From positions 62,001 through 126,000 of the forward strand of contig UEGR01000011.1 in the NCBI GenBank assembly GCA_900465685.1: a stretch of 64,000 nt of DNA, read 5' to 3'. Source of the DNA: Hyphomicrobiales bacterium (GTDB lineage Bacteria > Pseudomonadota > Alphaproteobacteria > Rhizobiales > Rhizobiaceae). A model generated the notes under the pieces. The model saw only the letters and a list, made by a program, of their open reading frames with translations. It did no database searches and was not told the DNA's origin. Each line of letters opens with the position of its first letter. The stretch's first letter is position 1. The position numbers and the translations under genes are program-made. Positions 1 to 64,000 of this stretch are shown in pieces.

Positions 1-640
1 CTGCGAGAGCAACGGCTTCCGACACATCGTGGGTGATCAGCACAGTGGTAAAGCCGCGCTCAGTCCAGATACGCTCCAGAAGACGGTGCATCTCGATACG
101 TGTCAGCGCATCAAGTGCGCCAAAGGGTTCGTCCAGCAGCAGAATTTTCGGATCGCTGACCAGCGCCCTTGCCAGCGCAACGCGTTGCCGCTGGCCACCA
201 GACAGAACGGAGGGCCAGTCATTGCCGCGCCCTTCCAGCCCGACATCGGACAAAACCGAAAGTGCGGCCTCACGCCAGTTCTCACCGCGTGCTATGCCCA
301 CATTGTCGGTCACACGCTGCCACGGCACGAGCCGCGCTTCCTGAAAAAGCAGACGCACTGACGGGCTGATCCCGGTCAGCGCTTCTCCGCCAACGGCTAC
401 GCGCCCGCCATCGGGCAGATCGAGCCCCGAAATCAGGCGCAGAAGCGTGGACTTGCCACCACCGGAACGCCCGACAACGGCCAGAAACTGCCCAGATGGC
501 ACCTCCAGATTGAAGTGCCGTAACACTTTGAGGCTACCGAATGTACGATCGACATGAGAAAGCGAAATGGGCGACCCGCCCTTCGCATCCGCGCCACGAG
601 CTACCGTTTCCACATCATATGTGTCCTGAACCGCAGCCAT
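1..640 (-). CDS. ssuB: Aliphatic sulfonate ABC transporter ATP-binding subunit (partial)
   Basis: Cytoplasmic ATPase that energises uptake with the permease and binding protein encoded just upstream. The 3' end lies beyond base 1, so about 213 residues are visible. Reading the minus strand I see a Walker A motif (GRSGGGKST, about residues 57-65), the signature [15 protein letters not shown] and Walker [14 protein letters not shown], all intact. The ATG (638-640) overlaps the permease stop as TGATG, so translation is probably coupled. The sulfonate assignment comes from the SsuA-like partner. A taurine or nitrate-type subunit would look similar at this level. Confidence 0.88.
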
Positions 641-1479
641 CAGCTTTTGCCTTTTTCCGACTGATAGGCCGGATGCCAGACGAGCACTCGCTTTTCGATG
701 AGACGGGTTGCTGTGTCGGCTACCTTGCCAAGCAGTGCGTAGATGATGATGCCCAGAAGCACCACATCGGTCATTAGAAACTCGCGCGCATTCATGGTCA
801 TATAGCCGATGCCGCTGGTGGCGGAGATGGTCTCGGCAACGATCAGCGTCAACCACATGAAGCCCAGAGCATAGCGCAGACCGACGAGGATCGACGGCAG
901 CGCGCCAGGCAAAATAATACGCTGGATCAGAGCTTTGCGATCCAATCCGTAGACATGCACCATCTCGATCAATTGCGGATCGATGGTTCGCACGCCGTAG
1001 AACGTGTTGATATAGATCGGGAAGAAAACACCGATGGAAACCAGAAATATCTTGGCGGTTTCGTCGATGCCGAACCACAGGATGACAAGCGGAACAAGCG
1101 CCAGATGCGGTATGTTGCGCAACATCTGCAAGGTGCTGTCGAGTAGGGTTTCGGCGGGCTTCCACAGACCGTTGACGATACCGGCGACAAAGCCCAGCCC
1201 GCCGCCAATAACGAGACCGATCAGGGCGCGCTGCGTTGAAATATAGGTATGATAGATCAGCGTGCCATCCAGCAGCGATTTCCAGAACGCCGCCGCCACT
1301 GTGCTGGGTGCAGGCATCAATCGCGCCGTGATCAAGCCCGTGCGCGCAGCAATTTCCCAGGCGATCAAAAGAACGATCGGCAGCGCCCATGGTGCAAGCG
1401 CTTTGCCAAGCGTTTTAAGACGCGGGACATCAGCTGTCCTGCTCTTTCCGGCAAAGCCAGAAATTGTTGAATCCGCCAT
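640..1479 (-). CDS. ssuC: Aliphatic sulfonate ABC transporter permease SsuC
   Basis: Inner-membrane permease of 279 residues, typical for the SsuC/TauC family. A cytoplasmic N-terminus of about 30 residues precedes a first membrane segment ([14 protein letters not shown]). Further hydrophobic segments follow, and the cytoplasmic coupling loop lies near residues 165-190 ([20 protein letters not shown]). The start ATG (1477-1479) overlaps the binding-protein stop as TGATG, and its own stop overlaps the ATPase start in the same way. The three genes therefore form one tightly coupled operon read leftward. Confidence 0.88.
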
Positions 1480-2432
1480 CAGGCCGCTCCCTTGCGCGTC
1501 ACCTCGGCAATGGAAATTTCCTTCGGAATGAGGCCGAGTTTGAAGAAAGTGTCTGCAATTGCCTGTTGCTGGGCGATGACCGATGCGTCAAGCGGCTTGA
1601 CGCCGTAGGACTGACGCTCGACGGCGCGGACAAGAACATTCTCCGGAATGCCGACCGAAGACGCAAGCTCGGCTGCGACCGTCGCTGTGTTGTTCTTGAT
1701 CCAGTCATCGATTTCGGCAATCGCATCGATAACGATATCGACGGCTTCCGGGTTCGCATCCACGAAAGGCTGCGCACCGAGATAGAACTGGTGATTGGGA
1801 ACGAGGCCTTCGCCATTGCGCAATTCGCGCGCTTCAATGGCAATTTCCGCAGCCGCCTGAAACGGATCCCAAATGACCCATGCATCGACCGCACCGCGCT
1901 CGAAAGCAGCGCGTGCATCAGCTGGCGGCAGGAAGGTGGTTTTGATATCGGTATAGGCAAGCCCGGCATCTTCCAGCGCCTTGACCAGAAGATAGTGAAC
2001 ATTCGAGCCTTTATTCAGCGCGACATTCTTGCCCTTCAACTCCGCGACCGTCTTGATGGGGCTGTCTTTCGGCACCAGAATTGCCTCGCCGGTCGGCGCC
2101 GGAGGTTCATGCGCGATATAGACAAGCGGTGCACCCGCTGCCTGCGCGAAGATTGGCGGCGTTTCGCCAGTGGTGCCAAAATCAACGGCACCAACATTCA
2201 GCGCTTCCAGAAGCTGCGGCCCCGCCGGAAATTCGGTCCAGCGCACGTCAAAGCCGATCTTCTTCAGCTTCTCTTCAAGAATGCCACGCGCCTTCAGCAG
2301 AACAAGCGTGCCATATTTCTGGTAGCCGATACGTAGCACTTTTTCCTGCGCAAAAGCAGGCACGCTGCCCACCAATGGTAATGCGGCTGCACCGGCGAGA
2401 AGACCTGCAAATTTACGTCTGGAAATGCGCAT
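1479..2432 (-). CDS. ssuA: Aliphatic sulfonate ABC transporter substrate-binding protein SsuA
   Basis: Periplasmic binding protein of 317 residues. It begins with a twin-arginine-like signal (MRISRRKFAGLLAGAAALP, cleavage after AFA). Features shared with E. coli SsuA as I remember it are LRIGYQK near the mature N-terminus, the EFPAGPQLLEALNVGAVDFG stretch, PPIFAQAAGAPLVY and PADARAAF with DAWVIWDP. I chose the ATG at 2430-2432 because AGGAG lies eight bases upstream; an upstream in-frame start at 2453 has no good ribosome site. It is the first gene of the operon. The exact sulfonate cannot be read from sequence. Confidence 0.87.
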   Translation of the reverse strand: MRISRRKFAGLLAGAAALPLVGSVPAFAQEKVLRIGYQKYGTLVLLKARGILEEKLKKIGFDVRWTEFPAGPQLLEALNVGAVDFGTTGETPPIFAQAAGAPLVYIAHEPPAPTGEAILVPKDSPIKTVAELKGKNVALNKGSNVHYLLVKALEDAGLAYTDIKTTFLPPADARAAFERGAVDAWVIWDPFQAAAEIAIEARELRNGEGLVPNHQFYLGAQPFVDANPEAVDIVIDAIAEIDDWIKNNTATVAAELASSVGIPENVLVRAVERQSYGVKPLDASVIAQQQAIADTFFKLGLIPKEISIAEVTRKGAA

Positions 2433-2651
2433 CAATACTGCTCCTGAACACACCGATTGCCTCTTTTCCTTATGTTAAAGGCAATTGAGCGCAGCCACAG
2501 GAACGAACGTCTAACCTCATACGGTCTGGAGAAAATTCTTTACTTCCGCCGTGTCGCTCTGGCGCAAGGAAGTTCATAAGAGCAATCAGGCAGATATTTT
2601 TTCCAAGTTTTGCAACGCAGACCGGTGTGGAAAAAATGGCCTATCCAATGA

Positions 2652-2687
2652 CAAAAGGTCGGACCATCAATCACGATGTTCCGACCT
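2652..2687 (-). terminator. Rho-independent terminator of the BMP importer operon
   Basis: An 8-bp perfect stem (AGGTCGGA at 2656-2663, TCCGACCT at 2680-2687) is followed on the minus strand by TTTTGT. It lies 37 bases beyond the stop of the last permease gene. The rest of 2433-2724 holds no convincing gene and should contain the ssu promoter. Confidence 0.75.
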
Positions 2688-2724
2688 CTCGGTTATCCTT
2701 TGCGCTTTACCCAGAAAACCAGGC

Positions 2725-3657
2725 TCAGCGTGCTCCGCGCACGAAGCTTTCGCCCAGCGCCTGCGGCAGGCTTGCCTTGCGGCCTGCGATCAGCAGCACC
2801 AGCATGACCATGGCGAATGGCAACATCTGGATCACGTCTGTTGGCACATTAACACCGGCAACCTGCAAGGCCGTTGCCAGCGACAGGCTGACACCGAACA
2901 GCAATGCGCCGCCCAATACCCATAGCGGCCTGCCGCGCGCCAGCATGGCAAGCACAATGGCAATGAAACCATTGCCATGGCTCATGAACGGAATGAATAC
3001 GCCCGCAACTGCGACCGACATGAAGGCACCGCCAAGACCGGCCAATGCACCCGTTATCAACACGGCAATGCTTCGCGTGCGGACAACATCCACACCGGTT
3101 GCATCAAGTGCCGCCGGCTTATCGCCCGCCGCCTGCAGGGCTGTGCCGAGATGCGTCATCCGGTAGATCCAGGCGAAAACCGCGACCAGAATGACCGCCA
3201 CATAGACCACCGGATTATGGTTGAACAGGATTGGCCCCAGCACAGGGATTTCGGACAAAGGCCAGACCGGCCATTTCGGAGCACCGTCCAGACGTGGATA
3301 TGTTTGCGAAAACTGCACGAAATGCAGGAGTGCGGTCAGACCTTGCACAGCGAGCGTCAGGGCAATGCCGATGACGATCTGATTAAGGCCGAGTCGCACG
3401 CAGAACAGCACCATGAAGGATGCGATAAACGCGCCCGCAGCGATGCCGCCGACAAAGCCCAGCCCCATGCTGCCGGTAGTCCATGCCACCAGAAAACCGG
3501 CATAGGCACCGGCCAGCATCATGCCTTCGAGACCGATATTCAGCACGCCTGCCTTTTCCGACAATTGCTCGCCAAGCCCGGCCAGCAAAAGTGGCGTACC
3601 CGCAGCGATTGCGCCGAGGAACAGCGTGATGATGAAACTTTCCGTAAAAAGCGCCAT
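2725..3657 (-). CDS. BMP-family ABC transporter permease (NupQ/YufQ-like)
   Basis: Inner-membrane permease of 310 residues, the second permease of a nucleoside-type importer. The N-terminal region AGLGEQLSEKAGVLNIGLEG, followed by MMLAGAYAGF, is diagnostic of this branch of the branched-chain/ribose permease superfamily. Some eight to nine hydrophobic segments follow. It is the last gene of a four-gene minus-strand operon (binding protein, ATPase, permease, permease), 12 bases after the preceding gene and just before a terminator. Known family substrates are purine and pyrimidine nucleosides; the substrate here is not known. Confidence 0.88.
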   Translation of the reverse strand: MALFTESFIITLFLGAIAAGTPLLLAGLGEQLSEKAGVLNIGLEGMMLAGAYAGFLVAWTTGSMGLGFVGGIAAGAFIASFMVLFCVRLGLNQIVIGIALTLAVQGLTALLHFVQFSQTYPRLDGAPKWPVWPLSEIPVLGPILFNHNPVVYVAVILVAVFAWIYRMTHLGTALQAAGDKPAALDATGVDVVRTRSIAVLITGALAGLGGAFMSVAVAGVFIPFMSHGNGFIAIVLAMLARGRPLWVLGGALLFGVSLSLATALQVAGVNVPTDVIQMLPFAMVMLVLLIAGRKASLPQALGESFVRGAR

Positions 3658-3669
3658 GTTTTCTCCTCC

Positions 3670-4761
3670 TCAGACCTTCGCCCGGTAACGGCGGTTTTTG
3701 TCAAAATATTCCGCCAGCGCCAGCGTGATCAGCAACAGCGCCACGATGACAAGCGAGAAGAAGCTTGGCACACCGAGCCGACGTGCCGCGCTTTCCCCAC
3801 CGATTGTCAGAGCAGAAAACAGGAAGACATAGGCGATGGAGCCAAAGCCGTTGAGCCGCGCGAGAAAAACCAGCGGCACCACCGTCAGGCTATAGGCCGG
3901 GTTCCAGTCCGCGCGGACATTGCCTTGCGTACCCAGAATATCCACGGCGCCTGATAACCCGGCTAGGCCTGCCGAAATGGCAAAGACGGCGATGGTCAGC
4001 TTCGGAACCGACAGACCGGCATGAACGGCGGCGCGTGGATTGGCGCCGACCAGCCGCAATTTCATACCAAACGAGGTTTTCGTCATCATCAGATGCATGG
4101 CGATGATAACGACGAGGCCGATGATCAGGCCCGACGAAATGGTCGTATCAAACAGTTTCGGCAAGCGCGCATCCACCGGAAGCGTGCGCGTTTGCGGGGT
4201 CGTGGTCGCCGGATCGAGAAAGGCGAGCTTCACCAGCACATTGGCCAGCGAAACGCCAAGGAAGCTCATCATCAAAGTAGTGATGATTTCATTGATGCCA
4301 TGCCATGCCTTCAGCATGGCAGGCAACAGGCCCCAGACTGCACCAACCGCCAGACCGATCACCAGACCGACAGCAAGGTTGAGCCAGATTGGCAATCCGG
4401 CCGTGTGCAAAAGCGGTGTGGTAGCCGCGACGATCACCGCAGCCAACAGAAACTGCCCATCGCCGCCGAGATTCCAGATGCCAGCGCGGAAGGCCACGAT
4501 CAGGCTTGCCGCGATCAGCAGAAACGGTCCCATGCGGGTCAGCGTTGCCGAAAGGCCGGAAGGCGACAAAATCCCGCGCTCGACCACATAAGCATAGTAA
4601 CTCAGCGGATTGACGCCCATGGCGAGCAGGATCAGCCCGCCCAGTACAAGGGCCGCGACCAGCGGTCCAACGCTGACGGCAAGGATTCTGCCCCACGCGG
4701 AAAAAGGCGGACGTGTCATCTGTCCAGCCATCCCAGCCGTGCCGGCTTGCTGATCGCTCAT
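3670..4761 (-). CDS. BMP-family ABC transporter permease (NupP/YufP-like)
   Basis: First permease of the nucleoside-type importer, 363 residues. A hydrophilic N-terminus of about 25 residues is followed by roughly ten membrane segments. The stretches AGIWNLGGDGQFLLAA (about residues 92-107) and NEIITTLMMSFLGVSLAN are characteristic of this permease family. The ATG (4759-4761) overlaps the end of the ATPase gene by four bases (ATGA), giving translational coupling. It should pair with the product at 2725-3657 to form the membrane channel. Confidence 0.88.
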   Translation of the reverse strand: MSDQQAGTAGMAGQMTRPPFSAWGRILAVSVGPLVAALVLGGLILLAMGVNPLSYYAYVVERGILSPSGLSATLTRMGPFLLIAASLIVAFRAGIWNLGGDGQFLLAAVIVAATTPLLHTAGLPIWLNLAVGLVIGLAVGAVWGLLPAMLKAWHGINEIITTLMMSFLGVSLANVLVKLAFLDPATTTPQTRTLPVDARLPKLFDTTISSGLIIGLVVIIAMHLMMTKTSFGMKLRLVGANPRAAVHAGLSVPKLTIAVFAISAGLAGLSGAVDILGTQGNVRADWNPAYSLTVVPLVFLARLNGFGSIAYVFLFSALTIGGESAARRLGVPSFFSLVIVALLLITLALAEYFDKNRRYRAKV

Positions 4762-6353
4762 TCTTCTTCTCCGGTACTCATCAGACGGCCGATGGCATCG
4801 CGCGCGCCTGCTCCATTTTGGACCGTGCCGAGCACTCTGCCCTGGTCGATCACGGCTATTCTGTCGGCAAGCTCCAGAAGCTCGTCCAGATCGGTGGAAA
4901 TCAGCAACACCGCCTTGCCAGCATCTGCGGCATCGCGAATACGCTGACGGGTGGCCCGAATGTTTTTCACGTCGAGCCCATAGGTCGGCTTTGCAAAAAT
5001 CACCGCTTCGGCTGGGCCCGTCAGTTCGCGTGCCAGCAGAACCTTCTGGATATTGCCGCCCGACAAAGTGCCAACCGGCGTCTGGACATCCGGCGTGCGG
5101 ATATCGAAATTGCGGACATGTTCAGCAGCCTGAGCGCGGATCTGTTGCGGTTTTTCCAGCCCCTTGCGCCAGAACGGCGCAGCGCCGATGTCCTTCAACA
5201 GGAAGTTGGTGGCGACCGCGAAAGCGCCCACCGTTCCCTCGCCCAGACGATCATCCGTCACGTAGCGCAAGCCTGCAGTTCGGCGCTCACCCACCGAAAG
5301 CGCGCCGATTTCAGTCCCGTGCAAGCGAACGCTTCCAACGGATGGAGCCTGACCCGCAAGCGCTTCTGCCAACTCCTTCTGGCCATTGCCGTCGATACCG
5401 GCAATTCCCAGAACTTCCCGTGCACGGATTGTCAGCGAAACATCGCGAACCGGAATACGCCCCGCGCTGGAATTCAGCTTTTCGACCGTCAGCACTGTGG
5501 CACCCAGATCGCGACTGACACGTGGCGCGGTTTCACCTTCGCCCGTGGCGGCATTACCGAACATGAGCTGGATGATATTGGCTGTGTTTTCTGCATCGAT
5601 ATGGGATTTCAGCTCTTCCGGCGCGATAGCGCCAGCGTTCTTGCCGAGGCGCAGCACGGAAATCCGGTCGCCATAGGCAAGCGCCTCGTTGAGCTTGTGG
5701 GTGATGAATATGACCGCGAGCCCTTCCGCCACGAGCCGCCGCATCAGCTGCCCCAGCGACACGGCCTCGTTTGGCGTCAGCATGGCTGTCGCCTCGTCAA
5801 GGATCAGGCATCGGCTGCCGCGCATCAAGGCACGCAGAATTTCCACCTGCTGGCGTTCGCCAAGTGACAGGCTGGAGACCAGCGCGAAAGGATCGACCCG
5901 CAATCCCACGCGGCTTGCCGTTTCATTGATCCGCTTCGCAACGCCGCCGCGATCCGGTTTCCGCCACCAAGCGCCACCAAGCGTAAAATTGTCGACGACC
6001 GTCAAACTCGGCACCAGCATGGAATGCTGGAACACTGTGCCGATCCCCAACGACAAGGCATGGCGGGGCGATGTGATGTTGACCTGTGCACCATCCACCT
6101 CGATCCAGCCATCGTCGGGCTGCTGCAACCCTGACAGCATGCCCACAAGTGTGGATTTGCCTGCGCCGTTTTCGCCAAGGAGAACATGAACCTCCCCCGG
6201 CCAGATATCTGTGCTGACATTATTATTGGCGACGACACCCGGAAAGCGCTTGGTTATGCCGCGCAGAGCGACAAAGGGCATGCCCGAAGAACTGACCGGA
6301 GAATTTATTGCGTGTGATGAAAGAGGGACTACTTTTTCTGTTGTCGCCTGCAT
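4758..6353 (-). CDS. BMP-family ABC transporter, double ATPase subunit
   Basis: Cytoplasmic ATPase of 531 residues with two ABC cassettes in tandem, as in RbsA and NupO. The N-terminal cassette has Walker A GENGAGKST, signature LSLGERQQVEILRAL and Walker B LDEATAML. The C-terminal cassette has a degenerate Walker A (GIDGNGQKE), as usual in this family, and the signature LSGGNIQKVLLAREL. I chose the ATG at 6351-6353 (MQATTEK) because AAGGA lies seven bases upstream. Upstream in-frame starts at 6368 and 6419 lack this. It sits between the binding-protein gene and the permeases. Confidence 0.85.
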   Translation of the reverse strand: MQATTEKVVPLSSHAINSPVSSSGMPFVALRGITKRFPGVVANNNVSTDIWPGEVHVLLGENGAGKSTLVGMLSGLQQPDDGWIEVDGAQVNITSPRHALSLGIGTVFQHSMLVPSLTVVDNFTLGGAWWRKPDRGGVAKRINETASRVGLRVDPFALVSSLSLGERQQVEILRALMRGSRCLILDEATAMLTPNEAVSLGQLMRRLVAEGLAVIFITHKLNEALAYGDRISVLRLGKNAGAIAPEELKSHIDAENTANIIQLMFGNAATGEGETAPRVSRDLGATVLTVEKLNSSAGRIPVRDVSLTIRAREVLGIAGIDGNGQKELAEALAGQAPSVGSVRLHGTEIGALSVGERRTAGLRYVTDDRLGEGTVGAFAVATNFLLKDIGAAPFWRKGLEKPQQIRAQAAEHVRNFDIRTPDVQTPVGTLSGGNIQKVLLARELTGPAEAVIFAKPTYGLDVKNIRATRQRIRDAADAGKAVLLISTDLDELLELADRIAVIDQGRVLGTVQNGAGARDAIGRLMSTGEEE

Positions 6354-6440
6354 CAAACTGTCCTTCATGGAAGTCCGTCTCGTCGCGACCGGATGGATCG
6401 CGACAATGCCCGGAAGCAACGAGACGGGTATTCGAGCGTC

Positions 6441-6460
6441 GTGCGTCCTTTCGGACGCAC
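6441..6460 (-). other. Intercistronic mRNA hairpin after the BMP gene
   Basis: Perfect 8-bp stem closed by a four-base loop (GTGCGTCC, TTTC, GGACGCAC on the plus strand). In the transcribed minus strand the loop is GAAA, a very stable GNRA tetraloop. It lies 84 bases after the binding-protein stop and has no U-tract. A role in protecting or processing the upstream mRNA is more likely than full termination. Confidence 0.55.
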
Positions 6461-6544
6461 AAAATTCGCTCTCACTGCTTTATCCATGCATCCTGCTTTT
6501 CAGAAATCGAACCCGATTTCTGTGCCGATGCCTGAGCAAGCCGG

Positions 6545-7588
6545 TTACTTGGAAGCGACCGTTTTCACCAACGCATGCACGCTGTCGGCATCGAACTTCG
6601 GCTCAACCTTGATCTCGCCGGAGACAACCTTGGCCTGAAGATCTTCGATCTCCTTCCACACATTGTCCGGGATGTTCTTGGTCTTCAGCAGACGCAGGCT
6701 GCCGTCATCCAGTTTGATATTATAGTTATGGCTGCCGTATTTGCCGTCTTTCAGGTCCTGAATCATCGCCGCATAAACGGGTTTCAGATCCCAGATAACA
6801 GAAGACAGAAGGAAGCCCTTGTCGATCGGGCTCTTGTCGCCGATAACGTCGATGAAATAGGCCTTGCCGCCATCCGTGGCAGGCGTGGTCTCGACGGCCT
6901 GCAACATGCCGAAGCTGGAACCGTTGCCCTGTCCGAAGATAACGTCCGCGCCGGAAGCGATAACCGTTTCCGTCACGCGCTTGCCGCCTGCGGCGTCCGC
7001 ATAGGCAGCTGGTCCAATGACGGCGTAGCGAACTTCAACCGCCGGGTTTTCAGCCTTCACGCCCTGCGCAAAAGCAACCGACATGTTGTTCCACGATGGC
7101 GGCTCACCCGAAACGACGATACCGACGACCTTGGTGCGGCTGACCTTGGCGGCGAGACGACCGGCGAGATAAGCACCATCGCTACCGGCAGCGGTATAAT
7201 CCGCCACCTTGCCCGCGGAAAGCTTGTCCGGGCTGTCGACAATCGCGACGGGAACCTTCATTTCCTCACCGATTTCCGGCGCGGCGGTGTTGTAGCCGGA
7301 AGCATGCGCGATCAGCAGACCGGCGCCATCTTCGGCAAGCTCGCGCAGCGTCGGGCGCACGTCGCCATAGCCGAGATTTTCCGCAACCACGACCTTCACA
7401 CCGGCAGCTTCGCCAGCGGCCTTGGCAGCGGCTACGCCCTGCTGGTTCCAGCCCATGTCGGTTCCCATTTCCGGGGCCAGAATAGCAATTGATTTGATAT
7501 CTTCCGCCAATGCAGTACTGGCCATCCAGCCGCTTACTGCAAGAGCAAGCACAGCTTTACTTACTGTACTGATTCCCATTTTCTTCAT
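6545..7588 (-). CDS. BMP-family (PnrA/BmpA-like) substrate-binding protein
   Basis: Periplasmic binding protein of 347 residues with a Sec signal peptide (MKKMGISTVSKAVLALAVSG, cleavage near ALA-ED). The mature part opens KSIAILAPEMGTDMGWNQQG and contains GADVIFGQGNGSS and AYFIDVIGDKSP, typical of the BMP/PnrA family that binds nucleosides. I chose the ATG at 7586-7588, preceded by AGGGAA; an upstream start at 7654 would place 22 residues before the signal peptide. It is the first gene of the importer operon, and a hairpin separates it from the ATPase gene. Proximity to the B6 island leaves open that the ligand is a pyridine compound; this is inference. Confidence 0.87.
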   Translation of the reverse strand: MKKMGISTVSKAVLALAVSGWMASTALAEDIKSIAILAPEMGTDMGWNQQGVAAAKAAGEAAGVKVVVAENLGYGDVRPTLRELAEDGAGLLIAHASGYNTAAPEIGEEMKVPVAIVDSPDKLSAGKVADYTAAGSDGAYLAGRLAAKVSRTKVVGIVVSGEPPSWNNMSVAFAQGVKAENPAVEVRYAVIGPAAYADAAGGKRVTETVIASGADVIFGQGNGSSFGMLQAVETTPATDGGKAYFIDVIGDKSPIDKGFLLSSVIWDLKPVYAAMIQDLKDGKYGSHNYNIKLDDGSLRLLKTKNIPDNVWKEIEDLQAKVVSGEIKVEPKFDADSVHALVKTVASK

Positions 7589-7673
7589 TTTGTCGTTCCC
7601 TATTGTAGAATTTTGTTGACTATTTCTTACTCTCCGGTTGAATCTTAAGTACAAACGGGAGCAAAGTTTGAAA

Positions 7674-8078
7674 ATGCGAATTCACCTTACCTTTCTTGCT
7701 ACAGCACTTCTTGGACTAAACACCGCGCAGGCCGCCATCAGCGGCCAGTCGCTCGACATTACGGTCGAGAACAGTGGAAAGACTTCACTGGCATGTTCGG
7801 CTGCTTTCGCGCACTGGTTCTCCGCCGATCTTGGCGAAGTTGCACCCGGCGCAAGCCGTTCATTCAGCTTTGGTGTCGATGTGAAGACAGGCAATGTCTT
7901 CCAGTTGAACTCGGTCGGCGACAAGATGGCCGTGCAGCGCATCTGGTGCGGGCACAAGGGCGATGACTGGGCAACACGCGCCGAAATTCCGATGGAGCGC
8001 CGCGCAGGCGTGACGCCGGAACCGGTGCATCTGCGCTGCGAGGCAGGCGTCAAGGCAACCCGATGCGCCGCCCCATAG
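7674..8078 (+). CDS. Small secreted protein of unknown function
   Basis: A 134-residue protein with a clear Sec signal peptide (MRIHLTFLATALLGLNTAQA, cleavage after AQA). The mature part of about 114 residues has four cysteines (in LACSA, IWCGHK, LRCEAG and TRCAAP) that could form two disulfides in the periplasm. It looks beta-rich (ITVENSGKTSL, GASRSFSFGVDV). I do not recognise the family. The in-frame ATG at 7638 would put 12 residues before the signal, so I prefer 7674. It is divergent from the BMP gene, and the two share an 85-base promoter region. Confidence 0.72.
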   Translation: MRIHLTFLATALLGLNTAQAAISGQSLDITVENSGKTSLACSAAFAHWFSADLGEVAPGASRSFSFGVDVKTGNVFQLNSVGDKMAVQRIWCGHKGDDWATRAEIPMERRAGVTPEPVHLRCEAGVKATRCAAP

Positions 8079-8228
8079 CGGCGCTCGACCAAGCCCTGGA
8101 TTGGGCGAATTGCCAATCTGTTACAGCCTCGCATCTGACCCCTCCATTTGGAACGAAGCGGGTCCGAAACGCAGATCACCGAAAGATCTCTGCTGCGCAT
8201 GAACCTCACCCCGATTGACAGTGCGAGA

Positions 8229-8256
8229 ATACGATAGCATGATCATACCGTAATAC
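8229..8256. promoter_or_regulatory. Candidate GntR operator upstream of the SDR gene
   Basis: Contains the words ATACGATA (8229-8236) and ACCGTAATAC (8247-8256), about 110 bases before the SDR start. Both recur, the second with one change, in the promoter of the GntR gene (9910-9928). ACCGTAAT also occurs between the divergent lactonase and carboxymuconolactone decarboxylase-like genes. The shared words suggest one regulator; binding is inferred. Confidence 0.4.
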
Positions 8257-8365
8257 AATATTGAAAATCGACTAGCGGTGAATTTGCAGAAAATCCTTGC
8301 ATCCATTTGGATATAAAGGAAAATTTTAAAATAGGCCGCAGATCAGCATTCATAAGAGAGAGAAA

Positions 8366-9133
8366 ATGCGCACAGCAATTGTTACCGGAGCGAGCCGCGG
8401 ATTGGGAAAAGCCTTCGCTATCGGACTGGCAAAAGACGGGTTCGCGCTTGGTCTTTGCGCCCGTGATGCGGCGGCTCTGGAAGAGACTGCGGAGGCTGCA
8501 CGCGCCGCTGGTGCGCCGGAGGTCGTGGTCATTGCCGCCGATCTTTCACAGCCAGGTGCAGCAGAAAAAGTTGTCGCCGATACGCTCGCCGTCACCGGAC
8601 GGATCGATGCGCTGATCAACAATGCAGGCGCGACCAAGCGCGGCGACTTTCTGTCGCTGAGCGACGATGATTTTCTGGAAGGCTTTGCGCTCAAGTTTCA
8701 CGCCACAGTGCGGTTTTGCCGGGCCGCATGGCCAGCCCTTGTCGAGAGCAAAGGCAGCATTGTGAATATATCGGGCGTCGGCGCGCATACACCCGAGCCC
8801 GACTTCACGATTGGCGGCTCGGTCAATTCAGCCCTGATCAATTTTACAAAGGCGATTTCAAAGCGCGCCCAAGGCACCGGCATGCGGATCAATACGCTCT
8901 GCCCCGGCCATATCGTGACCGACCGGCTGCTGCGTCGTATCGAAGTGCTGGCGAAGGAACGGAGTATTTCTCTGGATGCAGCACGCGATGCGCTGCGTGA
9001 AGCGCAAGGCATCCAGCGCTATGGAGAAGCCGATGAAGTTGCCGACGTTGTGCGCTTTCTTTGCAGCCCTGCGGCTGCCTATGTGCATGGCACGGTCATC
9101 AATGTCGACGGTGGTGCGACGCCGGGAATATGA
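8366..9133 (+). CDS. SDR-family protein with a substituted catalytic triad
   Basis: A 255-residue Rossmann-fold protein of the short-chain dehydrogenase/reductase family. The cofactor motif TGASRGLG (residues 7-14) and NNAGA (85-89) are intact, as is the C-terminal INVDGGATPGI. Aligned by eye on FabG, the Ser-Tyr-Lys triad is replaced by Gly137, Gly150 and Asn154 (region GVGAHTPEPDFTIGGSVN). Either it uses other residues, belongs to a non-classical SDR subgroup, or has lost oxidoreductase activity. It is convergent with the GntR gene and lies at the edge of the B6/pyridine island, so a role in that pathway is plausible but unproven. Confidence 0.82.
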   Translation: MRTAIVTGASRGLGKAFAIGLAKDGFALGLCARDAAALEETAEAARAAGAPEVVVIAADLSQPGAAEKVVADTLAVTGRIDALINNAGATKRGDFLSLSDDDFLEGFALKFHATVRFCRAAWPALVESKGSIVNISGVGAHTPEPDFTIGGSVNSALINFTKAISKRAQGTGMRINTLCPGHIVTDRLLRRIEVLAKERSISLDAARDALREAQGIQRYGEADEVADVVRFLCSPAAAYVHGTVINVDGGATPGI

Positions 9134-9154
9134 CCCCGGCGCCGAACTTCCTGT

Positions 9155-9874
9155 TTAAGAAGCGCTGGCCTCTTCGGCCAGCCGCTCGCGCAGAATAGCG
9201 ATTGCGACTTTGCCTGCGTTCATGACGTGATAAGCCGCTGCCTTGCGGGCTTCCTTGCCGCGTCTGGCTGCCAGATGGCCAACGACCTCTTCCAGCTCGG
9301 TGAGGCTTTCGCGCGTTCTACCCGGCGCGCCGAGCGACGTTGCGCGGAGAACCATGACGCGGGCGTTCAGTGACGACAGTGTGTGGCCCAGCGCCTCATT
9401 ATGCGCACCGTAGATCAGGCAGTCATAGAAGGAGTTTTTGGCCGTCAGCCGCTCCAAAGGATCCGTGATCTTGTCGCTGTTCTTCAGCACTTCGAATGCT
9501 GCCTTCAGAGCTGCAATGTCGTCATCAGTCGCATTTTGGGCGAACAGTTCGCAGGCAAGACCTTCCAGTTCGATACGCACCTGATAGATGCCCTCGGCCT
9601 GTTCGGGCTTCAGCCGCGCGACGATCGGGCCGCGATGCGGCACCACTTCCACGAGACCTTCACTCTCCAGCTGACGTAGCGCTTCGCGCACAGCCGTGCG
9701 GCTCACGCCAGTCATTTCGCACAGATCACGTTCCGTGATGCGCTGTCCAGCGGTGAAATACCCGATCGCGATAGAGTTGCGGATACTTTCCGTAACGCTA
9801 TGACGGACCGGTGCTGCAGCCTTTATCACTTTGAAATCAATAGGTGGGTTTTTTCCGTTCATCAATATCGCCAT
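9155..9874 (-). CDS. GntR-family (FadR/FCD type) transcriptional regulator
   Basis: DNA-binding regulator of about 239 residues. The N-terminal winged helix contains ITERDLCEMTGVSRTAVREA with LRQLESEGLV, the classic GntR recognition region. An all-helical ligand-binding FCD domain follows (IYQVRIELEGLACELFA and the conserved His/Asp/Asn region SFYDCLIYGAHNEAL). The start is uncertain: ATG at 9874 (preceded by GGGGCG) seems best, while 9889 and 9862 are alternatives. The candidate operator 9910-9928 lies about 36 bases upstream, suggesting autoregulation. It probably controls the surrounding catabolic genes, with a pathway intermediate as effector. Confidence 0.87.
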   Translation of the reverse strand: MAILMNGKNPPIDFKVIKAAAPVRHSVTESIRNSIAIGYFTAGQRITERDLCEMTGVSRTAVREALRQLESEGLVEVVPHRGPIVARLKPEQAEGIYQVRIELEGLACELFAQNATDDDIAALKAAFEVLKNSDKITDPLERLTAKNSFYDCLIYGAHNEALGHTLSSLNARVMVLRATSLGAPGRTRESLTELEEVVGHLAARRGKEARKAAAYHVMNAGKVAIAILRERLAEEASAS

Positions 9875-9909
9875 AAGTTTGCGCCCCATAAGCGAAAAGC
9901 GGGCATATT

Positions 9910-9928
9910 ACCGTATTACTATACGATA
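9910..9928. promoter_or_regulatory. Candidate autoregulatory GntR operator
   Basis: ACCGTATTAC (9910-9919) directly followed by ATACGATA (9921-9928), immediately upstream of the GntR gene. The same two words, one differing by a single base, occur upstream of the SDR gene at 8229-8256. The site lies where a promoter for the regulator is expected. Confidence 0.42.
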
Positions 9929-9984
9929 ACTGCACTTTTTGAAAGCATCCCCTTGTTCTCCCTGCCCGTTTTAGGTGCAGAACG

Positions 9985-11169
9985 TTAAGCGGGTGCCTCT
10001 TCAATCACCGCCATCGCCGCCGCAACACCTGCGCCAACGTCGATATTTGGCACGCCTGCCGCCTTGAGACCGCCTGCAATGGCAGCAACCGAGACGAGCG
10101 AATAGGTCGGACGTGCTGTCGGCCCCATATGTCCGATGCGGGTCAGTTTGCCGAGCGTTTCCCCGCGCCCTGACGAAAAGACAACTCCATAGCGGTCGCG
10201 GATTGCCGCCCGCAATTTCGCCTCATCCACCCCTTCCGGGATCGCCACAGCCGTACAGGTCGGCGATGCGATTTCTTCCCGTGCAGCCCAGAGTTTCAGA
10301 CCGGCGGCCTGAATGCCTGCGCGGCAGGCTTTGGCAGTCCATGCATGGCGCGCCCAGACGGCCTGTTCGCCCTCTTCCAGATAGAGATCGAGCGCCGCAT
10401 CCAGCGCGTTGATTTCTGAAACAGATGGTGTGAAGGGGAATGGCTTGTGTGCTTCATGGGCACGCTTCCAATCAATGATCGACAGGATGGAAGCTGTCGG
10501 CGCATTGGGATTGGCAGCGATTTTCTCCCAGGCCGCTTCGCTGACATGCAGGAGCGTCAGCCCGGGCGGGCAACCGAGACACTTGTTCGGACCGGTCACG
10601 AACATGTCGGCATGCGCCGTTTCAGGCAGCACATCCATGCCGCCGAATGCCGATACGGAATCGACGATGAACAATTTGCCCGCAGCCTGAACGACCGCTC
10701 CGATTTCAGCGACCGGATTGACCGTACCGGATGGCGTGTCGTGGTGGCAGATCGACACAACCGCAACATCAGGACGTTTTTTGAGAAAATCAGCCACTGC
10801 TTCCGCGGTCAGCACCTCATTATAGGGCACTTCCAGCTCGACCACTTCCTTGGCATAGCGCGCAGCCCAGAAGCCGAAGCCTTTTCCGTAGACGCCCGAA
10901 ACGAGATTGAGAACCACATCGTTTCTGGTGATCAGCGAAGCGGCTGCCGCTTCCAGCCCAAGAACAGGCTCTCCATGCAGGATAACAGGCGGTGTTTTGG
11001 TGTGAAACACGCGCTGCACCTTGGCATTCACCGCCTCGTAGAACGCAAGAAATGCCGGATCGTAATCATAGAGAACCGGCCGCGACAAGGCCCGCAATAC
11101 AGCCGGATAGGCATCGACGGGACCGGTGGTCAGCGTAAAAATCGGGTCGGCAATTTTTCCTGCATTCAT
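9985..11169 (-). CDS. ppaT: Pyridoxamine-pyruvate aminotransferase
   Basis: PLP-dependent fold-type I (class V) aminotransferase of 394 residues, expected to convert pyridoxamine plus pyruvate to pyridoxal plus L-alanine, an entry step of vitamin B6 catabolism. It resembles Mesorhizobium loti PPAT over most of its length as I remember that sequence: LTTGPVDAYP, VLYDYDPAF, PVILHGEPVLGLEAAAASL, VVLNLVSGVYGKGFGFW and FTPSVSEIN. The Schiff-base lysine is K196 in GPNKCLG. Glu67, which marks PPAT against serine and alanine aminotransferases, and Arg336/Arg345 for pyruvate binding (VFSSGRGETLGKLTRIGHMG) are all present. The start has GGGAG upstream. It is the last gene of a five-gene minus-strand operon with the lactonase. 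Confidence 0.9.
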   Translation of the reverse strand: MNAGKIADPIFTLTTGPVDAYPAVLRALSRPVLYDYDPAFLAFYEAVNAKVQRVFHTKTPPVILHGEPVLGLEAAAASLITRNDVVLNLVSGVYGKGFGFWAARYAKEVVELEVPYNEVLTAEAVADFLKKRPDVAVVSICHHDTPSGTVNPVAEIGAVVQAAGKLFIVDSVSAFGGMDVLPETAHADMFVTGPNKCLGCPPGLTLLHVSEAAWEKIAANPNAPTASILSIIDWKRAHEAHKPFPFTPSVSEINALDAALDLYLEEGEQAVWARHAWTAKACRAGIQAAGLKLWAAREEIASPTCTAVAIPEGVDEAKLRAAIRDRYGVVFSSGRGETLGKLTRIGHMGPTARPTYSLVSVAAIAGGLKAAGVPNIDVGAGVAAAMAVIEEAPA

Positions 11170-11205
11170 TTCGTTCTCCCTTGCTTATGCGTTTATGTCG
11201 ATGCG

Positions 11206-12555
11206 CTATCTGGCTCGCGCCAGACTGAGAAATGACGTGGCGTTGGCGGCATTCTCTATCCCTTCAAGGGCAGCGATCAGCGCCTCGTCGTCGATTGCGA
11301 TTCCGCGCCAGTCGATCTGCGCCTTGAATTTCTGCGCCAGTTCGGCGTTGCTCATTGGATAAGCCAGCCCGCCCTTGGCGCCATCGATCCTGCGCACCAG
11401 TTTGCGCCCATCTTCGAGCAGAACGCAAACCTCGACCGCCTCGAAAGAAAACGACGGATCATCGACAAAGGAAAGCTTTTCACCCAGCGCCTTCAGTTCA
11501 GGATCGGCCACAGCGGCATCGGAGAAAGCCGCCAGATCAGCCTTGCCCCACAGCAAGCTGACCGCAACGGCGTGTTGGGCGCTAACCTGCGCCAGCCGTC
11601 CGGTGGTAACGCCGGGCCTATCCGTGCGCTGGCGGAGCAACGGATGGCCGGTCAGCGTTACAGAGGTAATGGCATCGGCCCGCAGACCGCCTTCACCGTG
11701 CAGTTCAAGGCAGGCTTCAATCACCGGATTGAGCACCACACCGCATGGATAGGGCTTGAATGTGTTCTTCAGGATTTCCCAGTCGCTGCCAAGTCCACCG
11801 GTCAGCGTATCATAGTCTGGCGTATCGGAATGCAGAGCCAGAAAGCCGCGCGCGCCCTCCAGCGGCTCTGCGGGGCCGGTATATCCGTCGGCGGCCAGCA
11901 GAGCGGACATAAGGCCTGATCGCGCCGCCTGCCCTACGGAAAGGCTTTTGGACATGGTGCCCAGTGTTTCGACCGAGCCGGATGCCTGTGCCAGAGCATG
12001 GCCCAGCGCATCGACGAGTTGCGACGGGGAAAGCCCCAACAGTCGACCCGCCGCCAGTGCGGCACCAAATGTCCCGCAGGTGGAGGTAATGTGCCAGCCG
12101 CGTGCATAATGCACCGGATGCAACGCATTGCCCAACCGGCACGTCACTTCCGCACCAAGCACGAAGGCCTCGATCAGCGCCGCACCCGTTACCGGACGCC
12201 CTTCCCCGGCCATGGCTTCGGCCAGCGCCAGAATGGCTGGCGCGACCGGTGCCGATGGATGAATGACTGTCGGCACATGCGTGTCGTCAAAGTCGAAAAT
12301 ATTGGCGGAAGCGGCATTGATATAGGCCGCCCAAAGCATGTCGGCCCGCTCTGAGCGGCCAATGATGCTCGCTTTCGCCGGTCCAGAAAAGGCTGGCAGC
12401 ATGGCTACCAGTTTTTGTGTTGCTGCTTCGTTCGAGCCGCCTATGGCCGTACCGACCATATTGAGCAATGAGCACCGTCCCGCAGCGCGCACTGCTTCAG
12501 GCAAAGCTGGCGGAACATGGACAAACTCCGCCAGAGTGAGGCTTAAACCCTTCAT
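11206..12555 (-). CDS. MmgE/PrpD-family protein
   Basis: A 449-residue member of the MmgE/PrpD family, which includes 2-methylcitrate dehydratase, cis-aconitate decarboxylase and other enzymes acting on branched polycarboxylic acids. Typical segments are FDDTHVPTVIHPSAPVAPA near residue 90, GWHITSTCGTFGAALAA and FKPYPCGVVLNPVIEACLEL. It starts at ATG 12553-12555, one base after the stop of the upstream dehydrogenase gene, so the two are probably coupled. In this island it could dehydrate or hydrate a branched acid formed after ring cleavage. The substrate is unknown. Confidence 0.83.
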   Translation of the reverse strand: MKGLSLTLAEFVHVPPALPEAVRAAGRCSLLNMVGTAIGGSNEAATQKLVAMLPAFSGPAKASIIGRSERADMLWAAYINAASANIFDFDDTHVPTVIHPSAPVAPAILALAEAMAGEGRPVTGAALIEAFVLGAEVTCRLGNALHPVHYARGWHITSTCGTFGAALAAGRLLGLSPSQLVDALGHALAQASGSVETLGTMSKSLSVGQAARSGLMSALLAADGYTGPAEPLEGARGFLALHSDTPDYDTLTGGLGSDWEILKNTFKPYPCGVVLNPVIEACLELHGEGGLRADAITSVTLTGHPLLRQRTDRPGVTTGRLAQVSAQHAVAVSLLWGKADLAAFSDAAVADPELKALGEKLSFVDDPSFSFEAVEVCVLLEDGRKLVRRIDGAKGGLAYPMSNAELAQKFKAQIDWRGIAIDDEALIAALEGIENAANATSFLSLARAR

Positions 12556-12556
12556 G

Positions 12557-13453
12557 TCACGCGCCAGCAGCTTTGCCGCGCACTTCGGCACCTGCCCACT
12601 TCTCGAGCGGGCGAATGATTGCGGTCATGTCGGCATCCGCACCGAGATCGGCCTTGGTGATCGAGAAAAGCATGCGCACCGCATTGCCCACCATCATCGG
12701 CACACCGAGCCGTTCAGCTTCTTCGAGGCACAAACGGATATCCTTGAGCGACAAGCCAATTGCAAAACCGAAATCGAAACTGCGCGGCAGCACAAAGCGT
12801 GGGATTTTATCGGCGCTTGCGGAGGTGCGACCGGAACCGGCATTCAGGACTTCGATCATGACATCTGCGTCGAGACCGGCCTTGGCGCCCATTACCATGG
12901 CTTCTGACGTGATCGCCAATGCAGCAGCCGAGCAGATATTGTTGATCAGCTTCATCACCTGCGCTTTGCCCGGCTCTTCGGCGACACGGATCACCTTGCC
13001 AAGCGCGAGCAGCATCGGTTCCGCGACCGAAAAATGCGCCGAAGGACCCGCAGCCATAAGCGCAAGCGTTCCCTTCTTGGCACCTGCGACACCGCCCGAA
13101 ACCGGGCTATCAATCAGTGCAATGCCAGCAGCCGACAATATTTCAGCCAGATCCATCTCGGCTTTCGGCCCAGTGGTCGACAGATCAACGACGCGCTTCA
13201 CCACGCCGGGATTGGCCGCAATGCTGCGCCCGACAGCGATCACCACCTCGGGCGTCGGCAAAGACAGGAAGATCGTCTCTGCGCGCGCGGTCAATTCGCC
13301 GATGGTGCCAGCCTCTTCCGCCCCTGCGGCAACCAATGCGGCCACAGCCGCTTCGGCGCGGTCATTTACGGCAAGCTTGTAGCCTGCACCGATGATGCGC
13401 TCCGCCATAGGGCGTCCCATATTGCCAAGGCCGACAAAACCGACTTCACTCAT
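12557..13453 (-). CDS. NAD(P)-dependent beta-hydroxyacid dehydrogenase
   Basis: A 298-residue enzyme of the 3-hydroxyisobutyrate / tartronate semialdehyde reductase family. The dinucleotide motif VGFVGLGNMGRPMA begins at residue 4, the substrate-binding DSPVSGGVAGAKKGTL lies in the middle, and the catalytic lysine is in KAQVMKLINN. A C-terminal all-alpha domain follows. It oxidises or reduces a short 3-hydroxy acid or semialdehyde. It lies in the operon with the lactonase, SDR, PrpD-like protein and PPAT, so it probably handles a semialdehyde or hydroxyacid released from the pyridine ring. It is 29 bases after the SDR gene. Confidence 0.87.
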   Translation of the reverse strand: MSEVGFVGLGNMGRPMAERIIGAGYKLAVNDRAEAAVAALVAAGAEEAGTIGELTARAETIFLSLPTPEVVIAVGRSIAANPGVVKRVVDLSTTGPKAEMDLAEILSAAGIALIDSPVSGGVAGAKKGTLALMAAGPSAHFSVAEPMLLALGKVIRVAEEPGKAQVMKLINNICSAAALAITSEAMVMGAKAGLDADVMIEVLNAGSGRTSASADKIPRFVLPRSFDFGFAIGLSLKDIRLCLEEAERLGVPMMVGNAVRMLFSITKADLGADADMTAIIRPLEKWAGAEVRGKAAGA

Positions 13454-13482
13454 TCCACTCTCCTGTTATCGCGGTCGCGCCA

Positions 13483-14265
13483 TCAGGCAAACGACCAGCC
13501 ATTATCCACCGGTATCGCCGCACCGTTGATTCCTTCGCTGGCAGCGCCGCAAAGGAACAGCGCCAAGGCGGTCACCGTCTCCATCGGAATAAATTTGCCA
13601 CCCGGCTGACGGGTGGAAAGGAAAAGACGCGTCGCCTCTTCATTGCTGATGCCTTTTTCCGCGGCCAGCACTTCAATGCGGCCAAGGGCGGAATCGGTTG
13701 CCATCAGCCCGGGGCAGATCGCGTTGCAGGTGATCCCGGTTGAGGCCAGCTCCAGCGCGACCGTCCGCGTCAGGCCGATCATCGCGTGTTTGGTGGTGAC
13801 ATAATCCGCACGACCGGCGAGCGCGATGAGGCTGTAAACCGACGCCATATTGACGATCCGCCCCCAACCCCGGGCCTGCATGCCCGGCAGACAGGCGCGA
13901 ATCAGACGGAAAGGAGCGGACAGATTGACCTCCAGCGCCTTGTCCCAATCGGAATCGGCCAGCGCCTGCACCGGCGACATTTTGCGAATAACCGCATTGT
14001 TGACCAGAATATCGATCCCGCCTAACTGTTCGGTTGCAAGGGCTGCAAGATGATCGGCTGCCCCGATTTCAGACAGATCGATCACCGATGAGCCGACCGG
14101 CTGGCCTGTTTCACGGCTCAGCGCCGTCGCGGCATCGCTCACTTCGGGCAGAATATCGGTGAGAAACACACGATCTCCGGCCTTAGCAAAGCTGCGGGCC
14201 AGTTCCAGTCCGAGGCCAAGGGCCGAACCGGTAATCAGAACACCACGTCCTGTTGCAAGCGTCAT
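13483..14265 (-). CDS. SDR-family dehydrogenase, candidate pyridoxal 4-dehydrogenase
   Basis: A 260-residue classical short-chain dehydrogenase. It has the cofactor motif TGSALGLG, NNAVI, and an intact catalytic set with Ser in NMASVYS and Tyr/Lys in YVTTK, 13 and 17 residues later. The ATG at 14263-14265 overlaps the lactonase stop (ATGA) and has GGAGGAG eight bases upstream. In the Mesorhizobium pathway an SDR oxidises pyridoxal to 4-pyridoxolactone, the substrate of the next enzyme. Coupling to a lactonase gene makes this the best local candidate for that step. Another alcohol substrate remains possible. Confidence 0.85.
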   Translation of the reverse strand: MTLATGRGVLITGSALGLGLELARSFAKAGDRVFLTDILPEVSDAATALSRETGQPVGSSVIDLSEIGAADHLAALATEQLGGIDILVNNAVIRKMSPVQALADSDWDKALEVNLSAPFRLIRACLPGMQARGWGRIVNMASVYSLIALAGRADYVTTKHAMIGLTRTVALELASTGITCNAICPGLMATDSALGRIEVLAAEKGISNEEATRLFLSTRQPGGKFIPMETVTALALFLCGAASEGINGAAIPVDNGWSFA

Positions 14266-15113
14266 CGCGCCAGCTCCTCCCACGTCAAACTTGGCGTAAC
14301 GTCGAGCCGAACGACGATCCCCTCCAGTTCAGCCGAAGGTGCTGAATAGGCCTGCATAACCGCCGGATCGTGACCCGGAACAATGTGATCGAGGCTTGGC
14401 GCCAGTTCGGTCAGTCGGGCATAGCCGCGAATAAGAGAGGCTTCATCGTAGAGCACGGGAAACGGATTGCGATGCTCCATATTGGCGTAAAAATGCGTTG
14501 CATCGGAAGCCAGGACTACCCAACCGCGCGCGGTATAGACGCGAACCGCCTGCAAACCGGCACTGTGGCCCGGCACAGCATGAAGCCAGAATCCGGGCGA
14601 AAGCTCCCGGTCGCCCCGATGAAACTCAATCCTGCCCGCATAAAGGCTGCGAATATAGGCGACGATGTTTTCAACATCGAAAGGAGCACGCGCTTTCGGG
14701 TCGCACATGCAGGGGCCGGTGGCGTGTCCCGCCTCATCAACCTGCAAATGAAAATGCGCAGCCGGGAAATCGCCAAGCGTTCCCGCATGATCGTAATGGA
14801 GATGCGTCAGCACGACCTGAGACACCTTGCCTGCATCCACGCCGAGAAGCGCCAGCGCATCCACCGGCTTCCGCAACAAGGTCCGCCCGCGCGCATCGGC
14901 GGCATCCTGCCCAAAGCCGGTATCTATGACGAAAACCTCGTCACCGCGCCGGGCAAGCCAGACAAAATAGTCGAGATCGGCACCCGACTCATGCGGGTCA
15001 GAAACATGCAGAAAATTGTCTTTGATCGTCCGTCCGCCATGGGTGGCGTAACGCAAGGCATAAAGCTCGAAGGGCGCTATTTCCCCGTCAGATCCCGATA
15101 TCGGCTCCGCCAT
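14262..15113 (-). CDS. Metallo-beta-lactamase-fold hydrolase, candidate 4-pyridoxolactonase
   Basis: A 283-residue metallo-beta-lactamase-fold enzyme close to the N-acyl homoserine lactonase group. The zinc motif is His104, His106, Asp108, His109 (LTHLHYDHAG); later ligands are visible in PGHSAG, SDATH and VPGHDP. The start ATG 15111-15113 follows GGGAGGATC. It is the first gene of the minus-strand operon, coupled to an SDR. Context suggests opening of 4-pyridoxolactone to 4-pyridoxate. It does not closely match the Mesorhizobium 4-pyridoxolactonase as I remember it, so this is a contextual guess. A quorum-quenching lactonase is the main alternative. Confidence 0.8.
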   Translation of the reverse strand: MAEPISGSDGEIAPFELYALRYATHGGRTIKDNFLHVSDPHESGADLDYFVWLARRGDEVFVIDTGFGQDAADARGRTLLRKPVDALALLGVDAGKVSQVVLTHLHYDHAGTLGDFPAAHFHLQVDEAGHATGPCMCDPKARAPFDVENIVAYIRSLYAGRIEFHRGDRELSPGFWLHAVPGHSAGLQAVRVYTARGWVVLASDATHFYANMEHRNPFPVLYDEASLIRGYARLTELAPSLDHIVPGHDPAVMQAYSAPSAELEGIVVRLDVTPSLTWEELAR

Positions 15114-15176
15114 GATCCTCCCGCCCCACAAGCACATTCGACGTCGCTGCGCCGAACAATTTCATCTTAGCCTACA

Positions 15177-15199
15177 GTATGACCGTAATCTTGTCATAC
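15177..15199. promoter_or_regulatory. Palindromic operator in the divergent promoter of the catabolic island
   Basis: Perfect 7-bp inverted repeat GTATGAC / GTCATAC with a 9-base spacer. It contains ACCGTAAT (15182-15189), the word also seen upstream of the SDR gene and, with one change, upstream of the GntR gene. It lies between the divergent lactonase and carboxymuconolactone decarboxylase-like genes, seven bases upstream of a plausible promoter for the rightward operon: TTGACA at 15206-15211, then TCTAAC 16 bases on at 15228-15233. A regulator here could control both arms. Confidence 0.55.
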
Positions 15200-15301
15200 A
15201 ATCTATTGACAGGTCAAGTCCGGCATGTCTAACCTTGGGTCAATAAGAAAGACAAAACCACGGGGACAAGCTGGCGCACTGCCACCTTAACGGAGAGATG
15301 T

Positions 15302-15712
15302 ATGACTCGTCCTGAATTCAACGGTGAACAATTCCAGAAGGGGTTGAAGGTTCGGCGCGAAGTGCTTGGCGAGGCTTATGTCGCGCCATCGCTGGCCAAT
15401 GCCGATGACCTGACCGCACCGCTTCAAAAGCTCGTCACCGAATGGTGCTGGGGTGAAATCTGGACCCGCCCCGGTCTCGAGCGCAAGACCCGCAGTTTTC
15501 TCAACCTCGCAATGCTGACGGCTCTAAACCGCCCGCATGAAATAAAGATCCACGTTCGCGGTGCATTGAACAATGGCGTGACCGAAAACGAGATCGTCGA
15601 GGTCATTCTTCAGGCCGCAATTTACTGCGGTGTGCCTGCCGCGCTCGACGCCATGCGTGTTGCTTCGGATGTGATCCGGCAAATGCGTGAAGAAAAGGTC
15701 GAAAGCGCCTGA
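15302..15712 (+). CDS. Carboxymuconolactone decarboxylase-family protein
   Basis: A 136-residue all-helical protein of the 4-carboxymuconolactone decarboxylase (CMD/AhpD) family. The core TEWCWGEIWTRPGL, then RSFLNLAMLTALNR and HVRGALNNGVTENEI, is typical of the decarboxylase branch. The CxxC pair of peroxidase-type AhpD is absent; only isolated cysteines are seen. It is the first gene of the rightward operon, 69 bases before the monooxygenase gene, and so lies within the aromatic/pyridine pathway. Decarboxylation or lactone isomerisation of an intermediate is possible; the exact reaction is not known. Confidence 0.85.
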   Translation: MTRPEFNGEQFQKGLKVRREVLGEAYVAPSLANADDLTAPLQKLVTEWCWGEIWTRPGLERKTRSFLNLAMLTALNRPHEIKIHVRGALNNGVTENEIVEVILQAAIYCGVPAALDAMRVASDVIRQMREEKVESA

Positions 15713-15781
15713 TTTATATAACCGGAAACGCTCCATAAAACCGGGGAACACCGGCGATTCCAATTGCAAATAGGAGGCCCA

Positions 15782-17269
15782 ATGACACAGGGAACAGCTA
15801 CAAAACCAGCCAGCACGCCGCATCGGCTGAAGACCGGCGCGGAGTATAAGGAGTCCCTCAAGGACAACCGCCAGATCTGGGTCGGCGGTTCGAAACTGAA
15901 CTCCGTCTATGACGAACCCGCGCTGGCCAAGGGCATCGACCTTCTGGCCTCGATGTTCGACGATCAGTTCACTGAAGAACATGCCGACGCCACCACCTAT
16001 TACGACGAAAAGGCAGGCGCTGTTCTCAGCCGTTCGTGGCAGATTCCGCGCACCAAGGAAGATCTGGCCGCACGTCGCCGCATGATCGAATATACGTCGC
16101 TCAAGACCGCAGGCACCTTCGGACGTCCGCCAGATCTCGCGCCTTCCATCGTTGTTGGTCTCTATGCCTATCTGCCGACCTTCAAGAAGAAGAAGTCGCT
16201 TATCGACGGCATCGATCCGGACTTCGCTGAAAACATCGAACGCTACATGGAATATGGTCAGAACAACAATCTGACCGCGTCGGAAAGCCTCGCCGGACCG
16301 CAGGCTGACCGTTCCTCGCCCAAGGCCTCGGAAGCCTCGCTCCTGAAGGCGCGCAAGGTTACGAAGGACGGCGTCTATATCTATGGTGCCAAGACCGTCG
16401 GCTCGATTGCCGCGCAGGCCAATGATATTTTCTTCACCAATCTCGGTGGCATTCAGGAAACTCCTGCGGACGCCTGCATCTGGGGTTCGGTGCCTATCGA
16501 CACGCCCGGCATCAAGATGATCTCGCGTGAAATGGTCTCGCAGCCATTGTCGAGCAAGTTCGACCATCCGGTGTCGAGCCTCGGCGAAGAAGCCGACCAG
16601 TTCATCGTGTTCGACAATGTTTTCGTGCCGAAGGAACGGCTCTTCAACCTCGGCGATCCGACGGCTATGAGCTATTACGGCCCGGTCTGCGTTTTTGCAC
16701 ACTGGCATGTCCTCACCCGTCTCGCGGTGAAGGCGGAATTGTTCGTCGGTGCAGGCCAGATGGTTCTCGATTATCTCGGCACCGGCAAAATTCCGGCTGT
16801 TCAGATGATGCTGGGCCAGCTGGTCGAATATGCGCAGACGCTCCGCGCCTTCGTCACCGCTGCCGAAGCACTGGCTGTCCCGACCGAAGGCGATGTGATG
16901 CGCCCCGATGTAGGCATGCTCACCGCCGGTCGTCTCTATTCCATCGAAAACTACCCGAAGATCATCCATATCCTTCAGGAATTATGTGGTCAGGGTCTGG
17001 TGATGCGTTTTGGCAAGAAGGCGTTCGACAATCCGGAAGTCGGCCACTTCCTGCATGAACTGCTGCCCGGACATGGCGTATCGGCCATGGTCAAGGAACA
17101 GCTGATGAATTTCATCTGGGACATGACCTCCGGTTCGCTGGCTGGCCGCGTTGCGCTGTTTGAAAACGTCAACGCCACACCGGCTCCGGCCCTGCGCGCC
17201 CGGCTTTATAATGAAGTCAAGCGCGACGGCTATGTCGCCCAGGTGAAGAAAATCGCCGGGATCGAGTAA
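15782..17269 (+). CDS. HpaB-family flavin-dependent monooxygenase, oxygenase component
   Basis: A 495-residue oxygenase of the 4-hydroxyphenylacetate 3-hydroxylase (HpaB) family, which uses reduced flavin from a separate reductase to hydroxylate phenol-like rings ortho to a hydroxyl. Family features are the N-terminal TGAEYKESLKDNRQIWVGG, the mid-region ESLAGPQADRS and KTVGSIAAQANDI, and the acyl-CoA dehydrogenase-like C-terminal helical domain. The ATG at 15782 follows a strong AGGAGG. A matching flavin reductase gene lies at 20457-20972. A pyridine such as 4-pyridoxate, which carries a 3-hydroxyl, would be a chemically sensible substrate; this is inference. Confidence 0.88.
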   Translation: MTQGTATKPASTPHRLKTGAEYKESLKDNRQIWVGGSKLNSVYDEPALAKGIDLLASMFDDQFTEEHADATTYYDEKAGAVLSRSWQIPRTKEDLAARRRMIEYTSLKTAGTFGRPPDLAPSIVVGLYAYLPTFKKKKSLIDGIDPDFAENIERYMEYGQNNNLTASESLAGPQADRSSPKASEASLLKARKVTKDGVYIYGAKTVGSIAAQANDIFFTNLGGIQETPADACIWGSVPIDTPGIKMISREMVSQPLSSKFDHPVSSLGEEADQFIVFDNVFVPKERLFNLGDPTAMSYYGPVCVFAHWHVLTRLAVKAELFVGAGQMVLDYLGTGKIPAVQMMLGQLVEYAQTLRAFVTAAEALAVPTEGDVMRPDVGMLTAGRLYSIENYPKIIHILQELCGQGLVMRFGKKAFDNPEVGHFLHELLPGHGVSAMVKEQLMNFIWDMTSGSLAGRVALFENVNATPAPALRARLYNEVKRDGYVAQVKKIAGIE

Positions 17270-17280
17270 AGCTCTGACGA

Positions 17281-17312
17281 CCCCGCCTGATGCCAATCGG
17301 GCGGGGTTTTTT
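17281..17312 (+). terminator. Intra-cluster terminator after the monooxygenase gene
   Basis: Stem of 11 bp with one G-U pair (CCCCGCCTGAT 17281-17291, ATCGGGCGGGG 17296-17306), loop GCCA, followed by six T. It starts 11 bases after the HpaB-like stop and ends 25 bases before the next gene. Downstream genes therefore get reduced read-through or use another promoter. Confidence 0.85.
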
Positions 17313-17337
17313 CTTTCGCGACATGTTGGAGATTGCG

Positions 17338-17727
17338 ATGGATCAGTCCACGCTTATCGACCGCTTTTATAGCGCTTACACTTCGCGCGATGCCGAGGGA
17401 GCGGCTTCGCTTTATCACGCCGATGGCTGGCACGAGGAAGTCGCCATGGCGAAACGCCGTCAGGGACACGCCGCTCTGGCCGAGGGGCTGACCGGTTTCT
17501 GGCGCATGCTGCCTGACGTTGCATGGGAACGGCGCGGCTATATCCGTTCTGGCAATCAGGTTGCTGTTCCCTATCACATGACCGGCACCTTCACGCCGCG
17601 CGGCGACAATGTTGAACCACGCCAGATCGCCCTTGACGGCCTGCATATATTCGAGTTCCAAGACGGTCTGCTGGCGGGCACCAAAGACATGTGGGACCTC
17701 GATCTTTTCAAAGCGCAGATGAGTTGA
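17338..17727 (+). CDS. NTF2/SnoaL-like small protein
   Basis: A 129-residue protein with an NTF2-like (SnoaL) fold: the N-terminal helix DQSTLIDRFYSAYTSRDAEG, then LYHADGWHEE and beta strands ending in HIFEFQDGLLAGTKDMWDLD. This fold serves as isomerase, cyclase, hydrolase or binding protein; no catalytic set can be assigned. The ATG at 17338 is chosen because GGAG lies six bases upstream; an in-frame ATG at 17290 falls inside the terminator hairpin. It sits between the monooxygenase and the first amidase, four bases before the latter, so it is probably part of the pathway. Confidence 0.8.
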   Translation: MDQSTLIDRFYSAYTSRDAEGAASLYHADGWHEEVAMAKRRQGHAALAEGLTGFWRMLPDVAWERRGYIRSGNQVAVPYHMTGTFTPRGDNVEPRQIALDGLHIFEFQDGLLAGTKDMWDLDLFKAQMS

Positions 17728-17731
17728 GACG

Positions 17732-19150
17732 ATGAATGATCTGGCGAAACTCGACGGCATCGCGATTGCCGGTCTGATCTCAAGCAAGGAGATCAGCGCA
17801 AGCGAAGTCCTCGAAACCACTATCGAACGGATCGAGCGGCTCAACCCGCAGCTCAATGCCGTCGTGCACCCGCATTATGATCTCGCGCGCAAGCAGGTCG
17901 CTGACGGCTTGGCCAAAAGCCCGCTCTCAGGCGTTCCGATGCTGTTGAAGAACACCGGCTTCGAAGCGGAAGGCATGCTTCTGTCGAGCGGGTCAGAACT
18001 GCTGCGCAATGTCGTCAGCAAACGCGATTCCACTATCACCGCGCGCTATAAAGCGGCGGGCATGGTGATTGTCGGCAAGTCCAATACGCCGGAATTTGCG
18101 CTGAGCTTCACCACGGAATCCGACGCCTTTGGCCCAACCCGCAATCCTTGGGATATCAACCGCACGGCGGGCGGCTCGTCAGGCGGCTCGACTGCAGCAG
18201 TTGCCAGCGGCATGGTGCCGCTTGCCAACAGTTCGGACGGTGCGGGTTCTACACGCCTGCCTGCCAGCCATTGCGGTCTTTTCGGGTTCAAGCCGTCGCG
18301 ACTGATCAATCCCGTTGGCCCTGCAGCCGCTGAAGCCATTGGCGGCATGTCCACACCACACGCCGTCACCTGGTCGGTGCGCGACAATGCGGCCATGCTC
18401 GACGTGACAGGCGGCAGCGATCTCGGCGACCCATGGGCCTCGCCCGCCAAGCCGGGCAGCTATCTGGCGGCGCTCGACAAAACACCGCCTCGCCTCAAGG
18501 TCGCGATGATTGTCGCTGCGCCGGACGGCTGCCCCATCGACCCAGAAATGGTCGAAAGCGTTCGCGCCACCGCGCGGTTGCTGGAAGACCTAGGACACAG
18601 TGTCGAAGAAGTTGCAGATGCAGGCTATGACGCGGAAGCGCTGAAAGCAGCATGGCGCATCATCGTCGGCGTCAATGTGGCCTTGGGTGTCAGCGGTGGC
18701 GATGCAGCTTCTGCCAACATCGCCAAGCTTGAACCCGTCAATCAGCAATGGGTCCGCGAAGCCTTGGCAATACCCGGCACCCGCTATTTGTGGGCCGTCA
18801 ACCAGCTGCACGCTTCGGCACGAGCACTCGGGCAGTTCTTCAGCACATATGACGTCATGCTGACCCCTGCTGCGGCAGAACCCGCGCCGCTCTTGGGCAA
18901 GCTTGCCGGTCAGGGCAAGAACATCGACGAATTCTACGATCTGTTCTGGTCGCATTCGCCGTTCACTGCCGTTTTCAACACATCCGGCTGCCCGGCAATG
19001 TCGGTTCCACTCGGCATGAGTTCCCATGGCCTGCCCATCGGCTCGCATCTCGGCGCCGGTTTTGGAAACGACGCACTGCTTTTCGCGCTGGCTGCGGAGC
19101 TTGAACGCACCGCTCCGTGGATCGACCGGCGCCCATCCATATTCGGCTGA
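17732..19150 (+). CDS. Amidase-signature hydrolase 1
   Basis: A 472-residue amidase-signature family hydrolase with the Ser-cisSer-Lys machinery: the Lys in VPMLLKNTGF (near residue 73), the glycine/serine segment TAGGSSGGSTAAVASGMVPL and the nucleophile region SSDGAGSTRLPASHCGLFGF. The family cleaves amide bonds of small molecules in the cytoplasm. In the island it could hydrolyse the amide or formamide made when the pyridine ring is opened, releasing ammonia. It is in an operon with a second, clearly different amidase 11 bases downstream. Confidence 0.87.
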   Translation: MNDLAKLDGIAIAGLISSKEISASEVLETTIERIERLNPQLNAVVHPHYDLARKQVADGLAKSPLSGVPMLLKNTGFEAEGMLLSSGSELLRNVVSKRDSTITARYKAAGMVIVGKSNTPEFALSFTTESDAFGPTRNPWDINRTAGGSSGGSTAAVASGMVPLANSSDGAGSTRLPASHCGLFGFKPSRLINPVGPAAAEAIGGMSTPHAVTWSVRDNAAMLDVTGGSDLGDPWASPAKPGSYLAALDKTPPRLKVAMIVAAPDGCPIDPEMVESVRATARLLEDLGHSVEEVADAGYDAEALKAAWRIIVGVNVALGVSGGDAASANIAKLEPVNQQWVREALAIPGTRYLWAVNQLHASARALGQFFSTYDVMLTPAAAEPAPLLGKLAGQGKNIDEFYDLFWSHSPFTAVFNTSGCPAMSVPLGMSSHGLPIGSHLGAGFGNDALLFALAAELERTAPWIDRRPSIFG

Positions 19151-19161
19151 GGAAATGTTTG

Positions 19162-20460
19162 ATGAACAACTCTGAAATCCTTGCCCTAAATGCTCGCGAC
19201 ATCGCCGCTGCCGTAGCCTCCGGTGCTCTCACCACCCGTGCGGTCACGGAAGCCTATCTTGAACGCATTGCGGACAGGGACGGCCCGGTCATGGCGTGGC
19301 AGCATCTTGATGCCGCGCAGGTGCGCGCCGCCGCCGATGCGATGGATGCATCTGGAGCCAAGGGAGCGCTGGCTGGCGTCCCGATTGGCGTCAAGGACGT
19401 CATCGACACAGCCGACATGCCCACGGGCTATGGCACGAGCATCTATGAGGGCTTTCAGCCGCCATGGGATGCGCCAGCCGTGCAGATCACCCGCAATGCA
19501 GGCGGCTTGATCCTGGGCAAGACGGTGAGCACGGAACTTGCCATGGCAAGCCCGAACAAGACCCGCAACCCGCATAATCCGGCCCATACGCCGGGCGGAT
19601 CGTCATCCGGTTCCTGTGCTGCCGTTGCCGCTGGCATGGTGCCTCTGGCCTATGGCACGCAAACTTCCGGTTCGGTTATTCGCCCTGCAAGCTTTTGCGG
19701 TGTGACGGCCTTCAAGCCGACCTTCGGTGCGATCAACACGGTCGGGATCAAGGTGCTCTGCCATGGACTGGATACGCTCGGCATTCTCAGCCGTAACATT
19801 GGCGATGCCGCCCATTGCGCCGCAGTGCTGACCGGTAAATCCGACCTGGCCACCCTCACAGTACCGGCGCGCCCTCGCATCGGTGTCCTGCTCGGCACGC
19901 GACTTGAAAAGGCGGAAGCCTATGCAATCGACATCGTCAACCGGCTGGCGTCCCTTGCGGAAGCATCCGGCGCAGACGTAACCGTGCTGGCCGCTCCGTC
20001 CTGGTTTGACGGCATTTTCGACCTGCATGAAGCCGTCATGGGCTGGGAAGTCACCCAGTCACTCGTCTCCGAGACCAGCCGCCATTGGGATCGGCTGACA
20101 CCCGTTACCCGCGCCATGATGGAAGATCAGGGTCGCGTTGATGAAGTCCGTTATCGTGCCGCCATGGGCGAGATTCCGGGCATTCGCCTGATGATGGACG
20201 CGATCCTCTCGCGTTTCGATGCGGTGTTGACGCTGGCCGCTCCCGGCGAAGCGCCGGAAGGAACGCCAACTGGCGACCCGATTTTCAACCGGCTGTGGAG
20301 TGTCCTGCAAGTGCCGCTCATCTGCCTCCCCGCAGGCAAAGGCCCAAAAGGATTGCCAGTCGGCGTCCAGCTTGTCGGCGTGCGCGGCGCCGACCACCGG
20401 CTTGCCTCAGCGGCGCTCTTTCTTGAAACCGTGCTTGCTGCAAAAGGAGGCACCCTATGA
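19162..20460 (+). CDS. Amidase-signature hydrolase 2
   Basis: A 432-residue amidase-signature enzyme: Lys in GVPIGVKDVIDTADM, TPGGSSSGSCAAVAAGMVPL, and YGTQTSGSVIRPASFCGV with the serine nucleophile. The ATG at 19162 follows GAGGAAATGTTTG; an in-frame ATG at 19117 lies inside the previous gene. Its stop overlaps the flavin reductase start by four bases (ATGA). Having two amidases in one operon suggests two successive C-N cleavages, for example deformylation and deamidation of a ring-opened product. This is inferred from context. Confidence 0.87.
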   Translation: MNNSEILALNARDIAAAVASGALTTRAVTEAYLERIADRDGPVMAWQHLDAAQVRAAADAMDASGAKGALAGVPIGVKDVIDTADMPTGYGTSIYEGFQPPWDAPAVQITRNAGGLILGKTVSTELAMASPNKTRNPHNPAHTPGGSSSGSCAAVAAGMVPLAYGTQTSGSVIRPASFCGVTAFKPTFGAINTVGIKVLCHGLDTLGILSRNIGDAAHCAAVLTGKSDLATLTVPARPRIGVLLGTRLEKAEAYAIDIVNRLASLAEASGADVTVLAAPSWFDGIFDLHEAVMGWEVTQSLVSETSRHWDRLTPVTRAMMEDQGRVDEVRYRAAMGEIPGIRLMMDAILSRFDAVLTLAAPGEAPEGTPTGDPIFNRLWSVLQVPLICLPAGKGPKGLPVGVQLVGVRGADHRLASAALFLETVLAAKGGTL

Positions 20461-20972
20461 TCCAGCCAGCCACCGATCAGCTGACCGATGATTTTCGCTC
20501 TGCCATGCGTCAGCTTGCGGCGACGGTGAACATCATCACCGCCGGTGAAGGCGATCAGCGGCGCGGTCTGACCGCAACTGCCGTCTGCTCCATGTCGCTG
20601 ACGCCGCCTTCCATGCTTGTCTGCGTCAATCGCTTCGGTGAGGCGCACAAGGCGATCACCTCGGCGGGAAGCTTCTGCGTCAATATTCTCGCCGACCGCC
20701 AGCGTGAAGTCGCCATGCGTTTCGCAGGCCAGATCGGCCAGATGGGCGAAGACAAATTTGCGCCCTATCACTGGACAAGCCTTGCCACGGGTGCACCCGC
20801 TCTTGATGACGCCATGGCCAATCTCGATTGCGAGATCGCGACGGTTTCCGAGACAGACAGCCATTCGATTTTCATTGGCAATGTAAAGGCAATCCGCTTC
20901 GGACCCGAAACATCGCCGCTGCTGCACTACAACCGCAACTTTTTCACATTGGCAAACCAAAACGCACTCTAG
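20457..20972 (+). CDS. Flavin reductase (HpaC-like), monooxygenase partner
   Basis: A 171-residue flavin reductase of the HpaC/RutF split-barrel family, which uses NAD(P)H to supply reduced flavin to an oxygenase. Family features are FRSAMRQLAATVNIITAGEG at the N-terminus, RRGLTATAVCSMSLTPPSML, GSFCVNILADRQ and a terminal HYNRNFFTL. It is the natural partner of the HpaB-like oxygenase at 15782-17269, although a terminator and three genes separate them. The start overlaps the amidase stop (ATGA). The stop codon lies inside the left arm of a palindromic hairpin. Confidence 0.88.
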   Translation: MIQPATDQLTDDFRSAMRQLAATVNIITAGEGDQRRGLTATAVCSMSLTPPSMLVCVNRFGEAHKAITSAGSFCVNILADRQREVAMRFAGQIGQMGEDKFAPYHWTSLATGAPALDDAMANLDCEIATVSETDSHSIFIGNVKAIRFGPETSPLLHYNRNFFTLANQNAL

Positions 20973-21024
20973 AGCGGTTTCAGCAGAGGTTGAATCGTAA
21001 TAACCGCTCTAGCCTTTTGTTTTG
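20969..21024 (+). terminator. Palindromic hairpin / terminator after the flavin reductase gene
   Basis: Perfect 11-bp stem (CTAGAGCGGTT 20969-20979, AACCGCTCTAG 21002-21012) followed by CCTTTTGTTTTG. The left arm includes the TAG stop of the reductase. The GAGCGGTT core is shared with the larger repeat at 52677-52775, so this looks like an intergenic repeat that doubles as a terminator. Confidence 0.6.
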
Positions 21025-21050
21025 TCGTACATCCCGACAGAGTGAGAACA

Positions 21051-21132
21051 GGCTGCACCAGAAAAGTCATAATAACAAATAGATAGAGCACTTTCTTCAT
21101 CGGTACTGGCCGACGTGCTCTCTGGTGCAGCC
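21051..21132. repeat. 82-base nested inverted repeat upstream of the ring-cleavage gene
   Basis: Outer arms are a perfect 12-bp inverted repeat (GGCTGCACCAGA 21051-21062, TCTGGTGCAGCC 21121-21132). Nested inside is AGAGCAC (21085-21091) with GTGCTCT (21115-21121). The stretch AACAAATAGATAGAGC (21074-21089) also occurs inverted in the repeat at 52677-52775. It ends 41 bases before the dioxygenase start, so it lies in the promoter or 5' leader. Confidence 0.6.
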
Positions 21133-21173
21133 ACAATGTCAAACGGGCAGACGCCCAATGGAGGTATCATATC

Positions 21174-22217
21174 ATGTCAATCAGCGACGCTCAGTTCCTG
21201 AAGGGCTGGAGACAGGTGCTCGAAATGTGCAACCTGAAAGCTGGCGAACAGGTCACCATTCTGACGAGTGACGACAGCAACAAACAGATCGCCTATATCG
21301 CCAAGCTTGCAGCTTCCGATCTTGGCGCGGTTGTCACCGAACTGAACCTTGCTCCGGTCAACGCCGAAAAAGCGATTTCGCCAGACAAGTCTGGCTATAT
21401 CGGCAAGACGCCGCTCGACGGCAATTCGGCAGCACTGGCCTGCCTTATGGCGTCCGACATGGTCATCGACACATTGCAGCTTCTGTTTTCCAAGGAACAG
21501 GAAGAAGTACTGAAGACTGGCACGCGCATGCTGCTGGCGGTGGAACCACCAGCAATCATGATGCGCCAGATTCCGCGCCCGGAAGACAAGCTGCGCGTTC
21601 TCGCTGCCGCCAAGAAGATCGGCGCGGCCAAGGAAATGCACGTGACCTCGAAAGCCGGTACGGATTTCCGCTGCCGTCTCGGCCAATATCCGGTTCTCAC
21701 GCAATATGGTTTGGCCGATGAGCCGGGCCGCTGGGACCACTGGCCAAGCTGCTTTTCCGCCCGCTGGCCGGATGAAGGCAGTGCCGAAGGCACCATCGTC
21801 ATTGACGAAGGCGACATCCTGCTGCCGTTCAAAAAATACGCTCGCGCGCCGATTACGGTCACCATCGAAAAGGGCTTTATTGTTGATATCAAAGGCGGTT
21901 ACGACGCCGAGTTCATGCGCAAGTTCATGGACAGCTTCAATGACCCCCGCGCCTATGCCATGGCCCATGTCGGCTGGGGTCTGGAAAACCGCGCCAACTG
22001 GACGGTACTCGGCCTTTACAATCCCGAGGCACAGCTTGGCATGGATGCGCGCTCGTTCGCAGGCAATTTCCTGTGGTCGTCGGGTCCGAATACCGAAGCT
22101 GGCGGCGATCGCGATACGCCGTGCCATCTCGATATTCCACTGCGCAATTGCTCTGTCTCTCTCGATGGCGAAGTCATGACACTGGAAGGCGTCGTGGTTC
22201 CTGCGGATCAGAAGTAA
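21174..22217 (+). CDS. NicX-like 2,5-dihydroxypyridine 5,6-dioxygenase family enzyme
   Basis: A 347-residue Fe(II) ring-cleaving dioxygenase. It resembles Pseudomonas NicX (2,5-dihydroxypyridine 5,6-dioxygenase) over the whole length as I recall that protein: GTRMLLAVEPP, SKAGTDFRC, then LGQYPVLTQYGLADEPGRWD, and TPCHLDIPLRNC. The metal ligands fall at the same positions, His265, His318 and Asp320. NicX opens a dihydroxypyridine to N-formylmaleamate. No nicD, nicE or nicF homologue is nearby, and the neighbours are B6 enzymes, so the true substrate is probably a substituted dihydroxypyridine. A strong GGAGG precedes the start. Four bases separate it from the GMC oxidase gene. Confidence 0.87.
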   Translation: MSISDAQFLKGWRQVLEMCNLKAGEQVTILTSDDSNKQIAYIAKLAASDLGAVVTELNLAPVNAEKAISPDKSGYIGKTPLDGNSAALACLMASDMVIDTLQLLFSKEQEEVLKTGTRMLLAVEPPAIMMRQIPRPEDKLRVLAAAKKIGAAKEMHVTSKAGTDFRCRLGQYPVLTQYGLADEPGRWDHWPSCFSARWPDEGSAEGTIVIDEGDILLPFKKYARAPITVTIEKGFIVDIKGGYDAEFMRKFMDSFNDPRAYAMAHVGWGLENRANWTVLGLYNPEAQLGMDARSFAGNFLWSSGPNTEAGGDRDTPCHLDIPLRNCSVSLDGEVMTLEGVVVPADQK

Positions 22218-22221
22218 GGCC

Positions 22222-23757
22222 ATGGCACAATACGACGTGGCAATCATTGGCGCCGGCTCTGCTGGCGCCCTTCTCGCCGCACGGCTGAGCGAAGATCCGG
22301 CACGGCAAGTTGTGCTGATCGAGGCCGGTGGCGAGCCGACAGACCCCGATATCTGGAAACCGGCCATGTGGCCCGCGATCCAGCATCGCCCCTATGATTG
22401 GGATTATAATACCGTCCCGCAGCCGGGTGCTGCCGGTCGCAGTTTCGCTTGGGCACGCGGCAAGGCGTTGGGTGGCTCCAGCCTGCTGCATGCCATGGGG
22501 TATATGCGCGGCCATCCCGCCGACTTTGCTGCCTGGGCGGAAGCGACGGGCGATGAACGCTGGAGTTGGGAAGGCTTGCAGAAAGCCTTCATGGCAAATG
22601 AAGACCACGCACTGGGCGGCGATGGTATCCACGGCAAGGGCGGCCCGATGCCGGTATGGATACCGGACGAGGAGGTCAGCCCCCTGACCCGCGCCTTCAT
22701 CGAAGCGGGTGCTGCACTTGGCCTGCCCCGTATTCCCGGTCACAGCACCGGGCAGATGATGGGTGTTACGCCGAACTCGCTGATGATCCGCGATGGCCGA
22801 CGCGTAACGGTCGCCGAAGCATGGCTGACGCCAAGTGTGCGTGCGCGTCCCAACCTGACGATACTGACAGGTACCCGTACCCGACATCTCAGTCTCGACA
22901 ACTCCCACGTCGTGGGGCTTGAAGTCGTCGGCCCGGAAGGTCCAAATACGATCACTGCTGACCAGATCATCCTTTCAGCAGGTTCTCTGGAAGGCCCGGC
23001 CCTTCTCATGCGTTCCGGCATTGGACCGGAAGACGTGTTGCAAGAGGCTGGCGTGACCTGCCGTATCAAAGCGCCTGAACTGGGCCGCAATCTGATGGAT
23101 CACCTGCTGGGCGCAGGCAATCTCTACGCTGCCAGACAAAAGCTGGCACCATCCCGTCTGCAGCATTCGGAGAGCATGGCCTATATGCGTGCCGATGGCA
23201 CTGCGACGGACGGCCAGCCCGAAATCGTCGTCGGATGCGGGGTTGCGCCCATTGTGTCGGAACTTTTCACGGCACCAGCACCGGGCAGCGCCTATTCCTT
23301 CCTGTTCGGCGTTACGCATCCCACAAGCCGTGGTGAAATACGCATAACCGGTGCAGGTCTGGACGATCCCCTTAGGATCGACCCCAAATATCTCCAGACC
23401 GAAAACGACCGGCGATTGTTTCGGGCGGCCCTCGCGGCAGCGCGGGAAATCGGCCATCGCCCCGAACTGGATGAATGGCGCGACCACGAAATTCTCCCCG
23501 GAGCCGTTGAAACTGAGGACGATATCGACGCCTTCATCGCCAAGGCTGCCATCACGCATCACCACCCGTCAGGAACCTGCCGTATGGGCAAGGACGATGC
23601 CGCAGTGGTCGATCCCGACTTGCGGCTGAATGGGCTGGATAATGTCTATGTCGTGGATGGCTCCGTTCTGCCGAGCCTGACCGCTGGTCCCATCCACGCG
23701 GCCATTCAAGCCATCGCCGAACGCTTTGCCAGCGATTTCATTGGCAAGGCAAATTGA
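22222..23757 (+). CDS. GMC oxidoreductase, pyridoxine 4-oxidase-like
   Basis: A 511-residue FAD-dependent GMC-family alcohol oxidase. The FAD motif IIGAGSAGALLAARLSEDP is at residue 8 and the ADP-binding ARGKALGGSSLLHAMGYMRG follows. It closely resembles Mesorhizobium loti pyridoxine 4-oxidase as I recall it: DWDYNTVPQPG, EDHALGGDGIHGKGG, GVTPNSLMIRDGRRVT and RLQHSESMAYMRADG. The catalytic base is probably His448 in HHHPSGTCRMG. Pro490 in AGPIHAA replaces the second His/Asn of most GMC enzymes, as in pyridoxine 4-oxidase. Reaction: pyridoxine plus O2 to pyridoxal plus H2O2. It is the last gene of the rightward operon. Confidence 0.89.
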   Translation: MAQYDVAIIGAGSAGALLAARLSEDPARQVVLIEAGGEPTDPDIWKPAMWPAIQHRPYDWDYNTVPQPGAAGRSFAWARGKALGGSSLLHAMGYMRGHPADFAAWAEATGDERWSWEGLQKAFMANEDHALGGDGIHGKGGPMPVWIPDEEVSPLTRAFIEAGAALGLPRIPGHSTGQMMGVTPNSLMIRDGRRVTVAEAWLTPSVRARPNLTILTGTRTRHLSLDNSHVVGLEVVGPEGPNTITADQIILSAGSLEGPALLMRSGIGPEDVLQEAGVTCRIKAPELGRNLMDHLLGAGNLYAARQKLAPSRLQHSESMAYMRADGTATDGQPEIVVGCGVAPIVSELFTAPAPGSAYSFLFGVTHPTSRGEIRITGAGLDDPLRIDPKYLQTENDRRLFRAALAAAREIGHRPELDEWRDHEILPGAVETEDDIDAFIAKAAITHHHPSGTCRMGKDDAAVVDPDLRLNGLDNVYVVDGSVLPSLTAGPIHAAIQAIAERFASDFIGKAN

Positions 23758-23846
23758 CGAAACGGGGCGCCTGCGCACCGCCGTCAAAATTCCCGGCTAT
23801 GGTCTGTCATCAATGACGATGAATGCGCCCTGATGAGTAGGGGGCG

Positions 23847-24932
23847 TTACTCGCCAGCAGCTTCCAGTTGCTGGCGCTTCCTTTTTCGGGATGACAGAAC
23901 GGAATCGCTCTGCCTGACCACGAGATCAGCGCCGACGAGCACCTTGACTGCGGGCTGCTTGTCAGCCGCATTGATCAGATCGTCCAGTATCGACACCGCC
24001 AGATTGCCGATCTTGCGCTTGGACACGTCAACCGTTGTCAGCATCGGCTCCATGGTGGCGCTTTGCGGCAGATTGTCAAAGCCGATCACCGAAACATCTT
24101 CCGGAATACGCACGCCGCTTTCCTTCAGCGCCCGGATGAAGCCATAGGCAATGATGTCGTTGGTGCAGAAATAGCATTCAGCCAGATCGTGCCCGGATTT
24201 CAGCAATTCTCGCGTATCGCGATAAGCGCCTTCATAGGTCGATTCGACCGACAGGATATCCTCGGGCTGAACCTTGAGGTTGAGCCGCTGCATGTTCTTC
24301 ACATAAGCTTCGCGGCGCAAACGGAAGTTCATCGTCTCGGTGGGGCTGGCGACAAAGCCGATGCGGGAAAAGCCGGATTGCTTGAAGTGCGACAAGACCT
24401 TGAAGACCGCGTCTTCATTGTTCATATCCACGAAATTGGCCTCGACGACATCATAGAATGTGTCGATGAAAACGGTAGGCAGGCCCATGCCCTGTATCAT
24501 GTGGATATCGACGGCCGACAATTCGGTGCCAAGCGCGATGACACCACGAACAGGCGCACCCGCAAGTGATTCCGCCACAGTACTGACCGGCTGCCCTTCA
24601 AAACTGGCAACTTCCAGCGTGTAATTGCGGCGGGATGCTTCCGACGACATGCCGTCGATATAGTCTGAAACAAACACGCTGTGATCGCGATTGACCGTGC
24701 CGCCATGTTTGGAAATCTTCAGGAATCGGATGGTTTCACCCGGTCCGCTTGTGCCATTGCCAGCTTTGGCGACGCGTGGCACATAATTCAGCCGCGAGAC
24801 GGCCTCAAGAACACGTGCGCGAGTCTCACCCGAAATTTCACCCTTGCCGTTGAGCACAAGCGAAACCGTGGCCGGAGAAACACCCGCATTCTCGGCGATA
24901 TCCCTGATCGTAAAAGATTTCTTCTTTTTCAT
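23847..24932 (-). CDS. LacI-family transcriptional regulator
   Basis: A 361-residue regulator. The N-terminal helix-turn-helix is FTIRDIAENAGVSPATVSLV with the hinge region LNGKGEISGETRARVLEAVS. A periplasmic-binding-protein-like effector domain follows (GVIALGTELSAVDIHM, YFCTNDIIAYGFIRAL, SVIGFDNLPQS). It is divergent from the sugar-type ABC operon at 25271. The 338-base gap between them holds two identical 11-base palindromes that are likely its operators. It is expected to repress the importer and dha kinase genes until a sugar or sugar-phosphate is present. Confidence 0.92.
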   Translation of the reverse strand: MKKKKSFTIRDIAENAGVSPATVSLVLNGKGEISGETRARVLEAVSRLNYVPRVAKAGNGTSGPGETIRFLKISKHGGTVNRDHSVFVSDYIDGMSSEASRRNYTLEVASFEGQPVSTVAESLAGAPVRGVIALGTELSAVDIHMIQGMGLPTVFIDTFYDVVEANFVDMNNEDAVFKVLSHFKQSGFSRIGFVASPTETMNFRLRREAYVKNMQRLNLKVQPEDILSVESTYEGAYRDTRELLKSGHDLAECYFCTNDIIAYGFIRALKESGVRIPEDVSVIGFDNLPQSATMEPMLTTVDVSKRKIGNLAVSILDDLINAADKQPAVKVLVGADLVVRQSDSVLSSRKRKRQQLEAAGE

Positions 24933-25113
24933 ACGCTCCGCACGGCTGCCGTCATCAGCACGTCATTCCCCTATTTGGCCGCTTCAGGCCTCACCCGCCC
25001 GACTGACCCGCTTTGGCAGCGCCAGAATGACAGGCTGGATTCCTCTTCACTGCGTATCTTATTCGGAAATCTGCGCCACGCTACTCAGAAAGCACGGCGA
25101 TAAAACACTATTT

Positions 25114-25124
25114 GTTTAGTAAAC
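25114..25124. promoter_or_regulatory. LacI-type operator 1
   Basis: GTTTAGTAAAC, a perfect 5-bp inverted repeat around a central G, inside TTTGTTTAGTAAAC. An identical copy lies at 25244-25254, 130 bases away centre to centre, a spacing compatible with looping. The site is 182 bases upstream of the LacI gene start. Confidence 0.65.
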
Positions 25125-25223
25125 ACAACTGCCGTGTTTTTAAAACGATTAAGCTGAAAACCTGCGCAAATCAACCAAAAATTAGGCATACTCCGCTTGA
25201 CATCGCTGTTAGCAAAGCAATAG

Positions 25224-25254
25224 GTTTAGTGAAATAATTTTTTGTTTAGTAAAC
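25224..25254. promoter_or_regulatory. LacI-type operator 2 with adjacent half-match
   Basis: A second perfect copy of GTTTAGTAAAC is at 25244-25254, ending 16 bases before the permease start and just before its ribosome site (GGAGGAGA). A near copy, GTTTAGTGAAA, is at 25224-25234. Repressor bound here would block initiation or early elongation. No gene is seen elsewhere in 24933-25270. Confidence 0.65.
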
Positions 25255-25270
25255 GCTGTAGGAGGAGACC

Positions 25271-26296
25271 ATGCAGAGGACAAGCAACCCGCTTGCCATG
25301 CTTGTTGTCATTAATGTGGGATTGCTCGCGCTTGGCGCGTACATCTCCGGCGGGTCTTTTCTCTCCCTGTTCAACTTGCAGTCCATGGCTGGTCAGGTTC
25401 CTGAAATCGGCCTTCTTGCCATCGGCGTGATGCTTGCCATGTGCGCCGGTAACGGCGGCATCGATCTGTCGGGCATCGCGCTTGCCAATCTGGCAGGCGT
25501 GGTTGCAGCGGTTATTGCATCGTCCTTCGTGTCCGCCTCCGTGAACCCGCTCGCCTTTAGCGTCGCATTCATCGTGCTTGCGCTGATCATCGGCCTTGCA
25601 GGCGGCATCATCAACGGCATCCTGATTGCCCGTTTCAACATCACGCCGATTCTCTGCACGCTTGGCACGCAGATGGCCTTCATGGGTCTTGCTGTCGTGG
25701 TTTCGGAAGGCCGCGCCGTGATGGTCGGCAGTCCCGACCTTCTGTCGCGCATCGGCAATGACATGTTCCTGGCCGTGCCGATCAGCTTCCTGATTTTCCT
25801 TGCGGTCGCTATCCTCATCGGCGCTGTGGTGCGCTTCACGCCTTTCGGCGCATGGCTGATGCTGATGGGCACCAATCCGAAGGCAGCTGTCTTCGCCGGC
25901 TTCCCCCGCGCTCGCGTTCTGATTGCAACCTATGCAACGAGCGGCCTTCTGGCTGGCATTGCAGGCGTGATCATCGCCGCACGCAACGTCAACGTGAAAT
26001 ATGATTACGGCAGCTCCTATCTGCTGGTCGCCATTCTCATCGTCGTTATGGCCGGTGTGAAGCCTGAAGGTGGTTACGGTCGCATCATCTGCGTGGTGCT
26101 GAGCGCCATCGCCTTGCAGCTCATGTCGAGCCTGCTGAATTTCGGTGGATTGTCCAACTTTGTCCGCGACTTCGCCTGGGGCCTGCTGCTGCTCGCATTC
26201 CTCGCTGTCGGACGATACGACGTCGCCAGTTTCTTTAACTTGGGCAATCGCTCCAAGGCACCAATTGGTGCTCAACCCTCAAGCACCAAACCGTAA
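25271..26296 (+). CDS. Sugar-type ABC transporter permease 1 (RbsC family)
   Basis: Inner-membrane permease of 341 residues in the ribose/autoinducer-2 (RbsC/LsrC) family. About nine hydrophobic segments are seen. Family markers are AGNGGIDLSGIALANLAGV, IGLAGGIINGILIARFNITP with ILCTLGTQMAFMGLA, and GTNPKAAVFAGFPRARVLIA. It unusually leads the operon, ahead of the binding protein and ATPase. A strong GGAGGAGA precedes the ATG. It should form a heterodimer with the permease at 29101-30126. Confidence 0.88.
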   Translation: MQRTSNPLAMLVVINVGLLALGAYISGGSFLSLFNLQSMAGQVPEIGLLAIGVMLAMCAGNGGIDLSGIALANLAGVVAAVIASSFVSASVNPLAFSVAFIVLALIIGLAGGIINGILIARFNITPILCTLGTQMAFMGLAVVVSEGRAVMVGSPDLLSRIGNDMFLAVPISFLIFLAVAILIGAVVRFTPFGAWLMLMGTNPKAAVFAGFPRARVLIATYATSGLLAGIAGVIIAARNVNVKYDYGSSYLLVAILIVVMAGVKPEGGYGRIICVVLSAIALQLMSSLLNFGGLSNFVRDFAWGLLLLAFLAVGRYDVASFFNLGNRSKAPIGAQPSSTKP

Positions 26297-26326
26297 TACT
26301 GAGGGACTCTCACTGAGGAGGAAATC

Positions 26327-27337
26327 ATGAAAGCCAAGACGAAGAAGCTGCTCGCTGGAACGCTCATTGCTGCCACTGCACTTGCAGGCGGCGCAGGCAC
26401 GCTGGCCGCGCAGGACAAGCCGGTCATCGCAACCGTTGTCAAGATCAGCGGTATTCCGTGGTTCGACCGCATGAACACCGGCGTTGAAGCCTATCAGAAG
26501 GCCAACCCGGATGTGGTTGCAACCCAGAGCGGCCCGGCAACTGCCGACGCAGCACAGCAGCTTCAGATCGTTCAGGATCTGGTCGCCAAGGGCGTCAATG
26601 CGCTTGCCGTCGTTCCGATGGACCCGGCTGTTCTCGAAGGCACGTTCAAGCGCGCTATTGAACGCGGCATCGTTGTCGTGACCCACGAAGCCGACAACCA
26701 GATCAACACCATGGCCGACGTCGAAGCTTTCGACAATGCCGACTACGGCAAAGCTCTGAACGAACGTCTGGCACAGTGCATGGGCAAGAGCGGCAAGTGG
26801 ACGACCTTCGTTGGTTCGCTCGGCAGCCGTACGCATATGCAGTGGGTTGGCTCGGCTGAAGAAAATGCCAAGCAGTATCCGGACATGCAGCTTGTCGATC
26901 CGAACAACGAATCCTTCGACGATGCCAACGGCACCTACGAAAAGGCCAAGGAAATCCTGCGCAAGCATCCTGACCTGAAGGGCTTCCAGAGCTCGGCTGG
27001 CAACGACGTTCTCGGCATTGGCCGCGCGATCGATGAAGCCGGTCTGAGCGGCAAGGTCTGCCTCGTTGGCACTGGCCTTCCGAACCCATCGGCTGACCTT
27101 CTGGAATCCGGCGCCATCACGGCTATCGGCTTCTGGGATCCGCAGAAGGCTGGCATGGCGATGAATGCTGTTGCCAAGCTTCTTCTGGAAAAGAAGGAAG
27201 TCAAGGACGGTATCGACCTCGGCGTTGAAGGCTACAACAAGGTTTCCGTGAAGAAGGGTGCAGGCGAAGGCCTCCTCGTCATCGGCAACGGCATGGTTAT
27301 TGCCGACAAGGATTCCTACAAGGAACACCTGTTCTAA
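26327..27337 (+). CDS. Sugar-type ABC transporter substrate-binding protein
   Basis: Periplasmic binding protein of 336 residues with a Sec signal (KKLLAGTLIAATALAGGAGT, cleavage near LAA-QD). The fold is that of ribose/autoinducer-2 binding proteins: IATVVKISGIPWFDRMNTGV, QDLVAKGVNALAVVPMDPAV, ERGIVVVTHEAD and SAGNDVLGIGRAIDEAGL. LsrB-like proteins share this layout. A strong hairpin follows the gene and probably stabilises its mRNA. The ligand is unknown; the nearby DhaK/DhaL genes suggest a sugar or polyol leading to a short keto-sugar. Confidence 0.87.
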   Translation: MKAKTKKLLAGTLIAATALAGGAGTLAAQDKPVIATVVKISGIPWFDRMNTGVEAYQKANPDVVATQSGPATADAAQQLQIVQDLVAKGVNALAVVPMDPAVLEGTFKRAIERGIVVVTHEADNQINTMADVEAFDNADYGKALNERLAQCMGKSGKWTTFVGSLGSRTHMQWVGSAEENAKQYPDMQLVDPNNESFDDANGTYEKAKEILRKHPDLKGFQSSAGNDVLGIGRAIDEAGLSGKVCLVGTGLPNPSADLLESGAITAIGFWDPQKAGMAMNAVAKLLLEKKEVKDGIDLGVEGYNKVSVKKGAGEGLLVIGNGMVIADKDSYKEHLF

Positions 27338-27402
27338 GAAGCCTTAGAAGATCCGACTGCTAGTGGTGTGGATTCCGTTCACCCCCGCCATATAGCGTCA
27401 AA

Positions 27403-27438
27403 GCCTGGATGCTTTCCGCGAATGGAAAGCATCCGGGC
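27403..27438 (+). other. Intercistronic hairpin after the sugar-binding protein gene
   Basis: Arms of 15 bases with one T-G pair (27403-27417 and 27424-27438, inner GGATGCTTTCC / GGAAAGCATCC) and a 6-base loop GCGAAT. No T-run follows directly. It lies in a 201-base gap between the binding protein and ATPase genes, and probably protects the upstream mRNA or attenuates the downstream genes. Confidence 0.65.
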
Positions 27439-27538
27439 AACCAACCCCGGTTGATTTTAGTGCTTTAATGCCGCCAACCAGCCGACAGCGGAACCGTTGC
27501 GCGCGAGCGCGATGATGCGTTGTGGCAGAGGAATTAAC

Positions 27539-29104
27539 GTGTCAACTACGATGAACAATAAGACGGAAAACGGCCGGACACCGGAGCGTTTTCTCGAATT
27601 GCGCAACATCCACAAGCGGTTCGGCGGCGTGCATGCATTGCGCGGCATCGACCTCACGCTCAATCTCGGAGAGGCCTATCACCTTCTCGGCGAGAATGGA
27701 TGCGGCAAGAGCACCGTCATCAAGATCATGTCCGGCGCACATGGTCCGAGCGAAGGTGAAATTGTTCTCAATGGCAAGACCTATAAAGAACTCGATCCGA
27801 TCCAGTCGCTGGCTGCAGGCATCGAGACTGTCTATCAGGACCTATCGCTGATCCCCAACCTCACGGTTGCCGAAAATGTAGCGCTTAATCAGCAGCTCGT
27901 CGAAGGCAATGGCAAGCTGTTGCGCCGCTTCGACCGCACCAAGCTGCGCCAGACTGCGGAACGTGCGCTGAGCACTGTCGGCCTGCCCACAGATCGCGCC
28001 TTTCTGAACACTATCGTTTCCGAACTGCCGCTTGCCATGCGCCAGCTGGTCGCCATTTCCCGTGCGATCGCGACGAGCGCCAAGCTGGTCATCATGGATG
28101 AGCCGACCACGTCGCTGACGCGCCGCGAAGTCGACAACCTCATCGAAGTCGTCAATCGCTTGCGCGCAGACAATGTCGCCGTCCTCTTCGTGACCCACAA
28201 GCTCGACGAATGCTACCGCATCGGCGGTAACGCCGTCGTTTTCCGCGATGGCCAATGCGTCGCGCAGGGGCCGATCGAAAACTACACCAAGAAGCAGCTT
28301 TCCGAGCTGATGATTGGCCGTGAAATCGACGCCGAGCGCTATCGCACCGGTACGCCCGGCGAGGCGGAACTGCTGAAGCTGGACGGCCTGTCATCACCGG
28401 ATTTCAGGAATATCAATCTGACGCTCCGCAAGGGTGAAGTGCTCGGCATTACAGGTCTGGCCGACTCAGGCCGCAATGAGCTGGCGATGGCGATCACCGG
28501 CGTCGATCCGGCATCCAACGGCGCGATCACGCTCGAAGGTCGCAAGATCAACGTCAAGAGCCCTGCCGAAGCCATTGAACTTGGCATCGGCTACGTGCCG
28601 GAGGATCGTCTCGCAGAGGGACTGTTCCTCGACAAGTCGATTTTCGAAAATGAAGTCGCGTTGATCCTGACTCGTCTCAGCAACAGCCTCGGCGTCATCA
28701 ACCAGAAGAAGGGCCGCGAAATCGCAGCCTCGCTGATGGAGCAGATGCGCCTCAATACCAAGAACCTGGATCTACCGGTCGGCGCCCTTTCGGGCGGCAA
28801 TCAGCAGCGCGTTCTCATCGGTCGCTGGCTCAGCATCGGTCCGAAGCTCCTCGTGCTGCATGGCCCAACTGTGGGCGTCGATGTCGGATCGAAGGATACG
28901 ATCTATCGCGCCATCCAGACACTGGCCGAAGCCGGCATGGGCCTCATCATCGTCAGCGATGACCTGCCGGAACTGCTGCAAAACGCCGACCGCATTCTCG
29001 TCATGAATGCGGGAAGCATCGTCAAGGAATTTGACGCCGCCGAGGCGACGGAAGACCAGCTCTACCAAGCCATGATGTCGTCGCAAAAGGAGCTACCGCA
29101 ATGA
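27539..29104 (+). CDS. Sugar-type ABC transporter double ATPase (RbsA family)
   Basis: A 521-residue cytoplasmic ATPase with two ABC cassettes. N-terminal: Walker A GENGCGKST, a degenerate signature (LPLAMRQLVAISRAI) and Walker B VIMDEPTTSL. C-terminal: degenerate Walker A (ADSGRNELA) and signature LSGGNQQRVLIGRWL. I chose the GTG at 27539 because AGAGGAA lies just upstream and the protein then begins MSTTMNNK. An in-frame ATG at 27497 lacks a ribosome site. The stop overlaps the next permease start (ATGA). Confidence 0.86.
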   Translation: MSTTMNNKTENGRTPERFLELRNIHKRFGGVHALRGIDLTLNLGEAYHLLGENGCGKSTVIKIMSGAHGPSEGEIVLNGKTYKELDPIQSLAAGIETVYQDLSLIPNLTVAENVALNQQLVEGNGKLLRRFDRTKLRQTAERALSTVGLPTDRAFLNTIVSELPLAMRQLVAISRAIATSAKLVIMDEPTTSLTRREVDNLIEVVNRLRADNVAVLFVTHKLDECYRIGGNAVVFRDGQCVAQGPIENYTKKQLSELMIGREIDAERYRTGTPGEAELLKLDGLSSPDFRNINLTLRKGEVLGITGLADSGRNELAMAITGVDPASNGAITLEGRKINVKSPAEAIELGIGYVPEDRLAEGLFLDKSIFENEVALILTRLSNSLGVINQKKGREIAASLMEQMRLNTKNLDLPVGALSGGNQQRVLIGRWLSIGPKLLVLHGPTVGVDVGSKDTIYRAIQTLAEAGMGLIIVSDDLPELLQNADRILVMNAGSIVKEFDAAEATEDQLYQAMMSSQKELPQ

Positions 29105-30126
29105 GCGTGTCGCAGTATCAGCCGGAACTGGGCCAGACCCGGTCCTTCAAGCTGGGTGACTTCATTCGCAGGCGCCCTGAATCCATCACCTTCTTCCTTC
29201 TGGTCGCGATCTGCGTGATCGTGTCGATTGTCAATCCTGCATTCCTGCAGGCTTCGACGCTGATCGATATCGGTCGCGCCAGTGTGGTGATGGGCCTTTT
29301 CGCGCTTGGCGTCTTCATCATTCTCGCTGCTGGCGGCATCGATGTATCGTTCACGGCCATTGCCGCCTGCACGGTCTATTCGCTGACCTTGCTGGTGCAG
29401 GCCTATATGCCGACGCTTCCCATCGTCTTCGTCATCCTGATGGCGATTGCCGGCGGTGTCTTTCTCGGCCTGATCAACGGCGTACTCGTGCACAGTCTGA
29501 AAGTTCCGTCGCTGATCGTCACCATTGGCACGCAATATCTGTTCCGTGGCTTCCTGCTGGCTTTTGTCGGCACGGTCTGGATCATGTCGCTGCCGCCGAC
29601 GATGGGCGCTTTTGGCCGCCTGCCCCTGTTCCAGTTCGAATCCGCCAACGGCGCAACCATCACCATGCCGTTCTACTTCCTGATCCTGCCTGCGGCAGCG
29701 ATCCTGACCTGGTGGATCTTGAACCGCACGCTGATGGGCCGCGCCATTTTCGCCATGGGTGGCAACAGCCAGATCGCAAGCCGCCTTGGTTATAATCTGC
29801 GCACCATCCATCTGTTCCTGTTCGGATATGCCGGTGGTCTCGCCGGTCTTGCAGGCATCATCCATGTTTGCGCCAACCGTCAGTCGAGCCCATTCGACTT
29901 TGTCGGAACCGAAATCAGCGTCATTGCCGCTGTGGTTCTGGGTGGCGCACGTATTACCGGCGGCACGGGCAGCGTTTTCGGCACCATTCTGGGTGTTCTG
30001 CTCATCACCGTCATCAACAGCGTTCTGGTCCTGGTTGGTATTCCCAGCACGTGGCAGCGTCTCGTCGTCGGCTGCTTCATTCTTCTGGCCGCCGCCTTCT
30101 TCGTCACCCAGCAACGCAAGAAATAA
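29101..30126 (+). CDS. Sugar-type ABC transporter permease 2 (RbsC family)
   Basis: Inner-membrane permease of 341 residues, RbsC/LsrD family. Family markers are AAGGIDVSFTAIAACTVYSL, GVFLGLINGVLVHSLKVPSL with IVTIGTQYLFRG, GNSQIASRLGYNLRTIHLFL and GGARITGGTGSVFGTILGVL. It starts within the ATPase stop (ATGA) and is followed 23 bases later by dhaK. It pairs with the permease at 25271-26296. Confidence 0.88.
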   Translation: MSVSQYQPELGQTRSFKLGDFIRRRPESITFFLLVAICVIVSIVNPAFLQASTLIDIGRASVVMGLFALGVFIILAAGGIDVSFTAIAACTVYSLTLLVQAYMPTLPIVFVILMAIAGGVFLGLINGVLVHSLKVPSLIVTIGTQYLFRGFLLAFVGTVWIMSLPPTMGAFGRLPLFQFESANGATITMPFYFLILPAAAILTWWILNRTLMGRAIFAMGGNSQIASRLGYNLRTIHLFLFGYAGGLAGLAGIIHVCANRQSSPFDFVGTEISVIAAVVLGGARITGGTGSVFGTILGVLLITVINSVLVLVGIPSTWQRLVVGCFILLAAAFFVTQQRKK

Positions 30127-30149
30127 CCCGATAATCTCAAGAGGAAATC

Positions 30150-31151
30150 ATGAAGAAGTTCCTGAACGATCCAGTCAATTTCGTTGATGAGATGCTGGAA
30201 GGCATCTATCGGGCCCATCCCGAACTGACCTTTGTCAACGACGACAAGCGCTGCATGGTCACTGCCAAGCCGAAGGCTGGCAAGGTCGGTATCGCAACCG
30301 GCGGCGGCTCGGGCCATCTGCCGACCTTCCTCGGCTATATCGGCGAAAACATGATCGACGGCGCAGCTGTCGGCGGTGTGTTCCAGTCGCCGAGCGCAGA
30401 GCAAATGTATCAGGTCACCAAGGCCATCGATCAGGGCGCAGGCGTGCTCTACATCTATGGCAACTACACGGGCGACATCATCAATTTCGACATGGCTGCC
30501 GAACTGGCCGATCTCGACGGCATCACCGTCAAGCAGGTTGTCGGCAATGACGACGTTGCCTCATCGGTTGTTGGTGAAGAGCACAAGCGCCGCGGCGTTG
30601 CGGGCATTTTCTTCATCTACAAGGCAGCCGGTGCAGCAGCAGCCAACGGCCTGTCGCTCGATGAAGTAACGCGTCTCGCCGACAAGGCTCGCCTGCGCAC
30701 TCGCACAATGGGCGTTGCCCTGTCGAGCTGCGTTGTGCCGGAAATCGGCCATGCGACCTTCTCCATCGGCGACGATGAAATGGAAATCGGCATGGGCATC
30801 CATGGCGAACCGGGTATCAGCCGCACCAAGCTTGCTCCGGCTGACTCCGTTGTCGATCAGCTTCTGGGTCGCATCTTCGCCGAGCAGGATTATGCCAAGG
30901 GCGATGAAGTTGCCATCCTGCTGAACGGTCTCGGCGGTACACCGCTGGAAGAACTTTACATCATGTTCCGCCGCGTTGCGCAGCTCTTCGACGAGCGTGG
31001 CGTCAAGGTAAAGCATATCTGGATCGGCGAATTCGCCACCGCCATGGAAATGGCCGGTGCTTCGATCTCCGTGCTGCATCTCGACGACGAACTGGAGCCG
31101 CTTATCGCTGCTTCGGCGAACACGCCATTCTTCAAGCACATTGCCGGTTGA
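30150..31151 (+). CDS. dhaK: Dihydroxyacetone kinase-type subunit DhaK
   Basis: A 333-residue substrate-binding subunit of a dihydroxyacetone-type kinase. The substrate is held covalently by a histidine: His218 in MGIHGEPG is at the same number as in E. coli DhaK. His56 in GGGSGHLPTF and Asp109 in NYTGDI also match. It works with the ATP-binding DhaL encoded ten bases downstream. No DhaM (PTS) gene is seen, so ATP is probably the direct donor. Related kinases act on ketotetroses such as erythrulose, so the substrate may be dihydroxyacetone or a short keto-sugar brought in by the linked importer. Confidence 0.9.
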   Translation: MKKFLNDPVNFVDEMLEGIYRAHPELTFVNDDKRCMVTAKPKAGKVGIATGGGSGHLPTFLGYIGENMIDGAAVGGVFQSPSAEQMYQVTKAIDQGAGVLYIYGNYTGDIINFDMAAELADLDGITVKQVVGNDDVASSVVGEEHKRRGVAGIFFIYKAAGAAAANGLSLDEVTRLADKARLRTRTMGVALSSCVVPEIGHATFSIGDDEMEIGMGIHGEPGISRTKLAPADSVVDQLLGRIFAEQDYAKGDEVAILLNGLGGTPLEELYIMFRRVAQLFDERGVKVKHIWIGEFATAMEMAGASISVLHLDDELEPLIAASANTPFFKHIAG

Positions 31152-31160
31152 GGTAACGCC

Positions 31161-31805
31161 ATGAACTCCATCAAGGCTTCCGATCTCATCAATCTGTTCG
31201 ACAGCTGGAAGCAGCTCTTCGCAGAACAGCGCGAATTCCTGATCTCGCTCGACGGCAAGGTTGGCGATAGCGATCTGGGCATCACCATGAGCAAGGCTTT
31301 CGCAGCCGCTGCTGAAGCAACCGCCGAAGAAGGCGAAGCTGCTGGTATTGCCAAGCTGCTGCGTCTGGCCGGCGCCACCATGGCCCGCGTCGCTCCGTCC
31401 ACCATGGGCACGCTGACGGCAACGGGTTTCCTGCGGGCAAGCAAGGCCTGCGAAGGCGTTGACGCGATTGGCACTGCCGAAATGGCGGCCTTCTGGCGCG
31501 CCTATCGCGATGGTGTTGCAGAACGTGGCAAGGCCAAGGTTGGCGACAAGACCCTGCTCGACGTCCTCGACCCGATTGCTGTCACGCTTGAAGCTCAGGC
31601 TGCTGCCGGAGCTTCCCTGCCCGACGCACTGGCTGCGACGGCAAAGGCTGCCGAAGACGCACTGGAAGCAACCAAGTCTCTGGTTGCCCAGCATGGCAAG
31701 GCTGCAGCCTTCCAGGAAAAGACCATCGGTCTTCAGGACGCTGGCGCCACTGTCGGCACCTTCCTGATCGTCAGAATGTCGGAGTTCGTATCAGCTCATT
31801 CCTGA
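31161..31805 (+). CDS. dhaL: Dihydroxyacetone kinase-type subunit DhaL
   Basis: A 214-residue nucleotide-binding subunit. The Mg-ADP binding motif appears as LDGKVGDSDLGITM, with the three aspartates in place but Leu where many DhaL proteins have His (GDxDHG). MARVAPSTMGTLTATGFLRA is the second conserved glycine-rich stretch. It transfers phosphate to the keto-sugar bound on DhaK. It is the last gene of the operon and is followed by a strong terminator. The altered loop may reflect a substrate or donor different from classical DHA kinase. Confidence 0.88.
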   Translation: MNSIKASDLINLFDSWKQLFAEQREFLISLDGKVGDSDLGITMSKAFAAAAEATAEEGEAAGIAKLLRLAGATMARVAPSTMGTLTATGFLRASKACEGVDAIGTAEMAAFWRAYRDGVAERGKAKVGDKTLLDVLDPIAVTLEAQAAAGASLPDALAATAKAAEDALEATKSLVAQHGKAAAFQEKTIGLQDAGATVGTFLIVRMSEFVSAHS

Positions 31806-31821
31806 TACGTCTCCACACATG

Positions 31822-31865
31822 TCGAAGGCCGGAAGCCCGCCAGGTTCCGGCCTTCGATGCTTTTT
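31822..31865 (+). terminator. Terminator of the LacI-controlled dha operon
   Basis: Perfect 13-bp stem (TCGAAGGCCGGAA 31822-31834, TTCCGGCCTTCGA 31845-31857), 10-base loop, then TGC and five T (31861-31865). It lies 16 bases after the dhaL stop and its T-run touches the stop codon of the convergent phosphopantetheinyl transferase gene. Confidence 0.9.
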
Positions 31866-32514
31866 AGAGATAGGCCAGCGTCACGATTTTTGGCGCGCGG
31901 CAAAAAACGACCCGGACATTTATGCCCGTCGTGGTGCGCGCATGGCCGTGCTGAAGATCGACGATGATATCGTCATAGTTCAATATCACGCGGTCCAGTG
32001 GATAGACGGCCTTATAGACCGCCTCCTTTGCGCAAAACAGAATACGATCTGTATCGCCCGTGCCCTCTGGTAGCCGGTCACCCGGCTGTTTCACCAACAC
32101 GGCAATATCCTCCGGCAGCGCAATAGCCGGTTCCACATCAATCCCGACTGAGAGAAAATCGGCGCTGCTTGCCACAGCAGCAACGGCCATATCGTCATCA
32201 TGGGCGAGAGAGCCGACAATGCCCGACGGCCAGATTGGCTCGCCCGAAGCGCCGCGCAAAATCGCGAAGTCGCCTCCGCCATGCTCTTTGAGCAATTCCC
32301 GCGCTGCAATACGTGCCGCGCCGCTGGCGCGACAACGAACCGGATTTCGTGCCGGAAGCGTAGCAATCTCATCACCCAGTAAGCGGGTTTCATCCCCGTC
32401 CCGAATGACCCGGCAAGCGGTTGCAATGCCCTTGGGCGCGGTTGCGCGCATGGCTTCGTTCAGCGCCTTTTCCAAAAACGACTTTTCGGAAATGCCAGAC
32501 TGAGGTTCTGCCAT
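31864..32514 (-). CDS. 4'-phosphopantetheinyl transferase (Sfp/EntD type)
   Basis: A 216-residue enzyme that transfers phosphopantetheine from coenzyme A to a carrier-protein serine. The Mg-binding motif is GIDVEPA and the second motif is LFCAKEAVYKAVYPL, matching the (W/F)xxKEA(x)xK signature of Sfp-type transferases. GSLAHDDDMAVAA, just upstream, fits the substrate-positioning histidine region. It lies downstream of the Pls-type synthetase and acetyltransferase on the same strand. The natural target is therefore the carrier domain of that synthetase, Ser603. A role in siderophore synthesis elsewhere in the genome is also possible. Confidence 0.88.
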   Translation of the reverse strand: MAEPQSGISEKSFLEKALNEAMRATAPKGIATACRVIRDGDETRLLGDEIATLPARNPVRCRASGAARIAARELLKEHGGGDFAILRGASGEPIWPSGIVGSLAHDDDMAVAAVASSADFLSVGIDVEPAIALPEDIAVLVKQPGDRLPEGTGDTDRILFCAKEAVYKAVYPLDRVILNYDDIIVDLQHGHARTTTGINVRVVFCRAPKIVTLAYL

Positions 32515-32524
32515 ATCGGTATTC

Positions 32525-32992
32525 TCAACCGCGAAGATCGAGATGGGCGATCATCTCGCCGTCTTCGTCGAGACCGTCTTCAACAAAGCCCGCCTTGGCA
32601 TAAAGCTGGCGCGCGCCTTCGTTTTCCGGCTCGTAGCAGATGGAAACGCGGTGAATGTGACCCAGCGCCTTTATCTCGGCCAGAACCAGCTGCAATGCCG
32701 CCTTTCCGTAACCGCGCCCCTGAAAAGCGCGGTCAATCATGAAGCGATAAATCTGCGCATTGTCGCCATCGCTCGTCGCGTCATACATGAGGAAACCGAC
32801 CAGCTCGCCGCCTGCAAAAACAGCGCGTGGCCGGGCATCCTCATCTTCATCTGCCTCTTCCAGCGAGCTGGCATTATCCGCGACAAGGTTTTCCTGTCCC
32901 GGGGCCAGCTCCAGCGCAGCTATCCGTGACCGCAAGTCGTCCGTTACGGATTGAAGCCGGATATCACGGGTGCTGGAAGTTGGATCGGTCAA
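32525..32992 (-). CDS. GNAT-family N-acetyltransferase
   Basis: A 155-residue acetyltransferase of the GNAT family. The acetyl-CoA loop is AFQGRGYGKAALQLVLAEI (Q/RxxGxG/A), followed by the RVSICYEPENEGARQLYAKA region typical of RimI/SpeG-like proteins. The gene starts within the stop of the Pls-type synthetase (ATGA, 32989-32992) and ends ten bases before the transferase gene. It could acetylate amino groups of the poly-amino acid product, its monomer or an end. Polyamine or self-resistance acetylation is an alternative. Confidence 0.83.
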   Translation of the reverse strand: MTDPTSSTRDIRLQSVTDDLRSRIAALELAPGQENLVADNASSLEEADEDEDARPRAVFAGGELVGFLMYDATSDGDNAQIYRFMIDRAFQGRGYGKAALQLVLAEIKALGHIHRVSICYEPENEGARQLYAKAGFVEDGLDEDGEMIAHLDLRG

Positions 32993-35900
32993 GCGGAAGC
33001 CCCCACCGGACGAAGAGCGGCAGAACCCGCCGCCTGTTTGACATTGGCCAGCACGGTTCCGTCCTTCGTCACCGGGACGACGAAACGGTTGAGCTTGGCC
33101 GGATTGCCACGCCAGACGGAATAAGGCTCAAGCACCTCGCCCTTCATGACGAAGGAATCGACATCAACGATAGAGCCATCACCCATGACCACGCCATAAT
33201 GCACGAATGCCGATGGTCCGAGTGTGCAGCCATTGCCGATGCGGATGAAGTCGGACTTGAAAGCGCCCTCCTCCAGCGAATGCGGCTGGATCACGCAACC
33301 TTCATTCAAGGTCGCATCATCGCCGATTTCGACCAGCGAACGCTCGGTCAGATTGGCGCCACCGTCATAGACGCGGCGACCGACCTTCACGCCGAGGCAG
33401 CGCAGGATCATCGGACGGAATGGCGTTCCGGCGAAGAGCTGCGTAATCGGCGAATCCGACAGTTTCCAATGGCGCTCATGCCGCCAGAAGGCTTCATCAT
33501 AGATCGTCGTCATGCGTGGCTTCAGCTTACCGAAGCCCAGCGAAAACCGCTCGATGAAGATATAGAACGGGATCGCGATGCCCGCCGTCAGCACCACAGC
33601 CACAAACAGCGCGTTGTACTTCCAGTCGTCGTAATAGTTCAGCGCGCGGTCCCAGATCGCTAGCGTGGCAAACAGCATCAGCCACTGTTCCGCCAAGAAC
33701 ATCAGTCCGGTGCGGAAATTGTGGAAGTTCTTGCGGCGCAAACGGCGCAGGCGATCACCTTCGTCAATATTCGCGATCAGTTCCTTGTCGCGATTGACCA
33801 TGCGCGGGATTTCGAAGCAAGGCGACCCCAGAAGCCCGACATTCTCACGCACTGGCCCCTCGATCGGAACCATAACCTTGGTGCCAAGAAGGCAGTTTTC
33901 CCCGGTCCGTCCATCGGACGGATAGAAGATATTATTGCCGAAATAGTTCCGCTCGCCGACCTTCGTATGTTCCAGCCGGAACGTGGCCGCCGATTTGTGC
34001 GTGTTGATCATAAACAGACCATCCGACACCATGGTCTGGCTGCCGATTTCGCACAGAAGCGGGTTTTCATGCTGCTGGTTGGTGCCGAAATTGGACCCGG
34101 TCTGAACCACCTTGTTCAGGTTCCAGCCGATAGCCCGCATATAGTGCACCACCGCCGAGCTATCGCCGAACAGCAGATTGAGAAGGCGCGAATTGCTGGC
34201 CAGTTCCACCATCGACTGAAGCCAGTAATGGAATCCGTAAAGCGTATAGGTGCGGTTTGGCTTCAGGAACAGGCTGGCCAATCGCGGAACTGCAACTGCG
34301 GCAATAAACGAAACTACCAGTACACCGAACAGCGTGACGGTGGTGCCGATGGCCACGATACCGATGGTTTCCTGATAGTCGTCGCTGACATTCTGCCAGT
34401 AGCTGTGGAACAGGAACGGGAACGGCGTGACCAGCATGAATAGACCAACCAGCTGCACGATCTCGAAGATGATGCGGCGGGTTTTTGACAAAGTGATGCT
34501 GCGCACCTTGCAGTAATCCGCCGTGGTCGGCGCTGCAGGCGATCCATGCCAATGTTCACCATCGGGGATGCTCTGACCACGCTGCAAGGAGGACGCATGG
34601 CCGAGCTGCGCTCCATTGCCGATTCTGGTATCGATATCGATGGTGGAACCGACACCCACAAAGGCGCCGTCGCCAATGGTGATCGAGCCCGTGTGGATAT
34701 AACCGCTTTCGGCCTTGAAACCGAGAATATTGGATTCCCGGCGCAAAATGGAATTCTCGCCGATGGAAATCAGGTCGGTACAAACCGGAATCGCCCGGCA
34801 CTCAATGGCCGTATTGCGGCCAAGCTTTGCACCGAGAAGACGCAAATAGAGGCTATAGAGCGGATTGCCGCGGAACAGGACCACAGGCGCAGTGCGGATC
34901 AGCGTTTTGACCACCCAGAAGCGATAGTAACGCAAGCCCCAGATCGGGAAGCTCTCCGTCTTCCAGCGGCCGATCAGCACCCATTTCGCAACAATGGCAA
35001 AACCGGTCGTCGCGAAGAAGCTTGCTGCCGCCAGTACGACGCATCGGAAATAGAGCTGAAGCGGGTTGTCGAGCGCGTCATAAACCCAGTCGAGACCGCC
35101 ATCGAAGAAAACCAGCGCGATATAGGCATAGACCCCGTAGAAGGCGAGCTGTGCAACGCCACAGGCCCAGTAAGCGAAATTGGATGCCTTGTGGGTAAGC
35201 TGACGCTCGACCATAGCCGCCGTTTTCTGCTGCGGCGCATGGAGATGCGTCGCAAGACTTGCGATGGTCGGATGCAGGTAGATATCCCGCATCGAAGCTG
35301 TTTCCCAGCCCTGCGCGGTGCGCACGCGAGCGCAGAAACGTGCCATGAGCAAGGAATTGGCGCCCAGATCGTCGAAGAAATGATCCTCGACCGAAACTTC
35401 GTCCAGATTGAGCACTTCCGCCAGCGCATCCGCCATGAAGCGTTGATCGTCATTGCTCGGCGGCACGATTTCCCGTTCCGCTGACAGACGAACATTGGTC
35501 GGTTTCGGCAGGCGCTTCAAATCGGCCTTGTTGGAGACCGTCATTGGAATGGCCGCCAGCTCTTCGAGATAGGCGGGAACCATGTAGGACGGCAGTCGGC
35601 GCTTCAGCTCGCGCGCAATATCGGCGCGCTGCAGCGGCGGCACGCCCGATTTTGGCGCGTAATAGGCCACCAGTTCCACCCGACCCGGCTCTATTTCCCA
35701 GGTGGTGACGGCAGCCTGTGCAACGCCCGGCTGATCGAGCAGAACGGCTTCGATCTCGCCAAGCTCGATGCGGTAGCCGCGAATCTTCACCTGGGTGTCG
35801 ATACGCCCGTGATATTCGATCTCGCCCGCAGCATTGATGCGGCCCAGATCACCCGTGCGATAGATACGCGCGGACGGGTTGTTGGGCAGGCCGATAAAGT

Positions 35901-37161
35901 CGGGAATGAACTTCTGGTCGGTCAGATCCTGCCGGTTGAGATAACCGACAGCAAGTCCGATACCGGCGATACCAATTTCACCCAGCTCATCCGGGTCGGT
36001 CAGCTTCGATTCCGTCGGCTCGATGATGACAATCGAATAGGTCGGCAGCGGCGCACCGATTGTCACCGGCTTGTCAGGCGTCAGAACACCCATCGTCGCA
36101 GTTACGGTCGCTTCCGTCGGACCATAGGTGTTGAGAAGCAGACGCCCCGGCTTCGTCCAGCGCGTCACCAGATTGAGCGGACAGGCTTCGCCGCCCACCA
36201 TCAGCAGGCGCAGCTTCGGCACATCGGTTTCGATGGAAGACAGCAGCGTCGGGCTGCACGCCATGCAGTTGATGTCATTCGTCCGAAGGAAATCGGCGAG
36301 TTCTTCGCCAACCAGCGTCATCGGCCCCGGCGCAGGCACGACGGTCGCGCCTGCTGTAAACGGCACCCAATATTCTTCCGCCGAGAAGTCGAAGGCGATA
36401 GTCATACCGTGATAAACACGGTCCCCCGGCTTGTAGCCGTAGGACATCGCCGCGACACGCAGGAAGTTGCAGAAGCTCTGATGCAGGATCGCGACGCCTT
36501 TCGGCCTGCCGGTCGTTCCTGACGTATAGAGAATATAGCAAATCTGGTCAGGGTTGGCGGCTCTGGCGACCTTGTCCAGCGGTGCGACTGATTGCTTGGA
36601 AATTTCCGCGCCCGCGCCATCGATCAGCACATGCGGCACAGGCATTTGTTCGACGCGGGCCGTATAGGCCTCAAGCGAAATGACGAGCCGGACATTGGCA
36701 TCCTCGATGATGAGGGCCATGCGATCTTCCGGAAAGGCAGTTGCCAGCGGCACGTAGGCCGCGCCTGCCTTCATAACAGCGAGCAGCGCAATATAGGTAT
36801 CGGCAGAACGGTCGAGCAGCAGACCGATACGGTCGCCTGGACGAACGCCACGTTCAATCAACAGCCGCGCAAACTGGTTGGCGCGATTGTCGAGTTCCCG
36901 ATAGGTCCAGTTGCGCCCGTCCGATACAACGGCGACAGAATCCGAAAACCTGTCGGCCAGTTCTTCAAAAAACAGGTCAAGCCGCTCGCCCGGCTTTCCG
37001 GGCTCGGCAAAATCGGCACCAGTCAGAATCTGCCCGCGAGCGGAGAGACGATTCGCCCCGCCCTGTGCCCCTTGCGCCTGCACATCCTCGATGGGCAGAC
37101 CATTCTCGCTTGTTGTCGCTGCGGCCTCGCCGTGTCCAGCGCCACGATTTTCATAGTTCAT
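32989..37161 (-). CDS. Pls/PosA-type membrane non-ribosomal peptide synthetase
   Basis: A protein of 1390 residues with the architecture of epsilon-poly-L-lysine synthetase (Pls). The adenylation domain (about 55-565) has YTSGTTGRPKGV and NTYGPTE motifs. A carrier domain follows with Ser603 in DDLGANSL. After it come six membrane segments, two each near 665-730, 900-960 and 1150-1205, separating three tandem soluble domains with hexapeptide-repeat features. There is no condensation or thioesterase domain. The specificity residues I read by alignment with GrsA are D258, F259, E262, A301, M321, G323, T345, V353 and T354. This resembles the lysine code of bacitracin synthetase. It probably joins amino acids into a homopolymer at the inner membrane. 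ATG 37161 is preferred over a GTG at 37170. Confidence 0.87.
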   Translation of the reverse strand: MNYENRGAGHGEAAATTSENGLPIEDVQAQGAQGGANRLSARGQILTGADFAEPGKPGERLDLFFEELADRFSDSVAVVSDGRNWTYRELDNRANQFARLLIERGVRPGDRIGLLLDRSADTYIALLAVMKAGAAYVPLATAFPEDRMALIIEDANVRLVISLEAYTARVEQMPVPHVLIDGAGAEISKQSVAPLDKVARAANPDQICYILYTSGTTGRPKGVAILHQSFCNFLRVAAMSYGYKPGDRVYHGMTIAFDFSAEEYWVPFTAGATVVPAPGPMTLVGEELADFLRTNDINCMACSPTLLSSIETDVPKLRLLMVGGEACPLNLVTRWTKPGRLLLNTYGPTEATVTATMGVLTPDKPVTIGAPLPTYSIVIIEPTESKLTDPDELGEIGIAGIGLAVGYLNRQDLTDQKFIPDFIGLPNNPSARIYRTGDLGRINAAGEIEYHGRIDTQVKIRGYRIELGEIEAVLLDQPGVAQAAVTTWEIEPGRVELVAYYAPKSGVPPLQRADIARELKRRLPSYMVPAYLEELAAIPMTVSNKADLKRLPKPTNVRLSAEREIVPPSNDDQRFMADALAEVLNLDEVSVEDHFFDDLGANSLLMARFCARVRTAQGWETASMRDIYLHPTIASLATHLHAPQQKTAAMVERQLTHKASNFAYWACGVAQLAFYGVYAYIALVFFDGGLDWVYDALDNPLQLYFRCVVLAAASFFATTGFAIVAKWVLIGRWKTESFPIWGLRYYRFWVVKTLIRTAPVVLFRGNPLYSLYLRLLGAKLGRNTAIECRAIPVCTDLISIGENSILRRESNILGFKAESGYIHTGSITIGDGAFVGVGSTIDIDTRIGNGAQLGHASSLQRGQSIPDGEHWHGSPAAPTTADYCKVRSITLSKTRRIIFEIVQLVGLFMLVTPFPFLFHSYWQNVSDDYQETIGIVAIGTTVTLFGVLVVSFIAAVAVPRLASLFLKPNRTYTLYGFHYWLQSMVELASNSRLLNLLFGDSSAVVHYMRAIGWNLNKVVQTGSNFGTNQQHENPLLCEIGSQTMVSDGLFMINTHKSAATFRLEHTKVGERNYFGNNIFYPSDGRTGENCLLGTKVMVPIEGPVRENVGLLGSPCFEIPRMVNRDKELIANIDEGDRLRRLRRKNFHNFRTGLMFLAEQWLMLFATLAIWDRALNYYDDWKYNALFVAVVLTAGIAIPFYIFIERFSLGFGKLKPRMTTIYDEAFWRHERHWKLSDSPITQLFAGTPFRPMILRCLGVKVGRRVYDGGANLTERSLVEIGDDATLNEGCVIQPHSLEEGAFKSDFIRIGNGCTLGPSAFVHYGVVMGDGSIVDVDSFVMKGEVLEPYSVWRGNPAKLNRFVVPVTKDGTVLANVKQAAGSAALRPVGASA

Positions 37162-37456
37162 TTTCAACACTCACTGACCAAAGGTCGAGCATCAACGGGC
37201 AATTATACGCGTTAGGCGGCACGCTTGCCTGCAATGAGGCATAATCTGTCGTCGAACCGTTCACTGCGGGTGAAGAAGACCGCTATTGGCGCAGGCCACT
37301 ACTCAAACTGGTGAAAATAAGAAAGTGAATTATTTTTATTTTAGCTATTCATCCATCAGTGTTGCAAAACTAGCATACAACGCTGGCCAGATCATCCAGT
37401 TTTAGTTCGTATCCACCGCTCTTGCAATCCTTTGCTTGCCACGGTTAACTGCCCAA

Positions 37457-38365
37457 ATGGCGTTTACATTAAGGCAGTTACAGTATTTCGTTGCAGTTGC
37501 GGAGCAAGGGTCTGTCACCCGCGCGGCGCAAAAGCTGTCGATTTCGCAATCTTCGGTCACGGAAGCGATCAAGGAACTGGAAACCGACCTGAATGTCGAG
37601 CTTTTCGAGCGCCATCCCCGCGGCCTGACAGTCACGCATAACGGCCATCAGTTTCTCCGCCATGCCACCAAGATTCTGACCGGCGTATCGGACGCCCGCC
37701 GCTCTTTCGCCGACCAGCGCATTCAGGAGAAGGGTAAGCTCAATCTGGGTGTGACCTCATTGGTTGCGGGCTACGTGCTGTCCGACCTGCTCGCCCGCTA
37801 TCGCCGGGCTTTTCCGGGCGTCGAAATCAGCGCCATCGAAGACAATGGCTCTTATCTGGAACATTTGCTGGTCGGCGGTGAGCTGGATGTGGCGGTAATG
37901 GTGATTTCCAACCTGCGCGACCGCATGGCGCTGCACGCGGAAATTCTCGAAACCTCGCCCTATCGGCTGTGGTTACCCCTCGGTCATGAACTCGTCTCAA
38001 TCGACAGCATTTCAGTGAGCGATATCGCGAAAGAACCGCTCATCATGCTGACGGTGGATGAAATCGAGGAAAACACCGGCAAGCTTCTGGCCGCTCTCGG
38101 TGCGCGCCCGCATGTGGCTTTCCGCACGCGTTCGGTGGAAGCCGTGCGCAGCCTCGTCGCCACGGGTGCGGGAGTAGCCCTCCTCCCCGACCTTGTCTAT
38201 CGCCCTTGGTCGCTGGAAGGCGACCGGATCGAAAGCCGCGATGTTTCAGGATCGCTGCCCGTCGTGCAGATCGGCATGGCCTGGCGCAAGGGGTCCAGCC
38301 TGCCCCAATCCGCGCGGGACTTTATCGGCATTGCGGAGGCCGCCCGCTCTGGCCGACTACGTTAG
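37457..38365 (+). CDS. LysR-family transcriptional regulator
   Basis: A 302-residue LysR-type regulator. The N-terminal helix-turn-helix is FVAVAEQGSVTRAAQKLSIS followed by QSSVTEAIKELE and LFERHPRGL. The effector domain begins KGKLNLGVTSLVAGYVLSDL. The ATG at 37457 (MAFTLRQL) fits the family start; an earlier in-frame start at 37436 adds seven residues. It is divergent from the Pls synthetase, with a 295-base AT-rich gap, and lies upstream of the ydcS-type gene on the same strand, so it could control either. Confidence 0.9.
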   Translation: MAFTLRQLQYFVAVAEQGSVTRAAQKLSISQSSVTEAIKELETDLNVELFERHPRGLTVTHNGHQFLRHATKILTGVSDARRSFADQRIQEKGKLNLGVTSLVAGYVLSDLLARYRRAFPGVEISAIEDNGSYLEHLLVGGELDVAVMVISNLRDRMALHAEILETSPYRLWLPLGHELVSIDSISVSDIAKEPLIMLTVDEIEENTGKLLAALGARPHVAFRTRSVEAVRSLVATGAGVALLPDLVYRPWSLEGDRIESRDVSGSLPVVQIGMAWRKGSSLPQSARDFIGIAEAARSGRLR

Positions 38366-38401
38366 CACAACACTTGCATTCTTCGTGATGCCGGGCTGCA
38401 A

Positions 38402-38473
38402 CGAGCAATTTTCTGTGCTCCGGTGCTCACATACCTCTATGTACGCTCCGCTCCGGTGCTCGAAAATCACTCG
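38402..38473. repeat. 72-base near-palindromic intergenic element
   Basis: Outer arms CGAGCAATTTTC (38402-38413) and GAAAATCACTCG (38462-38473) pair with two mismatches. Inside are two direct copies of GCTCCGGTGCTC (38417-38428 and 38450-38461). At the centre is ACATA / TATGT. It lies 37 bases after the LysR stop. It looks like a member of a dispersed intergenic palindrome family; I saw no second copy in this window. Confidence 0.5.
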
Positions 38474-38517
38474 TTTCGCCACGGCCCGACGAATTTACAA
38501 CTGTCGTGCCAAGCTCC

Positions 38518-38538
38518 GGTATCGGAAAAATCGATACC
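38518..38538. other. Inverted repeat upstream of the ydcS-type gene
   Basis: Perfect 7-bp inverted repeat GGTATCG / CGATACC with loop GAAAAAT, 97 bases before the binding-protein start. It has no T-run, so an operator or a leader hairpin is more likely than a terminator. Confidence 0.35.
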
Positions 38539-38634
38539 AGCTTTCCGATAAATGAATTTGCGAAAGGCAGGGTTTCAGCACACCATCCGCTCCGGGAACA
38601 AAATCACTGAATGTGAATAAAACGGGAGTGGTCG

Positions 38635-39795
38635 ATGAGAAAATTTCTGCAATCCTGTACCGCTTTGATGGCCGTCGCGAGCTTTGCCACGCAGGCCATT
38701 GCCGCCGAACCGCTGAAAGCGATTGGCGAAGGTGAAGGCGCGCTCAGCATCGTGGCCTGGGCGGGCTATATCGAACGCGGCGAAACCGACAAGAATTACG
38801 ACTGGGTCACCGATTTCGAAAAGGAAACCGGCTGCAAGGTCAGCGTGAAGACCGCCGCCACCTCCGACGAGATGGTAGCGCTGATGAATGAAGGCGGTTT
38901 CGACCTCGTCACCGCTTCCGGCGACGCCTCGCTGCGTCTCGTGGCAGGCAAGCGCGTGCAGCCCATTAACACCGACCTCATTCCAAGCTGGAAAACCGTG
39001 GACGAGCGGCTGCAAAATGCGCCGTGGTTCACCGTGAAGGACGTGCATTACGGCGTGCCCTATCTCTGGGGCCCGAATGTGCTGATGTACAATACCGACG
39101 TCTTCAAGGGCGAAGCGCCGAAGAGCTGGAACGTTGTGTTCGAAGAACAGAACTTGCCGGACGGCAAGTCCAACAAGGGCCGTGTGCAGGCCTATGACGG
39201 GCCTATCTATATCGCCGACGCAGCGCTTTATCTCATGAAGCACAAGCCGGAACTCGGCATCAAGAATCCCTACGAACTCAACGAAGACCAGTACAAGGCG
39301 GCGCTCGATCTTCTGCGTGGACAGCGCAAGCTCGTCAGCCGTTACTGGCACGACGCCATGATCCAGATCGATGACTTCAAGAATGAAGGCGTCGTGGCTT
39401 CCGGCTCGTGGCCGTTCCAGGTCAACCTCCTGAAGTCGGAAAATGCCAAGGTCGGCTCGACCTTCCCGGAGGAAGGCGCGACCGGCTGGGCCGACACCAC
39501 CATGCTGCATGTGGATAGCGAGCACCCCAATTGCGCCTATAAGTGGTTCGAGCATTCGCTAAAGCCGAAAGTGCAAGGTGATGCCGCAGCATGGTTCGGC
39601 GCAGTACCATCCGTTCCGGCGGCCTGTAAGGGCAATGCGCTTCTGACCGACGAAGGCTGCGCGACCAACGGTTACGACAATTTTGCCAAGATCAGCTTCT
39701 GGCGCACACCGACAGCCAAATGCGAAAGCCAGGGCGAATGTGTGCCCTATCATCGCTGGGTGTCGGATTATATCGGCGTCATTGGCGGTCGCTGA
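38635..39795 (+). CDS. ydcS: YdcS-type polyamine ABC transporter substrate-binding protein
   Basis: Periplasmic binding protein of 386 residues with a Sec signal (LMAVASFATQAIAAE). It matches E. coli YdcS along its length as I recall it: AWAGYIERGETDKNYDWVT, KTAATSDEMVALM, FDLVTASGDASLRLV, NLPDGKSNKGRVQAYDGPIY and WADTTMLH. The product binds putrescine or a related diamine for import. The gene order here, ydcS-T-U-V-patD, is that of E. coli. E. coli YdcS has also been linked to polyhydroxybutyrate, so some caution on the ligand is warranted. Confidence 0.9.
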   Translation: MRKFLQSCTALMAVASFATQAIAAEPLKAIGEGEGALSIVAWAGYIERGETDKNYDWVTDFEKETGCKVSVKTAATSDEMVALMNEGGFDLVTASGDASLRLVAGKRVQPINTDLIPSWKTVDERLQNAPWFTVKDVHYGVPYLWGPNVLMYNTDVFKGEAPKSWNVVFEEQNLPDGKSNKGRVQAYDGPIYIADAALYLMKHKPELGIKNPYELNEDQYKAALDLLRGQRKLVSRYWHDAMIQIDDFKNEGVVASGSWPFQVNLLKSENAKVGSTFPEEGATGWADTTMLHVDSEHPNCAYKWFEHSLKPKVQGDAAAWFGAVPSVPAACKGNALLTDEGCATNGYDNFAKISFWRTPTAKCESQGECVPYHRWVSDYIGVIGGR

Positions 39796-39822
39796 CATCG
39801 ACTATCGTAAGCACGAAGATTG

Positions 39823-39846
39823 CCCTTCCTTCAGCTGAAGGAAGGG
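39823..39846 (+). other. Palindromic hairpin between ydcS and ydcT
   Basis: A 24-base perfect palindrome (arm CCCTTCCTTCAG at 39823-39834 and its complement to 39846) that would form a stable stem with a short AGCT loop. It lies 28 bases after the ydcS stop, with no T-run. It probably stabilises the binding-protein mRNA. Confidence 0.6.
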
Positions 39847-39906
39847 AACGGACCGACGCGCCCGCACGCCAAACAGATGCTGGCGCTCTCCATGATGGGT
39901 AGAACC

Positions 39907-40905
39907 ATGACAGCAGCAGTTCGTTTTGAAAATGTGAGCCGGCACTTCGGCGAAGTTCGGGCCGTCGATCACGTCAACCTGACCATCGCGCCCGGAGAAT
40001 TCTTTGCCATGCTTGGCCCCTCCGGTTCCGGCAAGACGACCTGCCTGCGGTTGATCGCGGGTTTCGAACAGCCGACCGATGGCAGAATAGAGATTTTTGG
40101 CGAAAGCGCTGGCGGCGTTCCGCCCTATCGACGCAACGTCAACACGGTGTTTCAGGATTATGCGCTGTTTCCGCATCTCAGCATACTGGACAATGTGGCC
40201 TATGGGCTGATGGTGCGTGGCGCTGGCAAGGCCGAGCGCCACCGCGCCGCCGAAGAAATGCTGGAACTGGTCAAACTGCCGGGCTATGGTGCCCGGAAAC
40301 CGAGCCAGCTTTCCGGCGGGCAACGGCAGCGGGTTGCACTGGCCCGCGCCCTCGTCAACAAGCCGAAAGTGCTGCTTCTGGATGAGCCGCTCGGCGCGCT
40401 CGATCTCAAGCTGCGCGAGCAGATGCAGGAAGAGCTGAAGAGCCTGCAAAAGGCGCTGGGCATCACCTTCGTTTTCGTCACCCACGATCAGGGCGAAGCC
40501 TTGTCCATGGCCGACCGCATCGCAGTCTTCAACAATGGCCGTATCGTTCAGGCCGGAACACCGCAGGAAATTTATAACCGCCCGCAGACCCGCTTCGTTG
40601 CGGATTTCGTCGGTTCATCCAATGTCGTTGCACCCGAAATTATGGCCGCATTTGGCGGTGAGCGGCGCTGGGCCAGCCTCCGGCCGGAATCCATTCGCCT
40701 TGCAGACAAGGGCGACAAGATCGGCGTCGCTGCGCGGATCGAAACCGCCAGTTTCCTCGGCTCCGCCACACGTCTCGGTGTGGAAGCCGAAGGCGCCAGA
40801 CTGCATGTCATGCTGCCCGCTGGCGCAAATGTTCCCGAGACCGGTTCCGATATCCGCATCGTCTGGAATCCGGGTGACGTTCATTACATGGATCAGGCAG
40901 CATGA
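39907..40905 (+). CDS. ydcT: YdcT-type ABC transporter ATP-binding subunit
   Basis: A 332-residue ATPase of the PotA/spermidine family. Walker A is GPSGSGKTT, the signature [15 protein letters not shown] and Walker B VLLLDEPLGALDL, with the switch histidine in VTHDQ. The C-terminal TOBE-like regulatory domain starts near residue 245 (SLRPESIRL). I chose the ATG at 39907 (MTAAVRFENV); earlier in-frame starts run through the leader and lack a ribosome site. The stop overlaps the permease start (ATGA). Confidence 0.87.
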   Translation: MTAAVRFENVSRHFGEVRAVDHVNLTIAPGEFFAMLGPSGSGKTTCLRLIAGFEQPTDGRIEIFGESAGGVPPYRRNVNTVFQDYALFPHLSILDNVAYGLMVRGAGKAERHRAAEEMLELVKLPGYGARKPSQLSGGQRQRVALARALVNKPKVLLLDEPLGALDLKLREQMQEELKSLQKALGITFVFVTHDQGEALSMADRIAVFNNGRIVQAGTPQEIYNRPQTRFVADFVGSSNVVAPEIMAAFGGERRWASLRPESIRLADKGDKIGVAARIETASFLGSATRLGVEAEGARLHVMLPAGANVPETGSDIRIVWNPGDVHYMDQAA

Positions 40906-41894
40906 GCGGCGCGCAGGCTTCCACACTCGGAAACTCCGGAGCAAATCCCGGGGCTAATCCGACCTCCATCCTGCCGCAGCGCGGCGGGATGCTTGGTCGC
41001 CTCTCCGACCTGTTCTGGCGTCGTCCGGGGCTGCTGCTGTTTCTCATGCTCACGCCGCCGCTTTTGTGGCTGGGCATCATCTATATCGGCTCGCTGATCG
41101 CGCTGCTCTTGCAGAGTTTCTTCTCGGTCGACGATTTCTCCGGGCTGATCGACTATAATTTGACGCTCGCCACCTATGCGCAGCTCCTAAACTCGGCCAA
41201 TCTCGACATCATCATCCGCACCGTGCTGATGGCAGCACTTGTGACGGTTGCATCCGCTTTTGTCGCCTTCCCCATCGCCTATTACGCCGCCCGCTATGCA
41301 CGCGGCCGCTGGAAGGCGCTGTTCTATCTCGGCATCATGCTGCCGCTCTGGTCGAGCTATCTGGTCAAGGTCTATGCCTGGAAACTGATCCTCGCCAAAG
41401 AAGGCATCCTGACCTGGATCTTCGCAAAACTGCACCTGTCCTGGTTGCTAGACGGCGTTCTATCCCTGCCTATTGTCGGCGGCAATTCCCTGTCAGTCAG
41501 CTATCTCGGGACCTTCATCGTCTTCGTCTATATCTGGCTGCCCTATATGATCTTGCCGACACAGGCCGCGCTGGAGCGCGTGCCGGGCAATCTGGTGGAA
41601 GCCTCGTCCGACCTCGGCGCAACGCCTGCTCAGACTTTCCGAACCGTGCTGATGCCGCTCGCCATGCCGGGCATCATCGCCGGATCGATCTTCACCTTTT
41701 CGCTGACGCTTGGCGATTACATCATTCCGCAGATCATCGGTTCGTCGCGCCTGTTTATCGGACAGGCCGTCTATACCCAGCAGGGAACGGCGGGCAATGT
41801 GCCGCTCGCTGCCGCATTCTCCGTCGTGCCGATCGTCATCATGGCCATCTATCTCTGGATCGCCAAGAAACAGGGGGCTTTCGATGCGCTCTGA
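40902..41894 (+). CDS. ydcU: YdcU-type ABC transporter permease (PotB family)
   Basis: A 330-residue inner-membrane permease of the spermidine/putrescine PotB branch. A hydrophilic N-terminus of about 40 residues is followed by six membrane segments. The coupling motif is [20 protein letters not shown] and [11 protein letters not shown] is typical of the family. It overlaps the ATPase gene by four bases, and the second permease starts inside its last 11 bases. The membrane channel should be a heterodimer of the two. Confidence 0.88.
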
Positions 41895-42699
41895 TCGCAA
41901 CAACCGCGCTTCCTTTGGGTTGAAGCTTGCTGCCGGACTGGGCCTCGCCTTCCTGCATCTGCCGATCCTGCTGATCTTCGTCTATGCCTTCACGACGGAA
42001 GAAAAGAGCTATCAATGGCCGCCGCCGGGCTTCACGCTGCAATGGTTCGCCGTGACATGGAACCGCGCCGATGTGTGGTCGTCGCTTGCGCTCTCCGTGC
42101 AGGTGGCCACGATTGCGACCATGATCGCGCTCGTACTCGGAACGCTTTGTGCGGCTGCGGTCAGCCGGACCCACTTCTTCGGACGCGAAAGCATTTCACT
42201 GCTGGTCATCCTGCCCATCGCCTTGCCCGGCGTTGTCACCGGCATCGCCCTGCGTTCGGCCTTCTCGCTGTTCGACATTCCGTTTTCGATGTGGACCATC
42301 GTGCTCGGTCACGCGACCTTCTGCGTAGTGGTCGTCTACAACAATGCTGTCGCCCGTTTCAGGCGCACGTCGGGTTCGCTGATCGAAGCCTCGATGGACC
42401 TTGGTGCAAACGGGTTCCAGACCTTCCGCTATGTGATCCTGCCGAATATCGGAACGGCCCTGCTCGCAGGCGGCATGCTCGCATTCGCACTGTCCTTTGA
42501 CGAGGTGATCGTCACCACATTTACCGGCGGCCAGCAGATGACCCTGCCGATCTGGATGCTTCAGGAACTGATCCGGCCACGCCAGCGCCCCGTCACCAAT
42601 GTGGTGGCCATGGTTGTGGTTCTGGTGACCTTCCTGCCCATCCTCGCCGCCTACTATCTCACCCGCGATGGCGATCAGGTCGCCGGTCACGGGAAATGA
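41884..42699 (+). CDS. ydcV: YdcV-type ABC transporter permease (PotC family)
   Basis: A 271-residue permease with six membrane segments. The first is [20 protein letters not shown] and the coupling motif [20 protein letters not shown] is intact. [14 protein letters not shown] is a PotC hallmark. The ATG at 41884 lies 11 bases inside the end of ydcU, so the two are translationally coupled. A longer in-frame reading from 41710 is only an artefact of the overlapping ydcU frame. Confidence 0.88.
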
Positions 42700-42715
42700 A
42701 AAAAGGGAGAACGAC

Positions 42716-44140
42716 ATGAACACCGAAATGCTGATTGGCTCACGCTTTGAAGCTGGCACGGAGGTCGAGGAAAGCGTCCTCAATCCAAAGACCGGCGAGA
42801 CCGTTCTCAAACTGCCGGAAGCCTCGCTCGGCCAGATCGACGCCGCCGTGGCCGCCGCTGACAAGGCATTCAAAACCTGGTCGCGCACCACGCCCGGCGA
42901 GCGCTCCAACTATCTTTTGAAGATTGCGGATGCGATTGAGCGGGACGCAGAAGCCTTTGCCACGCTGGAAGCGCTTAATTGCGGCAAACCGATCAATGCC
43001 GTCATCAATGATGAAATTCCGGCCATCGTCGATTGCTATCGCTTCTTTGCCGGCGCAGTGCGCAATCTTCATGGACCGATTGCCGCCGAATATATTCCGA
43101 ACCACACATCAATGATCCGACGCGATCCGGTCGGCATTATCGGCTCCATCGCGCCTTGGAACTATCCGCTGATGATGATGGCTTGGAAACTCGCGCCAGC
43201 CATTGCGGGCGGCAATACGGTGGTTTTCAAGCCGTCCGAACAGACGCCACTGACCGCACTGAAAATGGCCAGGCTGCTGGCGGATATTCTACCGGAGGGC
43301 GTCGTCAATATCGTGCTCGGACGCGGCGAAACCGTGGGTAACGCGCTGATCAATCATCCGCGTATCGACATGGTTTCGATCACCGGCGATGTCGCAACCG
43401 GCAAGAAGGTCTTGCAGGCGGCGGCCAAAAGCGTGAAACGCACTCATCTGGAGCTTGGCGGCAAAGCGCCCGTCCTCGTCTTCGACGATGCGGACATTGA
43501 AGCCGTCGTCAACGGTATTCGCACTTTCGGCTATTATAATGCCGGACAGGACTGCACTGCCGCCTGCCGCATCTATGCCGATGCACGCATCTACGACCGT
43601 TTCGTCGCGGACTTGTCATCCGCCGTTTCCAGCATCCGCTACAATCTGGAAGATGACAGCCAGAACGAAATCGGACCGCTCATCTCGCGCCGCCAGCGTG
43701 ATCGCGTTGAGAGCTTCGTCGCCCGTGCCCGCGAGCACAAGCATATCGAGATAACCACGGGCGGAAAAACCGCCGGTGCGAACGGCTTCTTCTTTGAGCC
43801 GACAGTCATCGCGGGTGCAACACAGGACGATGAAATCGTGCGCCGCGAAGTCTTTGGTCCGGTTGTCTCGGTCACGCGCTTCAGCGATGTCGATGAAGCC
43901 GTGCGATGGGCTAACGACAGCGATTACGGCCTAGCCTCCTCGGTCTGGACCAAGGATGTCAGCAAGGGCATGCAGGCCGCAGCCCGCCTGCAATATGGCT
44001 GCACATGGATCAACACCCATTTCATGCTGACCAATGAAATGCCGCATGGCGGATTGAAACAATCCGGCTATGGCAAGGACATGTCGATCTATGCGCTGGA
44101 GGACTATACCGCCGTGCGCCATATCATGATCGCACATTGA
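42716..44140 (+). CDS. patD: Gamma-aminobutyraldehyde dehydrogenase
   Basis: A 474-residue NAD-dependent aldehyde dehydrogenase, the same length as E. coli PatD (YdcW) and very similar as I recall it: [59 protein letters not shown] and [13 protein letters not shown]. The catalytic Cys is in [11 protein letters not shown] and the general-base Glu in LELGGK. It oxidises 4-aminobutanal, formed from putrescine by a transaminase, to GABA. ATG 42716 follows AAAGGGAG. With ydcSTUV it makes a putrescine import-and-use module; a putrescine aminotransferase is not in the window. Confidence 0.92.
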
Positions 44141-44168
44141 GCGACCACCGAGCGCATAACCGATCTCG

Positions 44169-44200
44169 AATGGCGGCAGCTTTGCCGCCATTTCCATTTG
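44169..44200 (+). terminator. Terminator of the ydc-patD operon
   Basis: Perfect 10-bp stem AATGGCGGCA / TGCCGCCATT (44169-44178, 44183-44192) with loop GCTT, followed by TCCATTTG. It starts 28 bases after the patD stop. The U-tract is weak, but position and stem are convincing. Confidence 0.7.
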
Positions 44201-44321
44201 TTCTCAAGAGCTTATTGCCCGCCCCATTAATCTTATTACTGGCTAAATTAGCTTGAGCATCAGGCCGACTTCGCCTATTCGATTGTCAAATTCAATCTCA
44301 GGGCGAGCGGGATTTTGAGAA

Positions 44322-44699
44322 TTGACACGCATTAACTGCATTCCTCCATCGGAGCTGACCGGGCCGCATCTCGTTGCGGAATACCGGGAACTGCCGCGTG
44401 TTTTCGCCCTTGTGAAAGCCGCAATCCTGCGCGGCGAGACGCCCGCAGACCGCAGAAATCCCCGTGCCTACACACTTGGAACCGGCCACGTCCGGTTTTT
44501 CTATACGCGACTTGGCTATCTGGCGAAGCGTCAAGCCTCTCTCGTGGCCGAAATGCAGGCCAGAGGTTACGCACCCCAGTTCACGGCAACCAATGAATTA
44601 CTGATCGACATCCCGCCGGAATGGTGCTGCGATTGGGAGCCTTCCGACGAAGCGATGGTAATCAACAGAGCCCGCATTGCCGAACGTTTGCGGAAATAG
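44322..44699 (+). CDS. Pyrimidine dimer DNA glycosylase (T4 endonuclease V family)
   Basis: A 125-residue homologue of T4 DenV, which removes UV-induced cyclobutane dimers by glycosylase/AP-lyase action. It starts MTRINCIPPSELT, very like the phage enzyme. Thr2 (the N-terminal nucleophile after Met removal), Arg22, Glu23 and Arg26 are present in AEYRELPRVF; GTGHVRFFYTRLGYLAKRQ follows. The start must be the TTG at 44322, since Thr must be residue 2 and no ATG is available. It is shorter than T4 DenV (138 residues) and lacks the C-terminal aromatic WYKYY segment that helps bind the dimer. It stands alone; phage-type origin is likely. Confidence 0.87.
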   Translation: MTRINCIPPSELTGPHLVAEYRELPRVFALVKAAILRGETPADRRNPRAYTLGTGHVRFFYTRLGYLAKRQASLVAEMQARGYAPQFTATNELLIDIPPEWCCDWEPSDEAMVINRARIAERLRK

Positions 44700-44925
44700 T
44701 CACCGCACAACAGCGCTCAATTAAACAACCATACATAGATGCAACCTAGAAATACAATTGATTACCGTAGGTTGAAACTCAATTTAAATATAACAAGGAT
44801 AGTTATGTAATTTCAAATTCTTCATAAGTTTATATGTTTTTAAATAAATAATACTCTATTCTGGAAAGTATGGACTTAATTTGATATGATTAAGCAGCAA
44901 CATCCCCCATGCTGAGACATGCCGC
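44700..44925. other. AT-rich intergenic region
   Basis: No gene is seen. The stretch 44700-44890 is far more AT-rich than its surroundings (for example TTTTTAAATAAATAATAC near 44836). It separates the phage-like glycosylase from the PAS-GGDEF-EAL gene and presumably contains the promoter of the latter. The base shift fits an acquired glycosylase gene. Confidence 0.5.
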
Positions 44926-46752
44926 ATGACCGAAAAAAGAACGGCGCCGGAAAAGAAGCACGCGCTGGAACAGCAGGCATCGTCCTTTACAGACGCTGTT
45001 GAAGAGATTGCGCGGAAGCTGCAAAAGCCCTTGCAGCCCGATCTTGAAGACGACTTCATTCGCTATGCGCTCGACAGCGCGGCCATTGTCGCCCACACCG
45101 ATGTTCGCGGCACCATCACCTATGTCAATCGCAAGTTCTGCGAGATCAGCGGTTATACGGCGCGCGAGCTGATCGGCGCAAACCACCGCATTCTGCATTC
45201 GGGCATCCATAACAAGGACTTCTTTCGCGACATGTATCGCGATATTGCTCATGGCAAGATCTGGCACGGCGAGATCTGCAACCGGCGCAAGGACGGCTCG
45301 CGTTACTGGGTGGATACGACCATCGTTCCGCATCTGTCGCCTGCTGGCAAAGTGGATAGCTATACCGCCATCCGGTTCGATATTTCAGCGCGCAAGGAGC
45401 TTGAAAGCGCCTTGCGGACCAGCAAGGAACATCTCGACCAGCTTGCCAATCTCGACCCGCTGACCGGACTACCGAACCGCCGCCGTTTCCAGGAATTTCT
45501 GGAGATGCAGGTGCAGGACCACGAGCGCTCCAATGGCATATTTCATCTGGCGCTACTCGATGTGGATTCCTTCAAGGAGGTCAACGACACATTCGGCCAT
45601 CACGCGGGCGATGTTCTGCTGCAGAATATTGGCAAGCGTCTGCGTTCGTTCGAAGATAGCCAGCTGTTCATGTCGCGCATGGGCGGCGATGAATTCAGCC
45701 TCATCCTCGTCGGCGCGACGGATTATGAAGCCGACATGTTGTTTGAAGAAATTCTGGAGGCCATTCGCCAGCCCATGGTCATCGGTTCGACGCCGCGGCG
45801 CATATCCTCCAGCCTTGGCATTGCCAGATTTCCGCGCGACGGCAAGGATGTCGGCAATCTTTTCAAGGCAGCAGATTTGGCGCTCTACAAGGCCAAGGCT
45901 TTGGGACGCGACCGTGTGGAGGTTTTCCAGCCACAGTTGCGCGAAGTCGCCCGACGAAAATCCGCACTTTATGAAGAAATCGAAGGCGGGCTGGAGCACG
46001 GCGAATTCGAGCTGCATTATCAGCCCATTATTCCGCTCATCTCCGGGCAGGCGTTTTCGCTGGAAGCACTGATGCGCTGGCGTCATCCCGAACGGGGACT
46101 GCTGACGCCCGCCTATTTCGGAGAGGGCTTTGAAGACCCGGCCATCCGCGCAGCACTCGGCATGTTCATGCTGGAGCGGATTTTTGCCGATGTTCAATCG
46201 CTGCTCAAGGCTGAAGCGCCTTTGCATCGCATTGCAATGAACCTGACCAATTCCGATTTTCGTTCGGACATCTTTCTCGACCGCTTCTTTGAACTATGCG
46301 CCGAAACCGGGATTGGGCCTGAGCGGTTCAGCGCAGAGATGACAGAAGGCATGTTGCTCGGCCTCGCGCAGAAACGTGTGGAACAGGGGCTCAAACGGCT
46401 TCATATGGCCGGCGTTGAAGTTGCCCTCGACGATTTTGGAACCGGCTTTGCCTCACTGACGCATTTGCGCCGCCTACCGATAGACCGCCTGAAGATCGAC
46501 CGCAGCTTCGTTGCCAATATCGCCGCCTCGCCGGAAGACCGCGCCATCGTGCGCGGCGTCATTCAGATCGCCCATAGTCTTGGAAAGACTGTCACCGCCG
46601 AGGGCGTCGAGACCATCGAACAAATCAACCTTTTGAGTGACATGAAATGCGATCATTTGCAGGGTTGGTATTTCAGCGCGGCATGTGAAGTGCGAGACCT
46701 GCCAGAGGTGCTGGCCACGCTCCCCAGACTTGACGCAGAAAAGCTGCATTGA
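44926..46752 (+). CDS. PAS-GGDEF-EAL cyclic-di-GMP enzyme
   Basis: A 608-residue cytoplasmic signalling protein with no membrane segment. An N-terminal helix is followed by a PAS domain (about 40-160, with TYVNRKFCEISGYTA and a PAC tail), a GGDEF domain (about 170-335, motif GGDEF at 253-257) and an EAL domain (about 350-605). The cyclase motif is intact, but no RxxD inhibitory site is visible just before it. The EAL domain keeps EALMRW, MNLTNSDF, EMTEG, DDFGTG, KIDRSF and AEGVE, so phosphodiesterase activity is likely too. It makes or degrades c-di-GMP in response to a PAS signal. It stands alone. Confidence 0.92.
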   Translation: MTEKRTAPEKKHALEQQASSFTDAVEEIARKLQKPLQPDLEDDFIRYALDSAAIVAHTDVRGTITYVNRKFCEISGYTARELIGANHRILHSGIHNKDFFRDMYRDIAHGKIWHGEICNRRKDGSRYWVDTTIVPHLSPAGKVDSYTAIRFDISARKELESALRTSKEHLDQLANLDPLTGLPNRRRFQEFLEMQVQDHERSNGIFHLALLDVDSFKEVNDTFGHHAGDVLLQNIGKRLRSFEDSQLFMSRMGGDEFSLILVGATDYEADMLFEEILEAIRQPMVIGSTPRRISSSLGIARFPRDGKDVGNLFKAADLALYKAKALGRDRVEVFQPQLREVARRKSALYEEIEGGLEHGEFELHYQPIIPLISGQAFSLEALMRWRHPERGLLTPAYFGEGFEDPAIRAALGMFMLERIFADVQSLLKAEAPLHRIAMNLTNSDFRSDIFLDRFFELCAETGIGPERFSAEMTEGMLLGLAQKRVEQGLKRLHMAGVEVALDDFGTGFASLTHLRRLPIDRLKIDRSFVANIAASPEDRAIVRGVIQIAHSLGKTVTAEGVETIEQINLLSDMKCDHLQGWYFSAACEVRDLPEVLATLPRLDAEKLH

Positions 46753-46885
46753 TCTCCGCCACATTGTTGCCGTTTTGACATAGTGCGCGTCTTTCTGTCA
46801 TGGATGGCTCTTGACAACGTTTACCCGGGCGCGACTCGTGCTATTAGTCGTGCGTCTCGCCATTGGGGGCTTTGGCGGAGATTCA

Positions 46886-46929
46886 CCGCCCTAGCGCGTT
46901 TATTCGCGGCTGGGGCGGTTTAGTTTTAG
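46886..46929 (+). terminator. GC-rich hairpin with U-rich tail after the GGDEF-EAL gene
   Basis: A strong stem from CCGCCCTAGCGCG (46886-46898) to CGCGGCTGGGGCGG (46905-46918), with one wobble pair and one bulge, loop TTTATT, then TTTAGTTTTAG. The left arm can alternatively pair with GGCGG at 46874-46878, so two exclusive folds are possible. It acts as a terminator or attenuator 130 bases after the GGDEF-EAL stop. Confidence 0.5.
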
Positions 46930-47005
46930 GGCCTTGCAAAATATGCATATCTCGGTTGCAGGATCGGTCATTGTGCCGATCAGCCCATGGCTCTATTTTG
47001 CAGTT

Positions 47006-47126
47006 GTTCGGTTTTACTCCTCCTCCCAAAAACCGAACCTGAAGCGCGATACTCCTCCTCCCAATCGCGCTTTACCAATCCGCCCGCAGCAACTTCTCCT
47101 CCTCCCAAATTGCTGCGGGCGTTTTG
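47006..47126 (+). ncRNA. Small RNA with three anti-Shine-Dalgarno hairpin loops
   Basis: Three consecutive perfect hairpins each expose CTCCTCCTCCC in the loop. Stem 1 is TTCGGTTTT / AAAACCGAA (47007-47015, 47029-47037), stem 2 is AAGCGCGAT / ATCGCGCTT (47042-47050, 47064-47072) and stem 3 is GCCCGCAGCAA / TTGCTGCGGGC (47082-47092, 47110-47120). Stem 3 is followed by GTTTTG and doubles as terminator. A weak promoter, TTGTGC at 46971 and TATTTT at 46994 with a 17-base spacer, would start the RNA near 47006. Length of about 120 nt and anti-SD loops match the alphaproteobacterial alpha-r14 type of trans-acting sRNA, which can pair with ribosome binding sites of mRNAs. There is no coding potential. 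Confidence 0.85.
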
Positions 47127-47154
47127 CTATCCAGATTTCCCTTTTCCAAACTTT

Positions 47155-48270
47155 TCAGCCCGCGATCTTTCCGCCGGTCATCGGTGCTGGGACGCCCGTT
47201 GTGCTTGGAAAGCTGATCGGCAGGCCGCGCAATGCGCGCACGGCGAGAAATGCAAAGCATTCCGCTTCGACGGCATCACCACGCCAGCCCAAGGTCTCAA
47301 CCGGAACAAGCTCGACACCCGCGCGCTCGACCAGCATTCGCATCATCGTCGGGTTATGACGCCCGCCACCGGACACGGCCAACCGCTTCGGTCGATGTGG
47401 CAGAATGTCGAGCGCCTTTGCCACGGCCGACGTCGTGAAGGCGGTGAGTGTCGCCGCGCCATCCTCGTCGCTGAGGCCGTCAGCCATAGCGGCAGTAAAA
47501 TCGAACCGGTCGAGCGATTTTGGAAAAGGCGCTGTCATATAGGGATGCTCAAGCAGCTTGGCGAGACGCGCTTCATCCACATGGCCGCGAGCCGCCAGTG
47601 CACCGTCGCGATCCATCTCGCCAAGACCACGCGCTTTCATGAAATCATTGATCGGCGCATTGGCCGGGCCGGTATCGAATGCGACCAGCGTATCGCCGCC
47701 ATCCCACCAGGTAATATTGCCGACACCGCCGAGATTGAGAATGGCCGTAGCGCCACTGGAATCGGCGCTGCGCAGCAAAGCCGCATGATAGATTGCAGCC
47801 AGCGGTGCGCCCTGCCCGCCGGCGCGGATATCGGCAGTTCGAAAATCATAGACGACCTTGGTGCCAAGCAGCTCGCTCATCAGCGCACCGTCGCCAAGCT
47901 GGCGCGTATCGCCCAGCCGCCCTTGCTGCGGGGCGCGGTGCAGCACCGTCTGGCCATGAAAGCCAACAACGCCGATATCGGCCATGATGAGACCGCTTTC
48001 TTCCACCAGCTCGCGCACCGCAGCTGACTGCGCCCGGGTCAGGGCATCTTCCGCCTCGGCAAAAATCGCCGGTTCGGAGCCGTCGAAATTCCAGACCCGC
48101 GCTTCGGCCTGCGCTTGCTGCAAAAGAGCGAGAATACCATCCGGATAAGGCTTCAGCGCGTAAGTACCGAATATATCGACTGTTTCGCCATCGGTTTTCA
48201 AAAGCGCGACATCGATATTTCCATCGAGAACGGTGCCGGTCATCAGACCTACGGCCCAGATTGGCTGCAT
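47155..48270 (-). CDS. anmK: Anhydro-N-acetylmuramic acid kinase
   Basis: A 371-residue enzyme that opens and phosphorylates 1,6-anhydro-N-acetylmuramic acid to MurNAc-6-phosphate in cell-wall recycling. Family markers are [20 protein letters not shown] at the N-terminus, [25 protein letters not shown], the catalytic Asp in [15 protein letters not shown], and [11 protein letters not shown] near the C-terminus. I chose the ATG at 48268-48270, preceded by GGAGG at five bases; a GTG at 48282 is less likely. It is convergent with the small RNA and stands alone. No MurQ etherase or NagZ gene is nearby. Confidence 0.93.
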
Positions 48271-48352
48271 AAAGCCCTCCACATTCCTGGATTTCAGAGA
48301 AAAGTGTTAGTGCAATTCGGCGTTAAAAGGAAATATCAGATAAATGCCCGAA

Positions 48353-48394
48353 CAAAAACAATGAGCGGCTTCGGCATCGCTGCCGAAACCGCTC
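48353..48394 (-). terminator. Terminator of the sugar importer operon
   Basis: Stem GAGCGG then TTCGGCA, loop TCGC, TGCCGAA then CCGCTC (48363-48394, one internal C-A mismatch). On the minus strand it is followed by ATTGTTTTTG. It lies 26 bases beyond the stop of the ATPase gene. Confidence 0.75.
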
Positions 48395-48419
48395 TTTGAA
48401 ACAATCCAGATTATGTGGG

Positions 48420-49478
48420 TCAGGCGCTGACGCGCATACCCTTCTCCGGTTCGAAGACGTGGCTGGTCGCCGGATCAATGGCAATCGGCAGCACGTCGCC
48501 CGGACGCACAGTCAGACGCTCACGGAACAGGCAGGTGATCGGCTGCGTGCCGAGCTTGCCCATGACCATGATTTCCGAACCCGTCGGCTCCACGATTTCA
48601 GCCGTAACCGGGACGCCACCTTCAGCGATCTTCATATATTCGGGGCGCACGCCATAGACGGCTTTGCCGGACAGGCTTGCATAATCACCTTGCGGCAGCG
48701 ACAGACGGAAGCCACCATCGGCCACAAACGAACCTTCATCAATCTTGCCGTTGATGAAGTTCATCGACGGCGAGCCGATGAAGCCCGCAACGAACATATT
48801 GGCCGGACGATCATAAAGATCGAGCGGCGCACCGATCTGCTCCACCAGACCATCGCGCATAACCACAATCTTGTCGGCCATGGTCATGGCTTCGATCTGG
48901 TCATGGGTCACATAGATGGTCGTGGTCTTCAGGCGCTGATGCAGCCCCTTGATTTCGCCACGCATCTGCACGCGCAGCTTGGCGTCGAGGTTGGAAAGCG
49001 GTTCGTCGAACAGGAAGACTTGCGGATCGCGCACAATGGCGCGGCCCATCGCGACACGCTGGCGTTGACCGCCGGAGAGCTGGCGCGGAAACCGGTCGAG
49101 CAGCTTGTTGAGGCCGAGAATTTCAGCCGCGCGGGCAACGCGGTTTTCACGTTCGTCCTTCGGCGCGTTCTTGAGCATGAGCGCGAAGCCCATATTGTCG
49201 GCAACCGTCATATGCGGATAAAGCGCATAGTTCTGGAACACCATGGCGATATCACGTTCCTTGGCGCGCAGGTCGTTGACCACACGCGGGCCAATTGCGA
49301 TCTCGCCATCGCTGATTTCCTCAAGCCCTGCGATCATGCGCAGAAGCGTGGACTTGCCGCAGCCGGAAGGGCCGACGAGCACGACGAACTCGCCGTCCTC
49401 GATGCTGACCGACACGCCGTGCAGAACGCCGACATTGCCATATTTCTTGACTGCATTACGGATGGATACAGATGCCAT
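48420..49478 (-). CDS. Carbohydrate ABC transporter ATPase (UgpC/MalK family)
   Basis: A 352-residue ATPase with a C-terminal regulatory (TOBE/OB) domain, as in MalK, UgpC and MsmK. Walker A is GPSGCGKST, signature [15 protein letters not shown], Walker B VFLFDEPLSNLDA, and the switch His lies in VTHDQIEAM. GVRPEYMKI marks the regulatory domain. The ATG at 49476-49478 follows GAGG. It is the last gene of the operon with two MalFG-type permeases and a binding protein, and may serve other sugar importers as well. Confidence 0.9.
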   Translation of the reverse strand: MASVSIRNAVKKYGNVGVLHGVSVSIEDGEFVVLVGPSGCGKSTLLRMIAGLEEISDGEIAIGPRVVNDLRAKERDIAMVFQNYALYPHMTVADNMGFALMLKNAPKDERENRVARAAEILGLNKLLDRFPRQLSGGQRQRVAMGRAIVRDPQVFLFDEPLSNLDAKLRVQMRGEIKGLHQRLKTTTIYVTHDQIEAMTMADKIVVMRDGLVEQIGAPLDLYDRPANMFVAGFIGSPSMNFINGKIDEGSFVADGGFRLSLPQGDYASLSGKAVYGVRPEYMKIAEGGVPVTAEIVEPTGSEIMVMGKLGTQPITCLFRERLTVRPGDVLPIAIDPATSHVFEPEKGMRVSA

Positions 49479-49493
49479 CTTGAACCTCAACTC

Positions 49494-50312
49494 TTATTTG
49501 ACGGCGCCTGCGGTCAGACCTGCAACGATCTGGCGCTGTGCGAAGACGGTAAGCAACAGAACAGGCAGAGTGACCACAAGTGCTGCGGCAGCAAGCGGAC
49601 CCCAGCTCACCTGTTCGAAGGAAAGCATGTTGTAGACAGCGACCGGCAATGTGCGCGTTTCGCGGCTTGCGAGCACGATCCCGAACACGAAATTGTTCCA
49701 CGAGAAGATCACCGCAAGGATAAGCGACACCACGATGCCGGGCTTGGCAATGGGCAGCGCCACCTTGAGAAACACCTGCAACGAGGACGCGCCGTCGATT
49801 ATCGCCGCCTCTTCCAGTTCCATCGGCGTCGTTTCGAAATAGCCGATCATGATCCAGATCACGATAGGTACGGTGACGACCAGATGGATGATGATCTGCG
49901 GCCAGAGCGTGCCCAACAGACCCAGCGTCTGGAACAGAAGGAACAGCGGGATCAGATAGGACAGACCCGGCGTCATACGGGCGATCATGATGACAATCGC
50001 CGATTTATGCGCCCGAAGCCGGGCAATGCCGTAGCCCGCCGGAACCCCGACCAGAAGGGCGAGCAGCGTTGCCATGCCGGTCACCAGAAGGCTGTTCCAG
50101 AAATATAGCAGAAAATCATTGGCTTCGAAAATCTGCGTGTAGTTCGACCAGGCGAAACGTTCCGGGATCAGGATCGGCGGATAAGCGCCATTGTCGATTT
50201 CGTATTTGAGCGAAAGCGACAGCATCCAGATGAAGAAGAAAAGCGCCGGCGAAACGATGATGAAAACAAGAAGCGCAGTGCCGAGCTTCGACAGAATTGA
50301 CTTGCGTGCCAT
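49494..50312 (-). CDS. Carbohydrate ABC transporter permease (MalG family)
   Basis: A 272-residue inner-membrane permease with six membrane segments. The cytoplasmic coupling motif is EEAAIIDGASSLQVFLKVAL, the EAA loop of MalG-type proteins. SWNNFVFGIVLAS near the C-terminus is also typical. It lies between the MalF-type permease and the ATPase gene, 10 and 15 bases from them, and pairs with the product of 50323-51285. Confidence 0.9.
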   Translation of the reverse strand: MARKSILSKLGTALLVFIIVSPALFFFIWMLSLSLKYEIDNGAYPPILIPERFAWSNYTQIFEANDFLLYFWNSLLVTGMATLLALLVGVPAGYGIARLRAHKSAIVIMIARMTPGLSYLIPLFLLFQTLGLLGTLWPQIIIHLVVTVPIVIWIMIGYFETTPMELEEAAIIDGASSLQVFLKVALPIAKPGIVVSLILAVIFSWNNFVFGIVLASRETRTLPVAVYNMLSFEQVSWGPLAAAALVVTLPVLLLTVFAQRQIVAGLTAGAVK

Positions 50313-50322
50313 TAGCCGGTCC

Positions 50323-51285
50323 TCAAGCGTTCCATTTGGTCCGCTGACGCAAGGCCAGCAGGATCATGGACATGGCGATAATGACGATGAAGAACACCAC
50401 GGCAATCGCCGAAGCATATCCGATGTCGTAATAGGAAAACGCCACGTTATAGAGATAGATGTTGATGGTTTCCGACGCCGTGCCCGGGCCGCCCTGCGTC
50501 ATCGCAAAGATGATGTCAAAGCTTTTCAGCGCATCGATCGAGCGGATGATGACGGCCACCATGATGAAAGGCAGGATCATCGGAAGCGTGATGTAACGGA
50601 ATTTCTGCCAGCCATTCGCGCCGTCGATTTCAGCGCTTTCAAAAGGATCGCGCGGCATGGAGGCGAGGCCACCGAGCACGATCAGCATGACCAGCGGCGT
50701 CCATTGCCATGTCTCGACAGCGACCAGCGACGGGATGACCGTATTCTGGTTGAAAATCCATTCCTGCGGGCCGATGCCGACCAGCGACAGGACATAGTTC
50801 AACACACCGAGCTGCGGGTGATACATCATCGTCCAGACCAGCGCGACAGCGACCGGTGTCGCCATCATTGGCATGACGAAGATGCCGCGCAACAGCCCGC
50901 GCATCGGCAGCTTGCTGTCGAAGATGAGAGCGGCAATCGTACCGAGCACCATGGGCGCCACCACGGACAGGACCGTATAGACAGCCGTGTGCCACATGGA
51001 GTCCCAGAAGCGTGCATCGCCTGCCAGACGAATATAATTGTCGAAGCCGACAAAGCTGATGCCACCGCCGAGCTGCCATTGATTAGCGCTCATCCAGAGA
51101 GTGAAAAGCCAAGGGAAAACGATCACCGCCCCGACGATGATCAAGGCGGGAAGCACAAACGGCCAATAGCTTGGTTTCAGATGGCTTTTGCCAGACTTGC
51201 CATTAGCTTTGGTTTTGGAAGCCGCCTTTGTGGCGGCCTCCCCATTCATGCTCTTTGTTGCTCCTGTCGGGGCGGCAGATGTCAT
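50323..51285 (-). CDS. Carbohydrate ABC transporter permease (MalF family)
   Basis: A 320-residue permease with a Lys-rich hydrophilic N-terminus of about 40 residues and six membrane segments. The coupling motif is ESAEIDGANGWQKFRYITLP. MTQGGPGTASETINIYLYN is a hallmark of sugar-importer MalF-type subunits. The ATG (51283-51285) overlaps the binding-protein stop (ATGA), giving translational coupling. Confidence 0.9.
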   Translation of the reverse strand: MTSAAPTGATKSMNGEAATKAASKTKANGKSGKSHLKPSYWPFVLPALIIVGAVIVFPWLFTLWMSANQWQLGGGISFVGFDNYIRLAGDARFWDSMWHTAVYTVLSVVAPMVLGTIAALIFDSKLPMRGLLRGIFVMPMMATPVAVALVWTMMYHPQLGVLNYVLSLVGIGPQEWIFNQNTVIPSLVAVETWQWTPLVMLIVLGGLASMPRDPFESAEIDGANGWQKFRYITLPMILPFIMVAVIIRSIDALKSFDIIFAMTQGGPGTASETINIYLYNVAFSYYDIGYASAIAVVFFIVIIAMSMILLALRQRTKWNA

Positions 51286-52616
51286 TTCCCTTCGCTCCGT
51301 GCGAGGACCGGACGGAATTCTTCCGTCGCGCGCTTCATTTCAGCTTCCGCTTCGGCACCATTCAGAAGATTGGTGAGGCCAACGCCCATAATGTCGCGGA
51401 ATTCCGTGACAGGAACGATGACCGGCAGGCAGAGCTGGCTGATCGGTGCAGATTTCGACAGGGCTTCGACCCAGCCTTCCGGCATGGTCACAGCCTTGCG
51501 CACTTCCGCATCATCGATGATCGACTTGCGGAACGGCACGCCTGAACCCGTCTGCAGCAGACGTGCGCCCATTTCCTTCGAAATGGCCCACTGGCAGTAA
51601 AGATAAGCGGCTTCCTTCTTGGTCGACGCTTCGGTCACGCCGATACCGTCGCCGGTCGTCGGTGCAGCCTGGGCCTTCGGTCCAGCCGGAATAACGCCAT
51701 AGCCGACCTTGCCGACAACGCGCGACTTGTTCGGATCTTCGAGCGGCGGCGCAAAGCCGATACCGTCGAGCCACATGCCGACCTTGCCCTGAAGGAAGCT
51801 CGACTGGCATTCCGCCCAGTTGAAACCGGCAACACCGGGAGGTGCAGCTTTGGTCATCAGGCGCTGATAGAGCTTGGCAGCTTCAATGGCTTCTGCAGAA
51901 TCCGTCTTCAGATTGCCGTCGGCATCGACCGCGCTCTGGCCATAGCCGAGCATCAGGCTCGTCCAAACCGGAACATTGGCGTTCTTCATGCCGCGGGCCA
52001 CAAAGCCGTAGGTATTCGAAGACGGATCGGTCAGCGCCTCGGCGGCCTTGACCAGCTCTTCGAAGGTCTTCGGATATTCGATGCCCTTGGCGGCGAACAG
52101 ATCCTTGTTCCAGTAGATGATCCAGTAATCGACCGAGAACGGCAGTGCACCGAAGCGGCCATTAGAATCCTTGGCGAAGGTCAGACCAGCGCTTGCGAAA
52201 TCGCTTTCAGTCAGCGAGGCGTCGGTCAGCGTCGGGTCTTTCAGGAATGGATTAAGATCGGCAAGCCAGCCGCCCTTTTCGAACTGACGCTTCTGAACGT
52301 GATAGCTGATGTGAATGACGTCGAAGCTCGGGCGACCGGAGGTCAGCTCGATCACCGCCTTCTGGCGCTGCTGCTGTTCCGGCATCTGTTCGGAATGAAC
52401 CTTGATGCCCGTCAGTTCTTCGAATTCCTTCTGATGCTTCTGAAGGATTTCGCCGCGCGGGCTCTTGATAAGGTTCACCTCGAGCGTGGTGCCCGCATAT
52501 TTCTTCCAGTCAACCGTGGAAGCGGCGAAAGACGGGCTGATGCCTGTCACGCCCGATGCGGCGATTGCCGCAGAACCCGCCAGAAACTGGCGACGTGTTG
52601 GATGAAATAGTTTCAT
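51282..52616 (-). CDS. Carbohydrate ABC transporter substrate-binding protein
   Basis: Family 1 extracellular solute-binding protein of 444 residues with a twin-arginine signal (TRRQFLAGSAAIAASG, cleavage near SFA-AS). Typical segments are LEVNLIKSPRGEILQKHQKE, GVAGFNWAECQSSFLQGKVG and a hinge near GDGIGVTEASTKKEAAYLY. It captures a sugar or sugar derivative in the periplasm. The nearby GntR, aldolase and kinase genes suggest that the ligand feeds that short pathway. The fused start to the MalF-type gene and the lack of a hairpin distinguish it from the other binding-protein genes here. Confidence 0.9.
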   Translation of the reverse strand: MKLFHPTRRQFLAGSAAIAASGVTGISPSFAASTVDWKKYAGTTLEVNLIKSPRGEILQKHQKEFEELTGIKVHSEQMPEQQQRQKAVIELTSGRPSFDVIHISYHVQKRQFEKGGWLADLNPFLKDPTLTDASLTESDFASAGLTFAKDSNGRFGALPFSVDYWIIYWNKDLFAAKGIEYPKTFEELVKAAEALTDPSSNTYGFVARGMKNANVPVWTSLMLGYGQSAVDADGNLKTDSAEAIEAAKLYQRLMTKAAPPGVAGFNWAECQSSFLQGKVGMWLDGIGFAPPLEDPNKSRVVGKVGYGVIPAGPKAQAAPTTGDGIGVTEASTKKEAAYLYCQWAISKEMGARLLQTGSGVPFRKSIIDDAEVRKAVTMPEGWVEALSKSAPISQLCLPVIVPVTEFRDIMGVGLTNLLNGAEAEAEMKRATEEFRPVLARSEGK

Positions 52617-52642
52617 GCTTCTCCTCCCCTATGTTCCAAACC

Positions 52643-52660
52643 TGGCAACTCCTCTTGCCA
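52643..52660. promoter_or_regulatory. Candidate operator upstream of the sugar importer
   Basis: Inverted repeat TGGCAA (52643-52648) and TTGCCA (52655-52660) with a 6-base spacer, starting 27 bases upstream of the binding-protein start. It could bind a regulator of the importer. No second copy was seen near the linked genes. Confidence 0.3.
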
Positions 52661-52676
52661 AGCTCCTGATTTCATT

Positions 52677-52775
52677 TAGAGCGGTTCCGGTCAAAGCCAA
52701 ATCGTGGAACCGCTCTATCTATTTGTTTTTACGCATTATCCTACGCAAAACCGCTACGCACTTTTGCTGGGAATG
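52677..52775. repeat. Intergenic repeat with GAGCGGTTCC palindrome
   Basis: A 12-bp perfect inverted repeat (TAGAGCGGTTCC 52677-52688, GGAACCGCTCTA 52706-52717) continues into a tail with ATCTATTTGTTTTTACGC, GCAAAACCGCTACGCACTTT and a terminal GAATGCTCTAG. From memory this composition is frequent between genes in Ochrobactrum and related Rhizobiales. Parts of it recur at 20969-21012 and 21074-21089. It fills the gap between the importer operon and the GntR gene. Confidence 0.6.
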
Positions 52776-52781
52776 CTCTAG

Positions 52782-53462
52782 CTAAATGTGCAATGCCAGC
52801 GTCCGTGCATTGTTGATGTGAACAGCGATGGCATCCATGGCAATTTGCGGGTCGCGGGTTTCAATCGCCGAGAGAACCGCGAGATGTTCCTGCATGACCG
52901 GAATGACGCGCCCGGTAATCCGGAAACGCTCCTGATTGATCAGGCGCATCTTGATCGTATTCGTCTGGTAAGCGCGCCAGATGATTTCATTGTCGAGCGA
53001 GGCGACAATGGTGTCGTGCAGGCTCCAGTCGATATTCTGCGCCTGCTCCTCAAGCTCCGGCGTCTCGCCCTCGCTCATGGCCCGGTTTAGCGTGTCTTCA
53101 TGCTCGGCACGCAGCGAGCGCAGCAATTCGTCGGAAGCCGACTGACAGAAAATCGCAACCGACTCTTTCTCGATGAACAAGCGAAACTGGAAAGCCTCGC
53201 GGATGAGATTGAGATCGATATGGGCAATCTGAAGCCCGCGCTGTGGCACGGTTTTGATCAGACCTTCCGCCTCAAGACGGGGGATCAATTCACGGATTGC
53301 ACCGAGCGGCAGGCCCGTCATGGTGACGAGTTGGCGTTGCGAGACGAACTGGCCCGGATGGAAATCGCGCGCCAGCAAATGCTGGGTAAAGCTCTGATAG
53401 GCCTTGTCCCGCAACTTCACCGGCTCGTTCTGATCTTCCGCCAAGGCTTCGTCCTCTCCCAA
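52782..53462 (-). CDS. GntR-family (FCD type) transcriptional regulator
   Basis: A 226-residue regulator with an N-terminal winged helix (FVSQRQLVTMTGLPLGAIRE, LIPRLEAEGLIKTVPQRG) and a C-terminal FCD ligand-binding domain (IREAFQFRLFIEKESVAIF, IDWSLHDTIVASLDNEI). It lies between the sugar importer and the DapA-like gene on the same strand. A 14-base perfect palindrome upstream of the DapA-like gene (54473-54486) is a likely operator. The effector is probably a substrate or intermediate of the linked sugar pathway. Confidence 0.9.
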   Translation of the reverse strand: MGEDEALAEDQNEPVKLRDKAYQSFTQHLLARDFHPGQFVSQRQLVTMTGLPLGAIRELIPRLEAEGLIKTVPQRGLQIAHIDLNLIREAFQFRLFIEKESVAIFCQSASDELLRSLRAEHEDTLNRAMSEGETPELEEQAQNIDWSLHDTIVASLDNEIIWRAYQTNTIKMRLINQERFRITGRVIPVMQEHLAVLSAIETRDPQIAMDAIAVHINNARTLALHI

Positions 53463-53473
53463 CCGCTTTGGTT

Positions 53474-53508
53474 ATGCTGCGGAAAGTTCTCCCACTTTTC
53501 CGCAGCAT
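53474..53508 (-). other. Hairpin between the DapA-like and GntR genes
   Basis: Perfect 12-bp stem ATGCTGCGGAAA / TTTCCGCAGCAT (53474-53485, 53497-53508) with an 11-base loop. No T-run follows on the minus strand. It lies 22 bases after the DapA-like stop and 12 bases before the GntR start, so it may attenuate or protect mRNA between the two genes. Confidence 0.55.
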
Positions 53509-53530
53509 GTCTGCATCGCTTATGCCCGGC

Positions 53531-54433
53531 TCAGGCAGCCTTTGCCATATGCAATCCGTCAAATACACTGCCAATTGCATCAAAATCCGCATCATTCAGC
53601 GCAACCAGCGGCGCGCGGACATGACGCCATTCCATATCGCCAGTATGACGCGCCACCAGCGCCTTCACCGCGGGTGTTACCGGATAGTTGAGCAGCTTGC
53701 GCACGGCATCGACCAGTTCGGCATCGTCCTGCCCATCATTGACCATGCGCAGAAGACGGTCCGGGAACAGATTGGCCATGCCGGAAATCGCACCCTGCCC
53801 GCCCAGACGGACGCCAGCGGCGAGATCGCGCTCGTCACCGATGAGGATGGCAATGTCCTTATGCGCGGCCAGAAGCTTCTCGGTGTAAGCCCAATTGCCC
53901 GACGAATCCTTCACGCCAGAGATAACCGCGCCAAAAGCATCGCGCAGACGACCAATCAGGTCGACGGACAGCTCAACCGCCGTCACCGACGGGATGTTGT
54001 AAAGGATGATATCGCGCGCATCCGAACCAAGACCTTTCAACACGGCGGAGAACCAGTTGAAGAGACCATCGTCGGAGAGATTCTTGAAATAGGAAGGCGG
54101 CGCCAGAAGAATGGCCTTGCAGCCGCGACGCAGTGCATCGCCAGCCTGAAGCACAGCATCGGCAACCGAATTTTCCATCACACCGACAACGATTTTGGAT
54201 GCCGGAAAGCCCTGAGCAATGAATGCATCAAGAAGAGCTGCGCGTTCCGCATCGGCAATCGACGAACCTTCGCCGGTGGTGCCGAACAAAGTGACGCTGG
54301 AACAGCCATTATCGAGGCGCGCACGCGCATGCTTGAGTGCACGGCTGACATCGATTTTGCCATCAGCATCGAATGGCGTCGTAAGCGCTGCAGAGAGCCC
54401 GAAGCGCTCCTGCCCAGAATGATTTTGCGGCAA
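53531..54433 (-). CDS. Dihydrodipicolinate synthase / N-acetylneuraminate lyase family protein
   Basis: A class I aldolase or dehydratase of 300 residues in the DapA/NanA family. The pyruvate-binding FGTTGEGSS, the Tyr in IILYNIPSVT and the Schiff-base Lys in VISGVKDSSG are present. I chose the TTG at 54431-54433 because GGGAGGAG lies six bases upstream; the first in-frame ATG, 13 codons earlier, would put that ribosome site inside the gene. A true lysine-pathway DapA is unlikely in this setting. Cleavage of a 2-keto-3-deoxy sugar acid, or a related step, fits the linked kinase, regulator and importer. The substrate is unknown. Confidence 0.86.
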   Translation of the reverse strand: MPQNHSGQERFGLSAALTTPFDADGKIDVSRALKHARARLDNGCSSVTLFGTTGEGSSIADAERAALLDAFIAQGFPASKIVVGVMENSVADAVLQAGDALRRGCKAILLAPPSYFKNLSDDGLFNWFSAVLKGLGSDARDIILYNIPSVTAVELSVDLIGRLRDAFGAVISGVKDSSGNWAYTEKLLAAHKDIAILIGDERDLAAGVRLGGQGAISGMANLFPDRLLRMVNDGQDDAELVDAVRKLLNYPVTPAVKALVARHTGDMEWRHVRAPLVALNDADFDAIGSVFDGLHMAKAA

Positions 54434-54472
54434 AGCCGTCTCCTCCCAAGATTGAACTGCAAGTTGGCACAT

Positions 54473-54486
54473 ACTAACATGTTAGT
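54473..54486. promoter_or_regulatory. Palindromic operator upstream of the DapA-like gene
   Basis: ACTAACATGTTAGT, a 14-base perfect palindrome, 40 bases before the DapA-like start and 55 bases after the kinase stop. Size and symmetry fit an FCD-type GntR regulator such as the one at 52782-53462. Confidence 0.55.
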
Positions 54487-54541
54487 AAATAGTCAATTCG
54501 GGTTCACTGTGCATTTATGCAAAATCTGGGGGATTTGTGTC

Positions 54542-55459
54542 CTAGGCTGGAAGCAGTCCGCGCTCCATAAACGCCATGACCTCCGCACGGCTCGGCGAGC
54601 CAGAACGTCCGCCAAAGCGGGCACATTTGATGGCGGCGGCGGCATTGGCAAAACGGATAATGTCGTGCATCGACCTGCCTTCGACGAGGCCAAGCGCGAA
54701 GGCGCCGTGGAAAACATCGCCCGCAGCGAGCGTATCGACAGCCTTGACCCGGAAACCGGCGACATGCTGCACCGAATGTCCGGCCCGTTCCGTCCAGTAG
54801 CATCCGTTCGCACCGGCGGTCACCGCGGTGAAAACATCATACCGGCTGGCCAGTATCTCGACGCATTCGCTCAAATCTGTCGTGCCAGTCAGGCTGATGG
54901 CAGCAGGTTCGGAAGCAACAATATGCGTTGCAAGTGGTAACAGCCGCTCGAGAAGTTCGACCGGGGCCGTATCGGCATCGAGAATCGCCGGAATACCGGC
55001 GCGACGCGCGGCCTTAAGACCAGTTTCCGCAGCCCATGCCCAGCGGACATCCGCCATGACTGCCGCAAACGCACCCGCCTCGACAGGCGGCACGATTGAA
55101 GCCGGGCTGCCCAGTTGCGGGTCGTAGAATGGAACGATGACACGCTCGCCCGACGGATCGACCAGAATCGAAGAAAAAGCGGTGCGTGCGCCAGCAAGCT
55201 TACGAATATGAGTGCAGTCGATCCCTTCCGCCCGCAGTTCCGCAATCACGCGTTCACCGGTGGCATCATCGCCCGTCGAAGCCCAAAGCGCCACATCCCC
55301 GCCGAGACGAGCAATTGCAGCTGCGGCACTTGAGGCCATTCCGGCAGCGATTTGCACCGCTTCACTGGGCAGATATTTCCCGGCCTGTTCCGGCAAAGCA
55401 TCAAGACGAAGGATTGTGTCGAGCGTCAAAGCGCCCAGGCAGAGAATAGTGCGGCTCAT
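54542..55459 (-). CDS. PfkB-family sugar kinase, YihV-like
   Basis: A 305-residue ribokinase-family kinase. The N-terminal GKYLPSE and GGDVALWASTGDDATGERVI, and the catalytic DTLAAGDVFHG (Ala where most have Gly), are family features. It resembles E. coli YihV, 6-deoxy-6-sulfofructose kinase, as I recall it: MADVRW, SEPAAISLTG, GCYWTE and IKCARFGGRSGSP. Of the three YihV residues I remember as contacting the sulfonate, the Lys (GKY) and Arg (ADVRW) are conserved, but the Asn is Pro (VIVPFYD). The substrate is therefore uncertain. The ATG at 55457-55459 (MSRTILC) is preferred over longer forms. It is transcribed toward the DapA-like gene. Confidence 0.86.
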   Translation of the reverse strand: MSRTILCLGALTLDTILRLDALPEQAGKYLPSEAVQIAAGMASSAAAAIARLGGDVALWASTGDDATGERVIAELRAEGIDCTHIRKLAGARTAFSSILVDPSGERVIVPFYDPQLGSPASIVPPVEAGAFAAVMADVRWAWAAETGLKAARRAGIPAILDADTAPVELLERLLPLATHIVASEPAAISLTGTTDLSECVEILASRYDVFTAVTAGANGCYWTERAGHSVQHVAGFRVKAVDTLAAGDVFHGAFALGLVEGRSMHDIIRFANAAAAIKCARFGGRSGSPSRAEVMAFMERGLLPA

Positions 55460-55792
55460 ACTATGCGATCCAGAACTTGCAACCAAATGCGTGACTGACA
55501 GCGTCCTCCCCGGATCGCCCTGCCTTCGCCATATCACGTTTTCGTTCGTTGCAAAGTGGCCGTTACACGACAGTCCAAAACCTATGCTTCAATGTTACAA
55601 CTTAAGAAAGCCCACTATCCAATTGTTTCAAAAAACTTCTAAGACAAATCTACTATTATAATTTCCTGAAATGGCTCCGAAACGTTTACTCCCTCAAGAA
55701 GTAGGATTGCACAAAAAAGCAACAGAGAATTTCACGAAAACATAGCGCGGTTTGATCTCGACAATGCCTAAGATGCAAATTACGCTTTTCGT
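55460..55792. other. Gene-free divergent promoter region
   Basis: No gene is supported. The right half is AT-rich (for example TCTAAGACAAATCTACTATT near 55637) and should hold promoters for the kinase gene (leftward) and the membrane hydrolase gene (rightward). I found no palindrome like the one at 54473. Confidence 0.5.
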
Positions 55793-56977
55793 ATGAATCA
55801 GTCGGTCCAGCGGCGTGCCGTATTCTTCATTGGCGGGTATGATCCAAAAACGCCGGACGCGTTTTTCAAGCGGCTGCGTAAGGAAATTTCCCGTTTCGAC
55901 ACGCTCTGGGGCTACCAGTCGACGGTCTCCACAGTTGATGAGACACCTGATCACGAGATCGGGCTTGCGACCATCGAAACCCGTGCTGCACGCGAAGATT
56001 GGTCGACAACGACCGACTTTCATTTCCTCGCCCTCGACTCAATCGTACTGGCAGATTTCGCCCGCCCCCTGCCCGTGCGACTTGGCAAATATCTGCGCGC
56101 CTTTGCCGACTTCGTCTTTTCCGGCACGGCCTTCCATTTCTTCTCCAAAGCATGGCGCTTCGGGCTTTATTTCCTCTATCCTTTCCTCGCGGTCGTTTTG
56201 TTCGCGCTGCTGGGACTGGCTGCTGCCCGCCTGACGGTGCATTGGCTGGGCGCAATCAGCTGGTTCATCGGGCTTGTCGTATTCTCGGTCGCTTTGATGG
56301 TGCTTGGCAAACGCTGGTCTACCAACCATCTGATGGATTTATGGTCGTTTTCGCTGAACTTCTTTCGCGGCAGGCGACCGGACGCCGAAGCGCTGATGCA
56401 GCGCTTCGCAGAAGGCACTGTCCAGCGCGTCGGCGCAGGCCAATATGACGAGGTCATCCTGATCGGCCACAGCACCGGCGGCATGCTGATGCTGGATGTC
56501 GCCGCCCGCTGTTTGGCCGTCGACGGCGCATTTTCAGGCCGCGCGCCAAAAGTGACCGTTCTGACGCTCGGCTCCACCGCGCTCAAGGCCGGATATCATC
56601 CCGCTGCCACGAAATTTCGCGAAGGCGTGCAACGGCTAACCGATGATGGTAAGCTCGAATGGGCTGAAATCCAGTGCCTGACCGACGCCATCAATTTCTA
56701 CAAGACCGACCCGGTGGCAGACATGAAGCTCACGCGGGCCGAAGGCCGGAGGTTTCCTTTCGTGCGTCAGGTGCGCATTAAGGATATGCTGCAGGCCGAG
56801 ACTTACAAGCGGGTGAAGCGCAACCTTTTTCGCGTGCATTATCAATATGTATTCGGCAATACGAAGCCTTATTGGTATGATTTCTTTCAGGTCTGCTGCG
56901 GTCCGCACTATTTGTCCGAGCGTGTGAGCGACCATATTGTGGGCGGCTTGTCGCCAGAAAAGGTAGCTTCCGAATGA
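55793..56977 (+). CDS. Membrane-anchored alpha/beta hydrolase of unknown function
   Basis: A 394-residue protein. After an N-terminal domain (RRAVFFIGGYDPKTPDAFFK) come two adjacent membrane segments (about 122-147 and 151-173), then a cytoplasmic alpha/beta hydrolase domain with the nucleophile elbow GHSTGG (225-230) in EVILIGHSTGGMLML. A possible catalytic Asp lies in LTDAINFYKTDP. The family is unknown to me; lipase or esterase activity on membrane lipids is a guess. Its stop overlaps the next gene (ATGA), a membrane methyltransferase, so they are coupled. Confidence 0.8.
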   Translation: MNQSVQRRAVFFIGGYDPKTPDAFFKRLRKEISRFDTLWGYQSTVSTVDETPDHEIGLATIETRAAREDWSTTTDFHFLALDSIVLADFARPLPVRLGKYLRAFADFVFSGTAFHFFSKAWRFGLYFLYPFLAVVLFALLGLAAARLTVHWLGAISWFIGLVVFSVALMVLGKRWSTNHLMDLWSFSLNFFRGRRPDAEALMQRFAEGTVQRVGAGQYDEVILIGHSTGGMLMLDVAARCLAVDGAFSGRAPKVTVLTLGSTALKAGYHPAATKFREGVQRLTDDGKLEWAEIQCLTDAINFYKTDPVADMKLTRAEGRRFPFVRQVRIKDMLQAETYKRVKRNLFRVHYQYVFGNTKPYWYDFFQVCCGPHYLSERVSDHIVGGLSPEKVASE

Positions 56978-57561
56978 CGCCCACCCTGGCAATGATCGTC
57001 TGGGCAATTGGTCTTGTCGCCTGGGTGGTCATCCGGGTGCCGCATCAGCGTCGCGCCCGCAAGATCAAGGTCACGACCAACGCCAAGACGCTGCCGGATC
57101 GAGCGGCGCTGAGCGCAGCAAGCGTGGGCCTGTCACTCATCCCGATCATCTATGTCGCAACGGGTTTTCCGGCTGCTGCGGATTATACCTTTCAGCCATG
57201 GCTCGGCTGGATCGGCCTTGTGGTCGAACTCGCCTTTCTCTGGCTGTTCTATGCAAGCCATCGCCAGCTCGGCAAGAACTGGTCTGTCTCACTGGAGATC
57301 CGCAAGGAACACAAACTCGTGACGGACGGGCTCTATAAATATGTCCGTCATCCGATGTATTTATCGTTCTGGCTTTGGGCGATAGCGCAGTTTTGCCTGC
57401 TCCCCAACTGGTTCGCCGGTCTGGCGGGCCTTGTTGGCGTCGGCATTCTCTATTTTTACCGCGTAGGCCATGAAGAAGCGATGATGCGTAAGGCTTTCGG
57501 CGCTTCATATGACGAATATGCCAAGCGCACCGGACGTGTCATTCCGAAACCTTGGCCATAA
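56974..57561 (+). CDS. Isoprenylcysteine methyltransferase-like membrane protein
   Basis: A 195-residue integral membrane protein of the ICMT/PEMT-like family (methyltransferases using S-adenosylmethionine). Four to five membrane segments are seen. The C-terminal signature is complete: YKYVRHPMYLSFWLWAI, then GHEEAMMRKAFGASYDEYAK and RTGRVIPKPW. Bacterial members methylate small molecules, phospholipid head groups or unknown targets; protein prenylation is not expected. It lies between two hydrolase genes, coupled to the first by ATGA, which suggests a lipid-related modification. Confidence 0.85.
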   Translation: MTPTLAMIVWAIGLVAWVVIRVPHQRRARKIKVTTNAKTLPDRAALSAASVGLSLIPIIYVATGFPAAADYTFQPWLGWIGLVVELAFLWLFYASHRQLGKNWSVSLEIRKEHKLVTDGLYKYVRHPMYLSFWLWAIAQFCLLPNWFAGLAGLVGVGILYFYRVGHEEAMMRKAFGASYDEYAKRTGRVIPKPWP

Positions 57562-57576
57562 CCTTGGTAAATTTAC

Positions 57577-58248
57577 ATGACGAAAAAATCAGGCAATTCG
57601 GCGAAATATTTTATGAGCCGCCGTTCCATGCTGGTCTCGGGGCTGGCCTCTAGCCTTATGCTGGCTTCGATGCCAATCGCAGCACTCGCCAAACCTGCCG
57701 CGCAGGCTCCCAATACCAACCACAAGCCGGGGAATGCTGCCCAACCCGGGCGACCAGACGTCTATCTCCTGCGCGGTTTTGCCAATATTTTTTCCACCGG
57801 CATTGACGAAATCGGTGCCGATTTGCAAGCAGCTGGCGTCGATGCCCATGTCGAGGGCAACGCCGCGTGGCGTCTTGTCGCCAACCGGATCATCTCTGAC
57901 CGGCAGAAATACGGCCCGCAGCCGGTTATCCTCGTCGGTCACTCGCTGGGCGCGAACGCCATTATTTCCATTGCCGAAGCTCTGGAAAAGCGCGGCATTC
58001 GCGTGGATTATATGGCGTCTTTCGCCGCGACAGCACCTGATCCCCTGCCCGGGAACATTCGTCGCGTCGTCAATTTCTATTTTTCGCAGCACGGCTGGGG
58101 GCTACCGCTGGTGCCCGGCCCCCGTTTCAAGGGCAGGCTGGACAATCGCGATTTCTCCGGTGTGAAGGAAGTTGGCCATTTCAATATTGAGAAACAACGC
58201 CCCCTGCAGGCTGAGGTCGTTCGCGACATTCTCCGCATTCTCAAATAG
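57577..58248 (+). CDS. Exported alpha/beta hydrolase-like protein
   Basis: A 223-residue protein with a probable twin-arginine signal (MSRRSMLVSGLASSLMLASM, then ALAKPAAQ). The mature domain has VILVGHSLGANAIISIAEAL, the nucleophile elbow of alpha/beta hydrolases, and a possible catalytic His in KEVGHFNIEKQR near the C-terminus. YLLRGFANIFSTGIDEIGAD is the oxyanion-side segment. The start may be 57577 or 57613; the latter begins exactly at the signal. It follows the methyltransferase by 15 bases, likely the same operon. The substrate is unknown. Confidence 0.8.
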   Translation: MTKKSGNSAKYFMSRRSMLVSGLASSLMLASMPIAALAKPAAQAPNTNHKPGNAAQPGRPDVYLLRGFANIFSTGIDEIGADLQAAGVDAHVEGNAAWRLVANRIISDRQKYGPQPVILVGHSLGANAIISIAEALEKRGIRVDYMASFAATAPDPLPGNIRRVVNFYFSQHGWGLPLVPGPRFKGRLDNRDFSGVKEVGHFNIEKQRPLQAEVVRDILRILK

Positions 58249-58409
58249 CCACAATTACGGCGCAACGAACGCCGCAAATGGTGACCTCGCTAATTATCAC
58301 GAACTGAACAACTGTCGCTCTCAATCAATTTAATTGCCGCGCGGCTGCTTTGTGCTAGCGTTCGGATAGCCGGTTTTGCGGCGTATCCCTTCGTTGACAG
58401 GAGCCTTGA

Positions 58410-59594
58410 GTGAAGCGTTGGGTTGTTTGGGGTGTCCCGATTTTATTGGTTGCAGGTGCCGCTTATGTCGGCTGGCAACATGCCACGAAACAGAACGGCG
58501 CCAGCGCTCCGAACACAGTTCAGACAGATAGTCGGAAAGGTGGCAGCCGCTCGGCCAGTGCCGAGCACGCCGTCAAGGTGGCTGTTGCAACTGCTGGTTC
58601 GCTGCCGATCCAGCGCAGCACCATCGGCACGGTTGTCGCCGTTGCCTCTACGGCGGTCAACAGTCCCGAGCCCGGCAATGTGGCCATTCTCAACGTCAAA
58701 GACGGAGCCATCGTCAGGAAGGGCGATCTGATCGCCCAACTCGATGACCGCGCTATCCGCGCCACCGTTGTGAAGGATCAGGCCTCCGTCGCCAAATCGC
58801 AGGCCACGCTGAACAATGCGCAAATCCTGCTGAAGCGGATGCAAGACCTCGTCACCAAAGGCGTGAGCACGTCTCAGGCTGGCGATGATGCACTGGCCGC
58901 CCTCAAAGTGGCGGAGGCCCAATTGCAGGTCGATCAGGCTCAGCTGGCCGCCGATCAGGTGACCCTCGACAACACCAGGATTATAGCGCCTTTCGACGGT
59001 CAGCTTGGCGTGGTGCTCGTCTCTGTTGGCGCTTATCTCTCCGCCGGTTCACCAGTCGCGACCATTACGCAGATGAAGCCCATTTATGCGGATTTCACAC
59101 TGCCAGAGACGGATATCGCACTCATCCGCGAAACGCTTGCCACTGGCACGCTGAAAGCCACCGCTTCTGCCGTATCGGCTGACGGCAGGGATATTTCGGA
59201 AAGCGGTCCTGTCAGCTTCCTCGACAACACCATTGATGCCGCGAGCGGCACCGTCCGTCTGCGCGCCACGCTGGACAATCAATCCGGCAATTTCTGGCCG
59301 GGACAGTCGCTGCGTGTGCTGGTGGAAGCCGGACAAGCAGACAATCTGGTGCTTGTGCCCGGCGTTGCCGTGCAGCCGCAGGAAAACGGTTCAATCAGCT
59401 ATGTCGTGAAGACGGACAACAGCATCGAGGTGCGCCCCGTCACGGTCGCGCTCCGAGCCAATGGCATGGCCGGTCTGAGTGCTGGTCTGCAACCCGGTGA
59501 AAAAGTGGTCACGGAAGGCCAGGCCTCGCTTGCCAATGGCAGCAAGGTGAAACTGACCAGCAAAGATGCAGAGACAAAAGTCTCTTCCAACTGA
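58410..59594 (+). CDS. RND efflux periplasmic adaptor (MdtA/AcrA family)
   Basis: A 394-residue membrane fusion protein with one N-terminal membrane anchor (WGVPILLVAGAAYVGW) and no lipobox. The lipoyl half-motifs (NVAILNVKDGAIVRKGDLIA and IIAPFDGQLGVVLVSVGAYL) flank a coiled-coil hairpin (about 115-175), followed by beta-barrel and membrane-proximal domains. It starts at GTG 58410 with AGGAG seven bases upstream. It links the inner-membrane pump encoded 17 bases downstream to an outer-membrane channel, which is not encoded here. No local regulator gene is seen. Confidence 0.92.
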   Translation: MKRWVVWGVPILLVAGAAYVGWQHATKQNGASAPNTVQTDSRKGGSRSASAEHAVKVAVATAGSLPIQRSTIGTVVAVASTAVNSPEPGNVAILNVKDGAIVRKGDLIAQLDDRAIRATVVKDQASVAKSQATLNNAQILLKRMQDLVTKGVSTSQAGDDALAALKVAEAQLQVDQAQLAADQVTLDNTRIIAPFDGQLGVVLVSVGAYLSAGSPVATITQMKPIYADFTLPETDIALIRETLATGTLKATASAVSADGRDISESGPVSFLDNTIDAASGTVRLRATLDNQSGNFWPGQSLRVLVEAGQADNLVLVPGVAVQPQENGSISYVVKTDNSIEVRPVTVALRANGMAGLSAGLQPGEKVVTEGQASLANGSKVKLTSKDAETKVSSN

Positions 59595-59611
59595 ATCAAG
59601 GCATCAAGCCG

Positions 59612-62600
59612 ATGAACATTTCCGAAGTCTTCATTCGCCGTCCGGTTGCAACGATCCTCCTTGTCATTGGCGGATTGATCGGCGGCATTGCGGCCTATAT
59701 TCAGCTTCCCGTCGCGGCCCTGCCGGAAGCGGATTTTCCAACCATCAACGTATCCGCGCAGCTGGCGGGCGCGTCGCCAGACACGATGGCATCGTCTGTC
59801 GCAACCCCGCTCATCAAGCAATTCGAGACGATTGCGGGTATTGATACGATCAGCGCCACCTCATCGCTCGGAAACACGTCGATCACGCTGCAATTCAATC
59901 TGTCTCGCAATATTGACGCGGCTGCCGCAGATGTGCAGGCGGCGATTACCCGAGCCCAGCGTCAGTTGCCCGACAATCTGACCACCCCGCCCAGCTATCG
60001 CAAGGCCAATCCCGCCGATGCGCCGGTCATCATTCTGGCGCTCACGGGCGATGGGGCGCGTCTGACGCAGATGGACGACATTGCGCAGAACATCATATCC
60101 CCAGCGCTTTCCACCATTTCGGGTGTGGCACAGGCGCAGGTCTATGGCTCCAAAACCTATGCCGTGCGCGTCGAGGTCGATCCCGACAAGCTCGACAGTC
60201 GCAACCTCTCCTTGTCGGGCCTCGGCGATACCATCGCCGCCGCAAACAGCCAGACGCCTGTCGGCACATTGCAGAACGGATCTCAGGCCCTTACCGTCAA
60301 CGCCAAGACCCAACGCACCAATGCCGACGAGTTCAAAAGCCTTATCGTGTCAGGCAGCGGTAACCGCGTGGTGCGGCTATCGGATGTCGCCACGGTTCTC
60401 GACAGCGTGGAAAATGTCAATCAGGGTAGCTGGCTGGATGGCAAACAGTCGATCGCGCTTGCCGTTCAACGGCAGCCGGGTTCGAACACGGTTGCCGTTG
60501 TCGACGCCATCAAGGCCAAGTTGCCGGAGATCGAAGCGGCCCTGCCCGCACAGATGCATATTTCTGTCGTCAACGATGTATCCCGGTCGATCCGCGATGC
60601 GGTGGCCGATGTTCAAAAGACGCTGGGCATTACGATTGCACTCGTCGTTCTGGTTATCTTTCTGTTTCTCGGCCAATTCTGGGCGACGATGATCCCGGGC
60701 CTTGCCGTGCCGCTCTCACTGGTCGCGACATTTGCCGCCATGTATGCGTTCGGCTTTTCCATCGACAATATTTCGCTTCTGGCGCTCACACTGGCTGTCG
60801 GCCTCGTGGTGGACGACGCCATCGTGATGCTCGAAAATATCGTGCGCTATACAGAACAAGGGATGCCGCCCTTTGAAGCTGCCATCAAGGGCAGCCAGGA
60901 AGTGACCGGCACGATCATCTCCATGTCGTTGTCGCTGGTTGCAGTGTTCCTGCCCATTCTTCTGATGGGCGGCATTGTCGGGCGTGTATTGAACGAATTC
61001 GGCATGGTGGTGACACTCGCCATCCTTTCCTCGGCCCTCGTCTCACTGACCGTAACGCCAATGTTGGCCGCGCGCCTGCCACACAAGGAAGTCAAACCCG
61101 GTCGAATCGCCCGCCTGTTCGATCAGGTCACCGAAGCCTATGGACGCGCTGTCGGCTGGTGCCTCAAGCATCGCGCGCTGGTTCTGCTGGTTTTCGGCCT
61201 CAGTTTTCTCGGTTCGATCTGGTCGTTCACAACCCTGCCGCGCAGCTTCTTTCCGCAGGAAGATATCGGCCTTCTCACCATTTCCACACAGGCGCGGCAG
61301 GATATTTCCTATCAGGCGATGCGCACCCTGCAACAGCAGGCAGCTTCCATTGTTTCCGATAACGCCGCCGTTCAGCATGTCACAGCTTCGCTCGGCAGCG
61401 GCCCCGGCGGTTCGACCTTTAATACAGGTTCACTTCTTGTACAGCTCAAGGCGCGCGACCAGCGCCCGCCGCTAGATCAGACCCTGAGCGCACTACGCAA
61501 ATCGCTGGGCGCTCTTCCGGGCATCACCGCCTATATAACGCCGGTGCAGAATCTGCGCTTTGGCGGGCGCAGCACCCAAAGCCAGTATCAGATTGTGCTG
61601 CAATCGCTCGATGCCGACGAAGCCCGATCCTGGTCGGTCAAACTGGCCGATGCCATGAAGGCCGAGCCGCAAACCTTTGTCGATGTGGCATCCGACCTGC
61701 AAAACAACGCGCTGCAAGCCAGTATCGACATTGACAGGGACAAAGCCGGAAGCCTCGGCATCAGCTCGCAAGCCATCCGCAGTACGCTGGAGGCGGCCTA
61801 TGGAACGCTGACGGTTTCGCAAATCCAGACGACCGGCAACAGCTATGACGTCATTCTGGAACTCGATCAGAGCCGTCAGTGGGATGAAACGCAGCTTGGT
61901 GCCCTGCGTGTGCCCTCATCGTCGGGCACTCTGGTTCCGCTCGCCAGCTTTGCCACAATCAAGCGAACCAACGGGCCGGTAACCGTCAATCAGTCCGGAC
62001 AGCTCGCATCGGTTACGCTGTCCTTCAACCTGCCCGCAGGTGTATCGCTCGGCACCGCCACCGACCGCGTGACGGCGCTACGCACCGAAATCGGCATGCC
62101 AGCATCCGTATCGGCACAACCGTCGGGCGCTGCACAAATCTTCGCCCAGTCAACCGGCAATATGGGTCTGCTGATCCTCGCCGCCGTTGCGACGATCTAT
62201 ATCGTGCTCGGCGTTCTCTATGAAAGCTTTGCGCACCCGCTGACTATTCTCTCCGGCCTGCCTTCAGCAGCCTTCGGTGCGCTGATCACGCTGCAGCTAT
62301 CGGGTTTCGACCTGTCGATCATTGCGCTGATTGGGTTGCTGATGCTGATCGGTATCGTCAAGAAAAATGCGATCATGATGGTCGACGTGGCGCTGTTTCT
62401 GAAACGCGATGAAAACCATGCGCCGGAAGAGGCTATCCATCAGGCTGCCATTCGCCGCTTCCGTCCGATCATGATGACGACATTCTGTGCGCTTCTCGCA
62501 GCTGTTCCTGTTGCCCTTGGCAGTGGCCAGGGATCAGAACTGCGCCAGCCGCTCGGCGTAGCAGTGGTGGGCGGTCTTCTGCTCAGTCAGGTGCTGACAC

Positions 62601-62692
62601 TGTTCATCACACCGGTGATCTTTGTCGAGATCGACCGTCTGGCCAGCGCCCGCTGGTTCCGCAGGCGGAAAGTCGAGCCTCATACGGCTTGA
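59612..62692 (+). CDS. RND efflux pump inner-membrane transporter (MdtB/MuxB-like)
   Basis: A 1026-residue proton-driven pump of the HAE1 family, normal length. It begins MNISEVFIRRPVATILLVIG, typical of MdtB/MuxB-like pumps. Twelve membrane segments are expected; the proton-relay Asp pair is in GLVVDDAIVMLENI and the TM10 lysine region in GIVKKNAIMMVDVAL. It exports drugs, detergents or bile-salt-like compounds together with the adaptor. It is followed by a strong bidirectional terminator. Confidence 0.93.
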   Translation: MNISEVFIRRPVATILLVIGGLIGGIAAYIQLPVAALPEADFPTINVSAQLAGASPDTMASSVATPLIKQFETIAGIDTISATSSLGNTSITLQFNLSRNIDAAAADVQAAITRAQRQLPDNLTTPPSYRKANPADAPVIILALTGDGARLTQMDDIAQNIISPALSTISGVAQAQVYGSKTYAVRVEVDPDKLDSRNLSLSGLGDTIAAANSQTPVGTLQNGSQALTVNAKTQRTNADEFKSLIVSGSGNRVVRLSDVATVLDSVENVNQGSWLDGKQSIALAVQRQPGSNTVAVVDAIKAKLPEIEAALPAQMHISVVNDVSRSIRDAVADVQKTLGITIALVVLVIFLFLGQFWATMIPGLAVPLSLVATFAAMYAFGFSIDNISLLALTLAVGLVVDDAIVMLENIVRYTEQGMPPFEAAIKGSQEVTGTIISMSLSLVAVFLPILLMGGIVGRVLNEFGMVVTLAILSSALVSLTVTPMLAARLPHKEVKPGRIARLFDQVTEAYGRAVGWCLKHRALVLLVFGLSFLGSIWSFTTLPRSFFPQEDIGLLTISTQARQDISYQAMRTLQQQAASIVSDNAAVQHVTASLGSGPGGSTFNTGSLLVQLKARDQRPPLDQTLSALRKSLGALPGITAYITPVQNLRFGGRSTQSQYQIVLQSLDADEARSWSVKLADAMKAEPQTFVDVASDLQNNALQASIDIDRDKAGSLGISSQAIRSTLEAAYGTLTVSQIQTTGNSYDVILELDQSRQWDETQLGALRVPSSSGTLVPLASFATIKRTNGPVTVNQSGQLASVTLSFNLPAGVSLGTATDRVTALRTEIGMPASVSAQPSGAAQIFAQSTGNMGLLILAAVATIYIVLGVLYESFAHPLTILSGLPSAAFGALITLQLSGFDLSIIALIGLLMLIGIVKKNAIMMVDVALFLKRDENHAPEEAIHQAAIRRFRPIMMTTFCALLAAVPVALGSGQGSELRQPLGVAVVGGLLLSQVLTLFITPVIFVEIDRLASARWFRRRKVEPHTA

Positions 62693-62702
62693 TCGGCCAT
62701 GC

Positions 62703-62750
62703 AAAAAAGCCTCCCGCGTGGATATCAACCACGCGGGAGGCTTTGCTTTT
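62703..62750. terminator. Bidirectional terminator
   Basis: Perfect 14-bp stem (AGCCTCCCGCGTGG 62708-62721, CCACGCGGGAGGCT 62729-62742), loop ATATCAA, with A6 on the left and TTTGCTTTT on the right. It serves the RND operon (rightward) and the convergent secreted-protein gene (leftward). Confidence 0.93.
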
Positions 62751-62759
62751 GTTCGGTGG

Positions 62760-63194
62760 TTACTTGGCTAGAACAGAAACGTCCTTGGAGGCTTTGATCT
62801 CGTCAGCGGACGCACAAAAGCCCGCTTTGCTGTCGTCACTGCCTTCGGCGAGGAACAGACCAAAGCGCGCTCCGAATGCCACAAGAATGGCAGCTTCGCG
62901 CAAGTCGGCCTGCTCGTCGCTAAGCTTTTTGTCGGAATCGTTGATGACGTCTTGGATCCTGTTGCGGAAGGCATCATGGTCAAGCTCATGCCCGTCGCAA
63001 ATTCGCACGATGGCTGCCTGATATGCGAGGTTGTTCAGGCTCGCAAATTGCTTCGATGAGAGAAATTCGCCCTCACCCTTGGCCAATGCATCCCATGCGG
63101 CATGAAGCCGATGATTGGACGCGTCTTCGGCAAAAGCCGTTTTTGGAAAGGTTGCGAGCAATACTGCGCCCAGCAAAAAATGATGAAATTTCAT
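62760..63194 (-). CDS. Small exported helical protein of unknown function
   Basis: A 144-residue protein with a Sec signal (FHHFLLGAVLLATFPKTAFA, cleavage after AFA-ED). The mature part of about 122 residues looks all-helical with two cysteines (IVRICDGH, AGFCASAD). I do not recognise the family. It is eight bases downstream of the histidine-rich protein gene on the same strand, so the two probably form an operon and may share a periplasmic role. Confidence 0.72.
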   Translation of the reverse strand: MKFHHFLLGAVLLATFPKTAFAEDASNHRLHAAWDALAKGEGEFLSSKQFASLNNLAYQAAIVRICDGHELDHDAFRNRIQDVINDSDKKLSDEQADLREAAILVAFGARFGLFLAEGSDDSKAGFCASADEIKASKDVSVLAK

Positions 63195-63202
63195 AATATG
63201 TC

Positions 63203-63613
63203 CTAATTGCCGAACTGTGTATGGGTGGTGATGCCTGCATAATGCCCGTTTGGAAGGTAACAGGCCCGCTGCGCCGGGTAGCAGGTATTGCCGTTGCTTA
63301 AGCGATAAGGAGGCGGCGGCGCATATAATGGTTGCTGCGGCGGGGCATAAACATCGTGCGGACGGTTGCTACCATTGTCGGCAATAGCCGCAGCAACCGC
63401 CAGACCGAGAATACCCGCGGCAACGGCAGCACCTGCATGGTCATGATGGTGATGGAAATCATGATCGTGGTCATGACCAAAGGGCGGGAAATCGTGGTCG
63501 TGATGATCCCAGTGGTCGTGGCCCCAGTCATGGCCAAACGCCAGCTGCACCGGCGAGGCAAGCGCCAGCGCCACCATGCAAGCAAGCAGCTGCCTTTTAC
63601 GCCTTACGATCAT
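63203..63613 (-). CDS. Histidine-rich exported protein
   Basis: A 136-residue protein with a Sec signal (LLACMVALALASPVQLAFG). The mature N-terminus, about residues 28-59, is packed with His and Asp (HDWGHDHWDHHDHDFPP and DHDHDFHHHHDHAG). A hydrophobic glycine/alanine segment (AAVAAGILGLAVAAAIA), a proline/tyrosine-rich linker (PQQPLYAPPPPYR) and a C-terminal part with two cysteines follow. The His/Asp tract suggests binding of zinc, nickel or copper in the periplasm or at the inner membrane. The function is unknown. Confidence 0.75.
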   Translation of the reverse strand: MIVRRKRQLLACMVALALASPVQLAFGHDWGHDHWDHHDHDFPPFGHDHDHDFHHHHDHAGAAVAAGILGLAVAAAIADNGSNRPHDVYAPPQQPLYAPPPPYRLSNGNTCYPAQRACYLPNGHYAGITTHTQFGN

Positions 63614-64000
63614 TATCGATCCTTTCTAATAAAGCGATTTATTGCAAAAACGAAAGCAGTGTCGTCCGAACCCAGCACTCCCAACACGTTGAGCGCGTTC
63701 GTGTACGAAGGGTGCCAGCGGCACCCCTACCCGTTAGTTGGCATCGAATTTTTGCAGGGGATAATTTCAACAGCGAACCTGCAAAAAGCGACTTTTATTG
63801 TCGCAAATAGAATGAAATTTCGGCAATCCAGAATTGCACTCATTGTATAAATCAACCCTATTTGCCAGCCAAATTCTTCAAATATAAGAAAAACTCGCTC
63901 CGTAGAATCCGATCACGCCGTATCTGCACTCCGAAAAATTACTTCTATTAAAGATGCTTGGATTCTGATTTTTCTGTTTTCATAGTTTATTTTTAAAATT
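63614..64000. other. Gene-free region at the window end
   Basis: No gene is supported. 63614-63660 should hold the promoter of the histidine-rich protein. A GC-rich patch (63660-63745) contains a 7-bp hairpin GGGTGCC / GGCACCC (63710-63726) and could be a structured leader. The rest, especially 63840-64000, is AT-rich and I see nothing definite in it. Confidence 0.5.

What the first reader, a model, noticed from the sequence alone, without database searches (positions are those of the whole stretch)
8366..23757. Possible undescribed vitamin B6 / pyridine degradation pathway
Seen: pyridoxamine-pyruvate aminotransferase (K196, E67, R336, R345) and a GMC pyridoxine 4-oxidase-like enzyme (H448, P490) sit in one island with an SDR, a metallo-lactonase, an HpaB/HpaC-type two-component monooxygenase, a NicX-type dioxygenase with its iron ligands (H265, H318, D320), two amidases, a PrpD-like protein and a hydroxyacid dehydrogenase. 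Known: B6 pathway I (Mesorhizobium loti) makes pyridoxal, 4-pyridoxolactone and 4-pyridoxate, then opens the ring with a single flavin enzyme acting on 3-hydroxy-2-methylpyridine-5-carboxylate. NicX opens 2,5-dihydroxypyridine in nicotinate degradation. Inference: here B6 vitamers are funnelled to 4-pyridoxate, then hydroxylated (perhaps with decarboxylation) by the HpaBC pair, cleaved by the NicX-like enzyme and stripped of nitrogen by the amidases. That combination is not one I know.
Basis: partly seen in the sequence, partly recalled or inferred. Interest (0 to 1): 0.88.

Follow-up and report, generated by a model that had tools for sequence, protein, structure and literature searches.

The report
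Alternative vitamin B6 ring-opening gene cluster
A bacterial gene cluster appears to import vitamin B6 and break it down by opening its ring in a different way from the two textbook routes, and the same gene set recurs in many related bacteria in which the textbook ring-opening enzyme was not found.

Summary
The island encodes close relatives of Mesorhizobium pyridoxine 4-oxidase and pyridoxamine-pyruvate aminotransferase (PPAT); adjoining 2725-7654 encodes all four subunits of NCBIfam's "putative B6 ABC transporter" above cut-off. Beside them sit an HpaB/HadA-type monooxygenase with reductase, a NicX-type dioxygenase with all four iron ligands, and two amidases. The set recurs: of 44 loci with HpaB at 72% or more, 41 hold PPAT, 43 NicX, 42 the oxidase, 42 each amidase. 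Of 297 genomes of the order, 7 have this HpaB, all with PPAT within 6 kb. No orthologue of the classical ring-opening oxygenase was found in 37 HpaB genome entries. Likely mechanism: C6 hydroxylation para to the 3-OH, NicX cleavage of C2-C3, two amidases releasing acetate and ammonia. My paper searches found no such route. Nothing was tested biochemically.

The parts
2725..3657 (-). B6 ABC transporter permease 1
   Evidence: NF047928 481.4 bits, cut-off 465
3670..4761 (-). B6 ABC transporter permease 2
   Evidence: NF047929 521.7 bits, cut-off 400
4758..6419 (-). B6 ABC transporter ATP-binding protein
   Evidence: NF047930 741.2 bits, cut-off 670
6545..7654 (-). B6 ABC transporter substrate-binding (BMP) protein
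   Evidence: NF047927 471.8 bits, cut-off 400; in 40 of 44 class-A loci
8366..9133 (+). SDR1, accessory oxidoreductase of unknown step
   Evidence: SDR family; in 18 of 44 class-A loci, one of them (L028) only at 35%
9155..9889 (-). GntR/FCD regulator
   Evidence: PF00392 + PF07729
9985..11169 (-). pyridoxamine-pyruvate aminotransferase (PPAT)
   Evidence: 2z9u 559.5 bits; NF046070 over cut-off; 41 of 44 loci
11206..12591 (-). MmgE/PrpD-like protein, proposed lower-pathway (de)hydratase or decarboxylase
   Evidence: PF03972 + PF19305; 17 of 44 loci
12557..13453 (-). 3-hydroxyisobutyrate-dehydrogenase-type oxidoreductase, proposed lower pathway
   Evidence: PF03446 + PF14833; 25 of 44 loci, eight of them at 35-38% only
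13483..14283 (-). SDR2, candidate pyridoxal or lower-pathway dehydrogenase
   Evidence: 3-hydroxybutyrate-dehydrogenase-like; 30-35% identical to the SDR beside PPAT in classical-type loci; 18 of 44 loci
14262..15137 (-). metallo-beta-lactamase-fold lactonase-like, HLHYDH at residue 112
   Evidence: only 42.9 bits to NF047925 (cut-off 325); 18 of 44 loci
15302..15712 (+). carboxymuconolactone-decarboxylase-family protein
   Evidence: TIGR02425 150.7 bits, just below cut-off 155.7; 26 of 44 loci
15782..17269 (+). HpaB/HadA-type FADH2 monooxygenase; ATG 15782 fits most relatives better than TTG 15764
   Evidence: PF11794 + PF03241; flavin residues and HadA His290 equivalent invariant in 28 of 28 rows
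17290..17727 (+). SnoaL/NTF2-like protein, conserved, role unknown
   Evidence: PF12680; 42 of 44 loci
17732..19150 (+). amidase A
   Evidence: amidase-signature family, GGSSGG at 147; 42 of 44 loci
19117..20460 (+). amidase B
   Evidence: amidase-signature family, GGSSSG at 160; 42 of 44 loci
20457..20972 (+). HpaC/RutF-type flavin reductase
   Evidence: TIGR03615 141.4, TIGR02296 131.7 bits, both below cut-off; 38 of 44 loci
21174..22217 (+). NicX-type ring-cleaving dioxygenase
   Evidence: 7cn3 393.9 bits; H265, S302, H318, D320 in 59 of 59 rows; 43 of 44 loci
22222..23757 (+). pyridoxine 4-oxidase (GMC)
   Evidence: 4ha6 770.8 bits; 42 of 44 loci

Best explanation
A vitamin B6 import and degradation cluster that keeps the classical entry enzymes but opens the ring by another chemistry. 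B6 vitamers are imported by the ABC transporter; pyridoxine 4-oxidase and PPAT turn pyridoxine and pyridoxamine into pyridoxal (inferred from close relatives). Pyridoxal, or 4-pyridoxate made from it, is hydroxylated at C6, para to the 3-hydroxyl, by the HpaB/HpaC pair, giving a 2,5-dihydroxypyridine pattern. The NicX-like enzyme cleaves the bond that corresponds to NicX's C5-C6, which in B6 numbering is C3-C2; as C2 bears the methyl group, the product is an N-acetyl (not N-formyl) maleamate-type compound. Two amidases then remove acetate and ammonia (in either order). The remaining carbon skeleton is handled by accessory enzymes (PrpD-like, hydroxyacid dehydrogenase, CMD, SDRs, lactonase) that differ between lineages. 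Shown: gene content, linkage, conserved catalytic residues, and no detectable classical dehydrogenase, lactonase or oxygenase in the own genome. Inferred: every reaction, above all those after pyridoxal.
For: Entry enzymes and transporter are B6-type by sequence. In G248, which has the classical oxygenase, PPAT lies between classical 4-pyridoxolactonase and pyridoxal 4-dehydrogenase and next to the same kind of transporter. 44 HpaB loci share the core. In 297 order genomes all 7 with HpaB hold PPAT 4.6-5.9 kb away (hypergeometric 6e-8 without the own genome, relatedness ignored). In a tree of 60 rows one clade (support 100/99) holds 41 HpaB rows, 40 with PPAT in the locus, the other on a 6.4-kb contig; its sister clade has 0 of 13. 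MHPCO orthologue in 0 of 37 HpaB genome entries and 2 of 2 classical controls. NicX iron ligands in 59 of 59 rows; F105 replaces NicX H105, and the NicX H105F variant kept activity (PMC7910607 passages). HpaB scores highest with nitrophenol and chlorophenol 4-monooxygenases and keeps the HadA base His290 (as H307) and flavin residues in 28 of 28 rows. Two amidases match the two amide bonds of an N-acylmaleamate.
Against: No biochemistry or growth data. NicX is reported to be strongly specific for 2,5-dihydroxypyridine (PMC7910607 passage), and its substrate contacts H105 and E177 are F and Q here; these two changes also occur in NicX-like proteins of clusters without PPAT, so they are no B6 signature. 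HpaB is remote from characterised enzymes (212.3 bits at best), one chlorophenol-4-monooxygenase (4oo2, 193.5 bits) ranks below 4-hydroxyphenylacetate hydroxylases, and HadA's pocket residues Phe206 and Phe286 are not kept (read). NCBIfam calls the transporter only putative and may have named it by neighbourhood. 11 of 22 PPAT genomes have neither HpaB nor an MHPCO orthologue, so other lower routes or other uses of PPAT-like enzymes exist. Inside PPAT genomes the lack of overlap of HpaB (7) and MHPCO (4) is not significant by itself (0.19). In the sample searches only the best 4-6 first-look candidates of a genome were scored. One PPAT locus (L125) holds a remote HpaB (26%) outside the clade.
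Confidence: 0.77

Rival explanations
1. Same cluster, 4-pyridoxate variant: SDR2 makes 4-pyridoxolactone from pyridoxal, the metallo-lactonase opens it to 4-pyridoxate, and HpaBC acts on 4-pyridoxate. It is a sub-case of the best explanation.
For: SDR2 is 30-35% identical to the SDRs beside PPAT in classical-type loci; the lactonase-like gene overlaps SDR2 in one operon and has the HxHxDH motif; classical lactonase and dehydrogenase are not over cut-off in the own genome, so a replacement would be needed.
Against: SDR2 and the lactonase-like gene lie within the fetched DNA in only 18 of 44 loci, and those in the tree form one nested subclade; SDR2 is not among the NF047923 matches at 1e-60 and the lactonase scores 42.9 against a cut-off of 325; both could equally serve the lower pathway. 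SDR2 and lactonase homologues farther away in the other genomes were not searched.
Confidence: 0.42
2. The NicX/HpaBC/amidase operon degrades another 3-hydroxypyridine (plant or soil compound) and merely sits beside B6-uptake and salvage genes.
For: Related HpaB + NicX-like clusters, mostly with amidases, without PPAT or oxidase exist (L065-L070, L074, L078, L079, L082, L084), so the module can serve other substrates.
Against: The oxidase is the last gene of the NicX operon (4-bp gap), HpaB of this clade is with PPAT in 40 of 41 tree rows and in 7 of 7 order genomes, and no MHPCO orthologue was found in 37 such genome entries.
Confidence: 0.13
3. Incomplete B6 catabolism: pyridoxal is made and exported or salvaged, and NicX works on 2,5-dihydroxypyridine from nicotinate or picolinate breakdown.
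For: NicX is a known 2,5-dihydroxypyridine enzyme, and this protein is a full-length relative; it is the only NicX-like gene found in the genome.
Against: Linkage to PPAT and oxidase as above. The one PF01494 candidate that I checked against the PDB for a 6-hydroxynicotinate monooxygenase, L003, is closer to salicylate monooxygenases (165 bits) than to NicC (121 bits). NicD, NicF and molybdenum hydroxylases were not searched.
Confidence: 0.08

Closest known systems
Vitamin B6 degradation pathway I (Pseudomonas MA-1, Mesorhizobium loti)
   Same: B6-type ABC transporter, pyridoxine 4-oxidase, PPAT; acetate and ammonia would be released in both (products of pathway I recalled)
   Different: No classical pyridoxal 4-dehydrogenase, 4-pyridoxolactonase or MHPCO detected; ring opened after C6 hydroxylation by a NicX-type iron dioxygenase instead of by one flavin oxygenase (inferred)
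Vitamin B6 degradation pathway II (Pseudomonas IA, Arthrobacter Cr-7)
   Same: Degrades the same vitamin
   Different: Pathway II runs through the 5-position (recalled); here the entry enzymes act at the 4-position
nic pathway of nicotinate, NicX 2,5-dihydroxypyridine 5,6-dioxygenase (P. putida, 7cn3)
   Same: Full-length NicX relative with all four iron ligands; proposed C-C cleavage next to the carbon that binds the ring nitrogen
   Different: F105 and Q177 instead of H105 and E177; N-acetyl instead of N-formyl product proposed; two amidase-signature enzymes instead of NicD and NicF (their families recalled)
HadA, TftD, TcpA class D FADH2 monooxygenases
   Same: Flavin-binding residues and the catalytic base His290 equivalent; separate flavin reductase; para-hydroxylation of a hydroxyl-bearing ring (proposed)
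   Different: About 200-280 bits only; phenol-stacking Phe206 and Phe286 not kept; proposed substrate is a 3-hydroxypyridine with no leaving group at C6

Membership tests
B6 degradation pathway I | pyridoxine 4-oxidase | tested here: met
   4ha6, 770.8 bits
B6 degradation pathway I | pyridoxamine-pyruvate aminotransferase | tested here: met
   NF046070 647.8 against 600
B6 degradation pathway I | SDR-type pyridoxal 4-dehydrogenase (NF047923) | tested here: not met
   best in genome 215 bits, cut-off 325 (53 of 79 first-look candidates scored); controls 421 and 393
B6 degradation pathway I | 4-pyridoxolactonase (NF047925) | tested here: not met
   best in genome 39.2 bits, cut-off 325; controls 494 and 474
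B6 degradation pathway I | MHPCO ring-opening oxygenase | tested here: not met
   no match at 1e-40 in G000, all 11 candidates scored; controls 100% (probe itself) and 86%; probe is 838 bits to 3alj
B6 degradation pathway I | acetamidomethylene-succinate hydrolase, FHMPC dehydrogenase, HMPDC decarboxylase, 4-pyridoxate dehydrogenase | not tested
   FHMPC dehydrogenase model NF042925 recognised in classical loci; own genome not searched with it
B6 degradation pathway II | 5-position oxidation and 5-pyridoxate oxygenase | not tested
   no probe sequence used
NicX family | iron ligands H265, S302, H318, D320 | tested here: met
   59 of 59 rows; ligands from PMC7910607
NicX family | substrate contacts H105 and E177 | tested here: not met
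   F105 and Q177 in 45 of 45 class-A rows, window included
Class D FADH2 monooxygenase (HadA type) | flavin residues R101, Q158, R161, T193, R233, D254, R439 | tested here: met
   R115, Q174, R177, S208 (conservative change), R249, D272, R456, invariant in 28 of 28 rows (mapping read by me from the alignment to 7e8q)
Class D FADH2 monooxygenase (HadA type) | catalytic base His290 | tested here: met
   H307, invariant in 28 of 28 rows; role from PMC8342789
nic nicotinate pathway | NicC 6-hydroxynicotinate 3-monooxygenase | tested here: inconclusive
   of 32 PF01494 matches in the genome three were looked at: L003 closer to salicylate monooxygenase, L001 is 4-hydroxybenzoate 3-monooxygenase, L006 in PRK07538

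The most novel reading that the evidence does not exclude
A third vitamin B6 degradation route in which pyridoxal itself is the branch point: HpaBC hydroxylates pyridoxal at C6 without passing through 4-pyridoxate, NicX opens C2-C3 to an N-acetylmaleamate-type aldehyde, and two amidases release acetate and ammonia; it has spread, partly on plasmids, across several alphaproteobacterial families, and the SDR2/lactonase/PrpD set was added later in one lineage.
Probability: 0.38. Interest if true: 0.87.

Novelty: new variant of a known kind. Interest (0 to 1): 0.76.

Why it matters
Two bacterial routes of B6 degradation are described as identified and characterised (PMC3538738, passage read). A third ring-opening chemistry would explain B6 use in soil and marine alphaproteobacteria in which the known oxygenase was not found, give NicX and HpaB families a vitamin substrate, and correct present gene names (4-hydroxyphenylacetate 3-monooxygenase, 2,5-dihydroxypyridine dioxygenase). 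It is directly testable with a handful of purified enzymes and LC-MS.

Tried and rejected
Chance gathering of unrelated catabolic genes: rejected by conservation in 44 loci. Classical route elsewhere in the genome: not found for MHPCO, lactonase and dehydrogenase; its other enzymes not searched. The downstream LacI regulator and sugar-type transporter (from 23847 on) as part of the pathway: rejected, regulator, first permease and substrate-binding protein recur in 1 of 44 loci (L025); the dihydroxyacetone-kinase-like genes (30150-31805) lie beyond the fetched flanks and were not tested. HpaB as a dehydratase/isomerase of the same fold: rejected, those structures score lowest of the 15 listed. 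A class-wide sample added nothing: HpaB in 1 of 318 genomes, the own one; PPAT in 7 of 318, so 6 PPAT genomes without HpaB. A paper on a Mesorhizobium M29 aminopeptidase that mentioned pyridoxine 4-oxidase had no bearing (passages); PMC12393044 likewise (passages). A structure model of HpaB could not be made.
Full report
WHAT IS THERE. The window is 64 kb of a 5.14-Mb draft genome; the closest named HpaB loci are Brucella haematophila and two Ochrobactrum strains. Reading left to right: a four-subunit ABC transporter on the minus strand (2725-7654), all four proteins above the curated cut-offs of NCBIfam's putative B6 ABC transporter; SDR1; a GntR/FCD regulator; a minus-strand operon lactonase-like, SDR2, HIBADH-like, PrpD-like, PPAT; and a plus-strand operon CMD, HpaB, SnoaL-like, amidase A, amidase B, HpaC, NicX, pyridoxine 4-oxidase.

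B6 IDENTITY. The oxidase gives 770.8 bits to the M. loti pyridoxine 4-oxidase structure and PPAT 559.5 bits to the M. loti PPAT structure. The oxidase is 66-69% identical to an oxidase lying near the classical ring-opening oxygenase in three genomes (L131, L132, L135). In G248, one of them, PPAT lies between a 4-pyridoxolactonase (493.9 bits, cut-off 325) and a pyridoxal 4-dehydrogenase (421 bits, cut-off 325), next to transporter genes 58-69% identical to those of the window. So this island shares the entry part of pathway I. The transporter's B6 name is NCBIfam's and is marked putative.

WHAT IS MISSING. I identified the classical ring-opening oxygenase (MHPCO) in a relative (L131, 838 bits to 3alj) and used it as a probe. 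In 297 genomes of the order, orthologues at 86% or more occur in 4, all with PPAT and none with this HpaB; 4 more genomes have only 39-42% relatives (in these sample searches only the best few candidates of each genome were scored). Among 39 genome entries tested by handle (37 with the HpaB cluster, at least two of them apparently the same genome, plus 2 classical controls), MHPCO orthologues occur in 2 of 2 controls and 0 of 37; 5 of the 37 have distant relatives at 36-40%. I chose these 37 from the fetched loci; not all 44 were sent. 4-pyridoxolactonase over cut-off: 2 of 2 controls, 1 of 37 (G316, the genome of L055). Pyridoxal 4-dehydrogenase over cut-off: 2 of 2 controls, 0 of 36 (G266 left out of that call; up to 53 candidates scored per genome). 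The own genome has none of the three over cut-off.

RECURRENCE AND LINKAGE. One scan of genome contigs with HpaB gave 55 loci. Of 44 with HpaB at 72% or more (class A, including partial L072), counts within the fetched DNA (up to 10 kb each side) are: NicX 43, oxidase 42, amidase A 42, amidase B 42, SnoaL-like 42, PPAT 41, transporter substrate-binding protein 40, HpaC 38, CMD 26, HIBADH-like 25, SDR1 18 (one only at 35%), SDR2 18, lactonase-like 18, PrpD-like 17. The three loci without PPAT are on contigs of 6-12 kb (L028, L060, L072). L041 and L042 lack both amidases and HpaC within 10 kb; a related cluster with an amidase and an HpaC-like gene lies about 25 kb away on the same contigs (L070, L069). 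In the 297-genome order sample HpaB occurs in 7, all 7 with PPAT 4.6-5.9 kb away. In a 318-genome class sample HpaB occurs only in the own genome and PPAT in 7, so the cluster is rare overall. A maximum-likelihood tree of 60 HpaB rows (near-identical L025-L028 and partial L072 left out) puts the window in a 41-row clade (100/99), 40 rows with PPAT; the sister clade of 13 has none; one further PPAT locus, L125, holds a remote HpaB on a very long branch. The SDR2/lactonase loci of the tree form one 16-row subclade (100/98) within the 41, so that set looks like a later addition. Rows from Rhizobiaceae, Brucellaceae and Paracoccaceae are interleaved and some copies are on plasmids, which points to horizontal transfer (inference).

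MECHANISM. HpaB: a profile of 28 rows ranks six nitrophenol and chlorophenol 4-monooxygenase sequences first (278-259 bits), above 4-hydroxyphenylacetate 3-hydroxylases (237-167 bits); the top entry 7dbw is itself labelled 4-hydroxyphenylacetate 3-hydroxylase but aligns almost letter for letter like the 4-nitrophenol 4-monooxygenase 9j9j, and one chlorophenol-4-monooxygenase (4oo2, 193.5 bits) ranks lower. Read by me from the printed alignment to 7e8q (HadA), R101, Q158, R161, R233, D254, R439 and the base H290 are kept as R115, Q174, R177, R249, D272, R456 and H307, and T193 is S208; all are invariant in 28 of 28 rows. PMC8342789 (passages, the abstract among them) gives these roles and notes that His290 is kept only in dehalogenating/denitrating members; PMC3431827 (passages) describes oxidation at the para position. 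Para to the B6 3-hydroxyl is C6, so hydroxylation there makes a 2,5-dihydroxypyridine pattern. NicX: H265, S302, H318 and D320 are present in 59 of 59 rows; H105 is F and E177 is Q in 45 of 45 class-A rows. PMC7910607 (passages, the abstract among them) reports that H105A is dead but H105F and H105M keep activity, that NicX is strongly specific for 2,5-dihydroxypyridine, and that cleavage is between C5 and C6. Mapped on B6 that is C3-C2, and C2 carries the methyl group, so an N-acetyl amide is expected; two amidases fit its two amide bonds. F105 and Q177 are also seen together in 11 rows of clusters without PPAT, so they do not prove a B6 substrate.

WHICH SUBSTRATE. Either pyridoxal is the substrate everywhere, or 4-pyridoxate is made by other enzymes elsewhere in those genomes. 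I cannot tell. The lower pathway is inference only: PrpD-like, CMD, HIBADH-like, SDR and lactonase proteins could hydrate, decarboxylate and oxidise a hydroxymethyl-maleate-type acid.

LITERATURE. PMC3538738 (passages) states that two routes of B6 degradation are identified and characterised; PMC6253932 (passages) describes the first. Ten searches of the open-access library (two of them aimed at NicX and HadA only) were read as listings, several of them capped below the number of papers found; none of the listed titles reports an HpaB/NicX route for B6. Subscription papers are mostly not held, so this is no proof of novelty.

VERDICT. A real, recurring, genetically coherent B6 catabolic cluster with a ring-opening part different from both textbook routes; new variant of a known kind; main uncertainties are the exact HpaB substrate and the lower pathway.

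Noticed in passing
L121/L133 (G015), L118/L130 (G209), L124, L126 and others: 11 of 22 PPAT genomes of the order sample have neither an MHPCO orthologue nor this HpaB. Several keep transporter, lactonase-sized gene, PPAT and dehydrogenase-like SDR, and L133 also a second GMC enzyme and a 3-hydroxyacyl-CoA-dehydrogenase-type protein; four (G050, G121, G150, G198) have only a 55-56% PPAT relative. A further lower route or truncated pathways are possible.
   Followed up: partly
L125:2876-6144: A different HpaB-like protein (26% identical), an amidase and an HpaC-like protein lie a few kb from PPAT and an SDR in G181.
   Followed up: no
L065-L070, L074, L078, L079, L082, L084: Sister clade of HpaB with NicX-like proteins, mostly amidases, often an isochorismatase and an FAD-synthetase-like protein, but no PPAT; L065, L066, L074 and L082 carry a B6-type transporter, about 50% identical where compared. 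Probably routes for other hydroxypyridines.
   Followed up: partly
L083 (Peribacillus plasmid): Two HpaB copies, a NicX-like protein with E177 and F105, Asp/Glu racemase, isochorismatases, alpha/beta hydrolase: looks like a 2,5-dihydroxypyridine-type pathway in Bacillota.
   Followed up: no
24 loci, for example L054:9011-9457: Small, apparently secreted protein family of about 149 aa, beside the B6 transporter where I looked (for example L041, L046); no Pfam match for the one member scanned.
   Followed up: no
L045, L053: Two metagenome bins labelled Enterobacterales carry the class-A cluster; they form their own branch in the HpaB tree. Mis-binning was not tested.
   Followed up: no
window 23847-31805: LacI regulator, sugar-type ABC transporter and dihydroxyacetone-kinase-like subunits downstream; regulator and first transporter genes recur with the B6 cluster only in L025.
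   Followed up: partly
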